The notes under the pieces: generated by a model
Seen by the model: the letters and a program-made list of their open reading frames with translations, nothing else
Database searches by the model: none
Told to the model about the DNA's origin: nothing
Program-made: the position numbers and the translations under genes
NCBI GenBank assembly: GCA_000716465.1
Contig: JNWL01000007.1
Coordinates: 62,001 to 126,000, forward strand
Source: Streptomyces bikiniensis
GTDB lineage: Bacteria; Actinomycetota; Actinomycetes; Streptomycetales; Streptomycetaceae
Reading direction: 5' to 3'
Length of the DNA: 64,000 nucleotides
Shown here: piece after piece, positions 1 to 64,000 of the stretch
How positions within the stretch are numbered: position 1 is the first letter of the stretch
How the letters are laid out: every line of letters starts with the position of its first letter

Positions 1-1377
1 GCCTGGCCGAAGGACGTCGACAAGACGATCCTGAAGGACCCGGGGTCGGTCGTCGTGCCGACCGACCCGGGCTACGTCGTGCACCCGCCGATGGGCAAAT
101 GGGTGATCGGCGCCGGCGAGAAGCTGTTCGGGTTCGAGCCGTTCGGCTGGCGCTTCATGGTGGCCCTGCTCGGCACCCTGTCGGTCCTCATGCTGTGCCG
201 GATCGGGCGGCGCCTGTTCCGCTCGACGCTCCTGGGCTGTCTGGCGGGTCTGCTGCTCGCGGTCGACGGGCTGCACTTCGTGATGAGCCGCACCGCGCTC
301 CTCGACCAGGTCCTGATGTTCTTCGTGCTCGCCTCCTTCGGCTGTCTCGTCCTGGACCGCGACCGGGTCAGGAAACGGCTGGCGGCGGCGCTCCCGGAGG
401 ACGAGGAGGGGGTGCTGCGGCCGGACGCGGAGGTCGCGGAGTCCCTGCGGCTCGGGTGGCGGCCGTGGCGGATCGCGGCCGGCGTGATGCTGGGGCTCGC
501 GGCGGCGACCAAGTGGAACGGCCTGTACGTCATGGTGGCCTTCGGCCTGATGACGGTGCTGTGGGACGTGGCGGGGCGGCGCACGGCCGGCGCGGTCCGC
601 CCGTACGCCTCGGTGATCAGGAAGGACCTGGTCCCGGCGTTCGTCTCGGTGGTGCCGGTGGCGATCGTGACGTACCTGGTGACCTGGACGGGCTGGATCG
701 CCGGCGACAAGGGCTACTTCCGCACCTGGGCCGCCGACCAGGACAGGCTGAACGGCGGCGGGACGTGGAGCTGGCTGCCGGACTGGCTGCGCAGCCTCTG
801 GCACTACGAGACCGAGGTCTACTCCTTCCACGTGGGCCTGACCTCGCCGCACACGTACGAGTCGAACCCCTGGTCCTGGATCGTCCTCGGCCGCCCCGTC
901 TCGTACTTCTACGAGTCCCCGTCCCCCGGCACGCAGGGCTGCCCGGCCGACGCCGGGGAGAAGTGCGCCCAGGAGGTCCTGGCCCTCGGCACCCCGCTCC
1001 TGTGGTGGGCCGCCTGCTTCGCGATCCTGTACGTCCTGTGGCGCTGGGCCTTCCGGCGCGACTGGCGCGCGGGCGCGATCGCCTGCGGCATCGCGGCGGG
1101 CTGGCTCCCCTGGTTCCTCTACCAGGAGCGCACCATCTTCCTCTTCTACGCGGTCGTCTTCGTGCCGTTCCTGTGCCTGGCGGTGGCCATGATGCTGGGC
1201 GCCCTCATCGGCCCCCGGGGCTCCACGGAACGCCGCCGCACCTTCGGCGCGGTCGCGGCGGGCTGCCTCGTCCTCCTCGTCGTCTGGAACTTCATCTACT
1301 TCTGGCCGATCTACACGGGCACGCCGATCCCGCTGGAGGACTGGCGGGGGCGGATGTGGCTGGACACGTGGGTGTAA
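1..1377 (+). CDS. pmt: Protein O-mannosyltransferase, partial (5' end outside window)
   Basis: This is a polytopic membrane glycosyltransferase of the PMT family, which transfers mannose from polyprenyl-phosphate-mannose to exported proteins at the membrane. The reading frame is open from the first base, so the N-terminus lies outside the window. Visible features are the luminal-loop motif HPPMGKW near position 80, repeated hydrophobic segments, a W/Y-rich loop around 750-960, and a hydrophobic C-terminus ending in a short W-rich tail typical of actinobacterial PMTs. The stop is at 1375-1377. The following penicillin-binding protein gene is co-directional, a neighbour arrangement I recall from other Streptomyces chromosomes. 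Family assignment is secure; the substrate proteins are unknown. Confidence 0.9.
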   Translation, partial: AWPKDVDKTILKDPGSVVVPTDPGYVVHPPMGKWVIGAGEKLFGFEPFGWRFMVALLGTLSVLMLCRIGRRLFRSTLLGCLAGLLLAVDGLHFVMSRTALLDQVLMFFVLASFGCLVLDRDRVRKRLAAALPEDEEGVLRPDAEVAESLRLGWRPWRIAAGVMLGLAAATKWNGLYVMVAFGLMTVLWDVAGRRTAGAVRPYASVIRKDLVPAFVSVVPVAIVTYLVTWTGWIAGDKGYFRTWAADQDRLNGGGTWSWLPDWLRSLWHYETEVYSFHVGLTSPHTYESNPWSWIVLGRPVSYFYESPSPGTQGCPADAGEKCAQEVLALGTPLLWWAACFAILYVLWRWAFRRDWRAGAIACGIAAGWLPWFLYQERTIFLFYAVVFVPFLCLAVAMMLGALIGPRGSTERRRTFGAVAAGCLVLLVVWNFIYFWPIYTGTPIPLEDWRGRMWLDTWV

Positions 1378-1478
1378 CGGTTCCGGGGCGGGTGTGACGG
1401 ACATGAAGGATGTTGCTCGACACGCCCGGGAATCCACTGCTTGACTGGACGGTCGTCTGGGGGAGGGGAAACGCAGTC

Positions 1479-3122
1479 ATGCGCAGTGGAGCCAAGGTCG
1501 CGATCGTCGGAGGGGTCTTCGCGGTCGTCGCGGGCGGGGTCGGGTACGGGGGGTACAACCTGTGGAACGGGGTCACGGGCGGCGACTCGACCGTGAGCAC
1601 GCGGAACGAGGCCGCACCGGAGAAGAGATCGGGGCCGGTCACCGCCGAGGAGACGACGGCCACCTCGAAGGAGTTCCTGGCGGCCTGGGCCGCCGGTGAG
1701 TCCGACAGGGCCGCCCAGCTGACGAACGACCCGGTCACGGCGGGTCCCGCGCTGCTCGCCTACAAGGAGGGCGCGAAGGTCTCGAAGGCGGTGATCACGC
1801 CGGGGGCGCCGGTGGGCACGAAGGTGCCGTTCACGGTGAGGGCGACGGTCTCGTACGAGGGCGCGTCCAAGGACCTGTCGTACGCCTCCGAGCTGACGGT
1901 GGTCCGGGGGCAGACCACCGGCCGGCCCCTGGTGCAGTGGAAGCCGACCGTCCTCCACCCGAAGCTGACCGCCGACGCGACCCTGCGCACCGGCACCGCG
2001 AAGGTCGCCTCGGTCAAGGCCGTCGACCGGAACGGGGGCGAGCTGACCAAGGAGAAGTACCCCTCGCTCGGCGTGATCATCGACACCCTGCGGCAGCGGT
2101 ACGGGGCGCAGGCGGGCGGCACGACCGGCGTCGAGACCTGGATCGACTCGGGCAGCGAGGCCGTCGCCGACACCCCCCTCCTCGTGCTGCGGCAGGGGAA
2201 GCCGGGCACGATAAGGACCACCATCGACGCGAAGGTCCAGGCGGCGGCCGAGAAGGCGGTCAAGGCGTACGGCCGGGCCTCCGTGACGGCGGTCGAACCG
2301 TCCACGGGCGCGATACGGGCGGTGGCGAACAGCCCGGCGGAGGGCTTCAACGCGGCCCTGGAGGGGGCGCAGGCCCCCGGCTCGACGATGAAGATCGTGA
2401 CGGCGGCGATGATGATGCAGCAGGGCGTGGCCATGCCCGGCAGCACCGTCGAGTGTCCGCCCACCGTGCAGTGGGACGGCTACACGTTCAACAACCTCGA
2501 CAACTTCAAGATCGACGGCGGCACCCTCACCGACTCCTTCCGCCGCTCCTGCAACACCGCCTTCATCAAGGCGATCACGCCGCTCAAGGCGAAAGGGATC
2601 CACAACACCGCCCTCGGCACGACCGCCCGCGACTCCTTCGGGATCGGGCTCGACTGGCAGGTCGGCGTCACGGCGGGGGACGGCAGCGTCCCCGCGTCGG
2701 AGTCGGTGGAGACCGCCGCCTCGTACATCGGCCAGGGCAAGATCACGATGAGCGCCCTGAACGTCGCCTCGCTCTCCGCGACCGTGAAGAACGGCGGGTT
2801 CCTCCAGCCGTACCTGGTGGCGAAGAAGTACGGCGACCGCGAGTTCGCCACCGCGGCCCCGCTCTCCACCGGCGTCGCCAAGGGCCTGCGCACGATGATG
2901 AACGCGGCGGCGACGAACGGCACGGCGGCGAAGGCGATGGCCGGGGTGCCCTCGCCCAAGGGCGCGAAGACCGGCTCGGCGGAGGTGGGGAACCAGGCCA
3001 CCTCGAACAGCTGGTTCACCGGCTACTCCGGCGACCTCGCGGCGGCGGCCGTCGTCCAGGCCGGCGGGCACGGGGGCGACGCGGCGGGCCCGGTGGTGGC
3101 GCAGGTCCTGAAGGCGGGCTGA
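1479..3122 (+). CDS. Penicillin-binding transpeptidase with NTF2-like N-terminal domain
   Basis: This is a 547-residue peptidoglycan D,D-transpeptidase anchored by one N-terminal membrane helix (about residues 5-25), acting outside the membrane. An NTF2/MecA-N-like domain (about 50-160) precedes the transpeptidase domain. The three active-site motifs are present: STMK at 302-305 with the nucleophilic Ser, SCN at 357-359, and KTG at 497-499. The start at 1479 is chosen because a GGGAGGGG ribosome site precedes it at 1461-1468 and the membrane anchor follows directly; an upstream ATG at 1410 would add an unlikely soluble leader. The gene probably acts in elongation or sporulation wall synthesis, but the class cannot be fixed from sequence alone. 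Confidence 0.92.
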   Translation: MRSGAKVAIVGGVFAVVAGGVGYGGYNLWNGVTGGDSTVSTRNEAAPEKRSGPVTAEETTATSKEFLAAWAAGESDRAAQLTNDPVTAGPALLAYKEGAKVSKAVITPGAPVGTKVPFTVRATVSYEGASKDLSYASELTVVRGQTTGRPLVQWKPTVLHPKLTADATLRTGTAKVASVKAVDRNGGELTKEKYPSLGVIIDTLRQRYGAQAGGTTGVETWIDSGSEAVADTPLLVLRQGKPGTIRTTIDAKVQAAAEKAVKAYGRASVTAVEPSTGAIRAVANSPAEGFNAALEGAQAPGSTMKIVTAAMMMQQGVAMPGSTVECPPTVQWDGYTFNNLDNFKIDGGTLTDSFRRSCNTAFIKAITPLKAKGIHNTALGTTARDSFGIGLDWQVGVTAGDGSVPASESVETAASYIGQGKITMSALNVASLSATVKNGGFLQPYLVAKKYGDREFATAAPLSTGVAKGLRTMMNAAATNGTAAKAMAGVPSPKGAKTGSAEVGNQATSNSWFTGYSGDLAAAAVVQAGGHGGDAAGPVVAQVLKAG

Positions 3123-3195
3123 GCGGCCGGCGGGCCGGGACTTCCGAGGAGCGGGAGCCGGTCGCACGGCCCGCACACGGACCGCCGGCGTCCCC

Positions 3196-3426
3196 ATGAC
3201 GACCGACCGCACCACCGCCCACCCCCTGTTCGCCGCCGCGCCCGAAGAGCTGGGGCTCCACGTCGGGGTCCGCCGCTTCCCGGACGGGACCCGCACCGCG
3301 CGGCAGGCCGCCGACGCGATCGGTTGCGCGGTCGCGGAGACCGTGAGGTCCCCGGTCTTCGCGGCGGACGGGGTGCCGGTGCTCGTCCTGACGGGCCCCG
3401 CCGCCCCGGGCGGGGCGGGGCCCGCG
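3196..3426 (+). pseudogene. Truncated YbaK/prolyl-tRNA-editing remnant
   Basis: The ATG at 3196 opens a reading frame whose first ~65 residues match the start of YbaK/EbsC-type aminoacyl-tRNA deacylases: a VRRFPDGTRTA segment, then AADAIGCAVAETVRS, then a conserved-looking VLVLT strand. Right after VLVLT the family similarity stops, where a continuing SGANRVD-like segment would be expected, and the sequence runs into a GC-rich hairpin and the convergent acetyltransferase. About 90 C-terminal residues holding most of the active site are missing. The frame stays open to 3804 but reads antisense through the next gene, so that extension is not counted. An intact YbaK-family gene lies at 7479-8012. 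I read this as a decayed paralogue. Confidence 0.6.
3392..3424. terminator. GC-rich hairpin at end of acetyltransferase gene
   Basis: A perfect 10-bp stem (CGGGCCCCGC at 3392-3401 with GCGGGGCCCG at 3415-3424) lies just past the stop codon of the minus-strand acetyltransferase. It also sits at the breakpoint of the truncated YbaK frame. There is no clear T-tract, as is common for Streptomyces terminators. Confidence 0.45.
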
Positions 3427-3891
3427 TCAGGCCGCGTGGGTGCAGAGCGGGCCCGGGGACGTCGTCGGGATGCGCATGCGGCGCAGGAGGTCCCGGGTGG
3501 CGCGGAGGGTGAGGGTGCTGTGCCAGGCCGTTCCCGGGTGGCGGGCCCGCAGGTGGGAGAGGGCCCGGGTGCCCAGGCCGCTGCCCCGGAAGCGCTCGTC
3601 CAGGGCGACGTCGGTGATGACGCCCCGGGCGCACCGCGCGCACATCCGGTAGTGGACCTCCCCGACCACCTGGCGGGCGTGGACCAGGAGCAGGCGCTCC
3701 TCGCCGGGGCCCGGGTCGTCCGGGACGTGCGTGGACAGGAACTCGACCGCCCCGTACGCCAGGAACCGGTGGCGCAGGCGGGTCGCCAACCTGCCCGGTC
3801 GTGAGTGTCTGGCCGCGGGGCGGTCGGCCGACGGGGTCAGGACTGAGCCGAACATGGTGCTGCTGCCGGGGCGCGCATGGTGTCCGTTCAT
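3427..3891 (-). CDS. GNAT-family N-acetyltransferase
   Basis: This is a 154-residue putative acetyl-CoA-dependent N-acetyltransferase with unknown acceptor. The GNAT core is recognisable from VGEVHYRM (beta strand) through GVITDVALDERFRGSGLGTRALSHL, where the R/G-rich segment is the acetyl-CoA pyrophosphate-binding motif A. The C-terminal region is shorter than in typical GNATs. The start is uncertain: ATG 3891 is used here, and ATG 3855 is also in frame; neither has a strong ribosome site. The gene ends tail-to-tail against the truncated YbaK remnant. A strong hairpin upstream (3903-3939) isolates it from the operon to its right. Confidence 0.6.
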   Translation of the reverse strand: MNGHHARPGSSTMFGSVLTPSADRPAARHSRPGRLATRLRHRFLAYGAVEFLSTHVPDDPGPGEERLLLVHARQVVGEVHYRMCARCARGVITDVALDERFRGSGLGTRALSHLRARHPGTAWHSTLTLRATRDLLRRMRIPTTSPGPLCTHAA

Positions 3892-3902
3892 GGAACCCGT
3901 GT

Positions 3903-3939
3903 GCCCCGGCCCCGGGGAGGTATCCCCCGGGGCCGGGGC
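3903..3939 (-). terminator. Strong 15-bp hairpin terminator
   Basis: The arms CCCCGGCCCCGGGG (3904-3917) and CCCCGGGGCCGGGG (3925-3938) pair perfectly, extended by one outer G-C pair, around the loop AGGTATC. It lies 22 bases past the stop of the DUF3618 gene on the minus strand and ends that two-gene operon before the acetyltransferase. Confidence 0.7.
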
Positions 3940-3960
3940 CCGCGGCAGTGCCGGTGTCGC

Positions 3961-4434
3961 TCAGCGGCGCCCGCGGCGGCCCCGGATGATCCTGCGCACG
4001 AGCAGGAAGCCGGCCAGGGCCGCGGTCGCGGCGACCAGCGGGGTCCTGTTGGCCTTCGCCTTGTGCGCGACCACCTCGGCCTTCTCCAGGACCGGGTCGG
4101 GGGTCTTCTCCTTGAGCAGGTCCGTGGCGGCCACCGTCTTCTCCTTGACCTGCCCGGTCGTGACCGCCGCCTTCTCCTTGGCCTGCTCCGTGGCGACCGC
4201 CGTCCTCTCCTTGAGCAGGTCGGCGGCCACCACCGCCTTCTCCTTGGCGCGTCCGGCCGCGACCGCCGCCTTCTCCCGTGCCGCGGCGACCTTCTCCTCC
4301 GCCTGCGCCTTGACGTCCGCCTTGGCCGCCAGCGCCTCCACCGTGCGCCCGAGTTCGTCACGGGTGTGCTCGGCCTGCTCGCGCAGTTCCCCGAGGTCGT
4401 TCGCGGTCCTGCCGCCCTGCGTCCGGTGGTTCAT
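3961..4434 (-). CDS. DUF3618-family membrane-anchored coiled-coil protein
   Basis: This 157-residue protein has a charged, Ala/Lys/Glu-rich helical body with repeats of the form KEKxAVxxxxLLKE (roughly residues 50-120), typical of an extended coiled coil. One hydrophobic helix (about 135-150) and a very basic tail (RRIIRGRRGRR) follow. The N-terminal LGELREQAEHTRDELGRTVEALAAKADVKAQ segment is the DUF3618 signature. The start ATG overlaps the stop of the upstream holin-X gene as ATGA, so the two are translationally coupled. DUF3618 and holin-X proteins occur together in many actinobacteria as envelope or stress-associated proteins; the molecular function is not known. Confidence 0.85.
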   Translation of the reverse strand: MNHRTQGGRTANDLGELREQAEHTRDELGRTVEALAAKADVKAQAEEKVAAAREKAAVAAGRAKEKAVVAADLLKERTAVATEQAKEKAAVTTGQVKEKTVAATDLLKEKTPDPVLEKAEVVAHKAKANRTPLVAATAALAGFLLVRRIIRGRRGRR

Positions 4435-4850
4435 CGGTGGGCCCTCTCCTTGATCTCGGCCACGTCGGCCTTGACGTTGTCGATGGTCTGCTCCGGGGCC
4501 GGCGCGCCCGCCTCGTCGATCTGCTTCTTCCCGGCCGCGGCCATGCCCGCCGCGCCCGCCGCGAGCAGGACCGCGACGATCAGGGCCGACGCCCAGACCG
4601 GGAGGACCAGGGCGAGGGCCGCGATCACGGCGACCACGAGGGCCTGCGCGGCCAGGACGCCGACCAGGCCGGCGCCGCCGAACAGGCCGCCGCCCACGCC
4701 GTAGCGCTTGCCCTTCTCGGCCATCTCCGCCCGGGCGAGCCGCATCTCGTCGCGCACCAGCTCGGAGATCTGCTGCGACGCCCGCGAGACGAGGTCGCCC
4801 ACCGACGCGTCGGCGATGTCGCCGTGGACCGGTCGTTGGATGGTGCTCAT
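4431..4850 (-). CDS. Phage-holin-like (actinobacterial holin-X) membrane protein
   Basis: This is a 139-residue membrane protein. An amphipathic N-terminal region contains VGDLVSRASQQISELVRDEMRLARAEM, the typical start of the actinobacterial putative holin-X family. It is followed by two long hydrophobic helices (about residues 52-78 and 84-108) and a charged tail. An AGAGGAC ribosome site precedes the ATG. Despite the family name there is no phage context here. The gene overlaps the DUF3618 gene by four bases and forms an operon with it; a role in membrane stress or shape is a guess. Confidence 0.85.
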   Translation of the reverse strand: MSTIQRPVHGDIADASVGDLVSRASQQISELVRDEMRLARAEMAEKGKRYGVGGGLFGGAGLVGVLAAQALVVAVIAALALVLPVWASALIVAVLLAAGAAGMAAAGKKQIDEAGAPAPEQTIDNVKADVAEIKERAHR

Positions 4851-4944
4851 CGCGTCCTCTCTTCGTCCGTTCCCGCACTTCTCCTCTCCTCCGCCTGCTC
4901 GGTAGGAGCGTTTTCACACGGGCCCGTTCACCCCTCGGCGCCCC

Positions 4945-5763
4945 TCAGTCGCCCAGCACCTCCGCGAAGTGCCGGTTCACCGCGAGGAGTCCGCCGTCGA
5001 CGCGGAGGACCGTGCCGGTGACCCAGGAGGCGTCCGGGGAGGCGAGGAAGGCGACGGCGGCGGCGATGTCCTCGGGGGTGCCGACCCGGCCCAGCGGGTA
5101 GACCCGCTCGGCGAGGGCCGCGAGCCCCGCCTCCCTGCCCTCCCACGCCCGCGTCGCGATCGTGCCCGGGTTGATCTGGTTGACCCGGACCCCGCGCGCC
5201 GCCGCGTCCCCCGCCAGGGTGCGGGTGAAGGAGGCGAGTCCGGCCTTGGCCGCGCTGTACGCGTGGTTGCCGAAGTCCGCCTCCGCGTTGACCGACCCGA
5301 TCATGACGATCGCCCCGCGCCCGCCCGCCGCCGCCAGGTGCGGCAGCGCCGCCCGCGAGCAGCGCACCGCCCCCATGAACGTGACGTCGTGCTGGACGGA
5401 CCACACCTCGTCCGGCTCGTCCTCGAAGCGGTCCCGGTCGGGGGCCACGGGCCCGAGCGCGTTGTTCACGAGGACGTCGAGACCGCCGAAGGCCTCCACC
5501 GCGTACGCCACGGCCGCGTCCACCGATCCCCGGTCGGACACGTCGCAGCGTACGGACTCCGCCCCCGGCAGCCCCTCCGCCGTCGCCCGCGCCGCCTCCT
5601 CGTCCACGTCCGTGACGAGGACCCGCGCGCCCTCCGCCGCGAGCCGCCGCGCGGTCGCCGCGCCGATGCCGCGCGCCGCGCCCGTGATCAGTGCCCCGTA
5701 CCCGTCGAGTCGCCTCCCGAGATCCGTGCGGCCCGTGTGTTCCGTGTGTTCCGTGTGTTCCAT
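4945..5763 (-). CDS. SDR-family oxidoreductase
   Basis: This is a classical short-chain dehydrogenase/reductase of about 272 residues. It has the cofactor motif TGAARGIG near the N-terminus, the NNALG variant of NNAG, the catalytic Ser in IGSVNAE, and the YSAAK catalytic Tyr/Lys pair. The C-terminal VTGTVLRVDGG is also typical. Substrate is unknown; Asp in the VLVTDVDEE segment suggests NAD(H) preference. The ATG at 5763 gives a leader with three HTE repeats, encoded by a short tandem repeat. A GTG at 5841 with AGGGGG five bases upstream could start a protein 26 residues longer, so the start is uncertain. It is divergent from the dioxygenase gene at 5988. Confidence 0.85.
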   Translation of the reverse strand: MEHTEHTEHTGRTDLGRRLDGYGALITGAARGIGAATARRLAAEGARVLVTDVDEEAARATAEGLPGAESVRCDVSDRGSVDAAVAYAVEAFGGLDVLVNNALGPVAPDRDRFEDEPDEVWSVQHDVTFMGAVRCSRAALPHLAAAGGRGAIVMIGSVNAEADFGNHAYSAAKAGLASFTRTLAGDAAARGVRVNQINPGTIATRAWEGREAGLAALAERVYPLGRVGTPEDIAAAVAFLASPDASWVTGTVLRVDGGLLAVNRHFAEVLGD

Positions 5764-5920
5764 GCGGTGATCACAGCACCGCCGCCACGCCTTCCGCCAG
5801 AGGCCGGGGCCGACGACCGGAACGCGGACCCGGCCCTCCACCGCCCCCTACGCGCAACAGACGTACGGATTAACACCGGACAAAGCGAAACGTCGACAAT
5901 TCGGCCACATCCGAAAGCCT

Positions 5921-5950
5921 TTGACACACATACGGGGCGAATACAAGGAT
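5921..5950 (+). promoter_or_regulatory. Probable vegetative-type promoter of the dioxygenase gene
   Basis: TTGACA (5921-5926) is followed after 18 bases by AAGGAT (5945-5950), close to the Streptomyces TTGACR/TAGRRT consensus. It would give a leader of about 30 bases before the TTG start at 5988. Confidence 0.55.
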
Positions 5951-5987
5951 CGGTTCCGTAGCCAATCGGTCACACACAGGGGGAAAA

Positions 5988-6737
5988 TTGTCCGCGCAGC
6001 CCCGCACATACAGTTCCGACATCGAGGAGATATGTGAATCGCTTTCCTCGAAGAGCTACAACCTCATCCCCGGCGAGAAGGTGAAGGAAATCCTCCTCCG
6101 GCGTTCCGGGACCGCACTGGACGACCTGGAGCCCTTCCGGGAGAGCTGGTCCCGGATGCCCCTCGACGGTTACATGGCGGACGGCGGGCGCTACCGCCGC
6201 CGGCGGCACGCCACGCTGAGCGCGCCCCGGGCGAGCTCCGCCCACCGCGTCGAGCCGCACCAGCCGCACTACCAGGGCCTGGACTACAACAACCTCAACG
6301 GCGGCGTGGCCCGGCACTACGAGCCGTTCGAGGAGCGGTTCCTGCGCGGCCGCACGATGGACAGCCTGGTCACGCTGGGCTGTGACGTCTTCGGCCGCCT
6401 CGCCCCGTACTCGGCCTGGCACATCGAGGCCCACCAGTTCCGCATCGAGATCGACGGCGAGGAGGTCGGCCTGCCCACGCCGGAGGGCGTCCACCGCGAC
6501 GGCGTCACCTTCGTCCTGATGGCGATGATCGGCCGCTCCAACGCCATCGGCGGCGAGAGCACCGTCTACAACCTGGAGAAGGAGCCGGTGGAGAAGTTCT
6601 CCCTCACCGACACCCTCGACGTGGCCCTCGTCAACGACGAGCGGGTCTACCACGGCGTCTCGCCCATCGAGCAGGTGGACCCCTCCGCCCCGGCCTCGCG
6701 CGACGTGCTGGTGATCACCTACCGTCACAAGCCCTGA
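5988..6737 (+). CDS. Fe(II)/2-oxoglutarate dioxygenase, amino-acid hydroxylase type
   Basis: This 249-residue protein resembles the 2OG-Fe dioxygenase family (PF10014) that includes free L-amino-acid hydroxylases such as Bacillus L-isoleucine 4-hydroxylase. The metal ligands are visible as H169-x-D171 (GVHRDGVTF) and H222 (VYHGVSPI), with a likely 2-oxoglutarate-binding Arg in SRDVLVITYR. The TTG start at 5988 is preceded by GGGGG at a good distance, and no ATG lies closer in frame. The downstream LysE exporter (6819) makes export of a hydroxylated amino acid plausible, as in Bacillus where the hydroxylase sits next to an amino-acid exporter. The exact substrate cannot be read from sequence. 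Confidence 0.78.
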   Translation: MSAQPRTYSSDIEEICESLSSKSYNLIPGEKVKEILLRRSGTALDDLEPFRESWSRMPLDGYMADGGRYRRRRHATLSAPRASSAHRVEPHQPHYQGLDYNNLNGGVARHYEPFEERFLRGRTMDSLVTLGCDVFGRLAPYSAWHIEAHQFRIEIDGEEVGLPTPEGVHRDGVTFVLMAMIGRSNAIGGESTVYNLEKEPVEKFSLTDTLDVALVNDERVYHGVSPIEQVDPSAPASRDVLVITYRHKP

Positions 6738-6749
6738 GAAAGTCCGGCG

Positions 6750-6792
6750 CGCGGGTGCGGGGGGCCGTCCACCACGGCCCCCCGCACCCGCG
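6750..6792 (+). terminator. 19-bp perfect hairpin between dioxygenase and exporter genes
   Basis: Arms 6750-6768 and 6774-6792 are exact reverse complements around the loop CCACC. It lies 13 bases past the dioxygenase stop and 27 bases before the exporter start. It may terminate or attenuate transcription, or stabilise the upstream message, so the two genes need not be expressed equally. Confidence 0.65.
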
Positions 6793-6818
6793 TACCACCT
6801 GATCGAGAAGACGGGAAA

Positions 6819-7436
6819 ATGGGTCAGCTAATCGCCGTTGCGGTCATCACCGTTCTGGCTGTCATCAGCCCCGGCGCGGACTTCGCAATGACCGTCCGCA
6901 ACAGTTATCTGTACGGGCGGACCGCCGGTGTCCTCGCCGCTGTGGGAATTTCCCTCGGCGTTCTGGTCCACGTCACCTACACCATGCTGGGAGTGGGTCT
7001 CCTGGTGAGCCGGACGCCGGTGCTCTTCACGGTGATGAAACTGGTCGGCGCCGCCTACCTGGTGTACATCGGCTACAAGACCTTCGTCACCAAGGCCCAG
7101 GTGGACATCGACCTGTCCGGCGACGGCGGCCTCTCGAAGGCGGGGGCGCTGCGCACCGGCTTCCTGACGAACGCGCTCAACCCCAAGACGATGCTCTTCG
7201 TGCTGAGCACCTATACCCAGGTCGTCAGCGCCGACACCCCCGTCCTCCAGCAGGTCGGCTACGGCCTGTTCATGTCGCTGGCCCACCTGGTCTGGTTCGC
7301 GCTGGCCGCGCTGCTCTTCTCCAACCAGAGCCTGCGCACCCGGCTGCTGCGACGGCAGACGGTCCTCAACAAGGTCATCGGCACGGTCCTCGTCGGCCTC
7401 GGGATGGTGCTGGCGCTGACGCCTTCGGCGGCCTGA
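6819..7436 (+). CDS. LysE/RhtB-family amino-acid exporter
   Basis: This 205-residue integral membrane protein has about six hydrophobic helices. Its N-terminal VLAVISPGADFAMTVRNSYLYGRTAGV carries the SPGPD-like motif of the LysE/RhtB family, and TGFLTNALNPKTMLFVLS is the conserved mid-protein NPK segment. It would export amino acids or derivatives with the proton gradient. It follows the amino-acid dioxygenase in the same direction, separated by an 81-base gap with a strong hairpin. The context suggests that it secretes the hydroxylated product; this is an inference. Confidence 0.88.
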   Translation: MGQLIAVAVITVLAVISPGADFAMTVRNSYLYGRTAGVLAAVGISLGVLVHVTYTMLGVGLLVSRTPVLFTVMKLVGAAYLVYIGYKTFVTKAQVDIDLSGDGGLSKAGALRTGFLTNALNPKTMLFVLSTYTQVVSADTPVLQQVGYGLFMSLAHLVWFALAALLFSNQSLRTRLLRRQTVLNKVIGTVLVGLGMVLALTPSAA

Positions 7437-7478
7437 GGGCGAGGAGCCCGGAAGGACCGGGCCCCCGGGGCCGGACTC

Positions 7479-8012
7479 TCAGGCGGTCGAGACGCGTTCG
7501 ACGCGCGGCCCGGCGATCGCGCGGTAGTCCTCGGTGGAGAGCGCGATCGAGCGGTCCAGCCTGGCCGCGTTGAAGTAGAACTCCGGGTGGACCAGCAGGT
7601 CGGGGTCCACGATCAGTTCGAGGCGCTCGTCGAAGGAGAACGGCAGGATGGTGCCGCTCGGGGAGCCCGCGAGCTCCTCCGCGATCTCCGGGGAGGCGAA
7701 GGAGACGTACGTGCCGCCGTACAGCGCCTTCACCGCCGCCAGGTCGATCCGCCGGTCGCCGGGGACGACGACGAGCGCGAACCGCTTCTCCTTCTTGCCG
7801 ATCTTGACCATCGCGATGATGCACTTGGCCGCCCGGTCGAGCGCGTGGCCCCGCAGCGCGCTGACCGCCTCGGTGGCGCCTTCGGGGGCGTGCTCGATCA
7901 CCCGGTGGGCGGCTCCGCGCTCCTCGAGCAGGGCGAGCAGCTTCCCGTACGTGTCGTGCGCGCCGTCCTCGGCCCCCTGTGCCGCCGGGGTTCCCACGGT
8001 GTCCGCGGCCAT
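7479..8012 (-). CDS. YbaK/EbsC-family aminoacyl-tRNA deacylase
   Basis: This is a 177-residue trans-editing-domain protein that probably hydrolyses mischarged aminoacyl-tRNAs. Family features include GHALDRAAKCIIAMVKIGKKEKRFALVVVPGDRRIDLAAVKAL, with the Lys that positions the substrate, and the glycine/serine loop GSPSGTILPFSF. A perfect AAGGAGGA ribosome site selects the ATG at 8012 over an upstream in-frame ATG. It is intact, unlike the related fragment at 3196-3426, but the two differ enough that they are not a recent duplication. It lies convergent to the exporter gene and downstream of the regulator gene at 8036. Confidence 0.85.
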   Translation of the reverse strand: MAADTVGTPAAQGAEDGAHDTYGKLLALLEERGAAHRVIEHAPEGATEAVSALRGHALDRAAKCIIAMVKIGKKEKRFALVVVPGDRRIDLAAVKALYGGTYVSFASPEIAEELAGSPSGTILPFSFDERLELIVDPDLLVHPEFYFNAARLDRSIALSTEDYRAIAGPRVERVSTA

Positions 8013-8035
8013 GCGGTCCTCCTTCTTTCGCTGTC

Positions 8036-9115
8036 TCAACTGGTTTCCGTCTCCGGCTCGTTGACCCTACGCCGGTGGTCGAGGTGGCGGAGCAGCGCGA
8101 CACCCGGGCCGTCCAGTTCGTACAGCACCCGTACGCCCGCGCGGCGCCGCCGCGCCACCCCGGCGGCCACCAGCGCGGTGAGGTGCTCGGAGACGGTGCT
8201 CGGGGCGAGTCCGAGTTCCGCGGCCAGGTCCGAGGTGGTGGTGGGCACGACGAGACCGCGTACGACCCCGGCCCGGCTGCGGCCGAGCAGGATCTCCAGA
8301 CCGTCGCCACGGGCGGGCGCGCCGCCCGGCCGGCCGGGCGGCCGGACGTCCCCGACGAGAACGGCGGCCCCCTCCGCCTGGTACGCGACGGCCACCGTGC
8401 CGTGCGGGTCGACGGCGAAGAAGGGGGCTCCCCGGCCGAACAACAGGGGGACGAGGACGAGCCGGGAGGCGTCGGGGACGGCGACCCGGCCGGACGGGCC
8501 GACGTGCGGCCGCAGGACGTCGCCGCGTCGCGACACCCGGCCGCGCAGGCCGGCGAGGAGCTGCTCGGGTCCCTGGGTCGCGAGGACGCGGGCACGGCGC
8601 AGGACGTCCTCCTCGGTCGCGGAGCGCAGCGACGCCGCGTACGGGCCGAGGGCGGCCCGCCAGTACCGCGGCAGGAAGTCGCAGAGTTCGGCGAGGCGTT
8701 CCCGCGGGTCCGCGTACAGCGGGCGCAGCCCGGGCGGGAGGCCCCGCGGCGACCACTGGTCCAGTTCCTCCCGGACCCTGTCGGGCGGGACGGCGCGGAG
8801 CGCGGCGAGGTCCTGCACCGGGTCGCCCGGGGACCGGTCGTCCGGGGCCGGGGAGGGGACGGGGAGGAGGAAGGAGGGGAGGGCGCCGCCGCGGACCTGG
8901 TACAGGTGGACGAGCCAGCCGGGGACGGTCACGTCGGCGCGCGTCAGGGAACGGCGGGCCGCCCGCTCCCAATGGGTGTACGGCCAGGGCGCGAGCCCCC
9001 GGTGCGAGGAGAGCTGTCCGATGCTGGCAAGGGTCTCCCAGAGCCGGCTGCCGGCGATCCGGACCGGTCCGCACCCGGCCCCGGGTCCCCGTAAGGGAAT
9101 CTCGATCACGTGCAC
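8036..9115 (-). CDS. ArsR-type winged-helix transcriptional regulator, large form
   Basis: This ~359-residue protein has an N-terminal domain of the kind found in Streptomyces DUF5937-containing regulators (residues ~1-270) and a C-terminal winged helix. The recognition region LAAELGLAPSTVSEHLTALVAAGVARRRRAGVRVLYEL reads as an ArsR helix-turn-helix plus wing. No metal-binding Cys pair is seen in the HTH region, so metal sensing is not indicated. The start is GTG 9115 or GTG 9109; a GGAG lies about ten bases upstream. It is 23 bases upstream of the YbaK gene and may be co-transcribed with it. Ligand and targets are unknown. Confidence 0.75.
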   Translation of the reverse strand: MHVIEIPLRGPGAGCGPVRIAGSRLWETLASIGQLSSHRGLAPWPYTHWERAARRSLTRADVTVPGWLVHLYQVRGGALPSFLLPVPSPAPDDRSPGDPVQDLAALRAVPPDRVREELDQWSPRGLPPGLRPLYADPRERLAELCDFLPRYWRAALGPYAASLRSATEEDVLRRARVLATQGPEQLLAGLRGRVSRRGDVLRPHVGPSGRVAVPDASRLVLVPLLFGRGAPFFAVDPHGTVAVAYQAEGAAVLVGDVRPPGRPGGAPARGDGLEILLGRSRAGVVRGLVVPTTTSDLAAELGLAPSTVSEHLTALVAAGVARRRRAGVRVLYELDGPGVALLRHLDHRRRVNEPETETS

Positions 9116-9203
9116 CCCCGTGCGCTCCACCGGGCGGTGGGGCGCGCACACGGTACCGGCCGGTAGGCCGCGGAGGGATGCCGCGGCCCCGGAGAATGTC
9201 AGG

Positions 9204-10496
9204 TCATCCTCCGCCGGTGCCCGGCCGCGCGGTCCCGGCCCGCCGTCCCGTCCTGCCGGGCTCTCGGCCCGTCACCGCCCCCACCGCCCGTACGAGCGCC
9301 TGGGCGCGCGGGTCCGCCGTGACCGTCTTGCGCATGCCGTTGGTGACGTACCCGAAGGCGATCCCGGAGTCGGGGTCCGCGAAGCCGAGGGAGCCGCCCC
9401 GGCCCGGGTGGCCGAAGGACGACGGGCCGAGGAGCGGCGAGGCCGGGCCGTGCAGCATGTGCCCGAGGCCGAAGCGGGTGCCGACGAGCAGCACGCGGTC
9501 CGGGCCCGCGGACTCCTCGGTACGGGCGAGGGCGAGCGTCTCCGGGGCGAAGAGGCGTCCGGCGCCGTCGACCGGGCCGAGGGTCGCGGCGTAGAAGCGG
9601 GAGAGGGCGCGGGCGGTGGCGACGCCGGCCGAGCCGGGGAGTTCGGCGGCACGGTAGACGGGGTCGTTCTCGTCGGGCTTCGGGTCGATGACGCCGAAGG
9701 CGCGGCGGGTGAGGGAGTCCGGGTCCCGGTAGGCCTCGGTGACCGCGCGCTTGGGGCGGAGCCTGAGCGCGCCGCTCCCGGCCGGTTCGACCTCCTCGAC
9801 GGGCCCGATGCGGCCGACCCGGCGGGCCTCCGCGTCCGGCAGCCCGATCCACAGGTCGAGGCCGAGCGGGCCGGCGATCTCCTCCGCCACCCAGCGGCCG
9901 ACGGTCCGGCCGGTGACCCGGTGGACGAGGCCGGAGAGCAGCCAGCTGAAGGTGTGGGCGTGGTAGCCGTGAGCGGTGCCCGGCTCCCAGGCGGGGGTCT
10001 GGGCGGCGATCGCGGCCGTCGCGGTCGGCAGGTCGGCGGCCTCGGCGAGGGTGAGCGGCCGGTCGAGGACGGGGACGCCGGCCCGGTGCGCGAGCAGGTC
10101 CCGTACGGTCGCGCGGTCCTTGCCCGCCGCCTTGAACTCGGGCCAGTACGCGGCGACCGGGGCGTCCAGGTCGAGCAGGCCGCGCTGGTGGAGGAGCAGG
10201 GGGACGGCGGCGGCGACGCCCTTGGTGGCCGAGCGGACGACCTGGGCGGTGTCCTCGGCCCAGGACGCCTCGCCGCCGGTGTCGGCGCCACCCGCCCGTA
10301 CCGCCTCCCCGTCGGCGTCCTCGGGCCGGTGAGCCTCCCCGTCGGCGTCCTTGGTGCCCGCCCACAGGTCCACGACCTTCACGCCGTCCCGGTGGACCGC
10401 GACGGCCGCCCCGCGCTCGCCCCGCTGTTCGAAGTTGCGCAGGAACGCGTCCCTGACGGGCTCCCAGCCCGCCGCCACCGTGCCCCGGACGTCCAC
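9204..10496 (-). CDS. Serine hydrolase, beta-lactamase/EstB family
   Basis: This 430-residue class-C-beta-lactamase-like serine hydrolase (carboxylesterase type) carries the nucleophile motif SATK (S-x-x-K), a Tyr motif in HGYHAHTFSWLL, and a C-terminal HPGRGGSLGFADP segment in place of the KTG box. There is no signal peptide, so it is probably cytoplasmic. GTG 10496 is chosen because AGGGAG lies about nine bases upstream and the domain begins soon after; an upstream ATG would add 28 residues. An acidic/Gly-rich insertion (KDADGEAHRPEDADGEAVRAGG) sits before the active-site Ser. The natural substrate is unknown; lactamase activity is unlikely from the family's usual behaviour. Confidence 0.83.
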   Translation of the reverse strand: MDVRGTVAAGWEPVRDAFLRNFEQRGERGAAVAVHRDGVKVVDLWAGTKDADGEAHRPEDADGEAVRAGGADTGGEASWAEDTAQVVRSATKGVAAAVPLLLHQRGLLDLDAPVAAYWPEFKAAGKDRATVRDLLAHRAGVPVLDRPLTLAEAADLPTATAAIAAQTPAWEPGTAHGYHAHTFSWLLSGLVHRVTGRTVGRWVAEEIAGPLGLDLWIGLPDAEARRVGRIGPVEEVEPAGSGALRLRPKRAVTEAYRDPDSLTRRAFGVIDPKPDENDPVYRAAELPGSAGVATARALSRFYAATLGPVDGAGRLFAPETLALARTEESAGPDRVLLVGTRFGLGHMLHGPASPLLGPSSFGHPGRGGSLGFADPDSGIAFGYVTNGMRKTVTADPRAQALVRAVGAVTGREPGRTGRRAGTARPGTGGG

Positions 10497-10604
10497 GTTC
10501 CCACTCCCTGCCGCTCCGCACTCCGACCCCCATGGTGCAACGCGGCACGCGGAGGGCCGATTCCGGGGCCCTCGGAACACCGGAGGCCGGGTCCTCGGAG
10601 GGGC

Positions 10605-11363
10605 TCAGACCACCGACCGCGGTACGAAGCCGAACGGCAGCTCCAGGCGGTGCCGGGCCATCAGCTCCCCGTCCGCGAGGAGCGCGCCGGTCGGCCCGTC
10701 GGCGGCGATGACGCCCTCGCTGAGCACCACCGCGCGCGGGCAGAGCTCCAGGGCGTACGGCAGGTCGTGGGTGACCATCAGGACGGTGACGTCCAGGGAG
10801 CGCAGGACGTCCGCGAGTTCGCGGCGCGAGGCCGGGTCCAGGTTGGAGGACGGCTCGTCGAGGACGAGGATCTCCGGCTCCGTGGCGAGGACGGTCGCCA
10901 CGGCGACCCGGCGCCGCTGCCCGAAGGACAGGTGGTGCGGCGGCCGGTCCGCGTACTCCGCCATGCCGACCCGCTCCAGGGCCCGCCGCACCACGGCGTC
11001 CAGCTCGGCGCCGCGCAGCCCGGCGGCGGCCGGGCCGAAGGCGACGTCCTCGCGGACGGTCGGCATGAAGAGCTGGTCGTCGGGGTCCTGGAAGACGATG
11101 CCGACCTTGCGGCGGATCTCGGCCATGTGGGCGCGGCCGACCGGGAGCCCGGCGACGGTGACGGTGCCCGCGCCTCCGGTGAGGATGCCGTTCAGGTGCA
11201 GGACGAGGGTGGTCTTGCCGGCGCCGTTCGGGCCGAGCAGGGCGACCCGCTCGCCGCGCCCGACGGTCAGGTCCACCCCGAAGAGGGCCTGGTGGCCGTC
11301 GGGGTAGGCGTAGGCGAGGCCGCGCACGTCGAGGGAGGCGGGAGCAGTCGCAGGAGGGGTCAC
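10605..11363 (-). CDS. cbiO: ECF transporter ATPase (cobalt/nickel), CbiO-like
   Basis: This is a 252-residue ABC ATPase that drives a metal importer. It has Walker A LLGPNGAGKTTL, Q-loop FQDPDDQLF (the DPDDQ form typical of ECF ATPases), signature LSFGQRRRV, Walker B ILVLDEPSSNLD and the switch His in MVTHDL. The GTG start overlaps the stop of cbiQ as GTGA. It is the last gene of a cbiM-cbiQ-cbiO operon on the minus strand. Only one ATPase gene is present, so a homodimer is expected. A Nur-like site upstream of cbiM points to nickel rather than cobalt. Confidence 0.92.
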   Translation of the reverse strand: MTPPATAPASLDVRGLAYAYPDGHQALFGVDLTVGRGERVALLGPNGAGKTTLVLHLNGILTGGAGTVTVAGLPVGRAHMAEIRRKVGIVFQDPDDQLFMPTVREDVAFGPAAAGLRGAELDAVVRRALERVGMAEYADRPPHHLSFGQRRRVAVATVLATEPEILVLDEPSSNLDPASRRELADVLRSLDVTVLMVTHDLPYALELCPRAVVLSEGVIAADGPTGALLADGELMARHRLELPFGFVPRSVV

Positions 11364-12121
11364 AGGGTCCGTCCCAGGAGGCAGATCAGGAGGGCGGCCA
11401 GCGGCAGCGCCGCGGCGTGCGCCCACTGGGCGCGGGTGGCGGTCACCTCGTCGAGGACCGGGATCGTACCGGTGTAGCCGCGGCTGACCATGGCCAGGTG
11501 GACCCGCTCCCCGCGCTCGTACGAGCGGATGAAGAGCGCGCCCGCGGACTTGGCGAGGACGCCCCAGTGGCGCACGCCCCGCGCCTCGAAGCCGCGCGAG
11601 CGGCGGGCGACGGACATGCGGCGCATCTCGTCGGTGACGACGTCGCCGTACCGGATCATGAAGGAGGCGATCTGGACGAGCAGCGGCGGCAGCTTCAGGC
11701 GCTGGAGACCGAGGAGCAGGGCGCGCAGTTCGGTGGTGGCGGCGAGGAGGACGGAGGCGGCGGTGCCGAGGGTGCCCTTGGCGAGGACGTTCCAGGCGCC
11801 CCACAGGCCGGGGACGCTCAGGGAGATCCCGAGGACCCGCGTCTGCTCGCCGGGCACGACGAACGGCATGAGCAGCGCGAACGCGACGAACGGCACCTCG
11901 ACGAGCAGCCGTCGCAGCAGGAAGCCGGCCGGGATCCGGGCCCTCGCCGCCACGGCCGCGAGGAGCGCGGCGTACGCGGCGAAGGCCCAGACGGCCTCGC
12001 GGGGCGTCGAGACGACGACCACGACGAAGCCGAGGGCGGCGACGATCTTGGTGTGCGGGGGCAGCCCGTGGACCGGCGAGTGCCCGTGCCGGTAGAGCTT
12101 GTGGGCGTGGCCCGCACCCAT
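11360..12121 (-). CDS. cbiQ: ECF transporter transmembrane protein, CbiQ-like
   Basis: This is a 253-residue T-component of the energy-coupling-factor metal importer, linking the CbiO ATPase to the CbiM substrate protein. It has about five membrane helices and the coupling-helix region with the ARRSRGFEARG motif (A-R-G signature of EcfT/CbiQ), followed by a second basic motif MVSRGYTG. The ATG at 12121 is one base before the stop of cbiM in this orientation, and the 3' end overlaps cbiO by four bases. The N-terminal HKLYRHGHSPVHGLPPHTKI is typical for the family. Confidence 0.92.
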   Translation of the reverse strand: MGAGHAHKLYRHGHSPVHGLPPHTKIVAALGFVVVVVSTPREAVWAFAAYAALLAAVAARARIPAGFLLRRLLVEVPFVAFALLMPFVVPGEQTRVLGISLSVPGLWGAWNVLAKGTLGTAASVLLAATTELRALLLGLQRLKLPPLLVQIASFMIRYGDVVTDEMRRMSVARRSRGFEARGVRHWGVLAKSAGALFIRSYERGERVHLAMVSRGYTGTIPVLDEVTATRAQWAHAAALPLAALLICLLGRTL

Positions 12122-12122
12122 G

Positions 12123-13193
12123 TCAGACGCTTTCCGCCGCGGCGGCGCGCCGGCGGCGGACGACCAGGAAGACGCCGGTGCCGACGGCCAGGGTGGCGCC
12201 CACGCCGATGACGCCGGCCAGGCCGCCGGAGAGGCGCTCGGCGGCGATGCCCCGGACGCCGTAGTCGGCGAGCGGGGAGTCCGCGGTGGCGTGCTCGTAC
12301 GCGTCGGCCTTGGCGTCGATGCCCTGGTCGGCGGCGACCTTCTCCAGGCCGTCGGGGCTGGCGGAGGCGTAGAAGGAGACGAAGCCGGCGAGGACGAGGG
12401 CGGTGACGACGCCGCCGATCCACAGCTTCTTCGGGGAGCCGGTGGAGACCGGGGCGGCCGGGGCCGCGGGCGCGGCGTCGACCAGCTCGCCGTCCACCCG
12501 GAGCTTGAGCGGGGCGGTCAGGCCGCGCGCGCCGTACACCAGGTCCGGGCGGACGGCGAGGACCGCGCCGACGGTCAGCATGGTGATGACGGCCTCGCCG
12601 ATGCCGATGAGGACGTGGACGCCGACCATCGCGGTGAGGACCTTGCCGACGGGGACGTCGGTGGTGCCGCCGACCGCGTAGACCAGGGTGAAGGCGGCGG
12701 CCGCGGCCGGTACGGAGACGAGCGCGGCGACGAAGGAGGCGAGGGTCACCGAGCGGCGGGTGCGCGGCAGGACCAGGACGAGGCCCCGGAAGAGCGCGTA
12801 GGCCGTGACGACGGTGACGACGCCCATGACGTTGATGTTCACGCCGAGGGCGGTGAGGCCGCCGTCCGCGAAGAGGACGCCCTGTACGAGCAGGACGACC
12901 GCGATGCACAGGACGCCGGTCCAGGGGCCGACGAGTATCGCGGCGAGCGCGCCGCCGAGGAGGTGTCCGCTGGTCCCGGCGGCGACCGGGAAGTTCAGCA
13001 TCTGGACGGCGAAGACGAAGGCGGCGACGAGCCCGGCGAGCGGCGCGGCGCGCTCTCCCCCGTGGCCTTCGGCACGGGAGGCGCCCCCGAGCTCGCGGCG
13101 GGCCCCGCGCAGGCTGACGGCGACGGCGCCCGCGGCGACGACACCGGCGACGGCCGATACGGGGGCGTTGATGAATCCGTCAGGTACATGCAC
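12123..13193 (-). CDS. cbiM: Nickel/cobalt ECF substrate-binding membrane protein CbiM, fused to a C-terminal PDGLE domain
   Basis: This ~356-residue protein is the metal-recognition subunit of the importer. It opens with (M)HVPDGFI, whose N-terminal His-2 region binds the metal in CbiM/NikM, and continues through the conserved FPVAAGTSGHLLGG segment. After about six helices, the C-terminal third carries the PDGLEKVA motif and one more helix, the PDGLE domain that substitutes for a separate CbiN. The start is taken as GTG 13193 to give the canonical VHVPDG N-terminus; the AGGAG is rather far upstream (about 16 bases). It is the first gene of the operon, divergent from ssgE. Confidence 0.88.
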   Translation of the reverse strand: MHVPDGFINAPVSAVAGVVAAGAVAVSLRGARRELGGASRAEGHGGERAAPLAGLVAAFVFAVQMLNFPVAAGTSGHLLGGALAAILVGPWTGVLCIAVVLLVQGVLFADGGLTALGVNINVMGVVTVVTAYALFRGLVLVLPRTRRSVTLASFVAALVSVPAAAAAFTLVYAVGGTTDVPVGKVLTAMVGVHVLIGIGEAVITMLTVGAVLAVRPDLVYGARGLTAPLKLRVDGELVDAAPAAPAAPVSTGSPKKLWIGGVVTALVLAGFVSFYASASPDGLEKVAADQGIDAKADAYEHATADSPLADYGVRGIAAERLSGGLAGVIGVGATLAVGTGVFLVVRRRRAAAAESV

Positions 13194-13212
13194 GTCGGCA
13201 TGATGGATGCTC

Positions 13213-13229
13213 CTGCGAAGGGCTTGCAA
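13213..13229 (-). promoter_or_regulatory. Candidate Nur (nickel uptake regulator) box
   Basis: On the minus strand TTGCAA-GCCCT-TCGCAG lies 20 bases before the cbiM start. It matches the TTGCAA-N5-TTGCAA pattern I recall for Streptomyces Nur, with the conserved GCA core kept in both halves. If real, the importer is repressed by nickel-loaded Nur. No cobalamin riboswitch fold was seen in this short leader. Confidence 0.45.
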
Positions 13230-13337
13230 GAGCGCACGGGTCACATCATGGCCGCACCTTCCCCCGCATGGGCCGTGCGATCACGGGGAAGAAGTGCCAC
13301 ATTGGCTTATAGAAGGACAAAACGTCAGGAGTCACTG

Positions 13338-13739
13338 ATGGCCACCGCATCCGCCCCCGCCGTCGACGACCGTGCCAAGGGTCGGATCATCAGCGACGCC
13401 CCGCTCTCCCGGCCCGTCCCGGTGGCCCTCCGCTACGACCCCGGCCACTCCCCCGCGACCGTCCGGTTCGTCTTCCCCGGCGCCGTCGAGTGGTCCTTCC
13501 CGCGCGCCCTCCTGGAGAAGGGCCTGCGGAACCCGACCCGGCGCGGCGACATCGGCGTCTGGCCCTGCGGCCGGGTGCAGACGGTGGTCGAGTTCCACAC
13601 GGAGGAGGGGGTGGAGGTGGTCCAGTTCGACACGGCCGCCCTGGTCCGCTTCCTGCGCCACACGTACTCCTCCGGTCCCGCCGGAGCCCCGGCCGCCTCC
13701 CGCGCGGCGGGCACGCGAACGCCGTCGGCGCGTCGCTGA
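13338..13739 (+). CDS. ssgE: SsgA-like sporulation/cell-division protein, probably SsgE
   Basis: This 133-residue SsgA-like protein belongs to the Streptomyces-restricted family that times septation and spore separation. The family core is clear: VPVALRYDPGHSPATVRFVF, then VEWSFPRALLEKGLRNPTRRGDIGVWPC and FDTAALVRFLRHTY. The ATG is preceded by AGGAG. I assign SsgE because I recall ssgE in S. coelicolor close to pmt, penicillin-binding protein and cobalt-transport genes, as here; the paralogue assignment rests on that recollection. A 17-bp hairpin spans the stop codon. The gene is divergent from the cbiM operon. Confidence 0.8.
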   Translation: MATASAPAVDDRAKGRIISDAPLSRPVPVALRYDPGHSPATVRFVFPGAVEWSFPRALLEKGLRNPTRRGDIGVWPCGRVQTVVEFHTEEGVEVVQFDTAALVRFLRHTYSSGPAGAPAASRAAGTRTPSARR

Positions 13740-13758
13740 GACGACGTGCCGACGGCGT
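13719..13758 (+). terminator. Hairpin spanning the ssgE stop codon
   Basis: A 17-bp stem (13719-13735 with 13742-13758, one G-T wobble) has the loop CTGAGA, which contains the TGA stop. It likely terminates ssgE transcription, or stabilises the message with the ribosome affecting its folding. Confidence 0.6.
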
Positions 13759-13771
13759 CGGACGTACTGCC

Positions 13772-13811
13772 GAAGGCGCCGAGGACCGAAGGCGCCGAGG
13801 ACCGAAGGCGT
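13772..13811. repeat. 16-bp tandem repeat, about 2.5 copies
   Basis: The unit GAAGGCGCCGAGGACC occurs at 13772-13787 and 13788-13803, followed by a partial copy running into the stop of the convergent MMPL gene. It is local slippage-type repetition in a short intergenic gap. Confidence 0.7.
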
Positions 13812-15991
13812 CAGACCTTCACGAGGTCCGGCCTCTCCTCCGAGCCGGTCCCGCCGACGTGCCCGGCGAGGCCCTCGCCCTCCACGTCCACGTTCGGCAG
13901 GACCCGGTCCAGCCACTTCGGCAGCCACCAGGCCTTGTGGCCGAGCAGCGCGAGGACGGCCGGGACGATCGCCATGCGGACCACGAAGGCGTCGAAGAGG
14001 ACCGCGACGGCCAGGCCGAAGCCGATCATCTTGATCATCTGGTCGGTCATCCCGATGAAGCCGGAGAAGACCGCGATCATGATCACCGCGGCGGCGGTGA
14101 CCACCCGGGCGCTGTGCCGGAAGCCGGTCACGACCGCCTCGCCGGGGCGCTCGCCGTGCACGTACGCCTCCCGCATCCGGGTGACGAGGAAGACCTCGTA
14201 GTCCATCGCGAGGCCGAAGACGACGCCCACCATGAAGATCGGCATCATCGACATGATCGGGCCGGTCTGCTCGACCCCGAAGAGGCTTCCGAGCCAGCCC
14301 CACTGGAAGACCGCGACGACCGCGCCGAGGGCCGCGACCACCGAGAGCAGGAAGCCGAGGGCCGCCTTCAGGGGGACGAGGACCGAGCGGAAGACCAGGG
14401 TCAGGAGCAGGAAGGCGAGGCCGACGACGAGGGCCAGGTAGGGCACCAGGGCGTCGTTCATCTTCTGCGAGAAGTCGACGTTCATCGCGGTGGCGCCGGT
14501 GACGAGGACGTCGTCGCCGGTGGCGTCGCGGATGTCGTGGACCAGGTTCTCGGTGGCGACGGAGGACGGACGGTCCTTCGGGACCACCGTGATCATCGCG
14601 GCGTCGCCGGCCTTGTTCGGGGTCGCCGGGGTGACGGCGGCCCAGCCGTCGAGCTTCTTGATCGTGGAGACGGTCCCGTCGGCGGTGGCCTTGTCGCCGT
14701 CCACGACGACGAGCAGCGGGCCGTTGAAGCCGGGGCCGAAGCCGTCGGACAGCATGTCGTACGCCCGGCGCTCGCTGGTGGAGACCGGCTTGGCGCCGTC
14801 GTCCGGCAGGCCCATCTCCAGGGAGGCGGCGGGCACGGCGATCGCGCCGAGGCCGAGGACGCCGACGAGGAGCACGAGCACGGGGCGGCGGATGACGAAC
14901 CGGGCCCAGCGGGTGCCGCCGTTCGGCTTCTCCCCCTTGCCGCCCTCGCCCGCACCGGCCTCCGCGCCCTTGCGCTGCTTGCGGCCGACGACCTTGTCGC
15001 CGGCGAAGCCGAGCAGGGCCGGTATCAGGGTGAGCGCGATGAGGACGGCGATGACGACCGTGCCGGCGGCGGCGAAGCCCATCTTCGTCAGCATCGGGAT
15101 GTTGACGACGGCCAGGCCGACGAGGGCGATGACGACGGTGAGTCCGGCGAAGACGACGGCGGAGCCGGCCGTGCCGGTCGCACGGCCCGCGGCCTCCTCC
15201 TTGTCGCGGCCCTCGGCCAGCTCCGCGCGGTAGCGGGAGACGATGAAGAGGGCGTAGTCGATGCCGACCGCGAGGCCGATCATCATCGCGAGGGTGGAGG
15301 TGGTGGAGCCGAGGTCGAGGACGTTGGCGAGCGCCGTGATCGAGGAGACGCCGATGCCGACGCCGATGATCGCGGTGAGCAGCGGGAGTCCGGCGGCGAC
15401 GAGCGAGCCGAAGGTGATGACGAGCACGATGCCGGCGATGACCACGCCGACGATCTCGCCCGCGCCGGTCTCGGGCATGGTCTGGAGGGCGTCGCCGCCG
15501 ACCTCGACCGTCAGGCCCTTGCCCTGCGCCTGCTCACCGGCCTGCGTCAGGGCCTCGCGCGTCTCGTCGGTCAGCTCCATGGCGTTGACCTTGTACGCGA
15601 CGGAGACGTAGGCGGTGGAGCCGTTCTGCGAGACGGCTTGCGCGGTGTACGGGTCGGCGACCGAGACGATCTGGTCCGAGCCGGACCTGAGCGCGGCGAC
15701 GGTCTCCTCGACGACGGCCTTGTGCGCCGGGTCGGTCACCTTCTGGCCCTCGGGGGCCTTGAAGACGACGCGGGCGGTGGCCCCGTCGGCTCCGGCGCCC
15801 GGGAAGCGCTCTTCGAGCAGGTCGAAGGCGCGCTGGGCCTCGGTGCCGGGGATCGAGAAGGAGCTGGAGGTGGCGGCGGGCGCGGTCGCGGCGCCGACGC
15901 CGGCGAGCGCGAGGAGCGCCACCCAGAGGAGGGCGACGAGCCGTCGGCGCCGGAAGGCGGAACGACCGAGCTTGTACAGGAACGTGGCCAC
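13811..15991 (-). CDS. MMPL/RND-family membrane transporter
   Basis: This 726-residue transporter has two internally duplicated halves, each with a large extracytoplasmic loop after the first helix and five more helices, 12 in total. Family signatures include the VGIDYALFIVSRYRAEL and GLAMDYEVFLVTRMREAYVHG segments, where the conserved Asp-Tyr pairs lie in the proton-relay helices. It would export a lipid or hydrophobic compound. The GTG start has GGGAG about nine bases upstream. It lies downstream of a TetR gene on the same strand, 120 bases apart, and is likely repressed by it through the two palindromes at 16721-16782. Substrate unknown. Confidence 0.9.
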   Translation of the reverse strand: MATFLYKLGRSAFRRRRLVALLWVALLALAGVGAATAPAATSSSFSIPGTEAQRAFDLLEERFPGAGADGATARVVFKAPEGQKVTDPAHKAVVEETVAALRSGSDQIVSVADPYTAQAVSQNGSTAYVSVAYKVNAMELTDETREALTQAGEQAQGKGLTVEVGGDALQTMPETGAGEIVGVVIAGIVLVITFGSLVAAGLPLLTAIIGVGIGVSSITALANVLDLGSTTSTLAMMIGLAVGIDYALFIVSRYRAELAEGRDKEEAAGRATGTAGSAVVFAGLTVVIALVGLAVVNIPMLTKMGFAAAGTVVIAVLIALTLIPALLGFAGDKVVGRKQRKGAEAGAGEGGKGEKPNGGTRWARFVIRRPVLVLLVGVLGLGAIAVPAASLEMGLPDDGAKPVSTSERRAYDMLSDGFGPGFNGPLLVVVDGDKATADGTVSTIKKLDGWAAVTPATPNKAGDAAMITVVPKDRPSSVATENLVHDIRDATGDDVLVTGATAMNVDFSQKMNDALVPYLALVVGLAFLLLTLVFRSVLVPLKAALGFLLSVVAALGAVVAVFQWGWLGSLFGVEQTGPIMSMMPIFMVGVVFGLAMDYEVFLVTRMREAYVHGERPGEAVVTGFRHSARVVTAAAVIMIAVFSGFIGMTDQMIKMIGFGLAVAVLFDAFVVRMAIVPAVLALLGHKAWWLPKWLDRVLPNVDVEGEGLAGHVGGTGSEERPDLVKV

Positions 15992-16111
15992 GGGGGCGTA
16001 CTCCCGGTGTTGAGGGACAGGGGCATGGGGAGCCGGCCCGACGGCGTGAGCGGCGCGACGTCAGGTGGAGAGGGTGGTGCCGGGGCCTCCGGAGGGGCGG
16101 CCCCGTGGGGC

Positions 16112-16684
16112 TCAGACGCCGAGTGCGGGGAACACGACGGCGTCGACGTAGGTGCCGAGGAACGCGTGGTCGACCGGCTGATCCTCGATCAGCGGGCGGG
16201 CGACGAACGCGCCGATCAGCATGTGCGGGACGAGCTTCAGCGCCGGGTTGGCGGCGTCGACCTCGCCCCTGCGGACCGCCCGGCGCAGCACTTCCTCGAA
16301 GCCGTTCATCTCGGGTTCGATGAGCAGTTCGCGCAGCGCCCGGTGCAGGTCGGGGTTGTCGTGGACGGCATGGGCCAGACCCCGCATCAGCGCGGAGTCC
16401 TTCTCCATCTGGCAGTCGTCGGTCCGTTCGAGCATTTCCCGGAAGTCGCCGCGCAGCGAGCCGGTGTCGATCTCGGAGAGGTCGGCCGGCTTGTTGGCGC
16501 GCAGCGCCCGGGCGACCAGCTCGGGCTTGCTCCCCCACTGGCGGTAGAGGGTGGCCTTGCTGGAGTGGGTGCGGGCGGCGACGGCGTCCATGGTGAGGGC
16601 GTCGTAGCCGACCTCGCGGAGGAGGTCGAGCACGGCCGCGTACAGCTCGGACTCCCGCTCGGGGGTGAGCCTGCTGCGTGCCAT
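16112..16684 (-). CDS. TetR-family transcriptional repressor
   Basis: This is a 190-residue TetR regulator. The N-terminal HTH reads from SELYAAVLDLLREVGYDALTMDAVAARTHSSKATLYRQWGSKPELV, with the recognition helix SSKATLYRQW. The C-terminal ligand domain has no diagnostic motif. The ATG at 16684 has AGGAG upstream. It heads a two-gene unit with the MMPL exporter downstream. Two near-identical palindromes upstream of its start fit autoregulation and control of the exporter. The inducer is probably a toxic or signalling molecule exported by MMPL, which is inference. Confidence 0.9.
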   Translation of the reverse strand: MARSRLTPERESELYAAVLDLLREVGYDALTMDAVAARTHSSKATLYRQWGSKPELVARALRANKPADLSEIDTGSLRGDFREMLERTDDCQMEKDSALMRGLAHAVHDNPDLHRALRELLIEPEMNGFEEVLRRAVRRGEVDAANPALKLVPHMLIGAFVARPLIEDQPVDHAFLGTYVDAVVFPALGV

Positions 16685-16720
16685 GCCGTGTCTCCTGCGC
16701 GGTGGATCGACAGAGTGCGA

Positions 16721-16735
16721 ACGAAACGGTTTCGT
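16721..16735. promoter_or_regulatory. TetR operator palindrome 1
   Basis: ACGAAAC-G-GTTTCGT is a perfect 15-bp palindrome with a single central base, 36 bases upstream of the tetR start. An almost identical copy is at 16768-16782, centre-to-centre 47 bp. Confidence 0.7.
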
Positions 16736-16767
16736 ACCGTACGAAGATAACCCCCGCCCCCAGCGAA

Positions 16768-16782
16768 ACGAAACCGTTTCGT
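16768..16782. promoter_or_regulatory. TetR operator palindrome 2
   Basis: ACGAAAC-C-GTTTCGT repeats operator 1 with the opposite central base. It lies between the tetR promoter region and the divergent tricorn gene, so the repressor may also influence that gene. Confidence 0.7.
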
Positions 16783-16875
16783 ACGTGTTCTGAACCACAC
16801 CCGGGACAGCACCCCGAAGACGCCCGCAAACACGTACGAGTTGCCACGCCTCCTCCGCGCGGAAAGCATGGGGAG

Positions 16876-19800
16876 GTGAGTGACGACGTCGCGTATCTCC
16901 GCTTTCCGCACCTCCACGACGACCTGCTGTGCTTCGCCGCCGAGGACGACCTCTGGGTCGCCCCGCTCCCGGCCGAGGGCGAGCGCCCCGGCCGGGCCTG
17001 GCGGCTCACCGTCGACCGGACCCGGGTCGGGCACCCGCGCTTCTCGCCGGACGGGCGCCACATCGCGTACACGAACTGGCGCAGCCTCGACCCCGAGATC
17101 CACCTCGTCCCGGTCGGCGGCGGGGCCGCCCGGCGGCTGACCTACTGGGGCTCCACCGACACCCGGGTCTGCGGCTGGACGCCCCCCGACAAGGACGGCC
17201 GCTCCGACATCCTCGCCGTCTCCTCGCACGGGCAGCCCTTCTCGTACTACTCCTGGGCCTACACCGTGCCCACCGACGGCACCCCGGGCCGCCGGCTGCC
17301 CTGGGGCCCGGTCTCCGACATCACCGTCACCGACGGGATCACCGCCCCCGACAACGAGGCCGAGCGGTGCACGCTCCTGCTCACCGGCAAGCCGCCGCAC
17401 GAGCCCGCCGCCTGGAAGCGGTACCTGGGCGGCGCCACCGGCCGGCTCTGGCTGCACGGCAGGCGGCTGCTGGCCGACCTCGGCGGACACCTGGACTGCC
17501 CGATGGCCGTGGGGGGCCGGATCGCGTTCCTCTCCGACCACGAGGGCGTCGGCAACCTGTACTCCTGCCGGCCCGACGGCACCGACCTGCGCCGCCACAC
17601 CGACCACGACGACTTCTACGCCCGGCACGCCTCCAGCGACGGGCGGCGGGTCGTCTACCAGTGCGCGGGCGAGCTGTGGACCGTGGACGCCCTCACCCCC
17701 AACTCCCGCCCCCGCCGCCTCGAAGTGCGGCTCGGCGGCCAGCGGGTCGGCCGGCGGTGCTACCAGGTGCCCGCCGCCCACCACATCGACTCGCTCTCCG
17801 TGGACGAGACCGGCCGGGCCAGCGCCGTCTCCGTCCGGGGCAGCCTGTACTGGCTGACGCACCGCGACGGCCCGGCCCGCACGATCATCGACTCCCCCGG
17901 CGTCCGGGTCCGGCTGCCCGAGATGCTCGGCAGCGGCGGCCAGGTCGCGTACGTCACCGACGCCGACGGCGAGGACGCCGTCGAGGTCGCGTACCTGCCG
18001 CGCGCCAGCGGCGACCGGCCCCCGCGCCGGCTCGCCTCCGGGGACCTCGGGCGGATCGAGGAGCTGGTGGCCGACCCGGACGGCGAACGGCTCGCCCTCG
18101 CCTCCCACGACGGCCGGCTCCTCCTCCTCGACGCGAGCGAGGAGTCCAACGGAGAGGTCACCGAGCTGATCCGGTCCGTCAACGGGCCCGTCCGCGACCT
18201 CGCCTTCTCCCCCGACGGCGACTGGCTGACCTGGTCCCACCCCGGCATCGGCCGCTCCCTGCGCTCGATCAAGATGGCCCGGATCTCCGGCCCCGGCGCC
18301 CGCACGGTCGTGGACGTCACCAACGGGCGCTTCGAGGACGAGAACCCGGTCTTCACCCGGGACGGGCGCTACCTCGCCTTCCTCTCCTGGCGCGGCTTCG
18401 ACCCGGTGTACGACGTGCACACCGGCGACCTGTCGTTCCCGCTGGGCTGCCGCCCCTACCTCGTACCGCTCTCCTCCGCGACCCCGTCCCCGTTCGCGCT
18501 GCTCCCGGACGGGCGCCCGGCGGCCGGCGGCCTGGACCCGGCCGACGAGGACACGGCCCCGGCGGAGGGCACGGTGACGGTGGAGATCGAGGGCCTGGCC
18601 GAGCGGGTCACGCCGTTCCCGGTGGCCGCCTCCAAGTACTCCGCCCTGCACCCGGTCAGCGGCGGCGGCCTGGTCTGGCTGCGCTGGCCCATCTCGGGCG
18701 CGCTCGGCGAGACCTTCGCCAACCCGGCCGACACCTCGGGCCGCCCCACCCTGGAGCACTTCTCCATCACCAAGGCCCGCAAGAGCGAACTCGCCTCCGA
18801 CCTGGACTGGTTCGCGGTCAGCGGCGACGGCACCCGGCTCGTCGTCGCGGACGAGGGCGAGCTGCGGGCGGTGCCCGCGACCGAGGCCGGGGACGGCGAC
18901 TCGACCGTCTACCTGGACCTGCGGCGCATCCTCCACGAGGTCGACCCGGGCGCCGAGTGGCGGCAGGCCTTCGACGAGGCCGGGCGGATCGTCCGCGCCT
19001 ACTTCTGGGAGCCCGGCATGGGCGGGGTCGACTGGACGGCGGTCCTCGACCAGTACCGGCCGCTGGTCGAACGGGTCGCGTCCCCCGACGAGTTCGCCGA
19101 CCTGCTGCGCGAGGTGATGGGCGAGCTGGGCACCTCGCACGCGTACGTCACCCCCGCCCGCCGCAACGAGGGCCCGCCGCACTACCAGCGGCCCATGGGC
19201 CTGCTCGGCGCCAACCTCGTGCCCCGCGAGGCCGGCTGGACCGTGAAGCGGATCCTGCCCGGCGAGTCCTCCGACTCCAAGGCCCGCTCCCCGCTGGCCG
19301 GTACGGGCATCCGCGAGGGCGCCGTCCTCACCCACGTCGACGGGCGGCCCGTGGACCCGGTCACCGGGCCGTACCCGCTGCTCTCCGGCACCGGCGGCAC
19401 CACCGTCGAGCTGACCTTCACCCCCGCCGAGGGCGAGGGGCGCGCCCGGCGCGTCGCCGTCGTCCCGCTCGTGGACGAGCGCCCGCTGCGCTACCAGGAC
19501 TGGGTCGCCAAGCGCCGGACCGTGGTCCGCGAGCTCAGCGGCGGGCGCTGCGGCTACCTGCACATCCCCGACCTGGGCGGCTCCGGCTGGGCGCAGTTCA
19601 ACCGGGACCTGCGCATGGAGGTCTCCCGGCCGGCCCTCATCGTGGACGTGCGCGGCAACGCGGGCGGCAACATCAGCGAGCTCGTCATCGAGAAGCTGAC
19701 CCGCCGGATCCTCGGCTGGGACCTCACGCGCAACGCCCAGCCCGTCAGCTACGCCTCGAACGCGCCGCGCGGCCCCGTCGTCGCCCTCGCCGACGAGGCC

Positions 19801-20178
19801 ACCTCCTCCGACGGCGACATGATCACCGCCGCGTTCAAGCTGCTCGGCCTCGGCCCGGTCGTCGGGCAGCGCACCTGGGGCGGGGTCGTCGGCATGACCG
19901 GCCGCCACCGGCTCGGGGACGGCACGCAGATCACGGTGCCGATGAACGCGGCCTGGTTCCCCGAGTACGGCTGGTCCCTGGAGAACCACGGCGTCGAACC
20001 CGACCTCGCGGTCCTGCGCACCCCCCTGGACTGGGCGGAGGGCCGCCACGCCCAGCTGGACGACGCGGTCCACGTCGCCCTCGCGCTCCTGACGGAGACC
20101 CCGGCGGCGAGCCCCCCGGCGTACGAGGACCTGCCGGACCGCTCCCGCCCGAAGCTGCCGCCGAGGCCGGAGGGCTGA
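16876..20178 (+). CDS. Tricorn protease homologue (serine peptidase S41 family)
   Basis: This is a large cytoplasmic peptidase of about 1100 residues that degrades short peptides downstream of the proteasome. N-terminal beta-propeller repeats with FSPDGRHIAY-type blades fill about residues 1-660. A helical cap follows, then a PDZ domain (about 755-850) and the C-terminal catalytic core. H755 (GTSHAY) and S978 (in TSSDGD) match the catalytic residues of archaeal tricorn. GTG 16876 is chosen because the conserved start VAYLRFPHLHDD follows at once; GGAAAG lies nine bases upstream. It is divergent from tetR, with the two operators between, and its 3' end faces a strong terminator. Confidence 0.93.
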   Translation: MSDDVAYLRFPHLHDDLLCFAAEDDLWVAPLPAEGERPGRAWRLTVDRTRVGHPRFSPDGRHIAYTNWRSLDPEIHLVPVGGGAARRLTYWGSTDTRVCGWTPPDKDGRSDILAVSSHGQPFSYYSWAYTVPTDGTPGRRLPWGPVSDITVTDGITAPDNEAERCTLLLTGKPPHEPAAWKRYLGGATGRLWLHGRRLLADLGGHLDCPMAVGGRIAFLSDHEGVGNLYSCRPDGTDLRRHTDHDDFYARHASSDGRRVVYQCAGELWTVDALTPNSRPRRLEVRLGGQRVGRRCYQVPAAHHIDSLSVDETGRASAVSVRGSLYWLTHRDGPARTIIDSPGVRVRLPEMLGSGGQVAYVTDADGEDAVEVAYLPRASGDRPPRRLASGDLGRIEELVADPDGERLALASHDGRLLLLDASEESNGEVTELIRSVNGPVRDLAFSPDGDWLTWSHPGIGRSLRSIKMARISGPGARTVVDVTNGRFEDENPVFTRDGRYLAFLSWRGFDPVYDVHTGDLSFPLGCRPYLVPLSSATPSPFALLPDGRPAAGGLDPADEDTAPAEGTVTVEIEGLAERVTPFPVAASKYSALHPVSGGGLVWLRWPISGALGETFANPADTSGRPTLEHFSITKARKSELASDLDWFAVSGDGTRLVVADEGELRAVPATEAGDGDSTVYLDLRRILHEVDPGAEWRQAFDEAGRIVRAYFWEPGMGGVDWTAVLDQYRPLVERVASPDEFADLLREVMGELGTSHAYVTPARRNEGPPHYQRPMGLLGANLVPREAGWTVKRILPGESSDSKARSPLAGTGIREGAVLTHVDGRPVDPVTGPYPLLSGTGGTTVELTFTPAEGEGRARRVAVVPLVDERPLRYQDWVAKRRTVVRELSGGRCGYLHIPDLGGSGWAQFNRDLRMEVSRPALIVDVRGNAGGNISELVIEKLTRRILGWDLTRNAQPVSYASNAPRGPVVALADEATSSDGDMITAAFKLLGLGPVVGQRTWGGVVGMTGRHRLGDGTQITVPMNAAWFPEYGWSLENHGVEPDLAVLRTPLDWAEGRHAQLDDAVHVALALLTETPAASPPAYEDLPDRSRPKLPPRPEG

Positions 20179-20296
20179 GTTCCCCCGCCCCACCCCGTGC
20201 GCCGGGTCGAGTGCGCACGAGCACGGCCACGGGCGCCACCGCACGAAGAACCGGCGGCGGGCGCGCGGGAGTCGCGGACGGCGGCCGGGAACGCGC

Positions 20297-20328
20297 GGAG
20301 GCGCACCCGGTGATCCGGGTGCGCCTCC
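20297..20328. terminator. Bidirectional terminator hairpin
   Basis: A perfect 14-bp stem (20297-20310 with 20315-20328, loop TGAT) lies between the convergent tricorn and CsbD-like genes. It can serve both. Confidence 0.7.
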
Positions 20329-20346
20329 AATGCGAACCGGCGGACG

Positions 20347-20532
20347 TCAGGCCTGGCGGCCCTGGTTGCGGCGGTCCCGGACCTCCTGCTGGGCGCGGTC
20401 CTGCGCGTCCTGGGAGCGGTCGCGGCCCTGGGAGGCGCGCTCGGACGCTTCGTCCTTCGCCTTGCCCATGGCCTCCTTGGCCTGGTTCTTGATCTGCTCG
20501 GCCTTGTCCTTGAACTGGTCCTGCACGCCCAT
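20347..20532 (-). CDS. Small CsbD-like hydrophilic protein
   Basis: This 61-residue, highly charged protein begins MGVQDQFKDKAEQIKNQAKE and continues with KA/ER/RD-rich helix to its end, with no hydrophobic core. This resembles CsbD-type stress proteins and other small Streptomyces hydrophilic proteins. The function is unknown and is usually linked to stationary phase or stress. AGGAGTG precedes the ATG. It is monocistronic, convergent to the tricorn gene. Confidence 0.7.
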   Translation of the reverse strand: MGVQDQFKDKAEQIKNQAKEAMGKAKDEASERASQGRDRSQDAQDRAQQEVRDRRNQGRQA

Positions 20533-20662
20533 GGAAGTTCACTCCTGTGAGAGGTGTGGGGGAGGTCGGGGACGCGGTGTCCCCGGCCTCGATCAGCCTC
20601 GCACGAGCGAACATTCCGCGCATTTCGATCAGTTACGGACGGTGAGACCCGGAGGTCGGGCA

Positions 20663-20758
20663 CGGGACCCGGGGGTCGGACGCGCGCCCCGGAGACCGGG
20701 ATCGGGACCCGGGGGTCGGACGCGCGCCCCGGAGGCCGGGATCGGGACCCGGGGGTCA
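20663..20758. repeat. 40-bp tandem repeat, 2.4 copies
   Basis: Copies at 20663-20702 and 20703-20742 differ at one position, and a 16-base partial copy follows up to the SDR stop codon. The unit begins CGGGACCCGGGGGTCGGACG and holds the palindrome GACCCGGGGGTC-like core. It lies in the gap between the CsbD-like gene and the SDR operon end; no coding role is seen. Confidence 0.75.
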
Positions 20759-21637
20759 GACCCTCTCCGTCCGCTCCTGTTCGTCGGCCGCGCCGCCCGC
20801 CCCCACGAGCCCCTTGGAGACCGTGCCGAGGCGCGGCTCGAAGCGCCTCATCTCGCGCTGCCCCACGGTCGCGATCAGACCGGGCAGGTAGCCGCGGATC
20901 GACTGCATCCCGCGCAGCCACCACTGGGCGTAGACGTGCGGCGAGCGCCGCTCGATGCCCGCGACGATCCGGTCGACGGCCGGGCCGAGGGGGTACGTGC
21001 GGTTCGACGGCCACGGCAGCCGCTGCCGCAGCTCCCGCATGACGTCGTCCTCGTCGGCGCCGCGCACCATGTCCGTGTCGGTCCAGGACAGGTAGCCGAC
21101 GCCGACCTTCACGCCCTTGTACGCGACCTCGGCGCGCAGGCTGTGCGCGAAGGCCTCCACGCCCGACTTGGAGGCGCAGTACGCCGTCATCATCGGGGCC
21201 GGGGTGATCGCGGCGAGCGAGGCGATCTGGAGGAAGTACCCGCGGGACTCCATGAGGACGGGCAGGAACGCCCGGCCGGTCACGGCGCCGCCGATCAGGT
21301 TGACCTCGACGACCCGCCGCCAGGCGACCGGGTCGGAGTCCACGAACGGACCGCCCGAGGCGACACCGGCATTGGCGACGACGACGTCGACCTTCCCGAA
21401 CCGCTCCTTCACCTCGGCCGCGACCCGGGACATCGCCTCGTGGTCGGTGACGTCGGCGTGCCACCAGTCGGCCTCCGTGTGGAGCCGGCCCGCGACCTCC
21501 TTGAGCTGCTCGGGCTCCAGGCCGACGAGCGCGATCTTCGCGCCGCGCGCGGAGAGCTTGCGGGCGAGGAGTTCGCCGACGCCGCGGGCCCCTCCGGTGA
21601 CGACCGCGACCTGTCCTTCGAGACTCACCCTGCTCAT
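20756..21637 (-). CDS. SDR-family dehydrogenase, third gene of a monooxygenase operon
   Basis: This 293-residue short-chain dehydrogenase has TGGARGVG as the nucleotide-binding motif, NAG in VVANAGVASGG, the catalytic Ser in QIASLAAITPAP, and YCASK for the Tyr/Lys pair. The C-terminus extends about 50 residues beyond a typical SDR (WWLRGMQSIRGYLPGLIATVG), a pattern common in mycobacterial and Streptomyces lipid or ketone-metabolism SDRs. The ATG overlaps the stop of the hydrolase gene (ATGA). With the flavin monooxygenase and hydrolase it likely oxidises an alcohol, such as one released by ester cleavage. Confidence 0.88.
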   Translation of the reverse strand: MSRVSLEGQVAVVTGGARGVGELLARKLSARGAKIALVGLEPEQLKEVAGRLHTEADWWHADVTDHEAMSRVAAEVKERFGKVDVVVANAGVASGGPFVDSDPVAWRRVVEVNLIGGAVTGRAFLPVLMESRGYFLQIASLAAITPAPMMTAYCASKSGVEAFAHSLRAEVAYKGVKVGVGYLSWTDTDMVRGADEDDVMRELRQRLPWPSNRTYPLGPAVDRIVAGIERRSPHVYAQWWLRGMQSIRGYLPGLIATVGQREMRRFEPRLGTVSKGLVGAGGAADEQERTERV

Positions 21638-22575
21638 GCGTCCTCCTTGGCGTTCACGGTGGTGGTGTCCTTCACGCCCAGGTACGTGAGGGTCAGTTCG
21701 CGGATCTGCGCGGTGACGGCCTCCGGGGCCTCCACCGGGGTCATGTGCCCCATGCCGGCCAGCTCGACCAGGCCCGTGCAGTGCGGCAGCGCCTCGGCCA
21801 TCGCGCGGGAGTGGGCGGCCGGGGTGAGCCGGTCGGCGGTGCCGACGAGCACGGCGACCGGCAGCCGCAGCGCCCGCACGCCCCGTTCGAGGTCGAGCCC
21901 GGCGAGGACCTGCGACCAGCCGTGGCGGGGGCCGCGCGGGCAGGCGTGCACGATCCGGGCGCAGGCGTCGACCTTCTCGGGGGCCGAACCCGGGCCCATC
22001 GTCGCGTACTTGAGGACCCTCTTCGAGACGGCGTTGACCGGTCCGAGCGGCGCCTTGGAGCCGAGGACGGCGGCGGTGAGCCGGGTGCGCAGCCCGCCGG
22101 GCCGCAGCGGTACGACGGTGGCCTCGGCGGTCAGCCGGGAGGGGCCGGTGGAGCAGAGCAGCACGGCGGCGGCGTGGTCGCGCAGGCCGTGGCGCTCGGC
22201 GGCGGCCATGATCGTCATGCCGCCCATGGAGTGCCCGGCGAGGACGGCCCGCTCGCCGGTGGCGAGGGTGGCGGAGAGCACCGCCTCCAGGTCGTCGGCG
22301 AGCGCGGTGGTCGAGTAGCCGCCGGGGCCGGGGTCGGGCGAACGCCCGTGGCCGCGCTGGTCGTAGGCGATGACCCGGTGGTCGGTGGAGAGGGCCCGGA
22401 TCTGCTCGGCCCAGAAGGCGACGGAGCAGGTCCAGCCGTGGGCCAGGACGACGGCGGGGGCGCCCTCGGGGCCGTACACCTCGACGTGGATGCGGGATCC
22501 GTCGGTGGAGGTGACGGTGAGTTCGCGGGCCCCGGGGAGCGGGGTCAGGTGCCGGTTCGCGGTGCGGTCGCTCAC
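21634..22575 (-). CDS. Alpha/beta hydrolase
   Basis: This is a 313-residue alpha/beta-fold hydrolase. It has the oxyanion loop HGWTCS, nucleophile elbow GHSMGG, an acid residue in VGTADRLTP and the catalytic His in GMGHMTP. The GTG start overlaps the stop of the monooxygenase gene as GTGA, with GGAGG upstream, and the 3' end overlaps the SDR gene. In this operon it probably hydrolyses the ester or lactone produced by the Baeyer-Villiger-type monooxygenase. Confidence 0.9.
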   Translation of the reverse strand: MSDRTANRHLTPLPGARELTVTSTDGSRIHVEVYGPEGAPAVVLAHGWTCSVAFWAEQIRALSTDHRVIAYDQRGHGRSPDPGPGGYSTTALADDLEAVLSATLATGERAVLAGHSMGGMTIMAAAERHGLRDHAAAVLLCSTGPSRLTAEATVVPLRPGGLRTRLTAAVLGSKAPLGPVNAVSKRVLKYATMGPGSAPEKVDACARIVHACPRGPRHGWSQVLAGLDLERGVRALRLPVAVLVGTADRLTPAAHSRAMAEALPHCTGLVELAGMGHMTPVEAPEAVTAQIRELTLTYLGVKDTTTVNAKEDA

Positions 22576-24095
22576 TTGGCGGCCTCCTTCTTCGTGCGGG
22601 AGGGGCGGGACGCGGCGGCGGGGGCGGGCGCGCGGATCACCTCGTACTCGGAGAGGTCGACCTGCCGGGTCTCGCGCCGGAACTCGCCGGTGGTGCCGGG
22701 CCAGAGGGTGGTGTTGCGGCCGTTGGCGTCGAGGTACCAGCTCTCGCAGCCGCCGGACTTCCAGACGGTCCGCTCCATCCGGGCCTGCACCTTGCGGTTC
22801 CAGGCGCCCACGGCGGAGGGCCGGGCGGCGAGGGCGGCGCGCCCGCCGAGGACGGTGAGCTGGCGCAGGTAGTCGGCCATGTAGTTCAGCTGGGACTCGA
22901 TCATCAGGATCATCGAGGAGTTCCCGAGGCCGGTGTTGGGGCCGATGATCGTCATCCAGTTGGGGAAGCCGGCCGCGGTGGCGCCGCGCAGCGACTCCAT
23001 GCCGTCCTTCCAGGCGTCGGCGAGCGAGAGCCCGTCGGCCCCGAAGACGCGCTCGGCGATCGGCATGTCGGTGACGTGGAAGCCGGTGCCGAAGACGATC
23101 GCGTCGACCTCGGTCTCGGTGCCGTCGGCGCCGACCAGGATCGAGCCGCGGACCTCGCGCAGGCCGGAGGCGACGACGTCGACGTTGGGCTGCGCGACCG
23201 CCGGGTAGTACGTGTTCGACAGCAGGATGCGCTTGCAGCCGATGCGGTACGAGGGGGTCAGCCTGGCCCGCAGGGCCGGGTCCTTGACCGCCCGGGCGAT
23301 GTTGGCCCTGGCGAGCTTCTCGACCAGGCCCAGCTCGCCGGGGTGCTTGGTGAAGGCGCCGACCTGGAGCTCGCGGATGCCCCAGAGCAGGCCGCGGCGC
23401 AGGGTCGCGGTGAAGGGCAGGGCGCGGTGCAGCCGGCGCTCGGCGCCGGTGATGTTGCGGTCCATGCGGGGCATGACCCACGGGGGCGTGCGCTGGAAGA
23501 GCGTGAGCCTGCGGACCTGCGGCTGGATCGCGGGCACGATCTGGATGGCGGAGGCGCCGGTGCCGATCATGGCGACGCGCTTGCCGGTGAGGGCGTAGTC
23601 GTGGTCCCAGCGGGCCGAGTGGAAGACCTTGCCGGGGAAGTCGGAGAGCCCGGGGATGTCGGGGATCTTGGGGTCGGAGAGCGGGCCGGTCGCGGAGACG
23701 ACGACCTCGGCGCTGAAGGAGCCGGAGGAGGTCTCGATCTCCCAGCGCAGCGCGTCGGCGTCCCACTCCATCCGCAGCACCTCGTGGTTCAGGCGCAGGT
23801 GCGGCCGGATCCCGAAGGTGTCGGTGACGTGCTCCAGGTACGCGCGGATGTGGCGCTGCCCGGAGAAGGTGCGGGGCCAGTCCGGGTTGGGCGCGAAGGA
23901 GAAGGAGTAGAGGTGGGAGGGGACGTCGCAGGCGCAGCCGGGGTAGCTGTTGTCGCGCCAGGTGCCGCCCACGGAGTCGGCCCGCTCCAGGACCACGAAG
24001 TCGGTGATCCCCTCGCGGCGCAGCCGGACGGCGGCCCCGAGGCCGCCGAATCCCGATCCGATCACCGCCACCCGTACGTGCTCGTGCTTCGCCAT
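22572..24095 (-). CDS. Flavin-containing Baeyer-Villiger-type monooxygenase
   Basis: This 507-residue FAD/NADPH monooxygenase has the FAD motif GSGFGGLG at residues 13-20, the Baeyer-Villiger fingerprint F-x-G-x-x-x-H-x-x-x-W at 153-163 (FPGKVFHSARW, followed by Asp), and the NADPH motif GTGASA near 180. It would insert oxygen next to a ketone, giving an ester or lactone. GGGAGG precedes the ATG. It is the first gene of a three-gene overlapping operon with a hydrolase and an SDR, and is divergent from a MerR regulator with two palindromes between. The ketone substrate is unknown. Confidence 0.92.
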   Translation of the reverse strand: MAKHEHVRVAVIGSGFGGLGAAVRLRREGITDFVVLERADSVGGTWRDNSYPGCACDVPSHLYSFSFAPNPDWPRTFSGQRHIRAYLEHVTDTFGIRPHLRLNHEVLRMEWDADALRWEIETSSGSFSAEVVVSATGPLSDPKIPDIPGLSDFPGKVFHSARWDHDYALTGKRVAMIGTGASAIQIVPAIQPQVRRLTLFQRTPPWVMPRMDRNITGAERRLHRALPFTATLRRGLLWGIRELQVGAFTKHPGELGLVEKLARANIARAVKDPALRARLTPSYRIGCKRILLSNTYYPAVAQPNVDVVASGLREVRGSILVGADGTETEVDAIVFGTGFHVTDMPIAERVFGADGLSLADAWKDGMESLRGATAAGFPNWMTIIGPNTGLGNSSMILMIESQLNYMADYLRQLTVLGGRAALAARPSAVGAWNRKVQARMERTVWKSGGCESWYLDANGRNTTLWPGTTGEFRRETRQVDLSEYEVIRAPAPAAASRPSRTKKEAAK

Positions 24096-24166
24096 GCCGC
24101 CTCCCGTGCGCCCGGCCCGATTCCGCCAGCAATCACTGGCATGGTGGGGACTGTAGAGCAGCTCCA

Positions 24167-24178
24167 TACCGAGCGGTA
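24167..24178. promoter_or_regulatory. Palindrome A in merR/monooxygenase divergent promoter
   Basis: TACCG-AG-CGGTA is a perfect inverted repeat, with a related palindrome at 24199-24209 about three helical turns away. It is a candidate operator for the divergent MerR regulator. Confidence 0.5.
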
Positions 24179-24198
24179 GGGGTACGGCGAGGGAAAGT

Positions 24199-24209
24199 TA
24201 CCGGCGGTA
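24199..24209. promoter_or_regulatory. Palindrome B in merR/monooxygenase divergent promoter
   Basis: TACCG-G-CGGTA repeats the half-sites of palindrome A with one base less between them. It lies 19 bases before the merR start. Confidence 0.5.
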
Positions 24210-24227
24210 CAACATAGGCTGGCGGAC

Positions 24228-25040
24228 GTGGCAGAAGGATCGGGACCCGGAACGGGCGAGCGCGCGGCAGGCGCGGGCGGCGGTGCGGCGGGTACGGGCG
24301 GAGGCCCGGCGGGTACGGGCGGCGTCGGTGCGGCGGGCGCGGGCGGAGGCCCGGCGGGTACGGGCGCGACGGGCGCGCACGCCACCGCGCCCCCGGCGGA
24401 GGGCGTGCGCGAGTACCGCATGGAGGAGCTGGCCGCCGCCGCCGGCATCACCGTGCGCACCCTGCGCTTCTACCGCGAGCGCGGCCTGATCCCGCCGCCC
24501 CGCCGCGAGGGCCGGATCGCCTGGTACGACGAGCAGCACCTGGCCCGGCTGCGGACCATCGCCGCCCTCCTGGAGCGCGGCCACACCCTCAATGGCATCG
24601 CCGACCTGACCACGGCCTTCGAGAGCGGCCGGAACGTCCGCGAGGTCCTCGCCATCGACGTCCCCAGCGAGGAGGAGCCGGTCCGGCTGACCCCCGAGGA
24701 GCTGGCGGACCGCTTCGCGGGCGAGGTGACGCCCGAGAACCTGGCCGCCGCCCTCGACCTGGGCTACCTCGTCACCGACGGCGAGGAGATCGTCCACGTC
24801 AGCCGCCGGCTCCTGGACGTCTCCGCCGCGCTCGTCCGCGAGGGCGTGCCGCTCGCGGACGTCCTCAAGGCGGGGGCGAGGGTCCGCGAGCACGCCGAGG
24901 CGCTCGCGGAGCTGTTCACCGAGCTGCTCCGCGCCCACGCGGCCGAGGAGGACCTGTGGCGGCTGCGCCCGCTCGCCAAGAGCGTGGTGGAGGCGGAGCT
25001 GTCGATGGCCCTGGACCGCCGCCTGCGCGACGCGCCCTGA
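24228..25040 (+). CDS. MerR-family regulator with low-complexity N-terminal extension
   Basis: This ~270-residue protein contains a clear MerR HTH: YRMEELAAAAGITVRTLRFYRERGLIPPPRREGRIAWYDEQHLARLRTIAALLERGHTLNGIADL. The C-terminal portion is helical without metal-type Cys residues and resembles MerR regulators next to monooxygenase or SDR operons. The first ~60 residues are a Gly/Ala/Thr/Pro-rich stretch encoded by GC-rich imperfect repeats, so the GTG at 24228 may be too far upstream; a GTG near 24403 would start just before the HTH. It is divergent from the monooxygenase operon and probably regulates it. Its 3' end is only seven bases from the convergent xthA. Confidence 0.85.
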   Translation: MAEGSGPGTGERAAGAGGGAAGTGGGPAGTGGVGAAGAGGGPAGTGATGAHATAPPAEGVREYRMEELAAAAGITVRTLRFYRERGLIPPPRREGRIAWYDEQHLARLRTIAALLERGHTLNGIADLTTAFESGRNVREVLAIDVPSEEEPVRLTPEELADRFAGEVTPENLAAALDLGYLVTDGEEIVHVSRRLLDVSAALVREGVPLADVLKAGARVREHAEALAELFTELLRAHAAEEDLWRLRPLAKSVVEAELSMALDRRLRDAP

Positions 25041-25047
25041 ACGGGAC

Positions 25048-25851
25048 CTACAGGTCGTAGACGGCGGTGACGGGCGCGTGGTCGCTCCACCGCTCGTCGT
25101 GGGTGGCGGCCCGCTCGACGTACGCCTTCACGGCCCTGGCGGCGAGCCCCGGCGTGGCGATCTGGTAGTCGATCCGCCAGCCGCTGTCGTTGTCGAAGGC
25201 CCGCCCGCGGTAGGACCACCAGGAGTAGGGACCCTCCTGGTCGGGGTGGAGCTCCCGGACGACGTCCACGTACCCGCCGTCCTCCGCGTCGAGGACCCGG
25301 CTCAGCCACTGCCGCTCGTCGGGCAGGAAGCCGGCCTTCTTCTGGTTGGCCTTCCAGTTCTTGAGGTCGGCCTCGCGGTGGGCGATGTTCCAGTCGCCGC
25401 AGACGACGACCTCGCGCCCCTCGGCGGCGGCCCGGACGCGGAGGTCCCTCAGGTAGGGCAGGAACTCGCCCATGAAGCGGTACTTCTCGTCCTGCCGCTC
25501 GGTGCCGACCTCGCCGGAGGGCAGGTAGAGGCTGGCGACGGTCACGCCGGGCAGGTCGGCCTCGACGTACCGGCCGCTGTCGGCGAACTCCAGGCACCCG
25601 AAGCCGACCCGGACCGCGTCCGGCTCGCGCCGGGTGTAGAGGGAGACGCCGGCCCGCCCCTTGGCGGTGGCGGGGGCGTGCACGGCGGACCAGCCCTCGG
25701 GCGCCCGCACCTCCGGGGGCAGCTGGGCCTCCTCGGCGCGCACCTCCTGGAGGCAGAGGACGTCGGCGGAGGTCCCGGCCAGCCACTCGACGAAGCCCTT
25801 CTTGGCGGCGGCGCGGAGACCATTGACATTGGCGGTCGTGACAGTGAGCAT
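25048..25851 (-). CDS. xthA: Exodeoxyribonuclease III / AP endonuclease
   Basis: This 267-residue base-excision-repair nuclease has endonuclease/exonuclease/phosphatase-fold motifs: TANVNGLRAA (N-terminal Asn), LCLQEVRAEE with the metal-binding Glu, VVVCGDWNIAHREAD with the catalytic DxN pair, and WSDHAPVTAVYDL with the C-terminal Asp-His. The ATG at 25851 gives the canonical MLTVTTANVNG start. It is convergent to merR and divergent from an acetyltransferase. This is a conserved housekeeping gene. Confidence 0.94.
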   Translation of the reverse strand: MLTVTTANVNGLRAAAKKGFVEWLAGTSADVLCLQEVRAEEAQLPPEVRAPEGWSAVHAPATAKGRAGVSLYTRREPDAVRVGFGCLEFADSGRYVEADLPGVTVASLYLPSGEVGTERQDEKYRFMGEFLPYLRDLRVRAAAEGREVVVCGDWNIAHREADLKNWKANQKKAGFLPDERQWLSRVLDAEDGGYVDVVRELHPDQEGPYSWWSYRGRAFDNDSGWRIDYQIATPGLAARAVKAYVERAATHDERWSDHAPVTAVYDL

Positions 25852-25892
25852 CCCGGGAGAATACCGACACCCGCCACCCGCACACACGTACG

Positions 25893-26381
25893 ATGAAACG
25901 CATGAACATCCGTCCCACCCCTTACGATCACCCCGACGCCGTCAAGCTCGAGGACGCGGTCCAGGCGGAGTACGCCGTCCGCTACGGCGACGAGGGCGAC
26001 GCCACGCCGCTGGACGCCGGGATGTTCGTCCCGCCCCGCGGTCTCTACCTGCTCGCGTACCACCCGGAGGGTCACCCCCTCGCCACCGGCGGCTGGCGCA
26101 CGCAGGACGCGAACGACCAGGGGTACGCGGACGGCGACGCCGAGCTCAAGCGCATGTACGTGATCCCCGAGGCCCGCGGCCTGGGTCTGGCCCGCCGCAT
26201 CCTCGCGGCCCTGGAGGCCGACGCCCGCGCCGCCGGCCGCACCCGCATGGTCCTGGAGACGGGCACGGCCCAGCCGGAGGCCATCGCCCTCTACACCTCC
26301 AGCGGCTACGTCCCGTGCGCCAAGTTCGGCCACTACCGGGAGTACGAGAACAGCCGCTGCTACGCGAAGTCACTGGTCTGA
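25893..26381 (+). CDS. GNAT-family N-acetyltransferase
   Basis: This is a 162-residue single GNAT domain. Motif A is ELKRMYVIPEARGLGLARRILAALE with the R-G-L-G pyrophosphate loop, and motif B includes LETGTAQPEAIALYTSSGYVP, typical of the family's C-terminal half. The acceptor is unknown. ATG 25893 or ATG 25902 (MNIRP) could be the start; no strong ribosome site separates them. It is divergent from xthA and convergent to a small membrane protein gene 14 bases away. Confidence 0.85.
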   Translation: MKRMNIRPTPYDHPDAVKLEDAVQAEYAVRYGDEGDATPLDAGMFVPPRGLYLLAYHPEGHPLATGGWRTQDANDQGYADGDAELKRMYVIPEARGLGLARRILAALEADARAAGRTRMVLETGTAQPEAIALYTSSGYVPCAKFGHYREYENSRCYAKSLV

Positions 26382-26395
26382 TCCGCCGGGCCCCG

Positions 26396-26623
26396 TCAGC
26401 CGCCGCCCCCGCCCGCGGCGCGGCGGCGACGGTAGGCCCGCGCGGTGCCCAGTCCGATGAGGACGCTGGGGAGGACGACGAGGACGCCGTTGACGGTCGG
26501 GTCCTGGTCACCGATCAGAAGGGCCGCCAGGGAGGACAGGGCGAGGACGCCGACGCCCGTCACCACCAGGAACAGCGCGAGCTCGTTCCACCGGTCCTTC
26601 GAGCTGTGGGTCACGCCCCGCAT
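26396..26623 (-). CDS. Small two-helix membrane protein, unknown function
   Basis: This 75-residue protein has two hydrophobic helices (about residues 15-36 and 43-60), a basic RAYRRRR segment after the second helix and a Gly-rich tail. No family was recognised. It is monocistronic on the minus strand, between the convergent acetyltransferase and the terminator of the HTH-TPR regulator. Confidence 0.6.
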   Translation of the reverse strand: MRGVTHSSKDRWNELALFLVVTGVGVLALSSLAALLIGDQDPTVNGVLVVLPSVLIGLGTARAYRRRRAAGGGGG

Positions 26624-26671
26624 ACTGCCCCGGCCCGGCAGGGGGCTTCGCGCCGCCTCGCCGGGAAAGCG

Positions 26672-26707
26672 GGAATCCCGCCCGATCTTCCGATCGGGCG
26701 GGATTCC
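26672..26707. terminator. 16-bp perfect hairpin terminator
   Basis: GGAATCCCGCCCGATC (26672-26687) pairs exactly with 26692-26707 around TTCC, 38 bases past the stop of the HTH-TPR regulator. A closely related hairpin is at 54931-54962. Confidence 0.75.
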
Positions 26708-26744
26708 GGTCGCCCGCGGGCCGGCATGATCGACAAGACGCGCC

Positions 26745-27983
26745 CTACGGCGTGCCGGACCCCACCGGGCTCACCACGCACTCGGCCGCCGCCCGCCACA
26801 CCTCGGCGGCGAGCTCGGGCATCCGGGTGTTCTGCACCTCGGCGGCCAGTTCCTTCAGCCGGGTCACCGCGCCCATGTCGCCGGGGCGGACGGACAGCTT
26901 CTCCTGGAGGATCCGGAAGCGGACGCGGTCGCGGTACGTGAAGAGGTGGAGGCCCTGCTCGGCCTCCGCCACGAGTGCGGCCGCGCGATCCGGGTCACCG
27001 AGCTGGAAGGCCAGCTGGGCCCGGAGGAAGAGGAACTCCTGACGGTGCCGAGGCGGTCCGGCGAAGTCCAGGACCGGCTCGACGGCCGACAGCAGTCCCT
27101 GCGCCTCGTCCAGCCTCGGCGACAGGCCCTGGAGGCAGAGCGAGGCCGCGCCGAGCCGCAGGCGCATCCAGAGGGTGATGTCGTCCCGGCTGTCCAGACA
27201 GGCGATCGCCTTGTCCAGGTACTGCCGCGCACCCTCGTCGTTGCCCTGGCGGGTGCTCACCGTCGCCGCCGTCCAGTACGCCTCGGCGGCCAGCGCCCCG
27301 CGCTCGGACGGCAGCGCGGACAGGACGTCGAGGCTGATCCGCATCGCCTCGGCGACGTTGCCGACCTCGGCCTCCGCGGAGACCAGGAGCAGCCGGCTGC
27401 GGAGCAGGTCGGCGGCGGGCAGCCGGACACGGTGGTGCTCGCCCAGCCGCAGGGCCTCGCGGACCGCACGGCGGGCCAGCTCCATGTCGCCGCGGTTGCG
27501 GGCGCACCGGGCCACCCGCTGCTTCGTGTACACCTGGAGGGCGGGGCGATCCAACTCGTCACTGAGCGCGCTCAGTTCCCCGAGGACCTTGAACTCCTCG
27601 GGGAACTCACCCAGCAGGGCGTGCAGTTGGGCCAGCAGGGCCAGCGCCTGCCAGCGGGTCGAGGCGTCGGCGCCCTTGGCCCGGTCGAGCGTCTCGGCCA
27701 GGAGGTCGCGCATCTCCGCGTCCCGCTCGCTGTCCGGCCGGGACGCCAGGGTGGCGACGACGTCCGAGAGTTCGTCCTCCGTGCGCTCGGCGAAACTCTC
27801 CAGGGGAATGCCGAGGCGTTCGGCGAGGTAGTCGACGGCGCGCTGGGTGGGGAATCGGGCGCCCGACTCCAGCCGCGAGAGGTACGCGGCGGACATGCCG
27901 GGCCCGGTCAGCTCCGCCTGGGTCTTGCCCTGCTGCAGCCTCAGCTGGCGCAGGCGTCGTCCAAAGCCAGGTTGTTCCAGCAC
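26745..27983 (-). CDS. HTH-TPR transcriptional regulator, RRNPP-like peptide receptor candidate
   Basis: This 412-residue protein has an XRE/Cro-type HTH at about residues 6-65 (FGRRLRQLRLQQGKTQAEL ... SAAYLSRLESGARFP) and a ~340-residue all-helical C-terminus with tetratricopeptide-like helix pairs. Examples are the segments around LARRAVREALRLGEH, AYWTAATVSTRQGNDEGARQYLDKAIAC and ELAAEVWRAAAECV. This HTH-plus-TPR layout is that of PlcR/Rgg-type receptors for secreted peptides and of several Streptomyces XRE regulators. GTG 27983 is used because the HTH begins nine residues later. A 50-codon secreted-peptide gene lies directly upstream on the same strand. Its promoter shares a motif with the phosphonate operons, so it may control them. 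Confidence 0.85.
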   Translation of the reverse strand: MLEQPGFGRRLRQLRLQQGKTQAELTGPGMSAAYLSRLESGARFPTQRAVDYLAERLGIPLESFAERTEDELSDVVATLASRPDSERDAEMRDLLAETLDRAKGADASTRWQALALLAQLHALLGEFPEEFKVLGELSALSDELDRPALQVYTKQRVARCARNRGDMELARRAVREALRLGEHHRVRLPAADLLRSRLLLVSAEAEVGNVAEAMRISLDVLSALPSERGALAAEAYWTAATVSTRQGNDEGARQYLDKAIACLDSRDDITLWMRLRLGAASLCLQGLSPRLDEAQGLLSAVEPVLDFAGPPRHRQEFLFLRAQLAFQLGDPDRAAALVAEAEQGLHLFTYRDRVRFRILQEKLSVRPGDMGAVTRLKELAAEVQNTRMPELAAEVWRAAAECVVSPVGSGTP

Positions 27984-28027
27984 GCGACCACCGCCTTCGA
28001 GAATTTCCTCCGATGCCCCGCACAAGC

Positions 28028-28070
28028 ATCGAGGGGGGCCATCATAGCCCCCCTCGATACATTGCGGCAA
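28028..28070 (-). promoter_or_regulatory. Promoter of the HTH-TPR regulator, -10 inside a 12-bp palindrome
   Basis: On the minus strand TTGCCG (28065-28070) and TATGAT (28041-28046) are 18 bases apart. The -10 lies in the seven-base loop of a perfect inverted repeat (28028-28039 with 28047-28058), so a bound dimer would cover the -10. The -35 is part of the motif GTCAA-N3-TTGCC (28066-28078). The leader to the GTG start is about 50 bases. Confidence 0.6.
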
Positions 28071-28140
28071 AGATTGACCAGTACTGGCAACCAAGCGCCG
28101 AAAAAACGACTCCCGAAATGGCCGAAAGGCAAACCTGGAG

Positions 28141-28293
28141 TTACGGCCAGTCGATCGGGGGAACGGCGAGGGCGGTGACGGTGCGTGCCTCCCCCGCGGA
28201 AGCACCCTCCCCCACGCCGGCTGAAACCGCACCCGCGAACAGGAGAGCGGAGAAAGCGACAGCGGCTATTCGGGCAACTGCGGTCTTCTTCAT
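28141..28293 (-). CDS. Small secreted peptide precursor (50 aa), candidate signalling peptide
   Basis: The ATG at 28293 has AAGGA six bases upstream and opens a 50-codon frame ending in TAA. The product begins MKKTAVARIAAVAFSALLFA, a textbook signal peptide (basic start, long hydrophobic core), with possible cleavage after AVSA (residue 25) or ASA (residue 33). The short remainder ends in TVTALAVPPIDWP. There is no Cys and no lantibiotic-like leader. It lies 158 bases upstream of the HTH-TPR regulator on the same strand, and each gene has its own recognisable promoter. This is the arrangement of RRNPP peptide-receptor pairs; that it is the regulator's ligand is inference. Confidence 0.65.
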   Translation of the reverse strand: MKKTAVARIAAVAFSALLFAGAVSAGVGEGASAGEARTVTALAVPPIDWP

Positions 28294-28341
28294 GGGAATC
28301 CTTTGCTGAACCTCAATGATCGCCTGCGGTGGGGCCGTGCC

Positions 28342-28370
28342 AATGTATCGGCCGCGCGATCACTTGGCAA
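28342..28370 (-). promoter_or_regulatory. Promoter of the small secreted peptide gene
   Basis: On the minus strand TTGCCA (28365-28370) and TACATT (28342-28347) are separated by exactly 17 bases. The -35 is the distal half of the motif GTCAA-GGC-TTGCC (28366-28378). The leader to the ATG at 28293 is about 42 bases. Confidence 0.6.
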
Positions 28371-28389
28371 GCCTTGACAAGAATGTCAA
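28366..28389. promoter_or_regulatory. GTCAA-N3-TTGCC motif copy and TTGACA-AGAA-TGTCAA palindrome upstream of the peptide gene
   Basis: The 16-bp inverted repeat TTGACA-AGAA-TGTCAA (28374-28389) overlaps the bipartite motif. Together they form a block of about 25 bases nearly repeated at 39767-39788 in the phosphonate divergent promoter (shared GGCAAG, two or three bases, then TTGACAAGA-A/T-TGT). Confidence 0.6.
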
Positions 28390-28478
28390 CTCCAGGGCCG
28401 GACGCATGCGCATCGCCGGTTTTCGATCGGTATGACACCCTGGCCCGGCACCCGCCCCGAGGGGCCGCACCCCGCCCC

Positions 28479-29144
28479 TCAGGGGGATTCCGGATAGAGG
28501 AACCGCTCGTACTCGGGGCCGTAACGACGCTCCAGCGACTCAAGGGACGCCTCGGTCCACTCGGTGGCACGGGCGATCCGCGCCCGGGAGGAGACCGCTT
28601 CCGGATTCCAGGATTCCGGGTCCCAGAGCTTCGCCCGCATGAACGACTTGGCGCAGTGGAAGTACGCCTCTTCGACGCTGACCAGGAGGGCGAGGTCGGG
28701 ACGGTGGCCGCGGACCACCATCTCGTCGAAGAAGGGAGCCGAACGCACCAGTCGGGCCCGCCCGTTGACCCGGAGCGTGTCGCCCCGGCCCGGAATCACG
28801 AAGATCATTCCCACCCGAGGGTTCTGCAGAACATTGCGCCAGGTGTCCAGCCGGCGATTGCCCGGCCGGTCGGGCAGCGCGAGCGTCCGCTCGTCGAGAA
28901 TGCGTACGAAACCCGGTGGATCTCCGCGCGGGGAGACATCGCAACTCCCGTCCGCAGCGGCGGTCGCGACCAGACAGAAAGGAGAATTCCGAATCCATTC
29001 GGTTTCATGGGCGCGCAGTACCGGGCTCGCCTTTCGGAACACCACGGAATTCGCCGGGCCGACCAGTTCCCGCAGTTCTTCCTCGGTGCTTATCTCCTCG
29101 TACTCCATGCCTTTCTCCGTGCCGTCCCCCATGCCGTCCCCCAT
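28479..29144 (-). CDS. Pyridoxamine-5'-phosphate-oxidase-family flavin protein
   Basis: This 221-residue protein has a split-barrel FMN-binding fold. It contains PFCLVATAAADGSCDVSPRGDPPGFVRILDERTLALPDRPGNRRLDTWRNVL, then NPRVGMIFVIPG and TLRVNGRARL, the usual order in PPOX proteins of this subgroup. Such proteins reduce or oxidise small molecules with FMN or F420; the substrate is unknown. ATG 29144 is preferred because AGGGAGG lies five bases upstream, giving a short MGDGMGDGTEKG leader from a tandem repeat. It lies between the peptide-regulator pair and the phosphonate cluster; cluster membership is unproven. Confidence 0.8.
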   Translation of the reverse strand: MGDGMGDGTEKGMEYEEISTEEELRELVGPANSVVFRKASPVLRAHETEWIRNSPFCLVATAAADGSCDVSPRGDPPGFVRILDERTLALPDRPGNRRLDTWRNVLQNPRVGMIFVIPGRGDTLRVNGRARLVRSAPFFDEMVVRGHRPDLALLVSVEEAYFHCAKSFMRAKLWDPESWNPEAVSSRARIARATEWTEASLESLERRYGPEYERFLYPESP

Positions 29145-29195
29145 GCCGTCCTCCCTGTCGTGTTCCGGTCGTCCTCCGGGCCGTCACTCGGGCCG

Positions 29196-30443
29196 TCACT
29201 CGGCCGGATCGGCCGTCCCGGGCTCCGTGGTGACCCGGATCGTCGCGCAGGCCTTCTCGCAGAGCGCCACCGCCGCGTCGGCGTCCGGGGCCACCGCGAT
29301 CACCTGGCCCAGGCGGTCCCAGCTCGACCGCAGCGGCCGGACCACGCTCCCCGGCTCCACCGGCAGGTCCACCTCCACCACTCCGTCCAGGGCCCGGGCC
29401 GCCTCCAGCCCCTCGACCGCCGTCACCGTGCCCGGCTCGGCGCCCAGGAAGCGGGTCGCCGCCGACCGCAGCGGGGCCGGCCGCTCGTCCAGGGCCGGCA
29501 GCCCGCCGCCCGGCCAGGCCACCGTGTACCGCTCGATGTCGAAGCCGTACGCCTCCTCCACCAGGTCCCGGATCCGGTCGCCGCCCGGCCGGTTGTGCGA
29601 CTCGATCACCCGCGGCCCGCGCTCCGACAGCCGCACCTCCGTGTGGCTGGGACCGCCCACCACCCCGACCGCGTCCAGGAACGTCGTCACGCACTCCACG
29701 ACCGCCGCCTCGTCCGCCGCGGCGATCCGGGCCGGCACCACGTGCCCCAGCTCCACGAAGTTGTCGTACGTCAGCTTCTCCGTGACGGCCACCACCACGT
29801 GGCGGCCCGCGAAGGTGAACGCCTCCACGCTGAGCTCCGGCCCGGAGACGTACTCCTCCATGAGGAAGCGGTCCAGCGGGAAGAAGCGGGCGAACTGGTG
29901 GTCCGAGTGACGCAGCCGCGTGATCGTCTCCCACACCTCGTCCAGCCGGTCCGCCGACTCGACGAGCTGGAGTCCCAGGCTGCCGATGCCGTCGACCGGC
30001 TTGACGATGAACGGGTACCCGTGGCGCGAGCCGAAGGCCGTCAGGCTCTCCCGGTCGCCGACCTCCTCCGCCGCGACCGAGACCGACGGGGCCGTGGCGG
30101 CCAGGTGCCGGCGCATGCTCAGCTTGTCCCGCAGCAGGTGGGCCACCTCGTGGGAGACGCCCCCCAGGCCCAGCAGGTCGCTGATCCGGCCCGCCGGTTC
30201 CACGCCCGCCTCCGTCGTGGTCACCACGCTCGTGAAGCCGTACGCGCGGTGCGCGGCGGCCACCAGGGGCTCGGTCACCGACCAGTCGGTGTAGTCCACC
30301 AGGAGGGCCGCGTCCACCAGGGAGGCGTGCTCGGGGGTGAACTGGCCGGGCTGCTGGAGGTAGACGACGCCGAGGCCCTGCTCCTTGGCCTTGCGGACGT
30401 TCTCGATCCGCCCGCCGACGACCAGCACGCGCTGTTCGGACAT
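29196..30443 (-). CDS. ATP-grasp carboxylate-amine ligase 1
   Basis: This is a 415-residue ATP-grasp ligase that would activate a carboxylate as acyl-phosphate and join it to an amine. Visible are an N-terminal Rossmann-like start (VLVVGGRIENVRKAKE), the ATP-binding Lys strand PFIVKPVDGIGSLGLQLV, the second ATP strand LMEEYVSGPELSVEAF, and metal-binding VIESHNRPGGDRI. AAGGAG precedes the ATG. It is the last gene of the leftward phosphonate operon and one of three ATP-grasp genes with differing nucleotide-binding loops, which suggests successive coupling steps onto a phosphonate or diaminopropionate unit. The exact partners cannot be told. Confidence 0.87.
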   Translation of the reverse strand: MSEQRVLVVGGRIENVRKAKEQGLGVVYLQQPGQFTPEHASLVDAALLVDYTDWSVTEPLVAAAHRAYGFTSVVTTTEAGVEPAGRISDLLGLGGVSHEVAHLLRDKLSMRRHLAATAPSVSVAAEEVGDRESLTAFGSRHGYPFIVKPVDGIGSLGLQLVESADRLDEVWETITRLRHSDHQFARFFPLDRFLMEEYVSGPELSVEAFTFAGRHVVVAVTEKLTYDNFVELGHVVPARIAAADEAAVVECVTTFLDAVGVVGGPSHTEVRLSERGPRVIESHNRPGGDRIRDLVEEAYGFDIERYTVAWPGGGLPALDERPAPLRSAATRFLGAEPGTVTAVEGLEAARALDGVVEVDLPVEPGSVVRPLRSSWDRLGQVIAVAPDADAAVALCEKACATIRVTTEPGTADPAE

Positions 30444-30540
30444 GTTGCTCCTTCACATGACGTTCGATGGTGGGCCCTTCGGGCCCGAATGACCGGGTCG
30501 CCGGACCGCTGGAATGCCGGACCGCCGGACCGCCGGGCCT

Positions 30541-30568
30541 CCGGCTCTCCGGCTCTCCGGCTCTCCGG
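30541..30568. repeat. 8-bp microsatellite (CCGGCTCT)3
   Basis: Three exact tandem CCGGCTCT units plus a trailing CCGG lie in the 134-base gap between two ATP-grasp genes. A TGGGCCC-TTC-GGGCCCGA hairpin sits nearby (about 30472-30489). No spacer pattern is present. Confidence 0.7.
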
Positions 30569-30577
30569 ACCGCCGCC

Positions 30578-31831
30578 TCAGGCGCCGGGGGCGGGCTCCG
30601 CGTCCCCGGTGAGCTCCACGACGGCCCCGGCGGCCAGCTCCCGGGCCAGCGCCCGCATCCGGTCCGGGGTGGCGCAGTCCAGGACCGCCCAGGCCAGCCG
30701 GTCCCCCGAGTCCTCGGCGGGACGCACCCGCGCGCCCGGCGCCAGCCTGGCGTCGTGCCGGGCCACCTCCGGCGACCGGGCCGCCCAGGCGGACAGGTCG
30801 AGGGCGGCGAGCGTCCCCGTACCGGGCGACGACAGGAAGAGGCTGCCCGCGGAGCGCACCGGGCCGTGGCCGTCCGGCACCGCCGGCTCCTCGTCCAGGG
30901 CGAGGCGCAGGCAGGCCGCGAAGGCGTCGAACCCGTGGGCCCGGCCGACGAGTTCCATGATGTGGTCGCCCGGGGTGCGGACGGCCACCTCCATGATCAC
31001 CGGCTGGTCGTCGGAGACCGCCCGGAACTCCAGGTGGGCGATGCCGGTCACCATGCCGAGCGCGGCGACCACGCCGCGGCACAGCTCGTCCGCCGCCTTC
31101 CGCAGCGCGGGCCGGTCCGCTCCGTGGCCCGCCTCGTGGAGCAGCTCCACGAAGTGCGGCGGGCCGGTGGTCTCCTTACGGGTCAGATTGGTGAACAGGA
31201 CCCGGCCGCGGTGGACCAGGGCCTCCACGCTGTACTCCTGGCCCTCGACGTACTGCTCGACCAGGAGCGGTCCCTCGGCGTCCCGGCGCGCGACCGCGTC
31301 CGCCCAGGCGTCGGGGGTGCCGATCCGCTCCACGCCCTGGCTGCCCTGCGAGGAGACCGGCTTGACCACGACGGGCAGCCGCGCCAGGGCCCAGTCGGTG
31401 GCCTCCGACAGCCGCCGGGTGTGGCGGTGGGCGGGCTGGGGCAGTCCGGTGCGGCCGAACTCGGCGCGCTGCAGGGCCTTGTTGCGGGAGACGGTCGCCG
31501 CGTCCAGGCCGGGCCCGGGCAGTCCCAGCCGGTGCTGGACCATCGCCGTGGCCAGCACGTGCGGCTCGGCGAAGCCCCAGACGGCGTCCGGGCCCAGCCG
31601 GGCCGCCAGGGTGGTCGCGGGCGCCAGCCAGCTCTCGTCCCGGCCCGCGGCGGCCTCGTCGACGGGTTCGAAGTCCACGAGGCACGGGAAGCGGTCCACG
31701 AGCTTGGCGTGCCGGGCGGGGGTCTCCACGACGCCCACCCGCAGCCCCAGGTCCTGGGCCGCGTGCAGGTACCCCTCGGCCATCACACCGGCGCCGACGA
31801 GGAGGATCGTGCGCTGCGTATCGTCTGCCAT
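30578..31831 (-). CDS. ATP-grasp carboxylate-amine ligase 2
   Basis: This is a 417-residue second ATP-grasp ligase of the cluster. The N-terminus TILLVGAGVMAEGYLHAAQDLGL is a Rossmann-like preATP-grasp fold. The ATP-binding strands are PVVVKPVSSQGSQGVERI and LVEQYVEGQEYSVEALV; the metal-binding segment is IMEVAVRTPGDHI, where the usual Asn is replaced. GGGAG precedes the ATG at 31831. It is separated from the next gene by 134 bases and from the upstream condensation-like gene by 37 bases. Family members such as BacD and DdaF ligate unprotected amino acids; here a diaminopropionate or aminoethylphosphonate partner is likely. Confidence 0.87.
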   Translation of the reverse strand: MADDTQRTILLVGAGVMAEGYLHAAQDLGLRVGVVETPARHAKLVDRFPCLVDFEPVDEAAAGRDESWLAPATTLAARLGPDAVWGFAEPHVLATAMVQHRLGLPGPGLDAATVSRNKALQRAEFGRTGLPQPAHRHTRRLSEATDWALARLPVVVKPVSSQGSQGVERIGTPDAWADAVARRDAEGPLLVEQYVEGQEYSVEALVHRGRVLFTNLTRKETTGPPHFVELLHEAGHGADRPALRKAADELCRGVVAALGMVTGIAHLEFRAVSDDQPVIMEVAVRTPGDHIMELVGRAHGFDAFAACLRLALDEEPAVPDGHGPVRSAGSLFLSSPGTGTLAALDLSAWAARSPEVARHDARLAPGARVRPAEDSGDRLAWAVLDCATPDRMRALARELAAGAVVELTGDAEPAPGA

Positions 31832-31868
31832 GGTTGGTGCTCCCAGATCTGTCTCGTACGAGGGGTGT

Positions 31869-33371
31869 TCAGCCCGCCGGAAGGGCGCCCGGGTCCGGCA
31901 GCGCCGGGCAGTCCGCGTCGAGGGCGGCCGCGCGCAGCAGCCGTTCGAGGGCGGCCGTCCACCGCTCGGCCCACTCCGGGGGGTGGACGGCGGTGTCGAC
32001 CTGCAGGAGCAGCCGGATGCCGTCGGCGTCCACGTCGGCACTGAGGTAGTGGCTCGCTCGCCACGGATCGGCGTCGGTCCACTCCGTCTCGGCCCGGTCC
32101 GCGGCGGCCGCGAGTTCCGCCGCGGTGGTCGGGCGGACGGGCAGGGCGGTGGAGCGCGGCCGGTAGTTGAGGGTCGGGGTGGCGTCGATCCGCACGCCCC
32201 GCTCCTCCGCCACGGTCCGGAGCAGCGCGGACAGCCGGTCGGGCGGGGCGCCGCCGGCCCGGAAGGCGCGCAGCGAGGCCGCGGCGGTGCGGCGCACCAG
32301 TTCGCGGAAGCCGGCGCCGGCCGTGTCCACGCAGCAGGGGACCGGCTGGGACAGCGGCAGGACGGCCGCGGCGGTCTCGGGCCGCAGCCGGTTCGCCGCG
32401 ATCAGCTGGACCGCCCCGTACCGGACGGCGCCCGTGCCGTCGCCGGCGGGCACGGGACCGGTCCTGGCGGCGTCGAGGGCCACCAGTGCGGCCGCGAGGA
32501 CGGCGGCCGGGGACTCCCCGGTGCCGGCGGCGACGGCGCCGACGGCGAGGTCCAGGGCGGGGGAGCGGTGCCGGAGGAACCGGTACCGCTCCCCCGTCGG
32601 CGTACCGGCCGGGGAACCCTGCCACGGGCCCGTCACGGGTTCCGGGGCGGGGGGCATGTGCCGGTAGGCGTGTTCGGCCAGGCTCAGGGCGCGCCGGGCG
32701 GCTCGCTCGCCCGCCGGGGACGACTCGGCGGCCGCCTGCTCGCGGGGCCCGCGCGCGGGGCCGCCCCGGGCGGGCGCGGAGCGGGCCACCGGGTCGGCCT
32801 CGGCGATCCGTTCGACCAGGTGCGCGGAGACCGGGACGAGCGCGTACGCGTCGACGGCGACGTGGCTGAAGGCCAGGGCGAGGTACCGCGCGCGGTCCCC
32901 CTCGGTGACGAGCGCCGCGCGCACCGGCCAGCACTCCGTCACGTCCAGGGGCGGGGCGGCGAGCGCGTCGAGGACGGCGCGCGCACGCTCCCCCGCGGTG
33001 CCCGCGGGCGCCTCGTGGACGGCGAGGCGCAGGACGCCGTGCCGGTGCACCCGTTGACGCGCCCCGCCCGCCCCGTCCCGTACGACCCGGCTGCGCAGCA
33101 CCTCGTACCGTTCGAGCAGTTCGCGCAGCGCGTCGGCGGTGCCCGCCTCGGTCGTCCCCGGACGCAGCCGGTACAGCCGGGGGACGTTGAGCCCCCGCCC
33201 GTGCTCCCGGGCCGCGTCGACCTCGGTGAGGTAGTACCGCTGGCTCCAGGTCAACGGCGCCTCGAAGGTGCCGGGGGCCGTCTCGCCGGTCGTGTCGCCC
33301 GCCGCGGGGTCCACCGCGGCCTGGAAGCGTACGGGGACGATGCGGCACGGGCCGGGGGCGGGGTGGGACAC
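31869..33371 (-). CDS. Stand-alone condensation-domain-like acyltransferase
   Basis: This 500-residue protein resembles NRPS condensation domains. PLTWSQRYYL matches the C1 motif, and SHVAVDAY (residues 169-175) stands where HHxxxDG is expected: the catalytic second His (H170) and the Asp (D174) remain, while the first His is Ser and the Gly is Ala. The C-terminal half continues the paired-lobe fold. It could form an amide with the carrier-bound aminoacyl group made by the adenylation domain (42959) and carrier (52245), or act as a free acyltransferase. The GTG start is three bases from the stop of the third ATP-grasp gene, so the two are coupled. Confidence 0.7.
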   Translation of the reverse strand: MSHPAPGPCRIVPVRFQAAVDPAAGDTTGETAPGTFEAPLTWSQRYYLTEVDAAREHGRGLNVPRLYRLRPGTTEAGTADALRELLERYEVLRSRVVRDGAGGARQRVHRHGVLRLAVHEAPAGTAGERARAVLDALAAPPLDVTECWPVRAALVTEGDRARYLALAFSHVAVDAYALVPVSAHLVERIAEADPVARSAPARGGPARGPREQAAAESSPAGERAARRALSLAEHAYRHMPPAPEPVTGPWQGSPAGTPTGERYRFLRHRSPALDLAVGAVAAGTGESPAAVLAAALVALDAARTGPVPAGDGTGAVRYGAVQLIAANRLRPETAAAVLPLSQPVPCCVDTAGAGFRELVRRTAAASLRAFRAGGAPPDRLSALLRTVAEERGVRIDATPTLNYRPRSTALPVRPTTAAELAAAADRAETEWTDADPWRASHYLSADVDADGIRLLLQVDTAVHPPEWAERWTAALERLLRAAALDADCPALPDPGALPAG

Positions 33372-33374
33372 GGG

Positions 33375-34643
33375 CTATGCCTCCGGGGCCGTCTCGTCCA
33401 GCGGCGACCAGGTGAAGCGGAGGGTGTCGCCGGCCGCGTGGGCGCGGGCCAGGGCCTGCTCGCGGTCGGCGCCCTCGGCGATGATCCAGGCGGCCCGGTC
33501 GCGGTTGGAGCCGTTGGCCCGGTAGTCGATGCCGGCCTGGACGCCGGGGCGCAGGTGCACCTCGTGGACGCCGTCGAGGGCGAGGGCCTCGTCCACTCCG
33601 TCGACGGCGTCGAGGTGGCCGCTGGAGCGGAGCATCAGGAAGTGGATCGCGGCGGTGCGGTCGGTGGTGAGCGTGAGGTCCGGGGTGCCGCCGAGGAGCG
33701 CGGTCATGTGGAGCCGGCACATGTCGACGCCGCTGGCGATGCGGACGGCCTCCGGGATGCGGTCCCCGGCGATGCGGCCGTTGACCTCGATGACCCGGGC
33801 GTCCTTGCCGTCGGCGGTGAGCTTGAGCTCGACGTGGGACGGGCCCCAGGTGATGCCGACGGCCTTGACGGCGAGTTCGGCCTTCTCGACGAGCAGCCGC
33901 TCCTGCTCCCCGGGCAGGGCGGCCGGGAAGACGTGGCCCATCTCCAGGAAGAGGGGCGGCTCGCTGCCGATCTTCTCGGTGAGGCCGAGGACCTTGCCGT
34001 GCATGATCTCCGCGGAGTACTCGGCGCCCGGGACGCACTCCTCGACGATCACCTTCGGGGTGACCGCGTGGCCGAGGTACTCGCCGAGCCGCATGACCTC
34101 CGCGGTGATGGCGGTGACGTCCTCCGCGTTCTCGCAGCGGCGGACGAACAGGCTGCCGGTGAGGTCGAGCGGCTTGACGACGACGGGGTAGCCGATCTCC
34201 TCGGCGGCGGCCGCCGCGTCCTCCGGCGACGCGGCCACCCGGAACAGCGGGTTGAGGCCGGGCACGCCCGCCATCGCCTCGCGCATCGCGGACTTGGAGC
34301 GGCAGACGGCGACGGCATCCGGGTCGGGACCCGCCAGGCCGAGCCGGGCGGCGACCCGGGCGCCCATGTCGCAGTAGTACTCGTAGACGGAGGTGACGCC
34401 CACGAGTTCGCCCCGGGTGGCGAGCTCCTCGCAGAAGGCCACGATCGCGTCGGCGGAGTCGACGTCGCAGGCGCGGATCTCCACGCCGAGTTCGGCGTAG
34501 TCGTGGAGCAGCGAGGGGTGCAGGTGCGCCGGGTCGGCGGCGAGGATGATCGGCGTGATGCCCTGCTCCAGCAGGAAGCGGGCGCAGTCCTGGCCGGCGC
34601 CGGTCCAGGGGGAGTCGATGAACACTGCATAGCGGGGGGACAC
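33375..34643 (-). CDS. ATP-grasp carboxylate-amine ligase 3
   Basis: This is a 422-residue third ATP-grasp ligase. The N-terminal part has the substrate-side fold (YAVFIDSPWTGAGQDCARFLLEQGI). ATP-binding strands are PVVVKPLDLTGSLFVRRC and IVEECVPGAEYSAEIM, and the metal site is VIEVNGRIAGDRI, the most canonical of the three. GTG 34643 has GGAG six bases upstream. The condensation-like gene follows after three bases. It is upstream of ligases 2 and 1 in the operon, so three peptide or amide bonds might be made without a large NRPS. Confidence 0.88.
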   Translation of the reverse strand: MSPRYAVFIDSPWTGAGQDCARFLLEQGITPIILAADPAHLHPSLLHDYAELGVEIRACDVDSADAIVAFCEELATRGELVGVTSVYEYYCDMGARVAARLGLAGPDPDAVAVCRSKSAMREAMAGVPGLNPLFRVAASPEDAAAAAEEIGYPVVVKPLDLTGSLFVRRCENAEDVTAITAEVMRLGEYLGHAVTPKVIVEECVPGAEYSAEIMHGKVLGLTEKIGSEPPLFLEMGHVFPAALPGEQERLLVEKAELAVKAVGITWGPSHVELKLTADGKDARVIEVNGRIAGDRIPEAVRIASGVDMCRLHMTALLGGTPDLTLTTDRTAAIHFLMLRSSGHLDAVDGVDEALALDGVHEVHLRPGVQAGIDYRANGSNRDRAAWIIAEGADREQALARAHAAGDTLRFTWSPLDETAPEA

Positions 34644-34684
34644 GGTTACTCCATTTCGGTTGCTCTGGGAGGGCGGGTCACGTC

Positions 34685-35944
34685 TCAGGTGCGCAGCGGA
34701 GCGCCGTCCGCCGCCGGGGACTCCTCGGGTGCGGGGAGGTCGCGCAGGGTCCGCAGCCGGGAGAGCACCAGCCACAGGACGCCCGCGCTCATGCCGGCGC
34801 CGCCGACGAGGAGGGCGCCGCGGACCCCGATCCACTCGCCGAGGGCTCCGCCGGTCAGCGAGCCGAGCGGCAGGATCCCCCAGACCACGAAGCGGACGCT
34901 GGCGTTCATCCGGCCGAGCAGTTCCGGCGGGCACAGTTGCTGCCGGATGCTGACCTGACCGACGTTGTAGACGACGATGCCGAAGCTCATGGCGAACCAG
35001 GGCACCGCGAACAGCAGGCTCTGCCAGCCGCTCTCGGCGAACGGGATGAGCAGGGCGGTGGGCACGGTCAGCAGGTACGAGGTCCACATCGCGCGCACCT
35101 GTCCGAACCGGCGGGCGAGGCGGCCGGCGAAGGCGGCGCCGAGCACCCCGCCGACGCCGCTGACCGCCATGAGGACGCCGACGGTGGTGCCGGAGAGCCC
35201 CATCTCGTCGACGAGCAGCAGCATCACCAGGGGCAGGGTCACCGCGTAGAAGAAGTTGTAGGTGGCGGCGGAGCCGGTGATGGCCCGGAAGACCGGCTCG
35301 CGCAGGACGTACCGGAGCCCCTCGCGGATCTCGGCGCCCATCCGGCGCCGCTCCGGGCGCTCCGGCACCGCCTCCGGGGTGCGGATGCGGGAGAGCAGGA
35401 GCGCGGAGACGACGTGGGTGGCGGCCTGTACGGAGACGGTGGCGACGGCGCCGGCGAGCTGGACGAGGCCGCCGCCGAGGGTGGGCCCGGCCAGCCGGGA
35501 GACCGCGTTGGTGCTCTCCAGCCGGGCGTTGCCCTCGACCAGGTGGTCCCGGCCGACGACGACGGGGATGTACGACTGGTAGGCGATCTCGAAGAACGCG
35601 GTGGCCAGGCCGACGAGGAGGGTCACCCCGAGCAGGACGGGGAAGGTGATCGCGTCGAGGAGGAAGCCGACGACGATCGCCGCCATCAGCAGGGCCCGCA
35701 GCAGGTCGCAGGTGATGAGGATCGGGCGGCGCCGGGACCGGTCGACGAGGACGCCCGCGGGCAGGCCCACGAGGAGGAACGCCACCGTCTGCGCGGCCTG
35801 GAGCAGCCCCATCTGGAACGGGGTCGCGGACAGGGTGCTCGCGGCGAGCAGCGGGATGGCGATCCGGGTCATGTTGGTGCCGACCATGCTGACCGTCTGC
35901 GCGCCCCAGAACAGCCGGAACTCGGGGTTCTTCAGGAGGCTCAT
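34685..35944 (-). CDS. MFS transporter, probable product exporter
   Basis: This 419-residue major-facilitator protein has about 12 helices. The typical start LLKNPEFRLFWGAQTVSMVGTNMTRIAIPLLA and the loop-2 motif GLPAGVLVDRSRRRPILI match the MFS subgroup used for drug and metabolite export (DHA3-like). The ATG overlaps the stop of the tldE-like gene by four bases. As part of the leftward phosphonate operon it is a likely exporter of the final compound and a self-protection component. Confidence 0.88.
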   Translation of the reverse strand: MSLLKNPEFRLFWGAQTVSMVGTNMTRIAIPLLAASTLSATPFQMGLLQAAQTVAFLLVGLPAGVLVDRSRRRPILITCDLLRALLMAAIVVGFLLDAITFPVLLGVTLLVGLATAFFEIAYQSYIPVVVGRDHLVEGNARLESTNAVSRLAGPTLGGGLVQLAGAVATVSVQAATHVVSALLLSRIRTPEAVPERPERRRMGAEIREGLRYVLREPVFRAITGSAATYNFFYAVTLPLVMLLLVDEMGLSGTTVGVLMAVSGVGGVLGAAFAGRLARRFGQVRAMWTSYLLTVPTALLIPFAESGWQSLLFAVPWFAMSFGIVVYNVGQVSIRQQLCPPELLGRMNASVRFVVWGILPLGSLTGGALGEWIGVRGALLVGGAGMSAGVLWLVLSRLRTLRDLPAPEESPAADGAPLRT

Positions 35945-37326
35945 GCGCCGTCCTGGTGGCCGACGGTGAGGCAGCGGGTCCAGAGGCCGGGGGCGGCGAC
36001 GAAGGAGTTGTTGCTCCGGTTGACCCGGACGCGGCCGTCGTGCCCGTCGACGGAGCGGAGCAGGTCGAAGACGTTGCCGGCGAGGGTGATGTTGCCGGCG
36101 TTGCGGCGGGTGCCGTCGGGGCCGACGAGGACGGCGTTGGCGCCGATGGAGAAGTCCCCGGTGATGGGGTTGGAGGTGTGGGCGCCGTTGGCCTGCACCA
36201 CGTGGAGCACGGTGCGGTCGGGGCGCACCTCGGTGCCGAGGTCGTCGGTGTGGCTCAGCAGCAGGTGGCCGGGGTGGACGGTCGGCATCTCCCCGTGGGG
36301 GCCCCGGTGCGCGGAGCCGGTGGCGGGCGCGCCCGCCTCGGCGGCCGTGCGGCGGGAGGAGAGGAAGCCGCGCAGGACGCCGTCCTCGACGAGCACGGTG
36401 GGGCCGGTGGGGGTCCCCTCGCCGTCCCAGGGGGTGGGGAGCGGGGAGCCGGCGGCCGTGGGGTCGTCGAGGAGGGTGACGCCGGGGGAGGCGACGCGGG
36501 CGCCCACGCGGTCCTTCAGGGGTGAGCGGCCTTCGAGGACGGAGTCGAGGAGGAACGCGGGGGCGACGAGCGTGAGCAGCCGGGAGACCACCCGGCCGTC
36601 GACGAGCAGGTCGTCGTGGTCCGGGGCGGCGGCCGGGCGGGAGGCCAGGATCCGGGCGAGGGCGACGAGTTCGGGGAGGTCGGTGCGCTCGGCGCCGTCG
36701 AGGACCTCCTCCACGGTGCGGCCGAAGAGCTGGTGGCCGATGTAGCCGGTGCCCTCGCCGCGGGCGGTGATCCGGGCGAAGAGCTGCGCGACGCCGGTGT
36801 CGTACGAGGCGGGGGCGGAGCCCGCGCGGTGGAGCCGGACCCGGGTGCGGTCGGCGCGGGCGCGCAGCTCGATCTCCAGGTCCCCGGTCCCCTCGGCGAG
36901 CGCGCGCAGCCGCGCGGTGGCGTCGTCCCCGATCCGGGGCAGGGGGGCCGCGGCGGGGGTGTGGGGGGCGCGGTCCGCGTCGGGCGCGGGGGCCGGGGCG
37001 GCCGGGGGCGGGGTTCCGGTGGCGAGGACGCGTCCGACGGCGAGGGCGGTGGTGACGAGCTCGGGGTCGGCGGCCCCCGGGGCGTTGCGGACGGCGTAGC
37101 CCTCGGTGCCGTCGGCCCACACGGTCAGCGCGGTGGCCCCGGAGGAGACCTCGCTGCGGCGCTCGACCGCCCCGGCCCGGCAGACGAGTTCCTCGGTCTC
37201 GTGCCAGGCGGTCCAGACCTCGGCGTCGGCGCCGTGCCGCGCCGCCTCGGCGAGGAGGGCGTCGCTCGCGCCGGACCCGGTGTCGGCGCCGGTGAAGTCC
37301 TCGGGCGCGCGGGAGGTGGTGGTCAT
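35941..37326 (-). CDS. TldE/PmbA-like peptidase subunit
   Basis: This 461-residue protein of the PmbA/TldE family normally forms a protease with TldD. Family features are the C-terminal region with NGAHTSNPITGDFSIGANAVLVGPDGTRRNAGNITLAGNVFDLL and the mid-protein LLVDGRVVSRLLTLVAPAF. It lacks a zinc motif, as expected for the non-catalytic subunit. It overlaps both neighbours by four bases (tldD upstream, MFS downstream). In E. coli TldD/E processes microcin B17 and short peptides; here it could trim a peptide precursor of the phosphonate, or release the drug. Confidence 0.87.
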   Translation of the reverse strand: MTTTSRAPEDFTGADTGSGASDALLAEAARHGADAEVWTAWHETEELVCRAGAVERRSEVSSGATALTVWADGTEGYAVRNAPGAADPELVTTALAVGRVLATGTPPPAAPAPAPDADRAPHTPAAAPLPRIGDDATARLRALAEGTGDLEIELRARADRTRVRLHRAGSAPASYDTGVAQLFARITARGEGTGYIGHQLFGRTVEEVLDGAERTDLPELVALARILASRPAAAPDHDDLLVDGRVVSRLLTLVAPAFLLDSVLEGRSPLKDRVGARVASPGVTLLDDPTAAGSPLPTPWDGEGTPTGPTVLVEDGVLRGFLSSRRTAAEAGAPATGSAHRGPHGEMPTVHPGHLLLSHTDDLGTEVRPDRTVLHVVQANGAHTSNPITGDFSIGANAVLVGPDGTRRNAGNITLAGNVFDLLRSVDGHDGRVRVNRSNNSFVAAPGLWTRCLTVGHQDGA

Positions 37327-38672
37327 CGGCCCGTACCCCCCACGAGCAGGGAACCGACCCGGAGGGTCGGGCCGACGACGCCGACCGTCACCCACTGGCC
37401 GAACTTGCCGCACTTGGCCGCGCCCACCGTGCTGTCGTCGGCGACGGCGTCGATGTCCCTCAGCACCTGTGTTCCCGTTCCCGTGATGGTCGTCTCCTCG
37501 ATGGGGTCGGTGACCCGCCCGTCCACGATCAGGTGGCCGTTGGTCACTCGGAAGGTGAACTCGCCGGTGGACTCGATGACTTCGCCGCCGCCGACGTGTT
37601 CGGCGTAGATGCCGTACTCGGTGGAGGCGATGATCTCGTCGACGGTGGAGGTGCCGGCGGCGAGGCGGGTGTTGGTCATGCGCGGCTGGGGCGGCTGGAG
37701 GGCCGTGGTGCAGCGGCCGTTGCCGCTGCTCTCCAGACCGAGCCGGGCCGCGGACTCCTGGTCGGTGAGCCAGCCGGTGAGGACGCCGTTCTCGATCAGG
37801 GTGGTGGGGGTGGCGCGCACCCCCTCGTCGTCGTAGCCGTACGAGCCGACGGCGCCCGGGACGGTGGGATCGTCCGTCAGGGTCACCAGCGGGGAGGCGA
37901 TCGTCCGGCCGAGCTGCCCGGCGTAGACGGAGCCGCGCAGCACCTCGTCGCCCTCCAGCGGATGGCAACAGGCCTCGTGGAGCAGGACCATGCCGCGGCC
38001 GCCCGCGACGACCACGGGCAGCCGGCCGACGGGGGCGGGCCGGGCCGCCAGGCCCGTGACGGCGCGGCGGGCGACCTCGGCCCCGGCGGCGCGCATGTCG
38101 ATGCCGGAGAGCGGGCCGCTGACGCCGGGGGTGTAGAACCCGGTGGCGACCCGGCCGCCCCTGCGGGCTATGACGCGGACGGTGAGGTAGCTGAGCAGCC
38201 GGGTCTCGTCGTGCACGAGGCCCTGCGCGTCGACCAGGCAGTGGTCCTGTTCGGCGAGTTCGAAGTCGATGACGACCTGGGCGACCGCGGGGTCGAAGTC
38301 GCGGGCGGCCTGTTCGAGTTCGCGCAGGGCGGTGAGCGCCGCGCCGGGTTCGGTCCAGGCGGGGCGGTGCCCGGCCTGTCCGTCTCCGTGCGCACCGGCC
38401 CCGCCGCCGCCGCCGGCGGCGAGCCGTGCGACGGTCGGGTCGAGGCCCGGGACGGAGCGGTGCAGGAAGGTGTCGCGCGTGACGTACCGCGCCGCCGTGG
38501 CCCGGCCCCACTGCACGCTGATGTCGCTGACGCGGCCCTCGGCGAGCCGGCCGCTGGTGCGGTGCCAGGTCTGTACCTGGCCGGACGCGGCGAGGTGGCC
38601 GCGGGGGCGGTTCCGCTCCAGTTCGGCGGCCAGGTCGTGGCCCACCGCCCTGAGGGAATCACGCGGGTGCAT
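37323..38672 (-). CDS. TldD-like metallopeptidase subunit
   Basis: This 449-residue zinc peptidase of the TldD family has the HExxxH motif as H232-E-A-C-C-H237 in LLHEACCHPLEGDEVLRGS, followed by the expected GSYGYDDEGVRATPTTLIENGVLTGWL and a second metal-side Cys region in AAKCGKFGQWVTVG. The Gly of the common HEACGH is replaced by Cys. It is translationally coupled to the TldE-like gene. It follows the Fe/2OG dioxygenase gene by 57 bases. The substrate is probably a cluster-specific short peptide; this pairing in a phosphonate cluster is unusual. Confidence 0.88.
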   Translation of the reverse strand: MHPRDSLRAVGHDLAAELERNRPRGHLAASGQVQTWHRTSGRLAEGRVSDISVQWGRATAARYVTRDTFLHRSVPGLDPTVARLAAGGGGGAGAHGDGQAGHRPAWTEPGAALTALRELEQAARDFDPAVAQVVIDFELAEQDHCLVDAQGLVHDETRLLSYLTVRVIARRGGRVATGFYTPGVSGPLSGIDMRAAGAEVARRAVTGLAARPAPVGRLPVVVAGGRGMVLLHEACCHPLEGDEVLRGSVYAGQLGRTIASPLVTLTDDPTVPGAVGSYGYDDEGVRATPTTLIENGVLTGWLTDQESAARLGLESSGNGRCTTALQPPQPRMTNTRLAAGTSTVDEIIASTEYGIYAEHVGGGEVIESTGEFTFRVTNGHLIVDGRVTDPIEETTITGTGTQVLRDIDAVADDSTVGAAKCGKFGQWVTVGVVGPTLRVGSLLVGGTGR

Positions 38673-38729
38673 CGATGGTCTCCTTGGCGTGTCGGAGCGT
38701 TCGGCGTTCGGGTGCGGCGCGGGGGGCCG

Positions 38730-39701
38730 TCAGGCCTTGGTGGACCACATCCGGAACATGTAGCGGTTGACTCCGTCCGTCCGGTCCTCGCTCATGTCGA
38801 TCTCGCGGGGCCGGAAGCGGTCGTAGAACGCCGTACGGGTGTGCAGGAAGCGGTCGTCGGCGGAGACCAGGGTCTGCCCGCGCTCCAGCCGGACGCGGTA
38901 CTGCACCGAGGACTGGTCGAGGACGGCGTCGAAGAAGTCGAGCGCGGCGCGCTGTTCGTCGGTGATGGGCTCGCCGACCTTGTCGTGGGCGACCTCGATA
39001 TAGGTGCGGAAGTAGCGGACCAGCGGTTCGCCGTCGGCGGTGTAGCGGATGATCGGCGAGCGGAAGAAGCCGGTCTCGCCCGACAGCGACATGCCGCGCT
39101 TCTCGAACCAGAAGTCCTGCGTGAGGACGGCGAGGACGTCCGGGTGGCGCTCCAGGACCTCGTGGACGGGCTTGGCGTCGACGAGGATGGACTCGCCGCC
39201 GATGTAGGCGGACTGGCCGCAGGAGAGCAGCAGGTAGTCGATGGGGTCGACGTCGTTGACGGCGTCGTTGTGCATGTACGAGCCCTGCTTGGTCTGGTGG
39301 TAGCGGGCGCCGTCCTCGATGGTCTTGCGGACGCCGCGGTCGTAGACCTCGATCAACCGCCAGCCGTCGGTGTTCTGGACCATGGGCCGGCCGAGGGCGG
39401 TGCCGAGGACCCAGGCGTACAGCGCCTGCCCGCGGAGGCTGTCCACGCCGGCGACGCGGTCGTACACGATGAAGTGCGCCGTGTCGTCGATGACGTGGCG
39501 GGTCGCGTCGACCTCCGCCGCGAAGAGCGGGACGGCGGCGAGGTCGACCTCGACGGCGTCGACCCGGCCCGTGGGGAAGCGCCGGTCGAGCTCGGCGACG
39601 TACGCGGCCACCTCGCGCTGCGCGGGCTCCGAGAAGGCGTGGAACGTCTCTGCCGGAACCTCCAGGGTGCGGGGGTGAGTGGGCGCGAGCGTGGTGCTCA
39701 T
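38730..39701 (-). CDS. Fe(II)/2-oxoglutarate dioxygenase, TauD/clavaminate-synthase-like
   Basis: This is a 323-residue non-heme iron oxygenase and the first gene of the leftward phosphonate operon. Metal ligands are H144-x-D146 (YMHNDAVND) and the distal His around residue 287 (RFLHTRTAF), with Arg nearby for 2-oxoglutarate. It may hydroxylate, desaturate or epoxidise a phosphonate or amino-acid intermediate. In dapdiamide biosynthesis an Fe/2OG enzyme (DdaC) epoxidises a carrier-bound diaminopropionate derivative, which is a tempting parallel given SbnA/SbnB and the carrier here. ATG 39701 has AGAGGA upstream. Confidence 0.83.
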   Translation of the reverse strand: MSTTLAPTHPRTLEVPAETFHAFSEPAQREVAAYVAELDRRFPTGRVDAVEVDLAAVPLFAAEVDATRHVIDDTAHFIVYDRVAGVDSLRGQALYAWVLGTALGRPMVQNTDGWRLIEVYDRGVRKTIEDGARYHQTKQGSYMHNDAVNDVDPIDYLLLSCGQSAYIGGESILVDAKPVHEVLERHPDVLAVLTQDFWFEKRGMSLSGETGFFRSPIIRYTADGEPLVRYFRTYIEVAHDKVGEPITDEQRAALDFFDAVLDQSSVQYRVRLERGQTLVSADDRFLHTRTAFYDRFRPREIDMSEDRTDGVNRYMFRMWSTKA

Positions 39702-39753
39702 TCTCTGCTGTTCCTCTCTGGATTCCCGATGACCCGCGGCGGGTCCGGCAAGC

Positions 39754-39782
39754 ATTGCACCATGTAGGCAAGTCATTGACAA
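39754..39782 (-). promoter_or_regulatory. Probable promoter of the leftward phosphonate operon
   Basis: On the minus strand TTGTCA (39777-39782) and TGCAAT (39754-39759) are 17 bases apart, giving a leader of about 45 bases. The element overlaps the shared motif at 39767-39780. Confidence 0.45.
39767..39780 (-). promoter_or_regulatory. GTCAA-N4-TTGCC motif, leftward phosphonate operon copy
   Basis: The minus strand reads GTCAA-TGAC-TTGCC, then TA. With its flank TTGACAAGATTGT it nearly repeats the block upstream of the small peptide gene (28366-28386). Confidence 0.6.
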
Positions 39783-39787
39783 GATTG

Positions 39788-39817
39788 TTGACATCCTCGC
39801 CGTCACCGCCCTAACTT
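39788..39817 (+). promoter_or_regulatory. Probable promoter of the rightward phosphonate operon
   Basis: TTGACA (39788-39793) and TAACTT (39812-39817) are 18 bases apart. The resulting leader to pepM is about 145 bases and contains another GTCAA-N4-TTGCC copy at 39875-39888 and an extra TTGCCTA at 39906-39912. Confidence 0.5.
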
Positions 39818-39874
39818 CAACTCGTGTCGCCCGGCCAACACCCCGGCGACCAGAGAGAACACAGGCAGAGACGA

Positions 39875-39888
39875 GTCAAGGCGTTGCC
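39875..39888 (+). promoter_or_regulatory. GTCAA-N4-TTGCC motif, rightward phosphonate operon copy
   Basis: GTCAA-GGCG-TTGCC, again followed by TA, lies about 80 bases before pepM. It faces right, so each divergent operon has a copy in its own orientation. Confidence 0.55.
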
Positions 39889-39966
39889 TAGACATCGCTC
39901 CGGCATTGCCTACAACGGCGTAGAGCGATTCGATCCACCACATCGAACGATTCAGGAGTCTCAGGC

Positions 39967-40827
39967 GTGCAGCGGTCCATCTATCCTTCATTTCGCTCTG
40001 TGCTGGCCGACAACGAAATTGTTCGTGTGGCGGGCGCCAACCACGCCCTCGGCGGGCTGCTCGCAGAAGAGGCCGGGTTCCAGGCCGTCTGGTCGTCCAG
40101 CCTTGAGGTGTCGGCGTCGCGCGCCCTGCCCGACGCGAGCATCCTGAGCATGACCGAGTACCTCGAAGCGGCCGCCAACATCCAGAAGGCGCTGCGGATC
40201 CCGGTCGTCGCCGACTGCGACACCGGCTACGGCGGCAACCTCAACGTGGCCCACATGGTCCACGAGTTCGAGGCGGCCGGCATCACCGCGATCTGCATCG
40301 AGGACAAGCTGTTCCCGAAGATGAACAGCTTCGTCGCGGGCGGCCAGACCCTGCTCGGCACCAAGGAGTTCGCCGACAAGATCCGCATCGCCAAGGCGGC
40401 CCAGGCCACCAAGGAGATGTTCGTCATCGCCCGCACCGAGGCCCTCATCAGCGGGCTCGACGTCGACGCGGCCCTCGAACGCTGCCGCGCCTACGCCGAC
40501 GCCGGCGCGGACGCCGTCCTCGTCCACTCCAAGGTGAAGACCCGCGACCAGGTCGTCGGGTTCCTGGAGGGCTGGGACTTCCGCTGCCCGGTGGTCATCG
40601 TGCCGACGACCTATCCGGACTGGCACATCGACGAGATCAAGCAGGCCGGCGTCTCCGTCGTCATCTACGCCAACCAGGGGCTGCGCGCCACCGTCAGCGC
40701 GCTGCGCGAGACCTACCGCTCCGTCTACGAGAACGGCGACTCCACGGCGGTCGAGGACTCCATCGCCTCCGTCCAGGACGTCTTCGCCCTGCAGCGCCTG
40801 GAGGCCTGGCAGAAGCTCGACGTCTGA
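39967..40827 (+). CDS. pepM: Phosphoenolpyruvate phosphomutase
   Basis: This 286-residue enzyme makes the C-P bond by converting phosphoenolpyruvate to phosphonopyruvate, the committed step to nearly all phosphonates. The diagnostic EDKxFPKxNS motif is exact at residues 112-121 (EDKLFPKMNS), and the metal-binding DCDTGYGG precedes it near 83-90. The start is GTG 39967. It is the first gene of the rightward operon. The decarboxylase subunits at 51092-52209 pull the unfavourable equilibrium forward. This gene alone defines the region as a phosphonate cluster. Confidence 0.97.
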   Translation: MQRSIYPSFRSVLADNEIVRVAGANHALGGLLAEEAGFQAVWSSSLEVSASRALPDASILSMTEYLEAAANIQKALRIPVVADCDTGYGGNLNVAHMVHEFEAAGITAICIEDKLFPKMNSFVAGGQTLLGTKEFADKIRIAKAAQATKEMFVIARTEALISGLDVDAALERCRAYADAGADAVLVHSKVKTRDQVVGFLEGWDFRCPVVIVPTTYPDWHIDEIKQAGVSVVIYANQGLRATVSALRETYRSVYENGDSTAVEDSIASVQDVFALQRLEAWQKLDV

Positions 40828-40876
40828 TCGCCGGGACGGACCGTAGGGGGCGGGACAGAAGAAGCGGAAACGACTC

Positions 40877-41854
40877 TTGGCCATCATCTCCACAGCGGAC
40901 GAACTGTTCGACAGCGACGTCTACGTCGACCTCGGACAGACCCTTCGCCTCCCGCTGCACCTCAAGTGCGAAGGCTTCAACTTCGCCGGCTCCGTCAAGC
41001 TCAGGGCCGCCACCTCCATGATCGCGTCGGCCGAACGGCTCGGCCTGATCGACGAGCACGCCACCATCGTCGAGTCGTCCTCCGGAAACCTCGGAGTGGC
41101 GCTCAGCGTGGTGGCGGCCGCCCGCTCCCTGCGGTTCGTCTGTGTCACCGATCCCAAGTGCAACCCCTCGACCGTCAAGCTCATGCGGGCCCTCGGCAGC
41201 GAGGTCGTGGTCGCCGACCGGCCCGACGCGGACGGCAGTTACCTGTCCGCCCGCAAGGCGCTCGTCCGCGAGCTGTGCGCCCGCAACTCCGGTTACGTGT
41301 GGCTCAACCAGTACGAGAACCCCGCCAACTGGCTGGCCCACTACGAGAACACCGCGCCCCTGATCGCCAAGCAGTTCCCCGGCCTCGACGTGCTGTTCAT
41401 CGGCACCGGCACCGGGGGCACCCTCACCGGCTGTGCCCGCTGGTTCCGGGACAACCGCCCCGGCGTGCGGATCATCGCGGTGGACACCGTGGGGTCCGTC
41501 AACTTCGGCATGGCCCCCGGCCCCCGGCACCTGCCGGGGCTCGGCGCCAGCGAGCCGATGCCGCTGGTGGCCGAGGCCCGGCCGGACGAGATCGTCCGGG
41601 TGCACGAGCGCGACACCGTGCGGATGTGCCGTCGCCTCGCCCGCCACGGATTCCTCATGGGCGGCTCCACCGGGACCGTCGTCAGCGGTGCCGCCCGCTG
41701 GCTGGAGCAGCACGCCACCGGCTCGCCCGCCCTCACCTCGGTGGCCATCTCCGCCGACATGGGCGACCGCTACATCGAAACGGTCTACGACGACGCCTGG
41801 GTGCGGAGCACCTACGGCGACCTCGACAAGGAACAGGAAGAGAGCAATGGCTGA
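40877..41854 (+). CDS. sbnA: 2,3-diaminopropionate biosynthesis protein SbnA-like (PLP)
   Basis: This 325-residue PLP enzyme of the cysteine-synthase fold has PLP Lys K41 in NFAGSVKLRAA, the substrate loop SSSGNLG (67-73) and the phosphate cup GTGTGGTLTG. SbnA joins O-phosphoserine and glutamate to form N-(2-amino-2-carboxyethyl)-glutamate. The immediate SbnB partner, overlapping by eight bases, supports the assignment over an ordinary cysteine synthase. The pair supplies L-2,3-diaminopropionate as in staphyloferrin B, viomycin-type and dapdiamide pathways. Confidence 0.9.
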   Translation: MAIISTADELFDSDVYVDLGQTLRLPLHLKCEGFNFAGSVKLRAATSMIASAERLGLIDEHATIVESSSGNLGVALSVVAAARSLRFVCVTDPKCNPSTVKLMRALGSEVVVADRPDADGSYLSARKALVRELCARNSGYVWLNQYENPANWLAHYENTAPLIAKQFPGLDVLFIGTGTGGTLTGCARWFRDNRPGVRIIAVDTVGSVNFGMAPGPRHLPGLGASEPMPLVAEARPDEIVRVHERDTVRMCRRLARHGFLMGGSTGTVVSGAARWLEQHATGSPALTSVAISADMGDRYIETVYDDAWVRSTYGDLDKEQEESNG

Positions 41855-42962
41855 GCAGCAGGGCGGCCCCCCGCAGTTCTCCGTCGTCCCCGGCGCGGCG
41901 GTGCACCGCGGCCTCGAAGGGCGCAGGGCGGAGATCATCGACCTGGTGGAGGCCGCCTACCGCCGCCACGGCGAAGGCGGGACCGTCAACCCGCCCTCGT
42001 ACTTCCTGCGCTTCCCCGACCGGCCCACCGCCCGGATCATCGCCCTGCCGGCCTCGGTCGGCGGCACGGGCGGCGCGGACGGCACGGGCGACGCCGACCG
42101 CACGGGCGACGCGGACGGCACGGCCCTGACGGCCGGTGTGGACGGGATCAAGTGGATCTCCAGCTTCCCCACCAACCTGGAGCGGGGCATCCCGCGCGCC
42201 TCCGCCGTCCTGCTGCTCAACGACCCGGCCACCGGCTACCCCTACGCCTGCCTGGAGGGGTCCATCATCAGCGCCGTGCGCACCGCCGCGTCGGCCGCCG
42301 CCGCGGCCCGGCGGATCGCCGCCCAGCGCGGCTCCACGCCCCGCCGCGTCGGCTTCTTCGGCACCGGTCTCATCGCCCGGTTCGTCCAGGACTACCTGGC
42401 CGAACTCGACTGGGACGTCGACGAGTACCACGTCTTCGACCTGAGCGACGACTACGCCGCCTCGTTCGCCCGGCAGGTCCTGGAGCCCACCGGCCGGCCG
42501 GTCCGCGTCCACTCCTCCGCCGAGGACCTCGTCCGCGCCTGCGACCTGATCGTCTTCGCCACCACCGCGGCCACCCCGCACGTGAACGACCCGGACTGGT
42601 TCTCCCACAACCCGCTGGTCCTGCACGTCTCGCTGCGCGACCTGGGCACCGACGTGATCCTGGACAGCGTCAACATCGTCGACGACGTCGAGCACGTGCT
42701 GAAGGCCGACACCTCGGTGCACCTGGCCGAACAGCGCACGGGCGGGCGGGACTTCCTGGACGGCACGCTGTACGACGTGCTCACCGGCAAGGTCACCGTC
42801 CCCGCCGACCGGCCCGTGGTGTTCTCCCCCTTCGGGCTCGGCATCCTCGACCTGGCCGTCGGCGCCCACGTCCACCGCACGGCCGTCGCGGCCGGAGAGG
42901 CCGTCCCCATCGGCGGCTTCTTCCACGAGCTGGACCGCCACCAGAGCGCGGGGGCGTCATGA
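41847..42962 (+). CDS. sbnB: 2,3-diaminopropionate biosynthesis protein SbnB-like dehydrogenase
   Basis: This 371-residue protein belongs to the ornithine-cyclodeaminase/mu-crystallin family. It has the Rossmann motif FFGTGLIARFV, the substrate Lys in VDGIKWISSFPTN, and conserved EGSIISAVRTAA. SbnB oxidatively cleaves the SbnA product, releasing 2,3-diaminopropionate and 2-oxoglutarate. An unusual insertion of about 20 residues (a Gly/Thr/Asp-rich GTGGADGTGDADRTGD stretch encoded by short repeats at 42061-42125) sits before the substrate Lys. The gene overlaps the adenylation-domain gene as ATGA. Confidence 0.9.
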   Translation: MAEQQGGPPQFSVVPGAAVHRGLEGRRAEIIDLVEAAYRRHGEGGTVNPPSYFLRFPDRPTARIIALPASVGGTGGADGTGDADRTGDADGTALTAGVDGIKWISSFPTNLERGIPRASAVLLLNDPATGYPYACLEGSIISAVRTAASAAAAARRIAAQRGSTPRRVGFFGTGLIARFVQDYLAELDWDVDEYHVFDLSDDYAASFARQVLEPTGRPVRVHSSAEDLVRACDLIVFATTAATPHVNDPDWFSHNPLVLHVSLRDLGTDVILDSVNIVDDVEHVLKADTSVHLAEQRTGGRDFLDGTLYDVLTGKVTVPADRPVVFSPFGLGILDLAVGAHVHRTAVAAGEAVPIGGFFHELDRHQSAGAS

Positions 42963-44674
42963 CCCTCCGAACCGCCCCGGCCCCGGCCCCCGCCGCGCCG
43001 GTCCTCACCCCGCTGCCGCTCGCAGAGGGCGCCGCGGCCCGCGCGGGCGCGCTCTCCCTCGGCCGGTCCGCGGAGTTCGACACCGCGCCCGGCGTGCTCC
43101 ACCACGTCGCGCGCTTCGCCGCCGCCACCCCGGACGCGCCCGCCGTCGTCGACGGCGACACCACCCTCACCTACCCCGGACTGCTGGCCCGCGCCGCCCG
43201 CTTCCGCGCCGCCCTCGTCGCGGCCGGCTGCGGCGCGGGAAGCGTCGTGGCCGCCGTCGGCGAACGCTCCGCGGACACGATCGCCGCGTTCCTCGCCCTC
43301 GAAGGGCTCGGGGCCGTCTACCTGCCCGTCGCCACCGACTGGCCGGCCCAGCGGGTCACCGAGGTCCTCGAACGCGCCGCGGCCGGGTTCCTGCTCGACT
43401 ACTCCGGCGGTCCGGGCGGCGGCGGGGCCGCCGGGGAGACCTCGGTCGCGGCGGCCGCCGGGCTCGGCGTCACCGTCGTCGCGGCCCCCGGCCCGGACGC
43501 CACCGCCGAAGCGGACGCCACCGGAGCCCCGTACGCCCCCGACGGCCGCGACCAGTCGCTGGAGCCCCGGTACTGCATCTTCACGTCCGGCACCACCGGC
43601 CGGCCCAAGGGCGCGGCCGTCGAGCACCGCGGCATGGTCAACCACCTGTGGGCCAAGGTCGCCGACCTGGACCTCACCGCCGGGGACCGGCTCGCGTTCA
43701 CCGCGCCCCTGGTCTTCGACATCTCCGTCTGGCAGATGCTCGCCCCCCTCCTCGTCGGCGGCGCCGTCGTCGTCGTACGGCAGCCCGACCTCGACTTCCC
43801 GCGCCGGGTCCGCACCGTCCTGGAGCGCACCGGCGTCACCGTCGTCGAGCTCGTGCCCACCGTGGTCGGCTGGCTCGTCGGCGAGGCCGAGCGGCGCGGC
43901 CCGGTGCTGCCGGACCTGCGCTGGCTGATCTCCACCGGTGAGGAGCTCCGCCCCGAACTCGCCGCCCGCACGCTCGCGGCCCTCCCCCACGTGCGCCTGC
44001 TGAACGCCTACGGCCCCACCGAGTGCTCCGACGACGTCACCCACCACGAGGTGACCGCCGCCGACACCGGCCTGCCCCGGCTGCCCGTCGGCCGGCCCAT
44101 CGACAACGCCCGGCTCTACCTGCTCGTGCACGAGGAGGACGAGGGCGTGTGGCGGTCCGCCGAGCCCGGCGAGGCCGGGGAGCTCTTCGTCGGCGGTGTC
44201 GTCGTCGGACTCGGCTACGTCAACGACCCGGACAACAACGCCCGCGCGTTCTTCGCCGACCCGCTGGACCCCGGGTCGCCCACCGGCCGGCTCTACCGCA
44301 CCGGCGACCTGGCCCGCTTCGAGGAGGGCGTGGTGCTCTACCTCGGCCGGGTCGACCGCCAGGTCAAGGTCGCCGGCGTCCGCATGGAACTCGACGAGAT
44401 CGAGGCCGTCCTGCTGCGCCACCCGGCCGTGGACCGCGCCGCCGTCACCGTCCCCGTCGTCGACGGGAACCCCGTGCTCGCCGCCCACTACACGGCCCGC
44501 GGGCCCGTGACGCCCGGGGAACTCCGCGCCCACCTGGCCGGCTCCCTCCCCGAGGCGATGGTGCCGCGCCGGCTCACCGAGCTGGACGCGCTCCCCCTGA
44601 CCCCCAACGGCAAGACCGACCACCGTGCGCTGCGCCGGCTCGCGCAGGACGGCACGTCCCCCGCAGAGGTGTGA
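42959..44674 (+). CDS. Stand-alone NRPS adenylation domain
   Basis: This 571-residue amino-acid-activating enzyme carries A-domain core motifs: A3 FTSGTTGRPKG (208-218), A4 FDISVWQ (253-259), A5 NAYGPTE (349-355), A7 YRTGDL, A8 GRVDRQVKVAGVRMELDEIE, and A10 NGKTD. Aligning by eye to GrsA, the specificity residues read D-I-W-E-I-T-A-D-D, starting with the Asp that binds an alpha-amino group and adding three acidic residues, which would suit a diamino acid such as 2,3-diaminopropionate. There is no fused carrier; the free carrier at 52245 is the likely acceptor. Confidence 0.9.
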   Translation: MTLRTAPAPAPAAPVLTPLPLAEGAAARAGALSLGRSAEFDTAPGVLHHVARFAAATPDAPAVVDGDTTLTYPGLLARAARFRAALVAAGCGAGSVVAAVGERSADTIAAFLALEGLGAVYLPVATDWPAQRVTEVLERAAAGFLLDYSGGPGGGGAAGETSVAAAAGLGVTVVAAPGPDATAEADATGAPYAPDGRDQSLEPRYCIFTSGTTGRPKGAAVEHRGMVNHLWAKVADLDLTAGDRLAFTAPLVFDISVWQMLAPLLVGGAVVVVRQPDLDFPRRVRTVLERTGVTVVELVPTVVGWLVGEAERRGPVLPDLRWLISTGEELRPELAARTLAALPHVRLLNAYGPTECSDDVTHHEVTAADTGLPRLPVGRPIDNARLYLLVHEEDEGVWRSAEPGEAGELFVGGVVVGLGYVNDPDNNARAFFADPLDPGSPTGRLYRTGDLARFEEGVVLYLGRVDRQVKVAGVRMELDEIEAVLLRHPAVDRAAVTVPVVDGNPVLAAHYTARGPVTPGELRAHLAGSLPEAMVPRRLTELDALPLTPNGKTDHRALRRLAQDGTSPAEV

Positions 44675-44675
44675 C

Positions 44676-45833
44676 ATGGCAGACCAGAACCCTTCCCGTG
44701 ACCTGACCGCCGAGGACCTGCCCGTCCACTCCCGGCTGCTGCTGCGGATGGCCCGGCTCCGGCTCGGTGCCGACGACGTCGCCGCCGTCCGCGAGCTGGC
44801 GAGCCGCCCGGACCTCGACTGGGGCGCCTTCCTGGAGGCCGCCGCGTGGCACAAGCTGCTGCCGCTGATCGGCCGGCACGTCGACCGCCACCGGCTGGAC
44901 CGCAAGTCCGGCGAACAGCCGGGCTTCCCCTACCCCTGGGTGTTCACCGGCGCCTACCTCGCCAACCGGGCCCGCAACCAGGGCCTGTCCGACGAGTTCG
45001 GCCGGGTCTTCGCCGAACTGACCGCCTCGGGGCTGCGGTTCGCGGTCCGCAAGGGCTTCTCCCTCGGCGAGGGCGAGTACCGCGACCCGGCGCTGCGCCG
45101 CATCGCCGACCTCGACGTGCTGCTGGCCCGCGAGGACGCCCGCGCCGCCCACGAGGTCCTGCTGCGCCTCGGCTACGTCCAGGGCAAGGTCGCCGAGGAC
45201 GGCGAGCGGATCGAGCCGTACAGCCGCGAGACGCAGGCGTTCTGGAAGATGAACCTGAGCAACCAGCTGCCGTACCGCAAGCCCGGCGGCCGCCCGGACA
45301 TCACCGACTTCAACGTCGACATCTGCCACGACATCTTCCAGAAGAAGTCCGGGATCAGCGCGGGCGCCGCCGAGCTGCTCGACCGCGCCGTGCCCGCCGT
45401 GCTGTGCAGCGCCCCCGCCTGGGAGCCCGCTCCCGACGACCGGCTCCTGGACCTCTGCTCGCACCTGCACAAGGAGGCCACCAGCCTCCACTTCATCGAG
45501 GACCGCCAGGACCTCCAGCTGAGCAAGTTCCTCGACCTCGCCCTGGTCGCGGGGGCCTGCGGGGAGGACGCCTGGCAGCGGTTCCTCAAGCGGGTCGCGT
45601 CGGTCGGCGCCGAGGCCATCGTCTACTACGCGCTGCACTTCACCGCCGTGCTCTACCCGGAAGCCGTCCCGGCCCACGTCCTGGCCGCGCTGCGGCCCGA
45701 GGACACGGACTACCTCGAACTGTACGGGTCCCTCGACGGCCAGAGCGCCCGCTGGGAACAGCCCTTCCTGGAGCGCCTGTTCAACGCCCGCCGGCACACC
45801 GCCGGGACCCTCTCCAACGTCCCGCTCCAGTGA
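44676..45833 (+). CDS. Nucleotidyltransferase-family protein (PF14907-like)
   Basis: This 385-residue protein resembles the uncharacterised nucleotidyltransferase family often found in peptide natural-product clusters. The catalytic core is the segment FAVRKGFSLGEGEYRDPALRRIADLDVLLARED, with a Lys-Gly turn and a DLD acidic pair, as in pol-beta-like transferases. The C-terminal region is helical. The role could be nucleotidylation of a phosphonate (as CMP-adducts in some phosphonate pathways) or of a carboxylate. It is co-directional in the operon, and its stop overlaps the next GTG. Confidence 0.7.
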   Translation: MADQNPSRDLTAEDLPVHSRLLLRMARLRLGADDVAAVRELASRPDLDWGAFLEAAAWHKLLPLIGRHVDRHRLDRKSGEQPGFPYPWVFTGAYLANRARNQGLSDEFGRVFAELTASGLRFAVRKGFSLGEGEYRDPALRRIADLDVLLAREDARAAHEVLLRLGYVQGKVAEDGERIEPYSRETQAFWKMNLSNQLPYRKPGGRPDITDFNVDICHDIFQKKSGISAGAAELLDRAVPAVLCSAPAWEPAPDDRLLDLCSHLHKEATSLHFIEDRQDLQLSKFLDLALVAGACGEDAWQRFLKRVASVGAEAIVYYALHFTAVLYPEAVPAHVLAALRPEDTDYLELYGSLDGQSARWEQPFLERLFNARRHTAGTLSNVPLQ

Positions 45834-46765
45834 GCGCCACCGCCGTGTCCCCGGCTTCCGCGACAGCGCCGGGCGCCACGGAGCAGGAGCCGGGACTGCT
45901 CGTCCTCAAGATCGGCGGCAGCCTGCTCTCCGACAAGCGGCACAGCGGGGAGACCGACCACGCGGCCATCGACGCGTACGCGCGCCTGGTCGCCGAACTG
46001 GTCGCCGCACGCCCCGGCCGGGTCGTCCTGGTCACCGGCGGCGGTGCCCTCTGCCACCCGGTCGGCCTGCGGATCAAGGCCGCGAAGGACGACCCGTACG
46101 CGGCCGTCGCCCTGACCGAACCGGCCTTCCGCATGCGCTGGGCGTGGACCACCGCGCTCCGCGCCCACGGGGTGCGGGCCGTGCCGCTCCAGACCACCTC
46201 GATGCTCAACGAACTGCCCGACGGCACCACCGTCACCGAGACCGGGGTGGTGTCCCGGCTCCTCGCGGAGGGCGCGCTGCCGGTGCTGTCCAGCGACTGC
46301 GTGGTCACCGCGGCCGGCACCCTGCGCATCCTCAGCAGCGACGACGTCCCCGGGGTGGTGCTCGACGCCGCCGTGGCCGCCGGCCCCGTCCGGGTCGTCG
46401 CCCTCACCGACGTGGCCGGCATCCACCTCGCGCGGGACCCGGACAGCCCGGTCCTGCCGTACCTCGACCCCGACGACCTGACCGCCGCGCGGCGGCTGTT
46501 CTGGGACGACGCGTGGGACGCCACCGGAGCCATGGAGGGCAAGGTCGAGGCGCTCGCCGCGCACGCCCGCCGCGGCGCCGAGTGCGTCATCACCCGCGGC
46601 GACCGCGGCCCGGGGGGCCTGCGGCACCTCTTCGCCCCCCTCGGCGCCTGGCCGGGCGACGTCCCCCGCACCCTGATCCGGCGCCGCACCCCCGCCCCCG
46701 CCGCCCGGCCGACCGACCGGGCCGCCGACCGGCCCACCGAACCGTCCCAGGAGGACCCCACATGA
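45830..46765 (+). CDS. Amino-acid-kinase-family kinase, FomA/isopentenyl-phosphate-kinase-like
   Basis: This 311-residue kinase of the amino-acid-kinase superfamily shows LLVLKIGGSLLSDKRH (K27, GGS loop), VLVTGGGALCHPVGL (phosphate-binding glycines and His), PVLSSDCVV and VVALTDVAGIHLA, all typical of isopentenyl phosphate kinase and of FomA, which phosphorylates fosfomycin for self-resistance. In a phosphonate cluster a FomA-like role (phosphorylating the phosphonate to protect the producer or protect the intermediate) is more likely than isoprenoid metabolism. The C-terminus has a Pro/Ala/Arg-rich tail. GTG 45830 and the ATG of the next gene overlap their neighbours. Confidence 0.82.
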   Translation: MSATAVSPASATAPGATEQEPGLLVLKIGGSLLSDKRHSGETDHAAIDAYARLVAELVAARPGRVVLVTGGGALCHPVGLRIKAAKDDPYAAVALTEPAFRMRWAWTTALRAHGVRAVPLQTTSMLNELPDGTTVTETGVVSRLLAEGALPVLSSDCVVTAAGTLRILSSDDVPGVVLDAAVAAGPVRVVALTDVAGIHLARDPDSPVLPYLDPDDLTAARRLFWDDAWDATGAMEGKVEALAAHARRGAECVITRGDRGPGGLRHLFAPLGAWPGDVPRTLIRRRTPAPAARPTDRAADRPTEPSQEDPT

Positions 46766-47886
46766 CCGGCACGCCCGGACGGCCCGACCGCGTCGTCCTG
46801 CTGAACCCGGGGCCCGTCAATGTGCACGACCGGGTCCGGGCCGCCCTGGCGGGCCCCGACGAGTGCCACCGGGAGCCCGAGACCCAGGCGCTCCTGGGCA
46901 CCGTCGCGGGCAAGATCACCGAGGTCTGCGGGGCCGACCGGGACAGCCACGCCGCGGTCCTGCTCACCGGCTCCGGCACGGCGGCCCTGGAGGCCGTCGT
47001 CAGTTCGGTCGTCCCCGCCGGGGGCCGCCTGCTGGTCCTGGACAACGGCCACTACGGCGAGCGGCTGCTCCGCATCGCGGACGTCCACGGCATCGACAGC
47101 GTCCGGCTGGAGTTCGGCTGGGCCGTCCCGCTCGACCTCGACGCGGTCGACCGCGCGCTCGCCGCCGACCCGGGCGTCACCCACGTCGCGGTCGTCCACC
47201 ACGAGACCAGCACCGGCATGCTCAACCCGCTGCGCGAGCTGGGCGCGCTGGTCGACCGCCACGGGCGGTCCCTGATCGTCGACGCGATCAGCAGCCTCGG
47301 CGCCGAGGACCTGGACGTCGTCCGGGACCACGTCGACTGGTGCGTCGGCACCGCCAACAAGTGCCTGGAGGGCATGCCGGGCATCAGCTTCGTCTGCGCT
47401 CCCCGGGAGCGCCTCGACGCCCTCGCGGACGTGCCCGCCCGCACCTTCTACTTCGACCTGTCGGCGAACTACCGCGCCCAGGTCCTCAAGGGCAGCCCGC
47501 AGTTCACGCCGGCCGTCCAGGTGCTGCGCGCCCTCGACGCGGCCCTCGACCTCACCCTCGCCGAGGGCGTCCCGGCGCGGACCGCGCGCTACGCGGCCCG
47601 TGCCGCCGAGATCCGCGCCGGTCTGGAGGAGCGCGGCATCGACCTGCTCCTGCCCGCGGACCAGAGGGCCGGCTCGATCACCAACGCGCACCTGGCCAAC
47701 GGCATGACGTACGACGAACTGCACGACGGTCTCAAGGAGCACGGCTACGTGATCTACGCGACCCAGGAGAAGTCCGCGGGCGTGTTCCGCCTCGCCAACA
47801 TGGGCCAGTTGACCGCCACCGACATCGCGGGCTTCTTCCGCGCCTTCGACGAGGTCGTGGCCCGGTGCGCGCCCTCGCCTTCCTGA
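46762..47886 (+). CDS. phnW: 2-aminoethylphosphonate aminotransferase
   Basis: This is a 374-residue fold-type I PLP transaminase of the AEPT family. It has LLNPGPVNV at the N-terminus, GSGTAALEAVV for phosphate binding, VDAISSLGAE with the PLP Asp, and the Schiff-base Lys K200 in VGTANKCLEGMPG. In this cluster it would run in the biosynthetic direction, aminating phosphonoacetaldehyde to 2-aminoethylphosphonate after PepM and the decarboxylase. Its ATG overlaps the stop of the kinase gene. No catabolic phosphonatase is present nearby, supporting biosynthesis. Confidence 0.93.
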   Translation: MTGTPGRPDRVVLLNPGPVNVHDRVRAALAGPDECHREPETQALLGTVAGKITEVCGADRDSHAAVLLTGSGTAALEAVVSSVVPAGGRLLVLDNGHYGERLLRIADVHGIDSVRLEFGWAVPLDLDAVDRALAADPGVTHVAVVHHETSTGMLNPLRELGALVDRHGRSLIVDAISSLGAEDLDVVRDHVDWCVGTANKCLEGMPGISFVCAPRERLDALADVPARTFYFDLSANYRAQVLKGSPQFTPAVQVLRALDAALDLTLAEGVPARTARYAARAAEIRAGLEERGIDLLLPADQRAGSITNAHLANGMTYDELHDGLKEHGYVIYATQEKSAGVFRLANMGQLTATDIAGFFRAFDEVVARCAPSPS

Positions 47887-47973
47887 CCCCCAGCCGAAAC
47901 CCCCTACCCGGGCCCACCGCCGGAACGCCGAGCCGGGGCCCCGGGCCGAGAAGAGAAATGGAGCGGTGAGCCG

Positions 47974-50247
47974 GTGACAACCGACCATTCCGTGAACGCT
48001 GCGCCGATTCACCTGGCGATCGTGGGCGGCGGCCCGACCTGCACGTACGTCCTGGAACGCCTCGCCGCGCTGGTGCGCGACCGGCGGGACGCGGTCGCCC
48101 TGGAGATCGTGATCTACGACCTCTCGGGCGAGTTCGGGCCCGGCCAGGTCCACAGCCCTGACCAGACGAGGACCAGCTACCTCAACCGCGTCGTCGGCCA
48201 GGTGGCCTTCGCCGCGGACGAGAGCGTCGTCGACGCCGGCCCGCTGCTGTCCGCGTCCGAGCGGCCCACGCTGCTCGACTGGTGCCGCAGGAAGTTCGAG
48301 GAGACCGGCGACCCGGTCTACGACATGGTCGCCGAGGACTGGCCCAAGCGGTTCGTGCACGGCGAGGCCCTGCGCGACCAGTTCCGCGGGTACGTCGAGA
48401 TCCTGCGCGCCGCCGAGGGCGTCGAGGTGACCCTGCGGCAGGCCGAGGTCGTCGACCTGGAGGAGCGCGGCGACCGGTTCGCCGTCCTCACCGCCGACGG
48501 CGCCCCCGCCTACGAGGCCGACTACGTCCTCATGCTCACCGGCCACTCGTCCAACCGGCCGGAACTGGACCCGCGCCAGGCCCACCTGGCCCGGTTCGCC
48601 GACGCGCACCCGGGGGCGCACCTCATCCCCTCCGCGTACCCGCTGGAGCGGTCCCTGGACCCGGCGCACACCGGCCCGGGCACCACCGTCGCCTGTCTGG
48701 GCATGGGGCTCACCGGCATCGACGTGCTGCTCTACCTCACCGAGGGCCGCGGCGGCAGCTTCGAGCGGGACGCCGACGGCGAGCTCGTCTACCGCCCGTG
48801 CGGCGCCGAACCCGACTCCATCGTCGCGTTCAGCCGCTCCGGCCTGTTCACCTTCGCCCGGCCGTACAACGAGAAGGAACGCGACATCGCGGCCCTGGAG
48901 TACAAGGGCCCCTTCCTCACCACGGCGGCCGTGGCCGGGCTGCGGGCGACCGTCGGCGTGCCGAACGTCATCGGCGGCGCCCCCAAGCGCCAGCTCGACT
49001 TCGAGCGGCACGTCTTCCCGCTGATCCTCCTCGAAATGGCGCTCATCCAGTACGGGGTGCTGTACGGGACGGAGTTCCGCCGGGCGGCGATCCGGGCCGC
49101 GCAGCCGGCGTACGAGAAGTTCCTGGCCGACGCGGACGCCTTCGCCGACCACCACGAGGCCGGCGCGTTCCTCGTCGCGCCCGTCGAGGACCTGGCGCGG
49201 GACCTCGCGGACCGGGTCGACGACGTCCTGGCCGGCCGTACCGCCCTCGCGGTGTACGGCGACGGCGGGTCCGCCGGCGTCCTGCCGCCGGTCGACCGGG
49301 CGGTGCGCTCCTTCCTCACCGTCGTGTACGGCGCCGAACGGGCCGGGGCGCTGCTCGCGGAGGCCGGCGACCCGCACGCCTTCGCGGCCGCGGTCGCGGC
49401 GGCCGAGTCCCCGTGGCGGCACGCCACGCGGGCGGCCGACCACCGGTTCTCCTGGGAGCGGACCATCAACCCGGTGCCGGTGCCCGAGGGCGGTTACGCG
49501 AGCCCCGAGGAGTACGTCGAGACGTTCCTCGACTTCCTGGACCGGGACATCCGCTGGGCCGCCCAGGGCAATCTGAGCAACCCGGCGAAGGCGGCGGCCG
49601 ACGCCGCCTGGCGCGACATGCGGGGCGTCGTGATCGAGGCGGTCGACTTCGGCGGGCTGCTCGCCTCCTCGCACCGCACCTTCCTCAACGTGTACACGCC
49701 GCACCACAACCGGCTGTGCCAGGGCGCCTCGGTGGAGGCGATGGAGAAGGTCACCGCGCTGATCAAGAGCGGCCGGGTCGACATCTCGGTCGGTCCCGGC
49801 GCCCGGGTGGAGTGCGACGAGGAGCGCGGCCTGTTCCGCGTCAGCGGCCCGGCCACCGGTGCCGAGCGGTACGCGGACGCCCTCGTCGACGCGCGGGTCC
49901 ACGGCTTCGACGCCGAGCGCGACGTCATGCCGGTCTACCCGAACCTGCTGCGCCGCGGCATCGTCCGCAAGTGGGCCAACCCCGGTATCGGCGAAGCCGA
50001 CTTCGTCCCCGGCGGCCTGGACCTCACCCCCGAGTTCCACCCGGTCCGCGCCGATGGCAGGGTCGAGTCCCGGATCACCTTCCTGGGCCCGCCCAGCGAG
50101 GGTGTGATGTACCACCAGATCGGCGCCCTCCGACCGAACAAGGACCACCACGTCATCCGGGACATCCTCTGCTGGATCCACGCGTTCATGCCGCAGGAGT
50201 CCCCGGCCGGGGGGAAGACGAAGGAACTCGAAAGGAACCCGTCATGA
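47974..50247 (+). CDS. FAD/NAD(P)-binding oxidoreductase-like protein
   Basis: This is a 757-residue flavoprotein-like enzyme. The N-terminal dinucleotide-binding motif is LAIVGGGPTCTYVLERLAAL with conserved downstream FGPGQVHSP and YLNRVV; a second site appears at VACLGMGLTGIDVLLYL. This layout is the FAD-NAD(P)-binding family (PF13454-like), whose characterised members are few. The remaining ~450 residues have no recognised domain. It starts at GTG 47974 after an 87-base gap and overlaps the next gene by four bases. It might oxidise the amino or peptide intermediate, such as forming an imine or N-oxygenated group; this is conjecture. Confidence 0.75.
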   Translation: MTTDHSVNAAPIHLAIVGGGPTCTYVLERLAALVRDRRDAVALEIVIYDLSGEFGPGQVHSPDQTRTSYLNRVVGQVAFAADESVVDAGPLLSASERPTLLDWCRRKFEETGDPVYDMVAEDWPKRFVHGEALRDQFRGYVEILRAAEGVEVTLRQAEVVDLEERGDRFAVLTADGAPAYEADYVLMLTGHSSNRPELDPRQAHLARFADAHPGAHLIPSAYPLERSLDPAHTGPGTTVACLGMGLTGIDVLLYLTEGRGGSFERDADGELVYRPCGAEPDSIVAFSRSGLFTFARPYNEKERDIAALEYKGPFLTTAAVAGLRATVGVPNVIGGAPKRQLDFERHVFPLILLEMALIQYGVLYGTEFRRAAIRAAQPAYEKFLADADAFADHHEAGAFLVAPVEDLARDLADRVDDVLAGRTALAVYGDGGSAGVLPPVDRAVRSFLTVVYGAERAGALLAEAGDPHAFAAAVAAAESPWRHATRAADHRFSWERTINPVPVPEGGYASPEEYVETFLDFLDRDIRWAAQGNLSNPAKAAADAAWRDMRGVVIEAVDFGGLLASSHRTFLNVYTPHHNRLCQGASVEAMEKVTALIKSGRVDISVGPGARVECDEERGLFRVSGPATGAERYADALVDARVHGFDAERDVMPVYPNLLRRGIVRKWANPGIGEADFVPGGLDLTPEFHPVRADGRVESRITFLGPPSEGVMYHQIGALRPNKDHHVIRDILCWIHAFMPQESPAGGKTKELERNPS

Positions 50248-50987
50248 GCACCTCCATCGACTACACCGCACCCGAGTACGGCGGCGTCGACGTCCCCGAG
50301 CGGCTCAAGGAGATCCGCGCCGCGCACGACAGGCTCCGGGCCGCCGCCGCGGAGATCACGGAGGAGGGCGCCCGTGAGGCCGTCCACCTCCCGGGCTGGA
50401 CGCGCGGCCACGTCCTGATCCACCTCGCCGACCTGTCGCGGGCGTTCGCCCGCCAGGCCCGGTACGCCGCCGAGGGCAAGTCCGTCGAGGTGTACGACGG
50501 CGGGCGGCCCACCCGCGACCGGCGCATCGAGGAGCTGCACGGCGAGCCGGTCGCGTGGCTGCGGGAGCAGCTGGAGGAGGGCCTGACCGCCCTGGAGGAG
50601 GCCTGGGACGCGCTCGGCCCCGACGGCTGGGAGCTGCCCTGCTCGTACCGGAACTCGCCGCTGTTCGCGACCCAGCTCGCGTGGTGGAGGGAGACCGAGC
50701 TGCACACCGTCGACCTCACCGTCGGCTACGGCTCCGCGGAGTGGAGCACCGCGCTCTCCTCGCACGTGGTCTCCTTCCTGAAGGGCCGGCTGCCGCAGGG
50801 CGTCGCCCTGCACGCCGAGGACACCGGCCAGGAGTGGTCCACCGCGGCCGAGGGCGCGACCCCGGTGGTGGTCCGCGGCTCGCTGCGCGCGCTGGCCGCC
50901 TGGATCTCCGGCCGTCCGCACCCGGTCCTGCCGGTCGCGGACGGCGACCCGGCCGCGGCGCTGCCCGAGCTGACCGCCTGGCCGTAG
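50244..50987 (+). CDS. Mycothiol-dependent maleylpyruvate-isomerase-family (DinB-like) protein
   Basis: This is a 247-residue four-helix DinB-fold enzyme with the family's metal-binding His residues in LPGWTRGHVLIHLADLSRAFARQ and WWRETELHTVDL, and a smaller C-terminal domain. Members use mycothiol for isomerisation or thiol transfer, and many tailoring enzymes in actinomycete clusters belong here. In this operon it may act on an electrophilic phosphonate intermediate or detoxify one. The ATG overlaps the flavoprotein stop. A 104-base gap follows, with no clear promoter. Confidence 0.8.
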   Translation: MSTSIDYTAPEYGGVDVPERLKEIRAAHDRLRAAAAEITEEGAREAVHLPGWTRGHVLIHLADLSRAFARQARYAAEGKSVEVYDGGRPTRDRRIEELHGEPVAWLREQLEEGLTALEEAWDALGPDGWELPCSYRNSPLFATQLAWWRETELHTVDLTVGYGSAEWSTALSSHVVSFLKGRLPQGVALHAEDTGQEWSTAAEGATPVVVRGSLRALAAWISGRPHPVLPVADGDPAAALPELTAWP

Positions 50988-51091
50988 GACACCGGTGGGG
51001 CGGGCCCGCACCCCGCGGGCCCGCCCCGCCCCACCCCGCACACGCCGGCCGTGTGACACCCGTACGTACTCCGGAAGAGAGTTCCCTCCCC

Positions 51092-51658
51092 ATGACAGAC
51101 GCCCAGACCCTGACCGCACGGCCGCCGGCCGCCACGGGGCGCGAGAACGCGCAGCACGCGCAGAGCGCCGCCGAGGCGCTCGTCCAGGCCTTCGTGGACC
51201 GCGGGTTCACCCACTTCACCGGTGTCCCCTGCTCGCTCCTCAAGGGCGTCTTCCGGGTGCTGGAGAGCGGGGAGGGCCCCGCCGGGACCGTCTCCTACCT
51301 GCCCGCGCCCCGCGAGGACTCCGCGCTCGGCGTCGCCTCGGGCCTGTCGGCGGCCGGCGCGAAGCCCGTCGTCCTCATGCAGAACTCGGGCCTGGGCTAC
51401 TCCCTGAACGTGCTGACCTCGCTCAACCTCATCTACGACCTGCACGTGCCGCTGATCGTCAGCTGGCGCGGCCACGACGGGAACGACGCGGTCGAGCACG
51501 ACATCATCGGCCGCGAACTGCTCAACCTCCTCGACGTGTTCGGCCTGCGCCACACCGTCTTCGACCCGAGCGACCCCCACGGCTCCGTCGAGCGCTGCCT
51601 CGCGGCCGCCGAGGACGGACGCACCACTCCCGTCCTCATCGTCAAGGAAGGCATCTGA
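51092..51658 (+). CDS. Phosphonopyruvate decarboxylase, alpha (PYR-domain) subunit
   Basis: This 188-residue TPP-enzyme N-terminal domain has FVDRGFTHFTGVPCSLLKGVF, PREDSALGVASGLSAAGAKPVVLMQNSGLGYSLNVLTSL and WRGHDGNDAVEHDIIGREL, characteristic of phosphonopyruvate (and sulfopyruvate) decarboxylases; the PxED Glu activates TPP. Phosphonopyruvate decarboxylases are usually a single ~380-residue chain; here the second half is a separate gene two bases downstream, as in ComD/ComE. It converts phosphonopyruvate to phosphonoacetaldehyde, pulling the PepM equilibrium. Confidence 0.92.
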   Translation: MTDAQTLTARPPAATGRENAQHAQSAAEALVQAFVDRGFTHFTGVPCSLLKGVFRVLESGEGPAGTVSYLPAPREDSALGVASGLSAAGAKPVVLMQNSGLGYSLNVLTSLNLIYDLHVPLIVSWRGHDGNDAVEHDIIGRELLNLLDVFGLRHTVFDPSDPHGSVERCLAAAEDGRTTPVLIVKEGI

Positions 51659-51660
51659 GC

Positions 51661-52209
51661 ATGTTCGGCATCCAGGACGCGATCCGCGCGGTCACCGAGA
51701 AGTTCCCCACGTCCCTGTACGTGTCCACCTGCGGGTTCATCACCCGCGACCTCTACAACACCGCCGACCGGCCCGAGAACTTCTACCTGGTCGGGTCCAT
51801 GGGCATGGCCGCCCCCGTCGGCCTGGGCGTGGCGCTGGCCCGGCCGGGCCGCCACGTGGTCGTCCTCGACGGCGACGGTTCGTTCGCGATGAACCCCGGC
51901 GCGCTGCCGATGATCGCCGAGCACGCCCCGGACCTGGTGCACGTCGTCCTCGACAACGGCGTGCACGAGAGCACCGGTGGTCAGCGCCCGGTGCGCATCG
52001 CCGACCCGGTGGGCATGGCGCTCGCCGCCGGCTACTCCGCCGCGCACAGCGTCTCCTCGCCCGAGGAGCTGGCCGCCGTACGGCCCGAGCCGGGCGTCAC
52101 CACCCTGCTGCACGTCGCCTGCGCCCCGCGCGGCGCGCACGCCGGCAAGCGGGTGGAGTGGACCCCGCAGCAGCTCGTCGAGCGGTTCCGCGCCGCCGCG
52201 GCCGCCTGA
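51661..52209 (+). CDS. Phosphonopyruvate decarboxylase, beta (TPP-binding) subunit
   Basis: This 182-residue TPP-binding half has GSMGMAAPVGLGVALARPGRHVVVLDGDGSFAMNPGALPMIAEHAPDLVHVVLDNG. The GDGS motif at 71-74 and the Asn at 99 chelate the Mg that holds the diphosphate. HESTGGQR, which contacts the phosphonate in this family, follows. It starts two bases after the alpha-subunit stop, so the two are made in equal amounts. This is a natural split of one decarboxylase rather than a frameshift: each half has its own stop and start, and the domain boundary is clean. Confidence 0.92.
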   Translation: MFGIQDAIRAVTEKFPTSLYVSTCGFITRDLYNTADRPENFYLVGSMGMAAPVGLGVALARPGRHVVVLDGDGSFAMNPGALPMIAEHAPDLVHVVLDNGVHESTGGQRPVRIADPVGMALAAGYSAAHSVSSPEELAAVRPEPGVTTLLHVACAPRGAHAGKRVEWTPQQLVERFRAAAAA

Positions 52210-52244
52210 CACCCCCCACGGACACGGATAGGAGCACGCGCACC

Positions 52245-52517
52245 ATGGAAGACACCGCCGCGACCACGTCCGGGCAGGCGGAGCGGGTCCACAAGGTCCT
52301 GCTCGCGGTCCTGGGCGGCTCCGTCGACGTCTCCTCCCTCGGCCCCGGCGCCGACCTGTGGGAGGCGGGCATGGACTCGCTGCTGAGCGTGAGTCTGCTG
52401 GTCGCCCTGGAGGACGAGTTCGACGTCGAGTTCCCCGACGAGCTGCTGACCCGCGAGACGTTCGCCTCGGAGGCCGGCATCACCGCCGCCGTCACGACCC
52501 TGGCGGCGGCCGCGTGA
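52245..52517 (+). CDS. Free acyl/peptidyl carrier protein
   Basis: This 90-residue four-helix carrier has the phosphopantetheine site D44-S45-L46 in WEAGMDSLLSVSLLVALEDEF. It probably accepts the amino acid activated by the adenylation domain at 42959, on which the Fe/2OG oxygenase or condensation-like protein may act, as DdaD/DdaC do for diaminopropionate in dapdiamide synthesis. GGAG lies upstream. It overlaps the P-loop kinase-like gene by four bases. The A domain and carrier are separate genes, so they work in trans. No phosphopantetheinyl transferase is in the window. Confidence 0.9.
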   Translation: MEDTAATTSGQAERVHKVLLAVLGGSVDVSSLGPGADLWEAGMDSLLSVSLLVALEDEFDVEFPDELLTRETFASEAGITAAVTTLAAAA

Positions 52518-53557
52518 CGGCCGCCCCGACCCCCGCCGGGACGGGCACGACCGCCGGCCCGGCCGGACTGGGCGCGCTCCCGGTCCGCTCCACCCGGCTG
52601 GTGGACCTCAACCTCCTCTCGGTACGGATCTCCAGCAACCTCGAGGCCTTCGACGCCTACGCGTACTTCTCCCGCGAGGCGCCCGCCGGAACCGAGCCGG
52701 ACCACGAGATCGTCTGCGTGGACCTGGACCGGGACCCGTACGACCCGGAGGTGCTGCGGGGGCTCTGCGACCGCACGCTGCGGGCCAAGCGCTTCCGCTC
52801 GGGCTACTACCTCAACCACATCTTCGGCGACCCCGCGTACCTCGTCACCGAGGGCAGGCGCTCGTACGTCTTCGGCCGCCGCCTGGAGCGCACGGTCTGG
52901 CCGTACTTCGTCAAGCGGATCCTCACCGACTTCGCGGTCGACCACGGCTACCTGCACCTGAAGGCGGGCGGTTTCACCTTCGACGACGGCGCGGCCACGC
53001 TGCTCGTCGGGCCCAACGCCGGCGGCAAGACGGTGTTCCTCACCCAGGCCTGCCTGGACGGGGCGCGGTTCCTCACCAACACCCATGCGCTGGTGCGCGA
53101 CGGGGAGGCGCACGCCGTGCCCTCGGCGGTACGGGTCCGGCGGGCCCCGCAGTTCGAGCGGCTGATCGAGGAGCACGGGCTGACCCCGCACCTGGAGAGC
53201 GGGGACTTCGTGGCCGCGCCGGAGCTGCTGTTCGCGGGCGCGCCCAGCGACAGCGGGCGGGTCCGCAACATCGTGATCACCGACTTCTCCCCCGGGCGTC
53301 CGGGGGGCTTCGCGCGGATCACCGCGGAGCAGGCGGGCCTGTTCCTCGGCCTGTTCTCGGACGGGGTGGTCAACTACGGCCTGAAGGACGACCTGCTGGA
53401 CCATCACGGCGGCGACCTCGACGCGTTCACGGCCACCCTGGCCGGACTGCGCGCACAGCTCACCACCCTGGTCGAGGGCGCCCGCTGCTACCGGGCGAAC
53501 GTCGACATGCTCGATCCGCTCGTCCGCAAGACGGTGCTGGCGGAGCTGAGGGCGTGA
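52514..53557 (+). CDS. HPr-kinase-like P-loop protein, candidate phosphonate kinase
   Basis: This is a 347-residue protein with an N-terminal region (VDLNLLSVRISSNLEAFDAYAYF) and a C-terminal HPr-kinase-like ATPase. It has GYLHLKAGGFTFDDGAATLLVGPNAGGKTVFL with Walker A at 166-173, then GARFLTNTHALVRDGEAHAVPS as in the HprK fold. Such proteins occur in several peptide clusters. Because FomA and FomB together phosphorylate fosfomycin twice, and a FomA-like kinase is encoded at 45830, this could be the second, FomB-like, phosphonate-monophosphate kinase; I cannot verify the homology. The GTG overlaps the carrier stop and its own stop overlaps the exporter start. Confidence 0.65.
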   Translation: MTAAPTPAGTGTTAGPAGLGALPVRSTRLVDLNLLSVRISSNLEAFDAYAYFSREAPAGTEPDHEIVCVDLDRDPYDPEVLRGLCDRTLRAKRFRSGYYLNHIFGDPAYLVTEGRRSYVFGRRLERTVWPYFVKRILTDFAVDHGYLHLKAGGFTFDDGAATLLVGPNAGGKTVFLTQACLDGARFLTNTHALVRDGEAHAVPSAVRVRRAPQFERLIEEHGLTPHLESGDFVAAPELLFAGAPSDSGRVRNIVITDFSPGRPGGFARITAEQAGLFLGLFSDGVVNYGLKDDLLDHHGGDLDAFTATLAGLRAQLTTLVEGARCYRANVDMLDPLVRKTVLAELRA

Positions 53558-54405
53558 CGCCGCTCGTCGTCGGAGTGGTGCTGTTCGCCGCGGTAACCCA
53601 CGCGAGCTGGAACGCGATCACCCACCGCATCAAGGACGAACTGGCCTGCCTGAGCCTGGTCGGCGCCGGACGCACCCTGTCCGGCGCCGTCCTGGCGTGT
53701 CTGGCGCCGCTCCCGTCGCCGGCCGCCTGGCCGTACCTGATCGCCTCGGTCCTCCTGCACATCGGTTACCAGGTGGCGCTGATGCGCTCGTTCCGGCTGG
53801 GTGACTTCGGGCAGGTGTACCCGATCGCCCGGGGCGTGGCGCCGCTGCTGGTCACCCTGTTCGCCGTCTTCGCGCTGGGCGAGCACCTGGTGGGGGCCGG
53901 CGCGGCCGGGATCGCGGTCGCGACGACCGGGATCGTCGGCCTGGCGCTGTGGGGGGTCAGGGACCGGACCGGCCGGCCCAGCGGTCCGGCCGTGGCGATG
54001 GCCGCGACCACGGGCCTGATGATCGCCGTGTACACGGTGGTGGACGGCGTCGGTGTCCGCGAGGCCGGCGCGGCCCTCGGCTACATCGCCTGGCTGATGC
54101 TCCTCGACGGTCTGGCGATCCCCGCGTACGCGGCGGTCACGCTCCGCGGCGCCCTGCTCCCGAGGCTGCGCCCCGTCCTGCTGCCGGGCCTCGTCGGGGG
54201 CGTGCTGTCGGTCGTCTCGTACGGTCTGGTGCTGTGGGCGCAGACCAGGGCGCCGCTCGCGCCGGTGGCCGTGCTCCGCGAGTTCAGCGTGATCGCCGGC
54301 GCCGCGATCGCCGCGTTCTTCTTCAAGGAGCGCTTCGGCGGCCCGCGCATCGCCGCCGCCACCCTGATGGTCGCGGGCATCGCGCTGATGCTCGGCACGT
54401 CATAG
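53554..54405 (+). CDS. EamA/DMT-family transporter
   Basis: This is a 283-residue drug/metabolite transporter with ten hydrophobic helices in two five-helix halves. AVTHASWNAITHRI and the second half's LRPVLLPGLVGGVLSVVSYGLVLWAQTRAPLAPVAVLREFSVIAGAAIAAFFFKERFG (typical EamA end, with LRE...FKE) support the family. Together with the MFS gene in the divergent operon it gives the cluster two exporters. The GTG start overlaps the upstream stop as GTGA. This is the last clear gene of the rightward operon before the CYTH gene, 21 bases downstream. Confidence 0.88.
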   Translation: MTPLVVGVVLFAAVTHASWNAITHRIKDELACLSLVGAGRTLSGAVLACLAPLPSPAAWPYLIASVLLHIGYQVALMRSFRLGDFGQVYPIARGVAPLLVTLFAVFALGEHLVGAGAAGIAVATTGIVGLALWGVRDRTGRPSGPAVAMAATTGLMIAVYTVVDGVGVREAGAALGYIAWLMLLDGLAIPAYAAVTLRGALLPRLRPVLLPGLVGGVLSVVSYGLVLWAQTRAPLAPVAVLREFSVIAGAAIAAFFFKERFGGPRIAAATLMVAGIALMLGTS

Positions 54406-54426
54406 GAAGCACGACACAGGAAGGAA

Positions 54427-54891
54427 GTGTCCGGTTTGCCCACGGAGACAGAACGCAAGTACCTCGTCGTCGCGGACGACCCGCGCTGGCGCGCCCTGAT
54501 CCGCGCCACGCACACCCTGCGCCAGGGCTACCTCACCACGGACCGCTCCCCCGAGGTCCGGATCCGGGTCGTCGACGACAACGCGGCCTTCCTCACCGTC
54601 AAGGGCCCCCGCTCCGGTCCGACCCGGGCCGAGTACGAGTACCCCGTCCCCGTTCCGGACGCCCTGGAACTCCTCGCCCTCTGCACCGGACGCGTCCTGG
54701 AGAAACGGCGCCACTCGCTCCCGGACGACTGGATCGTCGACGAGTACACCGGTGTCCACGCGGGCCTCACGGTGGCCGAGATCGAGTGGCGGGGCGACCC
54801 GGCCGTCCCGCCGCCCGCCCCTCCCTGGGCCGTCAGGGACATCACCGGCGACCCCGCCTACTCCAACGCGACCCTGGCGCTCCGCCCGTAA
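54427..54891 (+). CDS. CYTH-domain protein (triphosphate-tunnel family)
   Basis: This is a 154-residue CYTH domain. The N-terminal ETERKYLV is the signature ExExK, followed by the charged strands LRQGYLTT, PEVRIRVVDDNAAFLTVKGP and AEIEWRGD that line the tunnel binding triphosphates. Most bacterial members are inorganic triphosphatases or act on nucleoside triphosphates. GTG 54427 has AGGAAGG upstream. It follows the DMT exporter in the same direction and may be the last gene of the phosphonate operon, or an unrelated flanking gene ending at the shared terminator. Confidence 0.85.
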   Translation: MSGLPTETERKYLVVADDPRWRALIRATHTLRQGYLTTDRSPEVRIRVVDDNAAFLTVKGPRSGPTRAEYEYPVPVPDALELLALCTGRVLEKRRHSLPDDWIVDEYTGVHAGLTVAEIEWRGDPAVPPPAPPWAVRDITGDPAYSNATLALRP

Positions 54892-54930
54892 GTCCCGTCC
54901 TTCTCCTCCGCCCGGCGCCCGGACGACGAA

Positions 54931-54962
54931 AATCCCGCCCGATCTTGCGATCGGACGGGATT
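54931..54962. terminator. Bidirectional terminator between CYTH gene and tRNA-Ala
   Basis: A 14-bp stem (54931-54944 with 54949-54962, loop TTGC) has one imperfect pair that is a G-T wobble on the minus strand. There it is followed by TTTTCG, so it is best as terminator of the tRNA, and it also stops the rightward operon. It closely resembles the hairpin at 26672-26707. Confidence 0.75.
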
Positions 54963-54973
54963 CCCGTTGTCTG

Positions 54974-55047
54974 TGGACCTGTGGGGATTTGAACCCCAGA
55001 CCCCCTCGATGCGAACGAGGTGCGCTACCAGACTGCGCCACAGGCCC
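54974..55047 (-). tRNA. tRNA-Ala (anticodon CGC)
   Basis: The minus strand folds as a full cloverleaf of 74 bases. The acceptor stem GGGCCTG pairs with CAGGTCC (one G-U), with discriminator A. The D-arm contains GCGCAGTCTGGTAGCGC, the anticodon stem CCTCG/CGAGG holds the loop TTCGCAT (anticodon CGC, reading GCG), and the T-arm is CTGGGGTTCAAATCCCCA. CCA is not encoded. The 3' end faces the phosphonate cluster. Confidence 0.93.
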
Positions 55048-55108
55048 TTGCGACGTGTGAAACATTAGCACCCCGACCGGCGAGAACAAAAATCGCTTCC
55101 GCCGCAGG

Positions 55109-55606
55109 TCAGCCGAGGGCGTCGGGGAGGGCTCCCCCGATCGGCTCGTGCCGGTACCGCCACCGGATCTCGGTCAGGGCGTCCTCCGCCTCCCGGCGGA
55201 TCTCGGGGTGGGGGTGGTCGAGGAACCGCTCGGCGAGCGGTGTCGCCGCCTTGTCGTACGTGGAGCCGAGGGCCGACAGGACGTAGGCCAGGAGCGGGGG
55301 GTCGAAGCGGTCCGCCGCGTCGGCGAGCGGTTTCACGAGCGGGAGGGGGAGCGTGTAGCGCGTGCCCGCCGTGCAAACGGCGTACAGGGCGGATTCCAGG
55401 ACTGCCCTGTCCTCGTCGCCGGACAGGGCAACCCCGACCATGCGTCCGACGGCCCGCTCGGCGTCCTCCTGCGTCAGCAGACCCGCCTCCAGGACGTCGC
55501 TGATCTCGTCCAGGCGGAAGTCCCGGTGCGGCGTGGCCGGGTCGTCGAATTTCTCCCAGGCCTTCTCGATCCGGGCCGTGAGGCGCGCGTAGCCGTCCAT
55601 GTCCAC
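55109..55606 (-). CDS. HEAT-repeat-like small helical protein
   Basis: This 165-residue helical protein has a C-terminal half that reads as HEAT-type repeats (LAYVLSALGSTYDKAATPLAERFLDHPHPEIRREAEDALTEI). The N-terminal half (YARLTARIEKAWEKFDDPATP) is helical without a known motif. Many such small proteins in Streptomyces are of unknown function and may act as immunity or scaffold proteins. The start is GTG 55606 or ATG 55600; neither has a clear ribosome site. It is downstream of glpR on the same strand. Confidence 0.65.
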   Translation of the reverse strand: MDMDGYARLTARIEKAWEKFDDPATPHRDFRLDEISDVLEAGLLTQEDAERAVGRMVGVALSGDEDRAVLESALYAVCTAGTRYTLPLPLVKPLADAADRFDPPLLAYVLSALGSTYDKAATPLAERFLDHPHPEIRREAEDALTEIRWRYRHEPIGGALPDALG

Positions 55607-55636
55607 GGGCGGGAGCCTAGGGCCTGTCCGGCGGGG

Positions 55637-56665
55637 TCACTCGTTGGCGGCCCGGGGGCGGTCGTCGTCCGCGTACTGGTCGAAGAGCGGGGTGCGGCCG
55701 TGGTCGCGGTCGCGGCGCGGGGCGGCCGGGCGCTTGCGGGGGGCCGGGGCGGGGGCCGGGTCGGCCGCCGTGGAGGAGCGGGCCGCGCTCCAGGTCTCCG
55801 GGTCCGTGATGTCGACGCCGCTCGACGCGCGCGGGGCGACCGGGGCGGTGACGTACGTGGGCAGCGGGACCGGGACCGGGTCCCAGCTGTCGCCGCGGGC
55901 CGGGCCGCGGTCGCGCTGCTGGTCCACCCACTCGGCGTGGTCGGTCTGTTCGACCAGGGCGCGCCGGTCCGCCTCCTGCGGGGAGACCGCCGGGGCCGTC
56001 GCGGGCGCCTGGTCGGCCTCCGGTTCGGGCGTCGGGGCGGGGCGGCGGCTCTCGCGCAGCCGGGCGGCCGCCGCCTCGGCGCGGCGCCGGTCCATCACGT
56101 ACACGAAGCGGCGCCGCTCCTGGATCCGCAGGTGGACGATGTACGCGCTGAGGAGCAGGGCGGGGACGGCCGGCGCCCACAGGAAGGGGAGGCCGCCGAC
56201 GGCCGCGACGACCGCGCCGAGGGTGAAGGCGAGGAAGAGGACGATCGTGGTGCGGCGGCGACGGGCGAGGACCTTGCCGCGGCGGGCGCGCTCGGCGGCG
56301 CCCCGTCCCGCCCCGGGCGCGGGCTCGGGGTCGCGGTCCGGCGCGCGGTCCGGGAGCTCCAGGCGCGCCTCCGTCCTGGCCGCGGGCGCGGAGAAGGCCC
56401 GGACGTCGACCGAGCTGAGGTGCTCGGTCGCCGCGTCCGGGTCCACGTCGGGCGTCGGGCCCTGCGCCGTACGGTCCCGCTCCTTGAGCTCCTTGGCGTA
56501 ACGGCGTTCCATGCCCGCCCGTCCGGAAAGCAGCCGGATGGCGGTGCTGAAGCGTTCCGTTGGACGGGCTTCGTTCAGCTCGTCCTGCCTGCGGAGCCAC
56601 ATCGGTACCAAGTAGGCGGCCCAGGCCCCGACGATGACTGCGTAGATGAGGCCGCTGCTGCTCAC
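55637..56665 (-). CDS. glpR: Gephyrin-like molybdotransferase receptor GlpR / cell-division protein SepX
   Basis: This 342-residue protein has an N-terminal membrane helix (SGLIYAVIVGAWAAYLVPMWLRRQDELNEARPTERFSTAIRLL), a disordered acidic region, two further helices (about 138-178), a basic RIQERRRFVYVMDRRRAEAAAARL segment and a Pro-rich tail. The N-terminal signature is that of actinobacterial GlpR, which recruits the MoeA-like Glp to the divisome, and of Streptomyces SepX, needed for stable septa. The matching glp gene is encoded in the same block at 58519. GTG 56665 is the start. An AT-rich promoter region lies upstream. Confidence 0.85.
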   Translation of the reverse strand: MSSSGLIYAVIVGAWAAYLVPMWLRRQDELNEARPTERFSTAIRLLSGRAGMERRYAKELKERDRTAQGPTPDVDPDAATEHLSSVDVRAFSAPAARTEARLELPDRAPDRDPEPAPGAGRGAAERARRGKVLARRRRTTIVLFLAFTLGAVVAAVGGLPFLWAPAVPALLLSAYIVHLRIQERRRFVYVMDRRRAEAAAARLRESRRPAPTPEPEADQAPATAPAVSPQEADRRALVEQTDHAEWVDQQRDRGPARGDSWDPVPVPLPTYVTAPVAPRASSGVDITDPETWSAARSSTAADPAPAPAPRKRPAAPRRDRDHGRTPLFDQYADDDRPRAANE

Positions 56666-56802
56666 GCTTCACACGGTAGAGGGGTTCGCACGGGGGCATA
56701 GGCCAATTGGCCCGGTGTGTCGCACGATCTGGCTGATATCACTGAACTTTTTTGTGATTGTTCAGATCGATTGACTGCCAACTCCCGATTGAATTCGAAC
56801 AC
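56666..56802. promoter_or_regulatory. AT-rich glpR upstream region
   Basis: This 137-base gap is unusually AT-rich for the window, especially 56730-56802. It contains GGCCAATTGGCC (56701-56712) and a CTGAAC...GTTCAG pair around an A/T tract. It probably holds the glpR promoter and the end of the acetyltransferase transcript; I could not fix a -10/-35 pair. Confidence 0.4.
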
Positions 56803-57414
56803 TTATTTCATTCTCGCCTGGCGCCAACGCCTCAGCAGTCCTTCCGGCACCTCTTCCGCCGTGAGCGCGAAGACCAGGTGGTCCCGCCACGCCCCGTCGA
56901 TGTGGAGGTAGCGCGGCCGCAGCCCCTCCTCGCGGAAGCCCAGCTTCTCCACGACCCGGCGCGAGGGCCCGTTCTCCGGGCGGATGCACACCTCGACGCG
57001 GTGCAGGCCGACCGTGCGGAAGCAGTGGTCCACGGCGAGCGCGACCGCCGTCGGCATCACCCCGCGCCCGGCCACCGCGCTGTCCACCCAGTACCCCACG
57101 TGCCCCGAGCACATCGAGCCCCAGGTGATCCCGGCCACCGTCAACTGGCCGACCAGCCGCCCCTGGTACTCGATCACGAACGGCAGCATCCGGCCCGCGT
57201 TCGCCTCCGACCGCAGGTGGCGCACCATCTGACGGTAGGTCGGGCGCCGGGCGGCCGGGCCGCCCGGGGACGGCGGCGGGACCGTCGCCTCCCACGGGCG
57301 CAGCCACTCGCGGTTGCGCCGGTTCACCTCGCGCCAGGCCGCGTGGTCCCGCATCCTTATCGGCCGCAGGACCACCTCGCCGTCGACCAGGACCGCCGGC
57401 CAGGACGGGATCAC
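56803..57414 (-). CDS. GNAT N-acetyltransferase, RimJ/RimL type
   Basis: This 203-residue GNAT protein is of the ribosomal-protein-acetyltransferase type (RimJ/RimL). GEVVLRPIRMRDHAAWREVNRRNREWLRPWEATVP, VGYWVDSAVAGRGVMPTAVALAVDHCFRTVGLHRVEVCIRPENGPSRRVVEKLGFREEG is nearly canonical, with RGVMPTA as the CoA loop. The GTG start overlaps the mogA stop, and it ends with the rare TAA stop next to the AT-rich gap. The operon position between mogA and glpR is conserved in actinomycetes as far as I recall. The acceptor is unknown. Confidence 0.88.
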   Translation of the reverse strand: MIPSWPAVLVDGEVVLRPIRMRDHAAWREVNRRNREWLRPWEATVPPPSPGGPAARRPTYRQMVRHLRSEANAGRMLPFVIEYQGRLVGQLTVAGITWGSMCSGHVGYWVDSAVAGRGVMPTAVALAVDHCFRTVGLHRVEVCIRPENGPSRRVVEKLGFREEGLRPRYLHIDGAWRDHLVFALTAEEVPEGLLRRWRQARMK

Positions 57415-57977
57415 GACGGTCTCGGATGGTCGCCGCCGCGGATCTGGTCGACGGCGTGCCTCAGGAGCGGCTCCAGGACGGCCAGGCCGTCCCGCACGCC
57501 GCCCGTCGAGCCCGGCAGGTTCACGATCAGGGTGCGGCCCGCGACCCCGGCGAGGCCCCGGGAGAGGGCCGAGGTCGGCACCTTCTCCCGGCCGTACGCG
57601 CGGATGGCCTCGGGGATGCCCGGGATCTCCCGCTCCAGGACGCGGCGGGTCATCTCGGGGGTCAGGTCGGTGGGCGAGATGCCCGTGCCCCCGGTGGTGA
57701 CCACCAGGTCGTACCCGGCGTCCACGGCCGCCCGCAGCGCCGCCTCGACGGGCTCGCCGTCCGGGACGACCTGCGGGCCCTCGACCGCGAACCGCAGCGC
57801 GGTCAGGGCCTCGGCGATCAGCGGGCCGCCCTTGTCCTCGTACACCCCGGCCGCCGCCCGGTTGGAGGCGGTGACGACCAGGGCCGCGTAGGCGTCCGCC
57901 GGGGTCTCCCCCGGCACGGCGGGCGCGGTCGGCTCCGGGTGCCCGTGGGTGCCCGCCACCCGTCCGGCGCGGGTCAC
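57411..57977 (-). CDS. mogA: Molybdopterin adenylyltransferase / MogA-like protein
   Basis: This 188-residue MoaB/Mog-fold protein adenylates molybdopterin in molybdenum-cofactor synthesis. The core reads [27 protein letters not shown], then [37 protein letters not shown] with the TTGGTG phosphate loop, and [16 protein letters not shown] near the end. A ~25-residue N-terminal extension precedes the domain. GTG 57977 overlaps the moaC stop. It is between moaC and an acetyltransferase in an overlapping operon. Confidence 0.9.
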
Positions 57978-58459
57978 GACTCGCCCCGCGCCCAGCGGCC
58001 CGACTTGCCGCCCGTCTTCTCCTCCACCCGCACGTCGGAGATGACCGCGCCCTTGTCGACCGCCTTCACCATGTCCACGACCGTCAGGGCCGCGACCGAG
58101 ACCGCCGTCAGGGCCTCCATCTCCACGCCCGTGCGGTCCGTGGTCTTCACGGTCGCCAGGATCTCGACCGCGTCGTCCGCGACCGACAGGTCGAGCGTGA
58201 CGCCCGAGACCGCGAGCGGGTGGCAGAGCGGGATGAGGTCCGGGGTCCTCTTCGCGCCCATGATCCCGGCGATCCGGGCGGTCGCGAGCGCGTCGCCCTT
58301 CGGGACGCCCTCGCCGCGCAGCAGCTCGATCACGCGCGGCGAGACGAGGACCCGTCCGCTGGCGCGTGCCGTGCGGGCCGTGACGTCCTTCGCGGAGACG
58401 TCGACCATGCGGGCCGCCCCCGCCTCGTCGATGTGGGTGAGACCTTGCTGCGTGCTCAT
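57974..58459 (-). CDS. moaC: Cyclic pyranopterin monophosphate synthase
   Basis: This 161-residue MoaC makes cyclic pyranopterin monophosphate, the first intermediate of molybdenum cofactor. The conserved [16 protein letters not shown] start, [28 protein letters not shown] (with the active-site Lys and His) and [41 protein letters not shown] are all present. The ATG is at 58459 with a 59-base gap to the moeA/glp stop. It is in operon with mogA. Confidence 0.96.
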
Positions 58460-58518
58460 GGCCGTGACACTCCCGGTCGCTGTGTGGGACGAGACACCGT
58501 ACCCCCACCCTGGCCCCC

Positions 58519-59883
58519 TCAGCCGAGGAGGACCACTTCCAGCTCGGCGCCCGGAGCCACGGCCTCCGTCTCCTCCGGGACCACGATCAGGCAGTCCGCG
58601 TGCGCGAGGGCCGCGATCAGGTGGGAGCCGGCACCGCCCACGGGAGTGACGGCGCCGGTCTCCCGGTCGTACACCCCGCGCAGGAACTGGCGGCGGCCCG
58701 CCGGGGACCGCAGGGGGCCGTCCGCGTCCAGGACCGCGCGCGCCCGGGGCCGGTGCAGGTCCTCCACGCCCATCAGGGCGCGGATCGCGGGCCGGACGAA
58801 CAGCTCGAAGGAGACGTACGAGGAGACCGGGTTGCCCGGCAGGGCGAGCAGCGGGATCCGCTCGGCGCCGATCGCGCCGAAGCCCTGCGGCTTGCCCGGC
58901 TGCATGGCCAGCCTGCGGAAGTCGACCTCTCCGTCCGCGGTCAGCGCCTCCTTGACCACGTCGTACGCGCCGACGCTCACCCCGCCCGTGGTCACGAGCA
59001 GGTCCGCCCGGATGAGCTGGTCCTCGATGGCGGAGCGCAGCGACTCCGCGTCGTCGGCGACGGCCCCCACCCGGTAGGCCAGGGCTCCGGCGTCCCGGGC
59101 GGCGGCGGCGAGGGCGAAGCTGTTGGAGTCGTGGATCTGCCCCGGTCCCAGCGGCTCGCCCGGCTGGACCAGCTCGCTGCCGGTGGAGATGACGACGACC
59201 CGGGGGCGGGGCCGCACCCGCACCGTGCCGCGCCCGATCGCGGCGAGCAGGCCGATCTGCGGCGGCCCGAGGACCGTGCCGGCCGCGAGGGCCGGCTCGC
59301 CGGCGCGGACGTCGCTGCCCCGCGCGCGCACGTGGGCGCGTGCCTCGGCGGCGCGGTGCACCCGGACCTCGCCGGCCGCGCCCCCGGGGGAGGTGCTGGC
59401 GGCGCTCATGCCGGTGGCCGCGCCCCCGCCCGTACCGCCGTCGGTCCACTCGACGGGGACGACGGCCTCGGCGCCGGGCGGCAGCGGGGCGCCGGTCATG
59501 ATCCGGGCGGCCTGGCCGGGACCGACCTCGGGCAGGCCGTCCGCGCCGGCCGCGACGTCGCCGATCACCGTGAGGACGGCGGGGAACTCCTCGGTGGCCC
59601 CGGCGACGTCGGCGACCCGGACCGCGTAGCCGTCCATGGAGCTGTTGTCGAAGGGGGGCAGCGCGACCGGCACCGTCACGTCCTCGACGAGGACGCAGCC
59701 CTGGGCGTCGAGGAGTTGCAGCTCGATGGGTTCGAGCGGGGTCACGGAGGCGAGGACGTCGGCCAGGTGCTCGTCGACCGTCCACAGGTCGCGGGCCGGG
59801 CCCGCGCAGGGGTCGTGCGCGCCCTTCTCCCGGTCCTCGTCGTGGTCGTCGTGGGACGGCGACGGTGCCGTGCTGCTGCTCAA
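58519..59883 (-). CDS. glp: Molybdopterin molybdotransferase MoeA / gephyrin-like Glp
   Basis: This 454-residue MoeA-fold protein inserts molybdate into adenylated molybdopterin. It has [35 protein letters not shown], and [21 protein letters not shown] with the TTGG loop and [16 protein letters not shown]. In actinobacteria the paralogue Glp also binds the membrane protein GlpR at the division site, and glpR is in this block (55637). The TTG start has GAGGAG upstream; ~35 acidic residues precede the core. A Gly/Ser/Thr-rich insertion ([20 protein letters not shown]) lies in domain II. Confidence 0.9.
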
Positions 59884-59886
59884 GGC

Positions 59887-60798
59887 CTACATCTCCTCGC
59901 TGACGTATCTCCGGAGCCAGGCCCGGAAGTCCGGTCCCAGATCTTCACGTTCGCACGCGAGTCTGACAATGGCACGCAGATAGTCGCCGCGGTCGCCGGT
60001 GTCATAGCGGCGCCCCTTGAAGACGACCCCGTGCACCGGGCCGCCGATCTTCTCGTCCGAGGCGAGCTTCTGCAGGGCGTCGGTCAGCTGGATCTCCCCG
60101 CCGCGGCCCGGCTCGGTCTCCCGCAGGGTCCCGAAGACGGCCGGGTCCAGGACGTAGCGGCCGATGATCGCGTAGTTGCTGGGCGCCTCGCCCGGTCCGG
60201 GCTTCTCGACCAGGTCCGTCACCTTCACGACGTCCCCGTCGCCGGTGGCCTCGACGGCCGCGCAGCCGTACAGGTGGATCTGCGAGGGCTCGACCTCCAT
60301 CAGGGCGATCACGCTGCCGCCCTCCCGCTCCTGGACCTCCACCATCCGCGCGAGCAGCGGGTCGCGCGGGTCGATCAGGTCGTCGCCGAGGAGGACCGCG
60401 AAGGGCTGGTCGCCGACGTGCGGGGCGGCGCACAGGACGGCGTGGCCGAGGCCGCGCGGGGCGCCCTGGCGGACGTAGTGCATGGTGGCGAGGTCGCTGG
60501 GCTCCTGGACCTTGGAGAGGCGCTCGGCGTCGCCCTTGCGGCTCAGGGCCTCCTCCAGCTCGTAGTTCCGGTCGAAGTGGTCCTCCAGGGGGCGCTTGTT
60601 CCGGCCGGTGATCATCAGCACGTCGGAGAGGCCGGCCGCGACGGCCTCCTCCACGACGTACTGGATGGCCGGCTTGTCGACGACCGGCAGCATCTCCTTC
60701 GGCGTCGCCTTGGTCGCCGGGAGGAAGCGGGTGCCGAGGCCGGCGGCCGGGATGACAGCCTTGCTGATCCGGCCGAGCCTGGGGAGCGACTGATTCAT
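59887..60798 (-). CDS. galU: UTP-glucose-1-phosphate uridylyltransferase
   Basis: This 303-residue nucleotidyltransferase makes UDP-glucose for cell-wall and exopolysaccharide synthesis. The start [46 protein letters not shown] is the canonical GalU N-terminus with the G-x-G-T-R-x-L-P-x-T-K signature; [10 protein letters not shown] and [20 protein letters not shown] also fit. ATG 60798 is chosen over 60891 because the domain starts 12 residues later. The stop is three bases from the glp start. It is divergent from the 5-formyltetrahydrofolate cyclo-ligase gene. Confidence 0.96.
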
Positions 60799-60902
60799 GC
60801 GGTGCACCCTAACGGTTCGGAATGAGAGAAAGATGTGGCTCCGATTAACTTCCTCCGCATAAAGGCAGTTACAGGAGCTTCGCGTATTCACGGAGGACCG
60901 TC

Positions 60903-61514
60903 ATGACACCGGAGATGTCCGAAAAGACCTTGCTGCGCAGCCGACTTCTGGGGGCCCGCGCCGCGCTGACCCCCGAGTTCCTCGCGGAGTCGGCCGGGTC
61001 CTTCGCCCGGCAGGGGGCGGAACTGCCCGAGCTCGCCGGGGCGTCGACCGTCGCCGCGTACGTCTCCGTGGGCCGCGAGCCGGGCACGCGCGCGCTGCTC
61101 GACGCGCTCCACGCGCGCGGGGTGCGGGTCCTGCTGCCGGTGCTGCTCCCCGACAACGACCTGGACTGGGCCGCGTACGAGGGTCCGGACCGGCTCGCGC
61201 GGGCGGGCCGGGGGCTCCTCGAACCGGTCGGGCCCCGGCTCGGCCCGGAGGCGGTGTGCGAGGCGGACGCGGTGCTGCTGCCGGGGCTCGCGGTGGACGC
61301 GCGCGGGATGCGGCTGGGGCGGGGCGGCGGCTCGTACGACCGGGTCCTCGCCCGGCTCGCACGGGCCGGCGGGGACCCGGCCCTGGTGGTCCTCCTCTAC
61401 GCGGACGAGGTGGTCGGGCGGGTTCCGGAGGAACCGCACGACCACCCCGTGCACGCGGTGGTGACCCCGGAGGCGGTGATCCGTTTCCGGGCCGCCCCCG
61501 CGCCTAAGGCCTGA
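60903..61514 (+). CDS. 5-formyltetrahydrofolate cyclo-ligase
   Basis: This 203-residue enzyme converts 5-formyl-THF to 5,10-methenyl-THF with ATP. It has KTLLRSRLLGARAAL at the N-terminus, YVSVGREPGTRALLDALHARGVRVLLPVL, and the diagnostic MRLGRGGGSYDRVLARL. GGAGG sits seven bases before the ATG. The gene is divergent from galU and convergent to the penicillin-acylase-family gene, with a small GAGGAC/GTCCTC hairpin (61513-61530) between. It is a housekeeping gene. Confidence 0.94.
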   Translation: MTPEMSEKTLLRSRLLGARAALTPEFLAESAGSFARQGAELPELAGASTVAAYVSVGREPGTRALLDALHARGVRVLLPVLLPDNDLDWAAYEGPDRLARAGRGLLEPVGPRLGPEAVCEADAVLLPGLAVDARGMRLGRGGGSYDRVLARLARAGGDPALVVLLYADEVVGRVPEEPHDHPVHAVVTPEAVIRFRAAPAPKA

Positions 61515-61546
61515 GGACCGGCGCGTCCTCCGCCACGGCCCGACCG

Positions 61547-64000
61547 CTACGGCTTGAGGACCAGTGTGTCCTTCGTCGCCGCGTCGACCGCCGCCTTGCC
61601 GTGGGCCCAGTCGTACAGGTCGCCCTTCGCCCACGCGTCCGTCTGGTCGGTGTAGTGCGTGTGGAAGGCGTGGCCGGAGGCGCCGGTGAGGTTGATCCAC
61701 CGGGACTTGTCCCAGTCGCCGACGTTGACGACCATCCGCATCGACGGCACCCAGATGACCTCGTAGCCGCCGGCCGCGTTCCAGCCGGTGGCGTCGACGG
61801 CCGCCTCGCCGCCGCCCAGGTTCCACGGGCCGCGGTTGAGGAGCCGCTGCACGACGCCGGGGCCGGCGGTGCCGAGGGTCTGGTTCTTCAGGGTCAGCTG
61901 GTGCAGCCGGCCCCAGCTCCAGGTGGAGACGTCCTTGCCGAGCTTGGCGGTCAGCTCCCAGCGCGCGTCCTTCATGGCGCGGGCGAGCAGCTGGTCACGG
62001 GTCTCGGTGGCCTGGTCGGTGCGGTTGCCCGGGGTGGTCCACCACTCGCTCTTCTCCTGCTTGAGGAGCGGGCGGACGACCTCGTACCAGCGGTCGCCGC
62101 CGTCCGGCTGCGCCGAGTCGGGGTCGCGCTGGCCGCACTCGCGGACGAGCTTGTTCTGCTCGTCGACCGGGCCGGTGGCGTCGGCCGGGCGCACGTTGAT
62201 GCAGTCGCCCTCGGCGCGCACCTCCTTGGGCAGCTTGTTGCCGAAGGCGAGCTTGAGGACGTTGCGCCAGACCGCGTTGAAGTAGGCGGCGGCGGCCGAG
62301 TCGGGCTCCTGGGTGTAGTCCCAGCCCTCCAGGAGCTTCTGCGCCTCGCGGACGTGCGGGTCGGCGATGTCGATCTTGAGCAGGAGCGGGTTGAGCAGGG
62401 TCGCGATCTCGCTGCGGTTGTCGGTCTGCATGGTCCGCATGTCGTCCGGCGAGATCTTGCCGCCGTCCTTGATCTTCGACTCGATCAGGTCGTTGATCCG
62501 CTGGCTGCGCGAGCCGTAGCCCCAGTCCTTGGTGAGCAGGGCGGAGTAGTTCTTCGGGTCGATCACGGCCTGGTTGGCGGTGACGATGTAGCCGCGGTCC
62601 GGGTTGTACTCATAGGGCAGCTTCTCGAAGGGGATGTACTGCTTCTTCCACCCGTACGAGGAGTCCCAGCCGGGCGCGGGCAGGGTGCCGTCGCCCTTGG
62701 TGCGCTGCGGGATCCTGCCCGGCGACTGGTAGCCGATGTTGCCCTCGGTGTCGGCGTAGATCAGGTTCTGGGACGGGACCTCGAAGTTCTCGGCGGCGGC
62801 CCGGAAGGAGGCGAAGTCCTTGGCGCGGTCGATGGCGAAGATCGCGTCCATCGACTTGCCCGGCTGGAGGGCGGTCCACTGGAGGGAGACGCCGTAGCCG
62901 GTGCCGCGGTCGGGGGCGGCGTTGCCGACGGGGGCCTTCTGGCCGACCGCCTCCAGCTCGGAGGAGCGGTCGGAGACGAGCGGGCCGCGCTCGGTGGACC
63001 GCACGGTGATCCTGCGGTCGGCGCCGCCGGCGACCTTGATGGTCTCCTCGCGGGTGACGAAGGGCTTGACCTTGCCGTCGACGAGGTAGCCGTCGGGGCC
63101 GATCTTCTCCAGGTAGAGGTCGGTGACGTCGGCGCCGAGGTTGGTGAGGCCCCAGGCGATCTTGTCGTTGTGTCCGATGATCACACCGGGCATGCCGGAG
63201 AAGGTGTAGCCCGAGACGTCGTAGCGGCAGGTGGCCGAGACCGAGCGGCAGTGCAGGCCCATCTGGTACCAGAGGGACGGCAGCTGCGGCGCGAGGTGCG
63301 GGTCGTTGGCGAGCAGCGGCTTGCCGGAGGTCGTGTAGCGGCCGGCGACGACCCAGGAGTTCGAGCCGATGCCGTTGCCGTTGGGGCCGAGCAGGTCCGG
63401 GACGCCGTCGAGGACCTCGGAGAGGGCGGCGAGCTGGGACGTCATGCCGTCCGAGGCGCCGGAGCCGTTGTCCGAGCCGCCGGAACCCGTGGAGCCGTTG
63501 TCCGAGCCGCCGGAGCCCGTGGAGCCGTCGGCCGAACCGTCCGAGCCGCCGGTCGAACCGTCCGAGCCCTCCGAGCCGGCCGGGTTGGTGCCCGGGGTCT
63601 CGCCCGTCCCCAGCTCCTCGTCGTCGCCGCCCTTGCCCGCGGGGTCGAACTTCCCGGTGGAGTCGTCCACCGCGCCCCCGTCCACGATCGGCTGGTGGAG
63701 CGCGTACGGGTACTCCGGGTAGAGCTGCTCGATCTGCGCCGGGGTCAGCCGGCTGGTGAGCAGCGAGCGGTCGATCTCGTCCTGCATGTTGCCGCGCAGG
63801 TCCCAGGCCATCGCCTTCAGCCAGGCCACCGAGTCGACCGGGGTCCACGGCTCGATCGTGTAGTCGTTGGTGAGGGCCAGGGCCGCGTACTCGACGGAGA
63901 CGTCGCCCGGCTTCCGGTCCTTCAGGTAGGCGTTCACGCCCTCCGCGTACGCCTGGAGGTACTTCTTGGTCTCCGGCGACAGGACCTTGTCGTACTCCTC
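61547..64000 (-). CDS. Penicillin-acylase-family N-terminal-nucleophile hydrolase, partial
   Basis: This is an Ntn-type acylase precursor whose N-terminus lies beyond the right edge; about 818 residues are visible. It contains a spacer with an unusual Gly/Ser/Asp/Thr-rich linker (63450-63600, two 30-base coding repeats). It then has the predicted self-processing site at GSNSWV, where Ser becomes the beta-subunit N-terminus, followed by LANDPHLAPQLPSLWYQM, a family hallmark. Later segments include FPNWM-like W-rich loops and HxxD-rich ends. Substrates of this family include beta-lactams, acyl-homoserine lactones and echinocandin-type lipids; the actual one is unknown. Confidence 0.9.
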   Translation of the reverse strand, partial: EEYDKVLSPETKKYLQAYAEGVNAYLKDRKPGDVSVEYAALALTNDYTIEPWTPVDSVAWLKAMAWDLRGNMQDEIDRSLLTSRLTPAQIEQLYPEYPYALHQPIVDGGAVDDSTGKFDPAGKGGDDEELGTGETPGTNPAGSEGSDGSTGGSDGSADGSTGSGGSDNGSTGSGGSDNGSGASDGMTSQLAALSEVLDGVPDLLGPNGNGIGSNSWVVAGRYTTSGKPLLANDPHLAPQLPSLWYQMGLHCRSVSATCRYDVSGYTFSGMPGVIIGHNDKIAWGLTNLGADVTDLYLEKIGPDGYLVDGKVKPFVTREETIKVAGGADRRITVRSTERGPLVSDRSSELEAVGQKAPVGNAAPDRGTGYGVSLQWTALQPGKSMDAIFAIDRAKDFASFRAAAENFEVPSQNLIYADTEGNIGYQSPGRIPQRTKGDGTLPAPGWDSSYGWKKQYIPFEKLPYEYNPDRGYIVTANQAVIDPKNYSALLTKDWGYGSRSQRINDLIESKIKDGGKISPDDMRTMQTDNRSEIATLLNPLLLKIDIADPHVREAQKLLEGWDYTQEPDSAAAAYFNAVWRNVLKLAFGNKLPKEVRAEGDCINVRPADATGPVDEQNKLVRECGQRDPDSAQPDGGDRWYEVVRPLLKQEKSEWWTTPGNRTDQATETRDQLLARAMKDARWELTAKLGKDVSTWSWGRLHQLTLKNQTLGTAGPGVVQRLLNRGPWNLGGGEAAVDATGWNAAGGYEVIWVPSMRMVVNVGDWDKSRWINLTGASGHAFHTHYTDQTDAWAKGDLYDWAHGKAAVDAATKDTLVLKP

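Follow-up and report, generated by a model that had tools for sequence, protein, structure and literature searches.

A conserved gene cluster in Streptomyces bikiniensis with genes for aminophosphonate and 2,3-diaminopropionate synthesis

Gene content and extent of the cluster

The window analysed here is a stretch of 64,000 nucleotides of the Streptomyces bikiniensis genome (contig JNWL01000007.1, positions 62,001 to 126,000). The conserved cluster occupies approximately positions 26745-54891 of this window and consists of two divergent blocks with the following genes:

26745..27983, minus strand: HTH-TPR regulator, left edge of the conserved block (Pfam HTH_31/TPR)
28479..29144, minus strand: PNPOx-like flavin enzyme (PF01243, 70.1 bits)
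29196..30443, minus strand: ATP-grasp ligase 1, amino-acid ligase type (ATP-grasp_4, LAL_C2)
30578..31831, minus strand: ATP-grasp ligase 2 (ATP-grasp_4, LAL_C2)
31869..33371, minus strand: stand-alone condensation-like protein, SHVAVD in place of HHxxxDG (PF00668, 38.6 bits)
33375..34625, minus strand: ATP-grasp ligase 3 (ATP-grasp_4, LAL_C2)
34685..35944, minus strand: MFS exporter (MFS_1, 167.8 bits)
35941..37326, minus strand: TldE-like partner (PF19289, 152.7 bits)
37323..38645, minus strand: TldD-like metallopeptidase with HEACCH (PF19289, 199.2 bits)
38730..39701, minus strand: Fe(II)/2-oxoglutarate (Fe/2OG) oxygenase, predicted C1-hydroxylase of an aminophosphonate (TauD, 70.5 bits)
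39967..40827, plus strand: phosphoenolpyruvate mutase, PepM (EDKLFPKMNS motif, PF13714)
40877..41854, plus strand: SbnA-type enzyme of 2,3-diaminopropionate (Dap) synthesis, TTG start (TIGR03945, 359.8 bits, cut-off 349.95)
41847..42962, plus strand: SbnB-type enzyme of Dap synthesis (TIGR03944, 383.4 bits, cut-off 326.9)
42959..44674, plus strand: stand-alone adenylation (A) domain, code DIWEITADDK, predicted to activate Dap (TIGR01733, 336.8 bits, over cut-off)
44676..45833, plus strand: NTP_transf_5 nucleotidyltransferase (PF14907, 143.6 bits)
45830..46765, plus strand: FomA-like kinase (FomA 3d40, E 5.5e-45)
46762..47886, plus strand: 2-aminoethylphosphonate (AEP) transaminase (TIGR03301, 357.2 bits, just below the cut-off of 360.8)
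47992..50247, plus strand: FAD/NADPH N-oxidase of 751 aa, PcxL/HpxL-like by context (8cp2 relative, tree, PepM fusions)
50244..50987, plus strand: mycothiol-dependent enzyme of the MDMPI/DinB type (TIGR03083, 93.8 bits, cut-off 50)
51092..51658, plus strand: phosphonopyruvate decarboxylase (Ppd), alpha half (TIGR03845, 97.1 bits; TIGR03297, 90.7 bits; both below cut-off)
51661..52209, plus strand: Ppd, beta half (TIGR03846, 135.1 bits; TIGR03297, 132.4 bits; both below cut-off)
52245..52517, plus strand: free peptidyl carrier protein with attachment serine (PF00550, 36.6 bits)
52514..53557, plus strand: FomB-family phosphonate monophosphate kinase (NF000361, 572.3 bits, above the cut-off of 400)
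53554..54405, plus strand: EamA exporter (PF00892, 45.5 bits)
54427..54891, plus strand: CYTH protein of the triphosphate-tunnel type, right edge (PF01928, 38.1 bits)

Profile searches and motif checks recovered every gene named in the first-pass annotation, from PepM to the exporters. That annotation placed the cluster at 29196..54405; its gene content held, but its coordinates were a little short at both ends. The genes for the HTH-TPR regulator, the PNPOx-like enzyme and the CYTH protein lie outside that span yet accompany the cluster in other genomes as conserved genes. Of 14 extended regions, 11 have a relative of the regulator (50-82%) next to the cluster, and 12 have the PNPOx-like gene (66-87%), which is fragmented in the remaining two. 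The CYTH gene adjoins the cluster in 7 other genomes; of 60 other genomes of the genus, only 3 have it, and one of these is a cluster holder. Within and beside the span, the earlier gene list lacked the N-oxidase, the mycothiol-dependent enzyme, the FomA-like and FomB kinases, the PNPOx-like gene and the nucleotidyltransferase, and it is these genes that define the chemistry of the cluster.

Phosphonate core

The exact EDKLFPKMNS motif previously reported for PepM was found, with its start at 40300 and in agreement with the pattern EDKx5NS. A degenerate DNA pattern for the motif core occurred once in the window and in none of 100 shuffles. PepM scored 184.2 bits against PF13714 (cut-off 31.5) and 281.8 bits against TIGR02320, which is below the cut-off of its own NCBIfam model (319.55 bits). 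Both Ppd halves are halves of a TPP enzyme by Pfam cut-offs; thus, a downstream step pulling PepM, usually Ppd, is present. The solved structure nearest to the Fe/2OG oxygenase is FrbJ. The HxD residues of this enzyme are kept in 15 of 15 aligned rows, and it is present and conserved in five of the ten genomes queried.

At E<=1, the N-oxidase has a single solved relative, the aspartate N-hydroxylase 8cp2, and this is a distant one (128 bits over 353 residues). PepM was encoded in 48 of 68 examined loci of the N-oxidase family, the AEP transaminase gene was located directly upstream of the N-oxidase gene in 40 of them, and 9 PepM-N-oxidase fusions were among the 120 relatives listed. Since neither PepM nor the transaminase was found in 18 of the 68 loci, this family of flavoproteins also extends beyond phosphonates. 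PcxL, a member of the same group, oxidises AEP to an oxime according to passages of PMC10404684. The published identity between PcxL and the protein of the HpxL strain, 58%, is included both in the range between the window's clade and its sister group (54-61%) and in that of the other PepM-linked group (41-93%, median 57).

The mycothiol-dependent enzyme keeps HxxxH and ExxxH-type residues in an alignment of its relatives, and another part of the genome encodes a mycothiol S-conjugate amidase (486 bits, cut-off 277). The formation of AEP, as proposed earlier, agrees with this gene set. The phosphonate branch probably continues beyond AEP, because the N-oxidase and the mycothiol-dependent enzyme, which had been missed, come after it.

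The two kinases resemble those of FomA/FomB fosfomycin self-resistance in that FomB exceeds its model cut-off and the FomA-like protein is alignable over its full length, with the histidine of GGGAxxH kept. They differ in that the FomA-like protein is far below the FomA equivalog cut-off (NF000338, 164.4 versus 550 bits). Fosfomycin genes were not observed. One relative of the FomB protein (50%) is encoded where nothing else in the surrounding stretch of the genome matches the window's proteins.

Diaminopropionate module

The nearest solved structures to the SbnA-type enzyme are SbnA and CmnB, and its PLP lysine (SVK) is kept in 17 of 17 rows. The A-domain code is identical in 15 of 20 rows, with a single change in each of the other five, and the DS of the carrier protein is kept in all 19 rows. 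The predicted model of the nucleotidyltransferase (pLDDT 93) gave weak fold matches to FKRP, ANT(2'')-Ia and LnuA. The near-invariant A code also occurs in another cluster, together with SbnA, SbnB, a carrier and the nucleotidyltransferase; no PepM match was found on the 25-kb contig of that cluster. Dap synthesis and loading most likely form a portable module, and Dap is likely to be part of the final product.

Ligases, peptidase and condensation-like protein

L-Amino acid ligases are the nearest solved structures to ATP-grasp ligase 3. The condensation-like protein passes the Pfam cut-off (38.6 versus 30.6 bits) with a match that covers 139 residues only; the second histidine and the aspartate of its motif are kept in 13 of 13 rows. 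The HEACCH motif of the TldD-like protein is likewise kept in 13 of 13 rows.

Conservation of the gene set

The full gene set recurs in three further genomes with 72-95% identity. The core was counted in 14 named loci holding SbnA or SbnB. SbnB, the A domain, FomA, the transaminase and the N-oxidase were each present in all 14; PepM, SbnA, the nucleotidyltransferase and the mycothiol-dependent enzyme each in 13; and Ppd, TauD and FomB each in 10. The relatives vary in the warhead route (Ppd/TauD/FomB versus PGK/semialdehyde dehydrogenase/ADH) and have the Dap part in common. The AEP-forming and Dap pathways, whose co-occurrence had been claimed before, are thus found in one conserved cluster.

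The three ATP-grasp ligases, TldD/TldE and the MFS exporter are absent or replaced in Kitasatospora atroaurantiaca, Kitasatospora setae, Dactylosporangium and Streptosporangium; the peptide part is therefore not shared by all versions. In the fullest versions of the cluster, peptide-bond enzymes accompany both pathways.

Relationship to known systems

The cluster core is present in K. atroaurantiaca and K. setae, each of which has one strong PepM, located in this cluster (282 and 286 bits versus 32 and 30.5 for the next match). The clusters of these two strains were assigned to GCF01-GCF03 together with those of hydroxynitrilaphos and phosphonocystoximate producers, and 31P NMR revealed phosphonates in both (PMC12723261, 2025). 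The earlier view of the cluster as undescribed is thus not supported. A text search of the open-licence literature found no paper on a phosphonate that combines the AEP and Dap pathways.

Placement in the hydroxynitrilaphos/phosphonocystoximate kind is most likely and rests indirectly on the published clustering of these two relatives. With the clusters for hydroxynitrilaphos and (hydroxy)phosphonocystoximate in S. regensis NRRL WC-3744 and Streptomyces sp. NRRL S-481, the window would have in common PepM, Ppd, the transaminase and an N-oxidase whose family is the expected one; it would differ as a long form with three ATP-grasp ligases, a condensation-like protein and TldD/TldE. Hydroxynitrilaphos is a nitrile compound.

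SbnA and SbnB, both over curated cut-offs, resemble the Dap pathway of staphyloferrin B and, with CmnB, of capreomycin; here, in contrast, a free-standing A domain and a nucleotidyltransferase come after them, inside a phosphonate cluster. The dapdiamide cluster also combines Dap with ATP-grasp ligases, but the model of its DdaF ligase gave only 26.9 and 24.8 bits for two of the window's ligases (cut-off 840), and dapdiamide synthesis is not known to involve PepM. Streptomyces sp. I6 contains two PepM clusters. One of them, L073, is a relative of the window's cluster and, unlike it, lacks Ppd, TauD and FomB. We infer that L073 is the phosphonate-NRPS hybrid cluster of I6 which, in the passage of PMC6346202 concerned, may make a phosphonopeptide.

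Proposed pathway and alternatives

The cluster probably belongs to the hydroxynitrilaphos/phosphonocystoximate kind as an extended form, in which hydroxylation and N-oxidation of AEP would go along with the synthesis and loading of Dap and its joining to the phosphonate. From gene families, motifs and the conserved company of the genes, we infer the following reactions. PepM would convert PEP to phosphonopyruvate, PpdAB would yield phosphonoacetaldehyde, and the transaminase would form AEP. The Fe/2OG enzyme would hydroxylate C1, the 751-aa flavoprotein would oxidise the amine to an oxime, and the mycothiol-dependent enzyme would trap or process the oxidised carbon in the form of a thiol adduct. 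Alongside this route, SbnA/SbnB would supply Dap, to be loaded onto the carrier by the stand-alone A domain. The condensation-like protein and the ATP-grasp ligases would attach Dap, along with other amino acids, to the phosphonate, and TldD/TldE may trim the peptide. Phosphorylation of the phosphonate by FomA/FomB would provide self-protection, and MFS and EamA proteins would serve for export.

The cluster might instead yield only small compounds of the hydroxynitrilaphos/hydroxyphosphonocystoximate type, with the Dap module serving a separate product or being a leftover. As far as the published excerpts go, the products known from the presumed family contain N-acetylcysteine or a nitrile, and Dap is not mentioned; the module also occurs apart from a visible PepM, and locus L071 keeps PepM, FomA, the transaminase, the N-oxidase and the mycothiol-dependent enzyme with the Dap genes missing from the locus. 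Against this, representatives from Streptomyces, Kitasatospora, Dactylosporangium and Streptosporangium have the genes for SbnA/SbnB, the A domain and the nucleotidyltransferase interspersed among those for PepM and the transaminase within a single same-strand block (54-95% identity). This arrangement favours a joint product, and the smaller repertoire is rather unlikely. An amide of AEP itself with Dap or a peptide, without N-oxidation, was the version proposed earlier; ligases, a condensation-like protein and the transaminase are at hand for it, but it is improbable, as three of the best-conserved components, namely the N-oxidase, the mycothiol-dependent enzyme and the PNPOx-like gene, would be left without a role. 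It is very improbable that the flavoprotein N-hydroxylates aspartate (or Dap) to supply nitrite or a nitro group like FzmM/CreE for a phosphonate with an N-N bond: its only solved relative is an aspartate N-hydroxylase, but its family is far from that enzyme, gene neighbourhoods and PepM fusions favour an aminophosphonate substrate, and no lyase partner turned up in the gene annotations of the cluster.

If the cluster is indeed an extended member with a joined Dap part, a kind of phosphonate tied to small oxime- or nitrile-type compounds would carry a conserved set of enzymes that make, activate and ligate Dap, as well as two phosphonate kinases, and the isolated compounds of the family would be fragments or by-products. 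The conserved Dap-loading module and mycothiol-dependent enzyme, together with the mycothiol S-conjugate amidase in the genome, suggest a more specific and doubtful version of this scheme. Phosphonocystoximate-like compounds could be shunt products, the mycothiol adduct being converted to an N-acetylcysteine conjugate via mycothiol amidase. The true product could be a phosphono-amidoxime (or cyclised amidine) amino acid formed by attack of the carrier-bound Dap amine at the oxidised carbon, extended by the ligases to a peptide that competitors take up, and masked by FomA/FomB in the producer. The bond between Dap and the phosphonate carbon in this version is speculation. The extended-member reading would also provide a defined A-domain code for diaminopropionate, and relatives in which different warhead routes are combined with a shared Dap part.

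Gene content of the cluster

All genes named in the first-pass annotation were confirmed by gene calling based on codon-position GC and by Pfam/NCBIfam scans. The proposed PepM motif, EDKLFPKMNS, is exact in the window, and both SbnA and SbnB, assigned to synthesis of 2,3-diaminopropionate (Dap), score above curated cut-offs. PepM, the 2-aminoethylphosphonate (AEP) transaminase, and the two halves of phosphonopyruvate decarboxylase (Ppd) pass the Pfam cut-offs but fall below those of NCBIfam. The start of pepM was placed at 39967 and that of sbnA at 40877 (TTG), both upstream of the gene-caller starts; the longer SbnA regains the PLP-lysine segment. Four further genes were absent from the first-pass annotation, and two others extend the conserved block:

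28479-29144, PNPOx-like gene; extends the conserved block
45830-46765, FomA-like protein; 164 bits (cut-off 550), FomA structure 3d40 at E 5.5e-45; newly added
47992-50247, flavoprotein of 751 aa; sole solved relative at E<=1 is the L-aspartate N-hydroxylase 8cp2; newly added
directly after the flavoprotein gene, mycothiol-dependent enzyme (MDMPI type) whose relatives share its His/Glu/His pattern; newly added
52514-53557, FomB-family kinase; 572 bits (cut-off 400); newly added
54427-54891, CYTH gene (triphosphate-tunnel type), after the exporter; extends the conserved block

A CYTH match is present in 4 of the 61 genomes searched in the genus, one of them the window's own. A second lies in the S. 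flaveolus cluster, its position matched to locus L064; the remaining two share 48% and 39% identity. Because the gene is rare in the genus and the S. flaveolus cluster holds it, we set aside the reading of a chance neighbour and count it, weakly, with the cluster. Its substrate might be the diphosphorylated phosphonate that FomA and FomB would make. A tRNA-Ala (cgc) gene is located at 54973-55047, just past the right edge of the cluster.

The nucleotidyltransferase was modelled with confidence, yet all 64 PDB matches have E above 0.001 (the closest being FKRP, ANT(2'')-Ia, and LnuA), so that no function follows from its predicted fold.

Related clusters in other genomes

Two unrelated adjoining clusters were ruled out, since the Dap genes sit between those for PepM and the transaminase and the same gene company recurs in four genera. 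The gene order from ATP-grasp 1 to EamA is kept in Streptomyces sp. SCUT-3 (G012, the same genome as L072), genome G263, and S. californicus (G223), at 72-95% identity, with SbnA of the latter covered to 44% only. Less similar long forms were present in S. flaveolus, NRRL WC-3645, NRRL WC-3549, and S. lonarensis; the S. lonarensis cluster has no TldD/TldE between MFS and the Fe/2OG oxygenase (TauD). Split frames occur in some drafts (NRRL WC-3549; SbnA of S. californicus) and are described only. Locus L154, taken from an incorrect contig, was left out of the comparison.

Short forms were found in K. atroaurantiaca, K. setae, Dactylosporangium aurantiacum, and Streptosporangium carneum. These carry PepM, SbnA, SbnB, the A domain, nucleotidyltransferase, FomA, transaminase, N-oxidase, mycothiol enzyme, Ppd, FomB, and TauD, with accessory genes that differ from those in the window.

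A second cluster type was revealed in S. anulatus NRRL B-2873, NRRL S-455, and strain I6 (loci L073, L074, and L075; extensions L139-L144). It keeps the Dap and peptide parts and gave no match to Ppd, TauD, or FomB. Upstream lie genes for ADH, semialdehyde dehydrogenase, and PGK, present instead of Ppd; beside FomA, visual inspection identified a P-loop kinase-like protein, present instead of FomB.

Of 23 genomes queried for FomB, 11 gave a match; for TauD the figure was 5 of 10. The presence of FomB was not accepted as proof of phosphonate synthesis, since a 50% relative is found at locus L163 (G098:C22), in a 20-kb stretch in which no other window protein was matched at E<=1e-5. The annotation of the plasmid match H1 (45%) contains no Dap or PepM gene. 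The phosphonate locus L101 of Actinacidiphila glaucinigra, which is without Dap genes, encodes an Fe/2OG enzyme 72% identical to that of the window, adjoining PepM, Ppd, transaminase, and an N-oxidase at 46%.

The flavoprotein, a probable N-oxidase

The flavoprotein is present in 20 of 394 genomes searched from the family Streptomycetaceae. A scan of named genomes yielded 77 loci, 68 of which were mapped. PepM was found in 48 of the mapped loci, the AEP transaminase gene lies directly upstream in 40, and 18 have neither. Nine natural PepM-flavoprotein fusions of about 980-1120 aa (P0069, P0076, P0080, P0082, P0083, P0091, P0092, P0100, and P0104) were recognised among 120 homologues listed; two bear Solirubrobacterales names. 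A rapid phylogeny of 74 proteins (LG+G4, SH-aLRT support only), which included two of the nine Sphingobacterium loci (L130-L138) left out of the synteny counts, groups the window protein with nine other long-type clusters (100) and next with four shorter ones (100).

A passage of PMC10404684 describes PcxL, from phosphonocystoximate synthesis, as an N-oxygenase that converts AEP to an oxime. Given this role, the PepM/transaminase company, the PepM fusions, and the tree, the window flavoprotein is probably an aminophosphonate N-oxidase, the substrate being suggested by genomic context. The published 58% identity is not decisive for assignment to PcxL (WP_051704824) or to HpxL, another N-oxidase of this kind (probably WP_030990682.1, judging from the strain). 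(S)-1-Hydroxy-AEP is reportedly the preferred substrate of HpxL.

Relation to described phosphonate clusters

K. atroaurantiaca (G102) and K. setae (G169) each possess one strong PepM match, located inside the relative of the window cluster. PMC12723261 assigns the clusters from two Kitasatospora strains, K. setae DSM 43861 and K. atroaurantiaca DSM 41649, to the gene cluster families GCF01-GCF03, together with the producers of hydroxynitrilaphos (NRRL WC-3744) and phosphonocystoximate (NRRL S-481). The same paper reports that phosphonates were detected in both Kitasatospora strains by 31P NMR. As the sole strong PepM locus of both organisms lies in this cluster, and their clusters have been placed in these families, the initial view of the cluster as undescribed is unsupported. 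Known products of the presumed hydroxynitrilaphos/phosphonocystoximate family show no Dap in the literature passages concerned. No paper describing a combination of Dap and phosphonate came up in text searches of open-licence papers; two papers, PMC9237127 and PMC11705231, contain a diaminopropion- word together with a phosphonate term.

The diaminopropionate module

Among solved structures, SbnA of the staphyloferrin B pathway and CmnB of the capreomycin pathway are nearest to the window SbnA. The A-domain code reads DIWEITADDK in 15 of the 20 rows compared, and each of the remaining five, one of them a split draft gene, has a single change; these rows, like those of the motif counts, contain one genome twice (L062 and G223). 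We take this code to be akin to A-domain codes for short diamino acids (Dab/Orn codes). Genome G024 has the identical code on a 25-kb contig that also encodes SbnA, SbnB, a carrier, a nucleotidyltransferase, and a condensation-like match, with no PepM match. The strongest indication that the A domain would activate Dap, and that the Dap module may be portable, comes from this occurrence. The G024 cluster is possibly a route to other Dap compounds. Loci L158 and L159 (G024:C38) encode SbnA, SbnB, A domain, carrier, and nucleotidyltransferase at 46-63%.

Proposed pathway

The gene families, motifs, and conserved gene company are established. The reaction steps that we infer would comprise formation of AEP, C1-hydroxylation, conversion to an oxime, trapping by mycothiol, loading of Dap, ligation, masking through FomA/FomB, and export. 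Two points count against this scheme: the peptide part is missing or replaced in short forms, and the known products of the presumed family, as far as the passages on them go, are free of Dap. In favour of the mycothiol step are the N-acetylcysteine moiety of phosphonocystoximate, mentioned in a passage of PMC13302981, and a mycothiol S-conjugate amidase encoded in the window's own genome.
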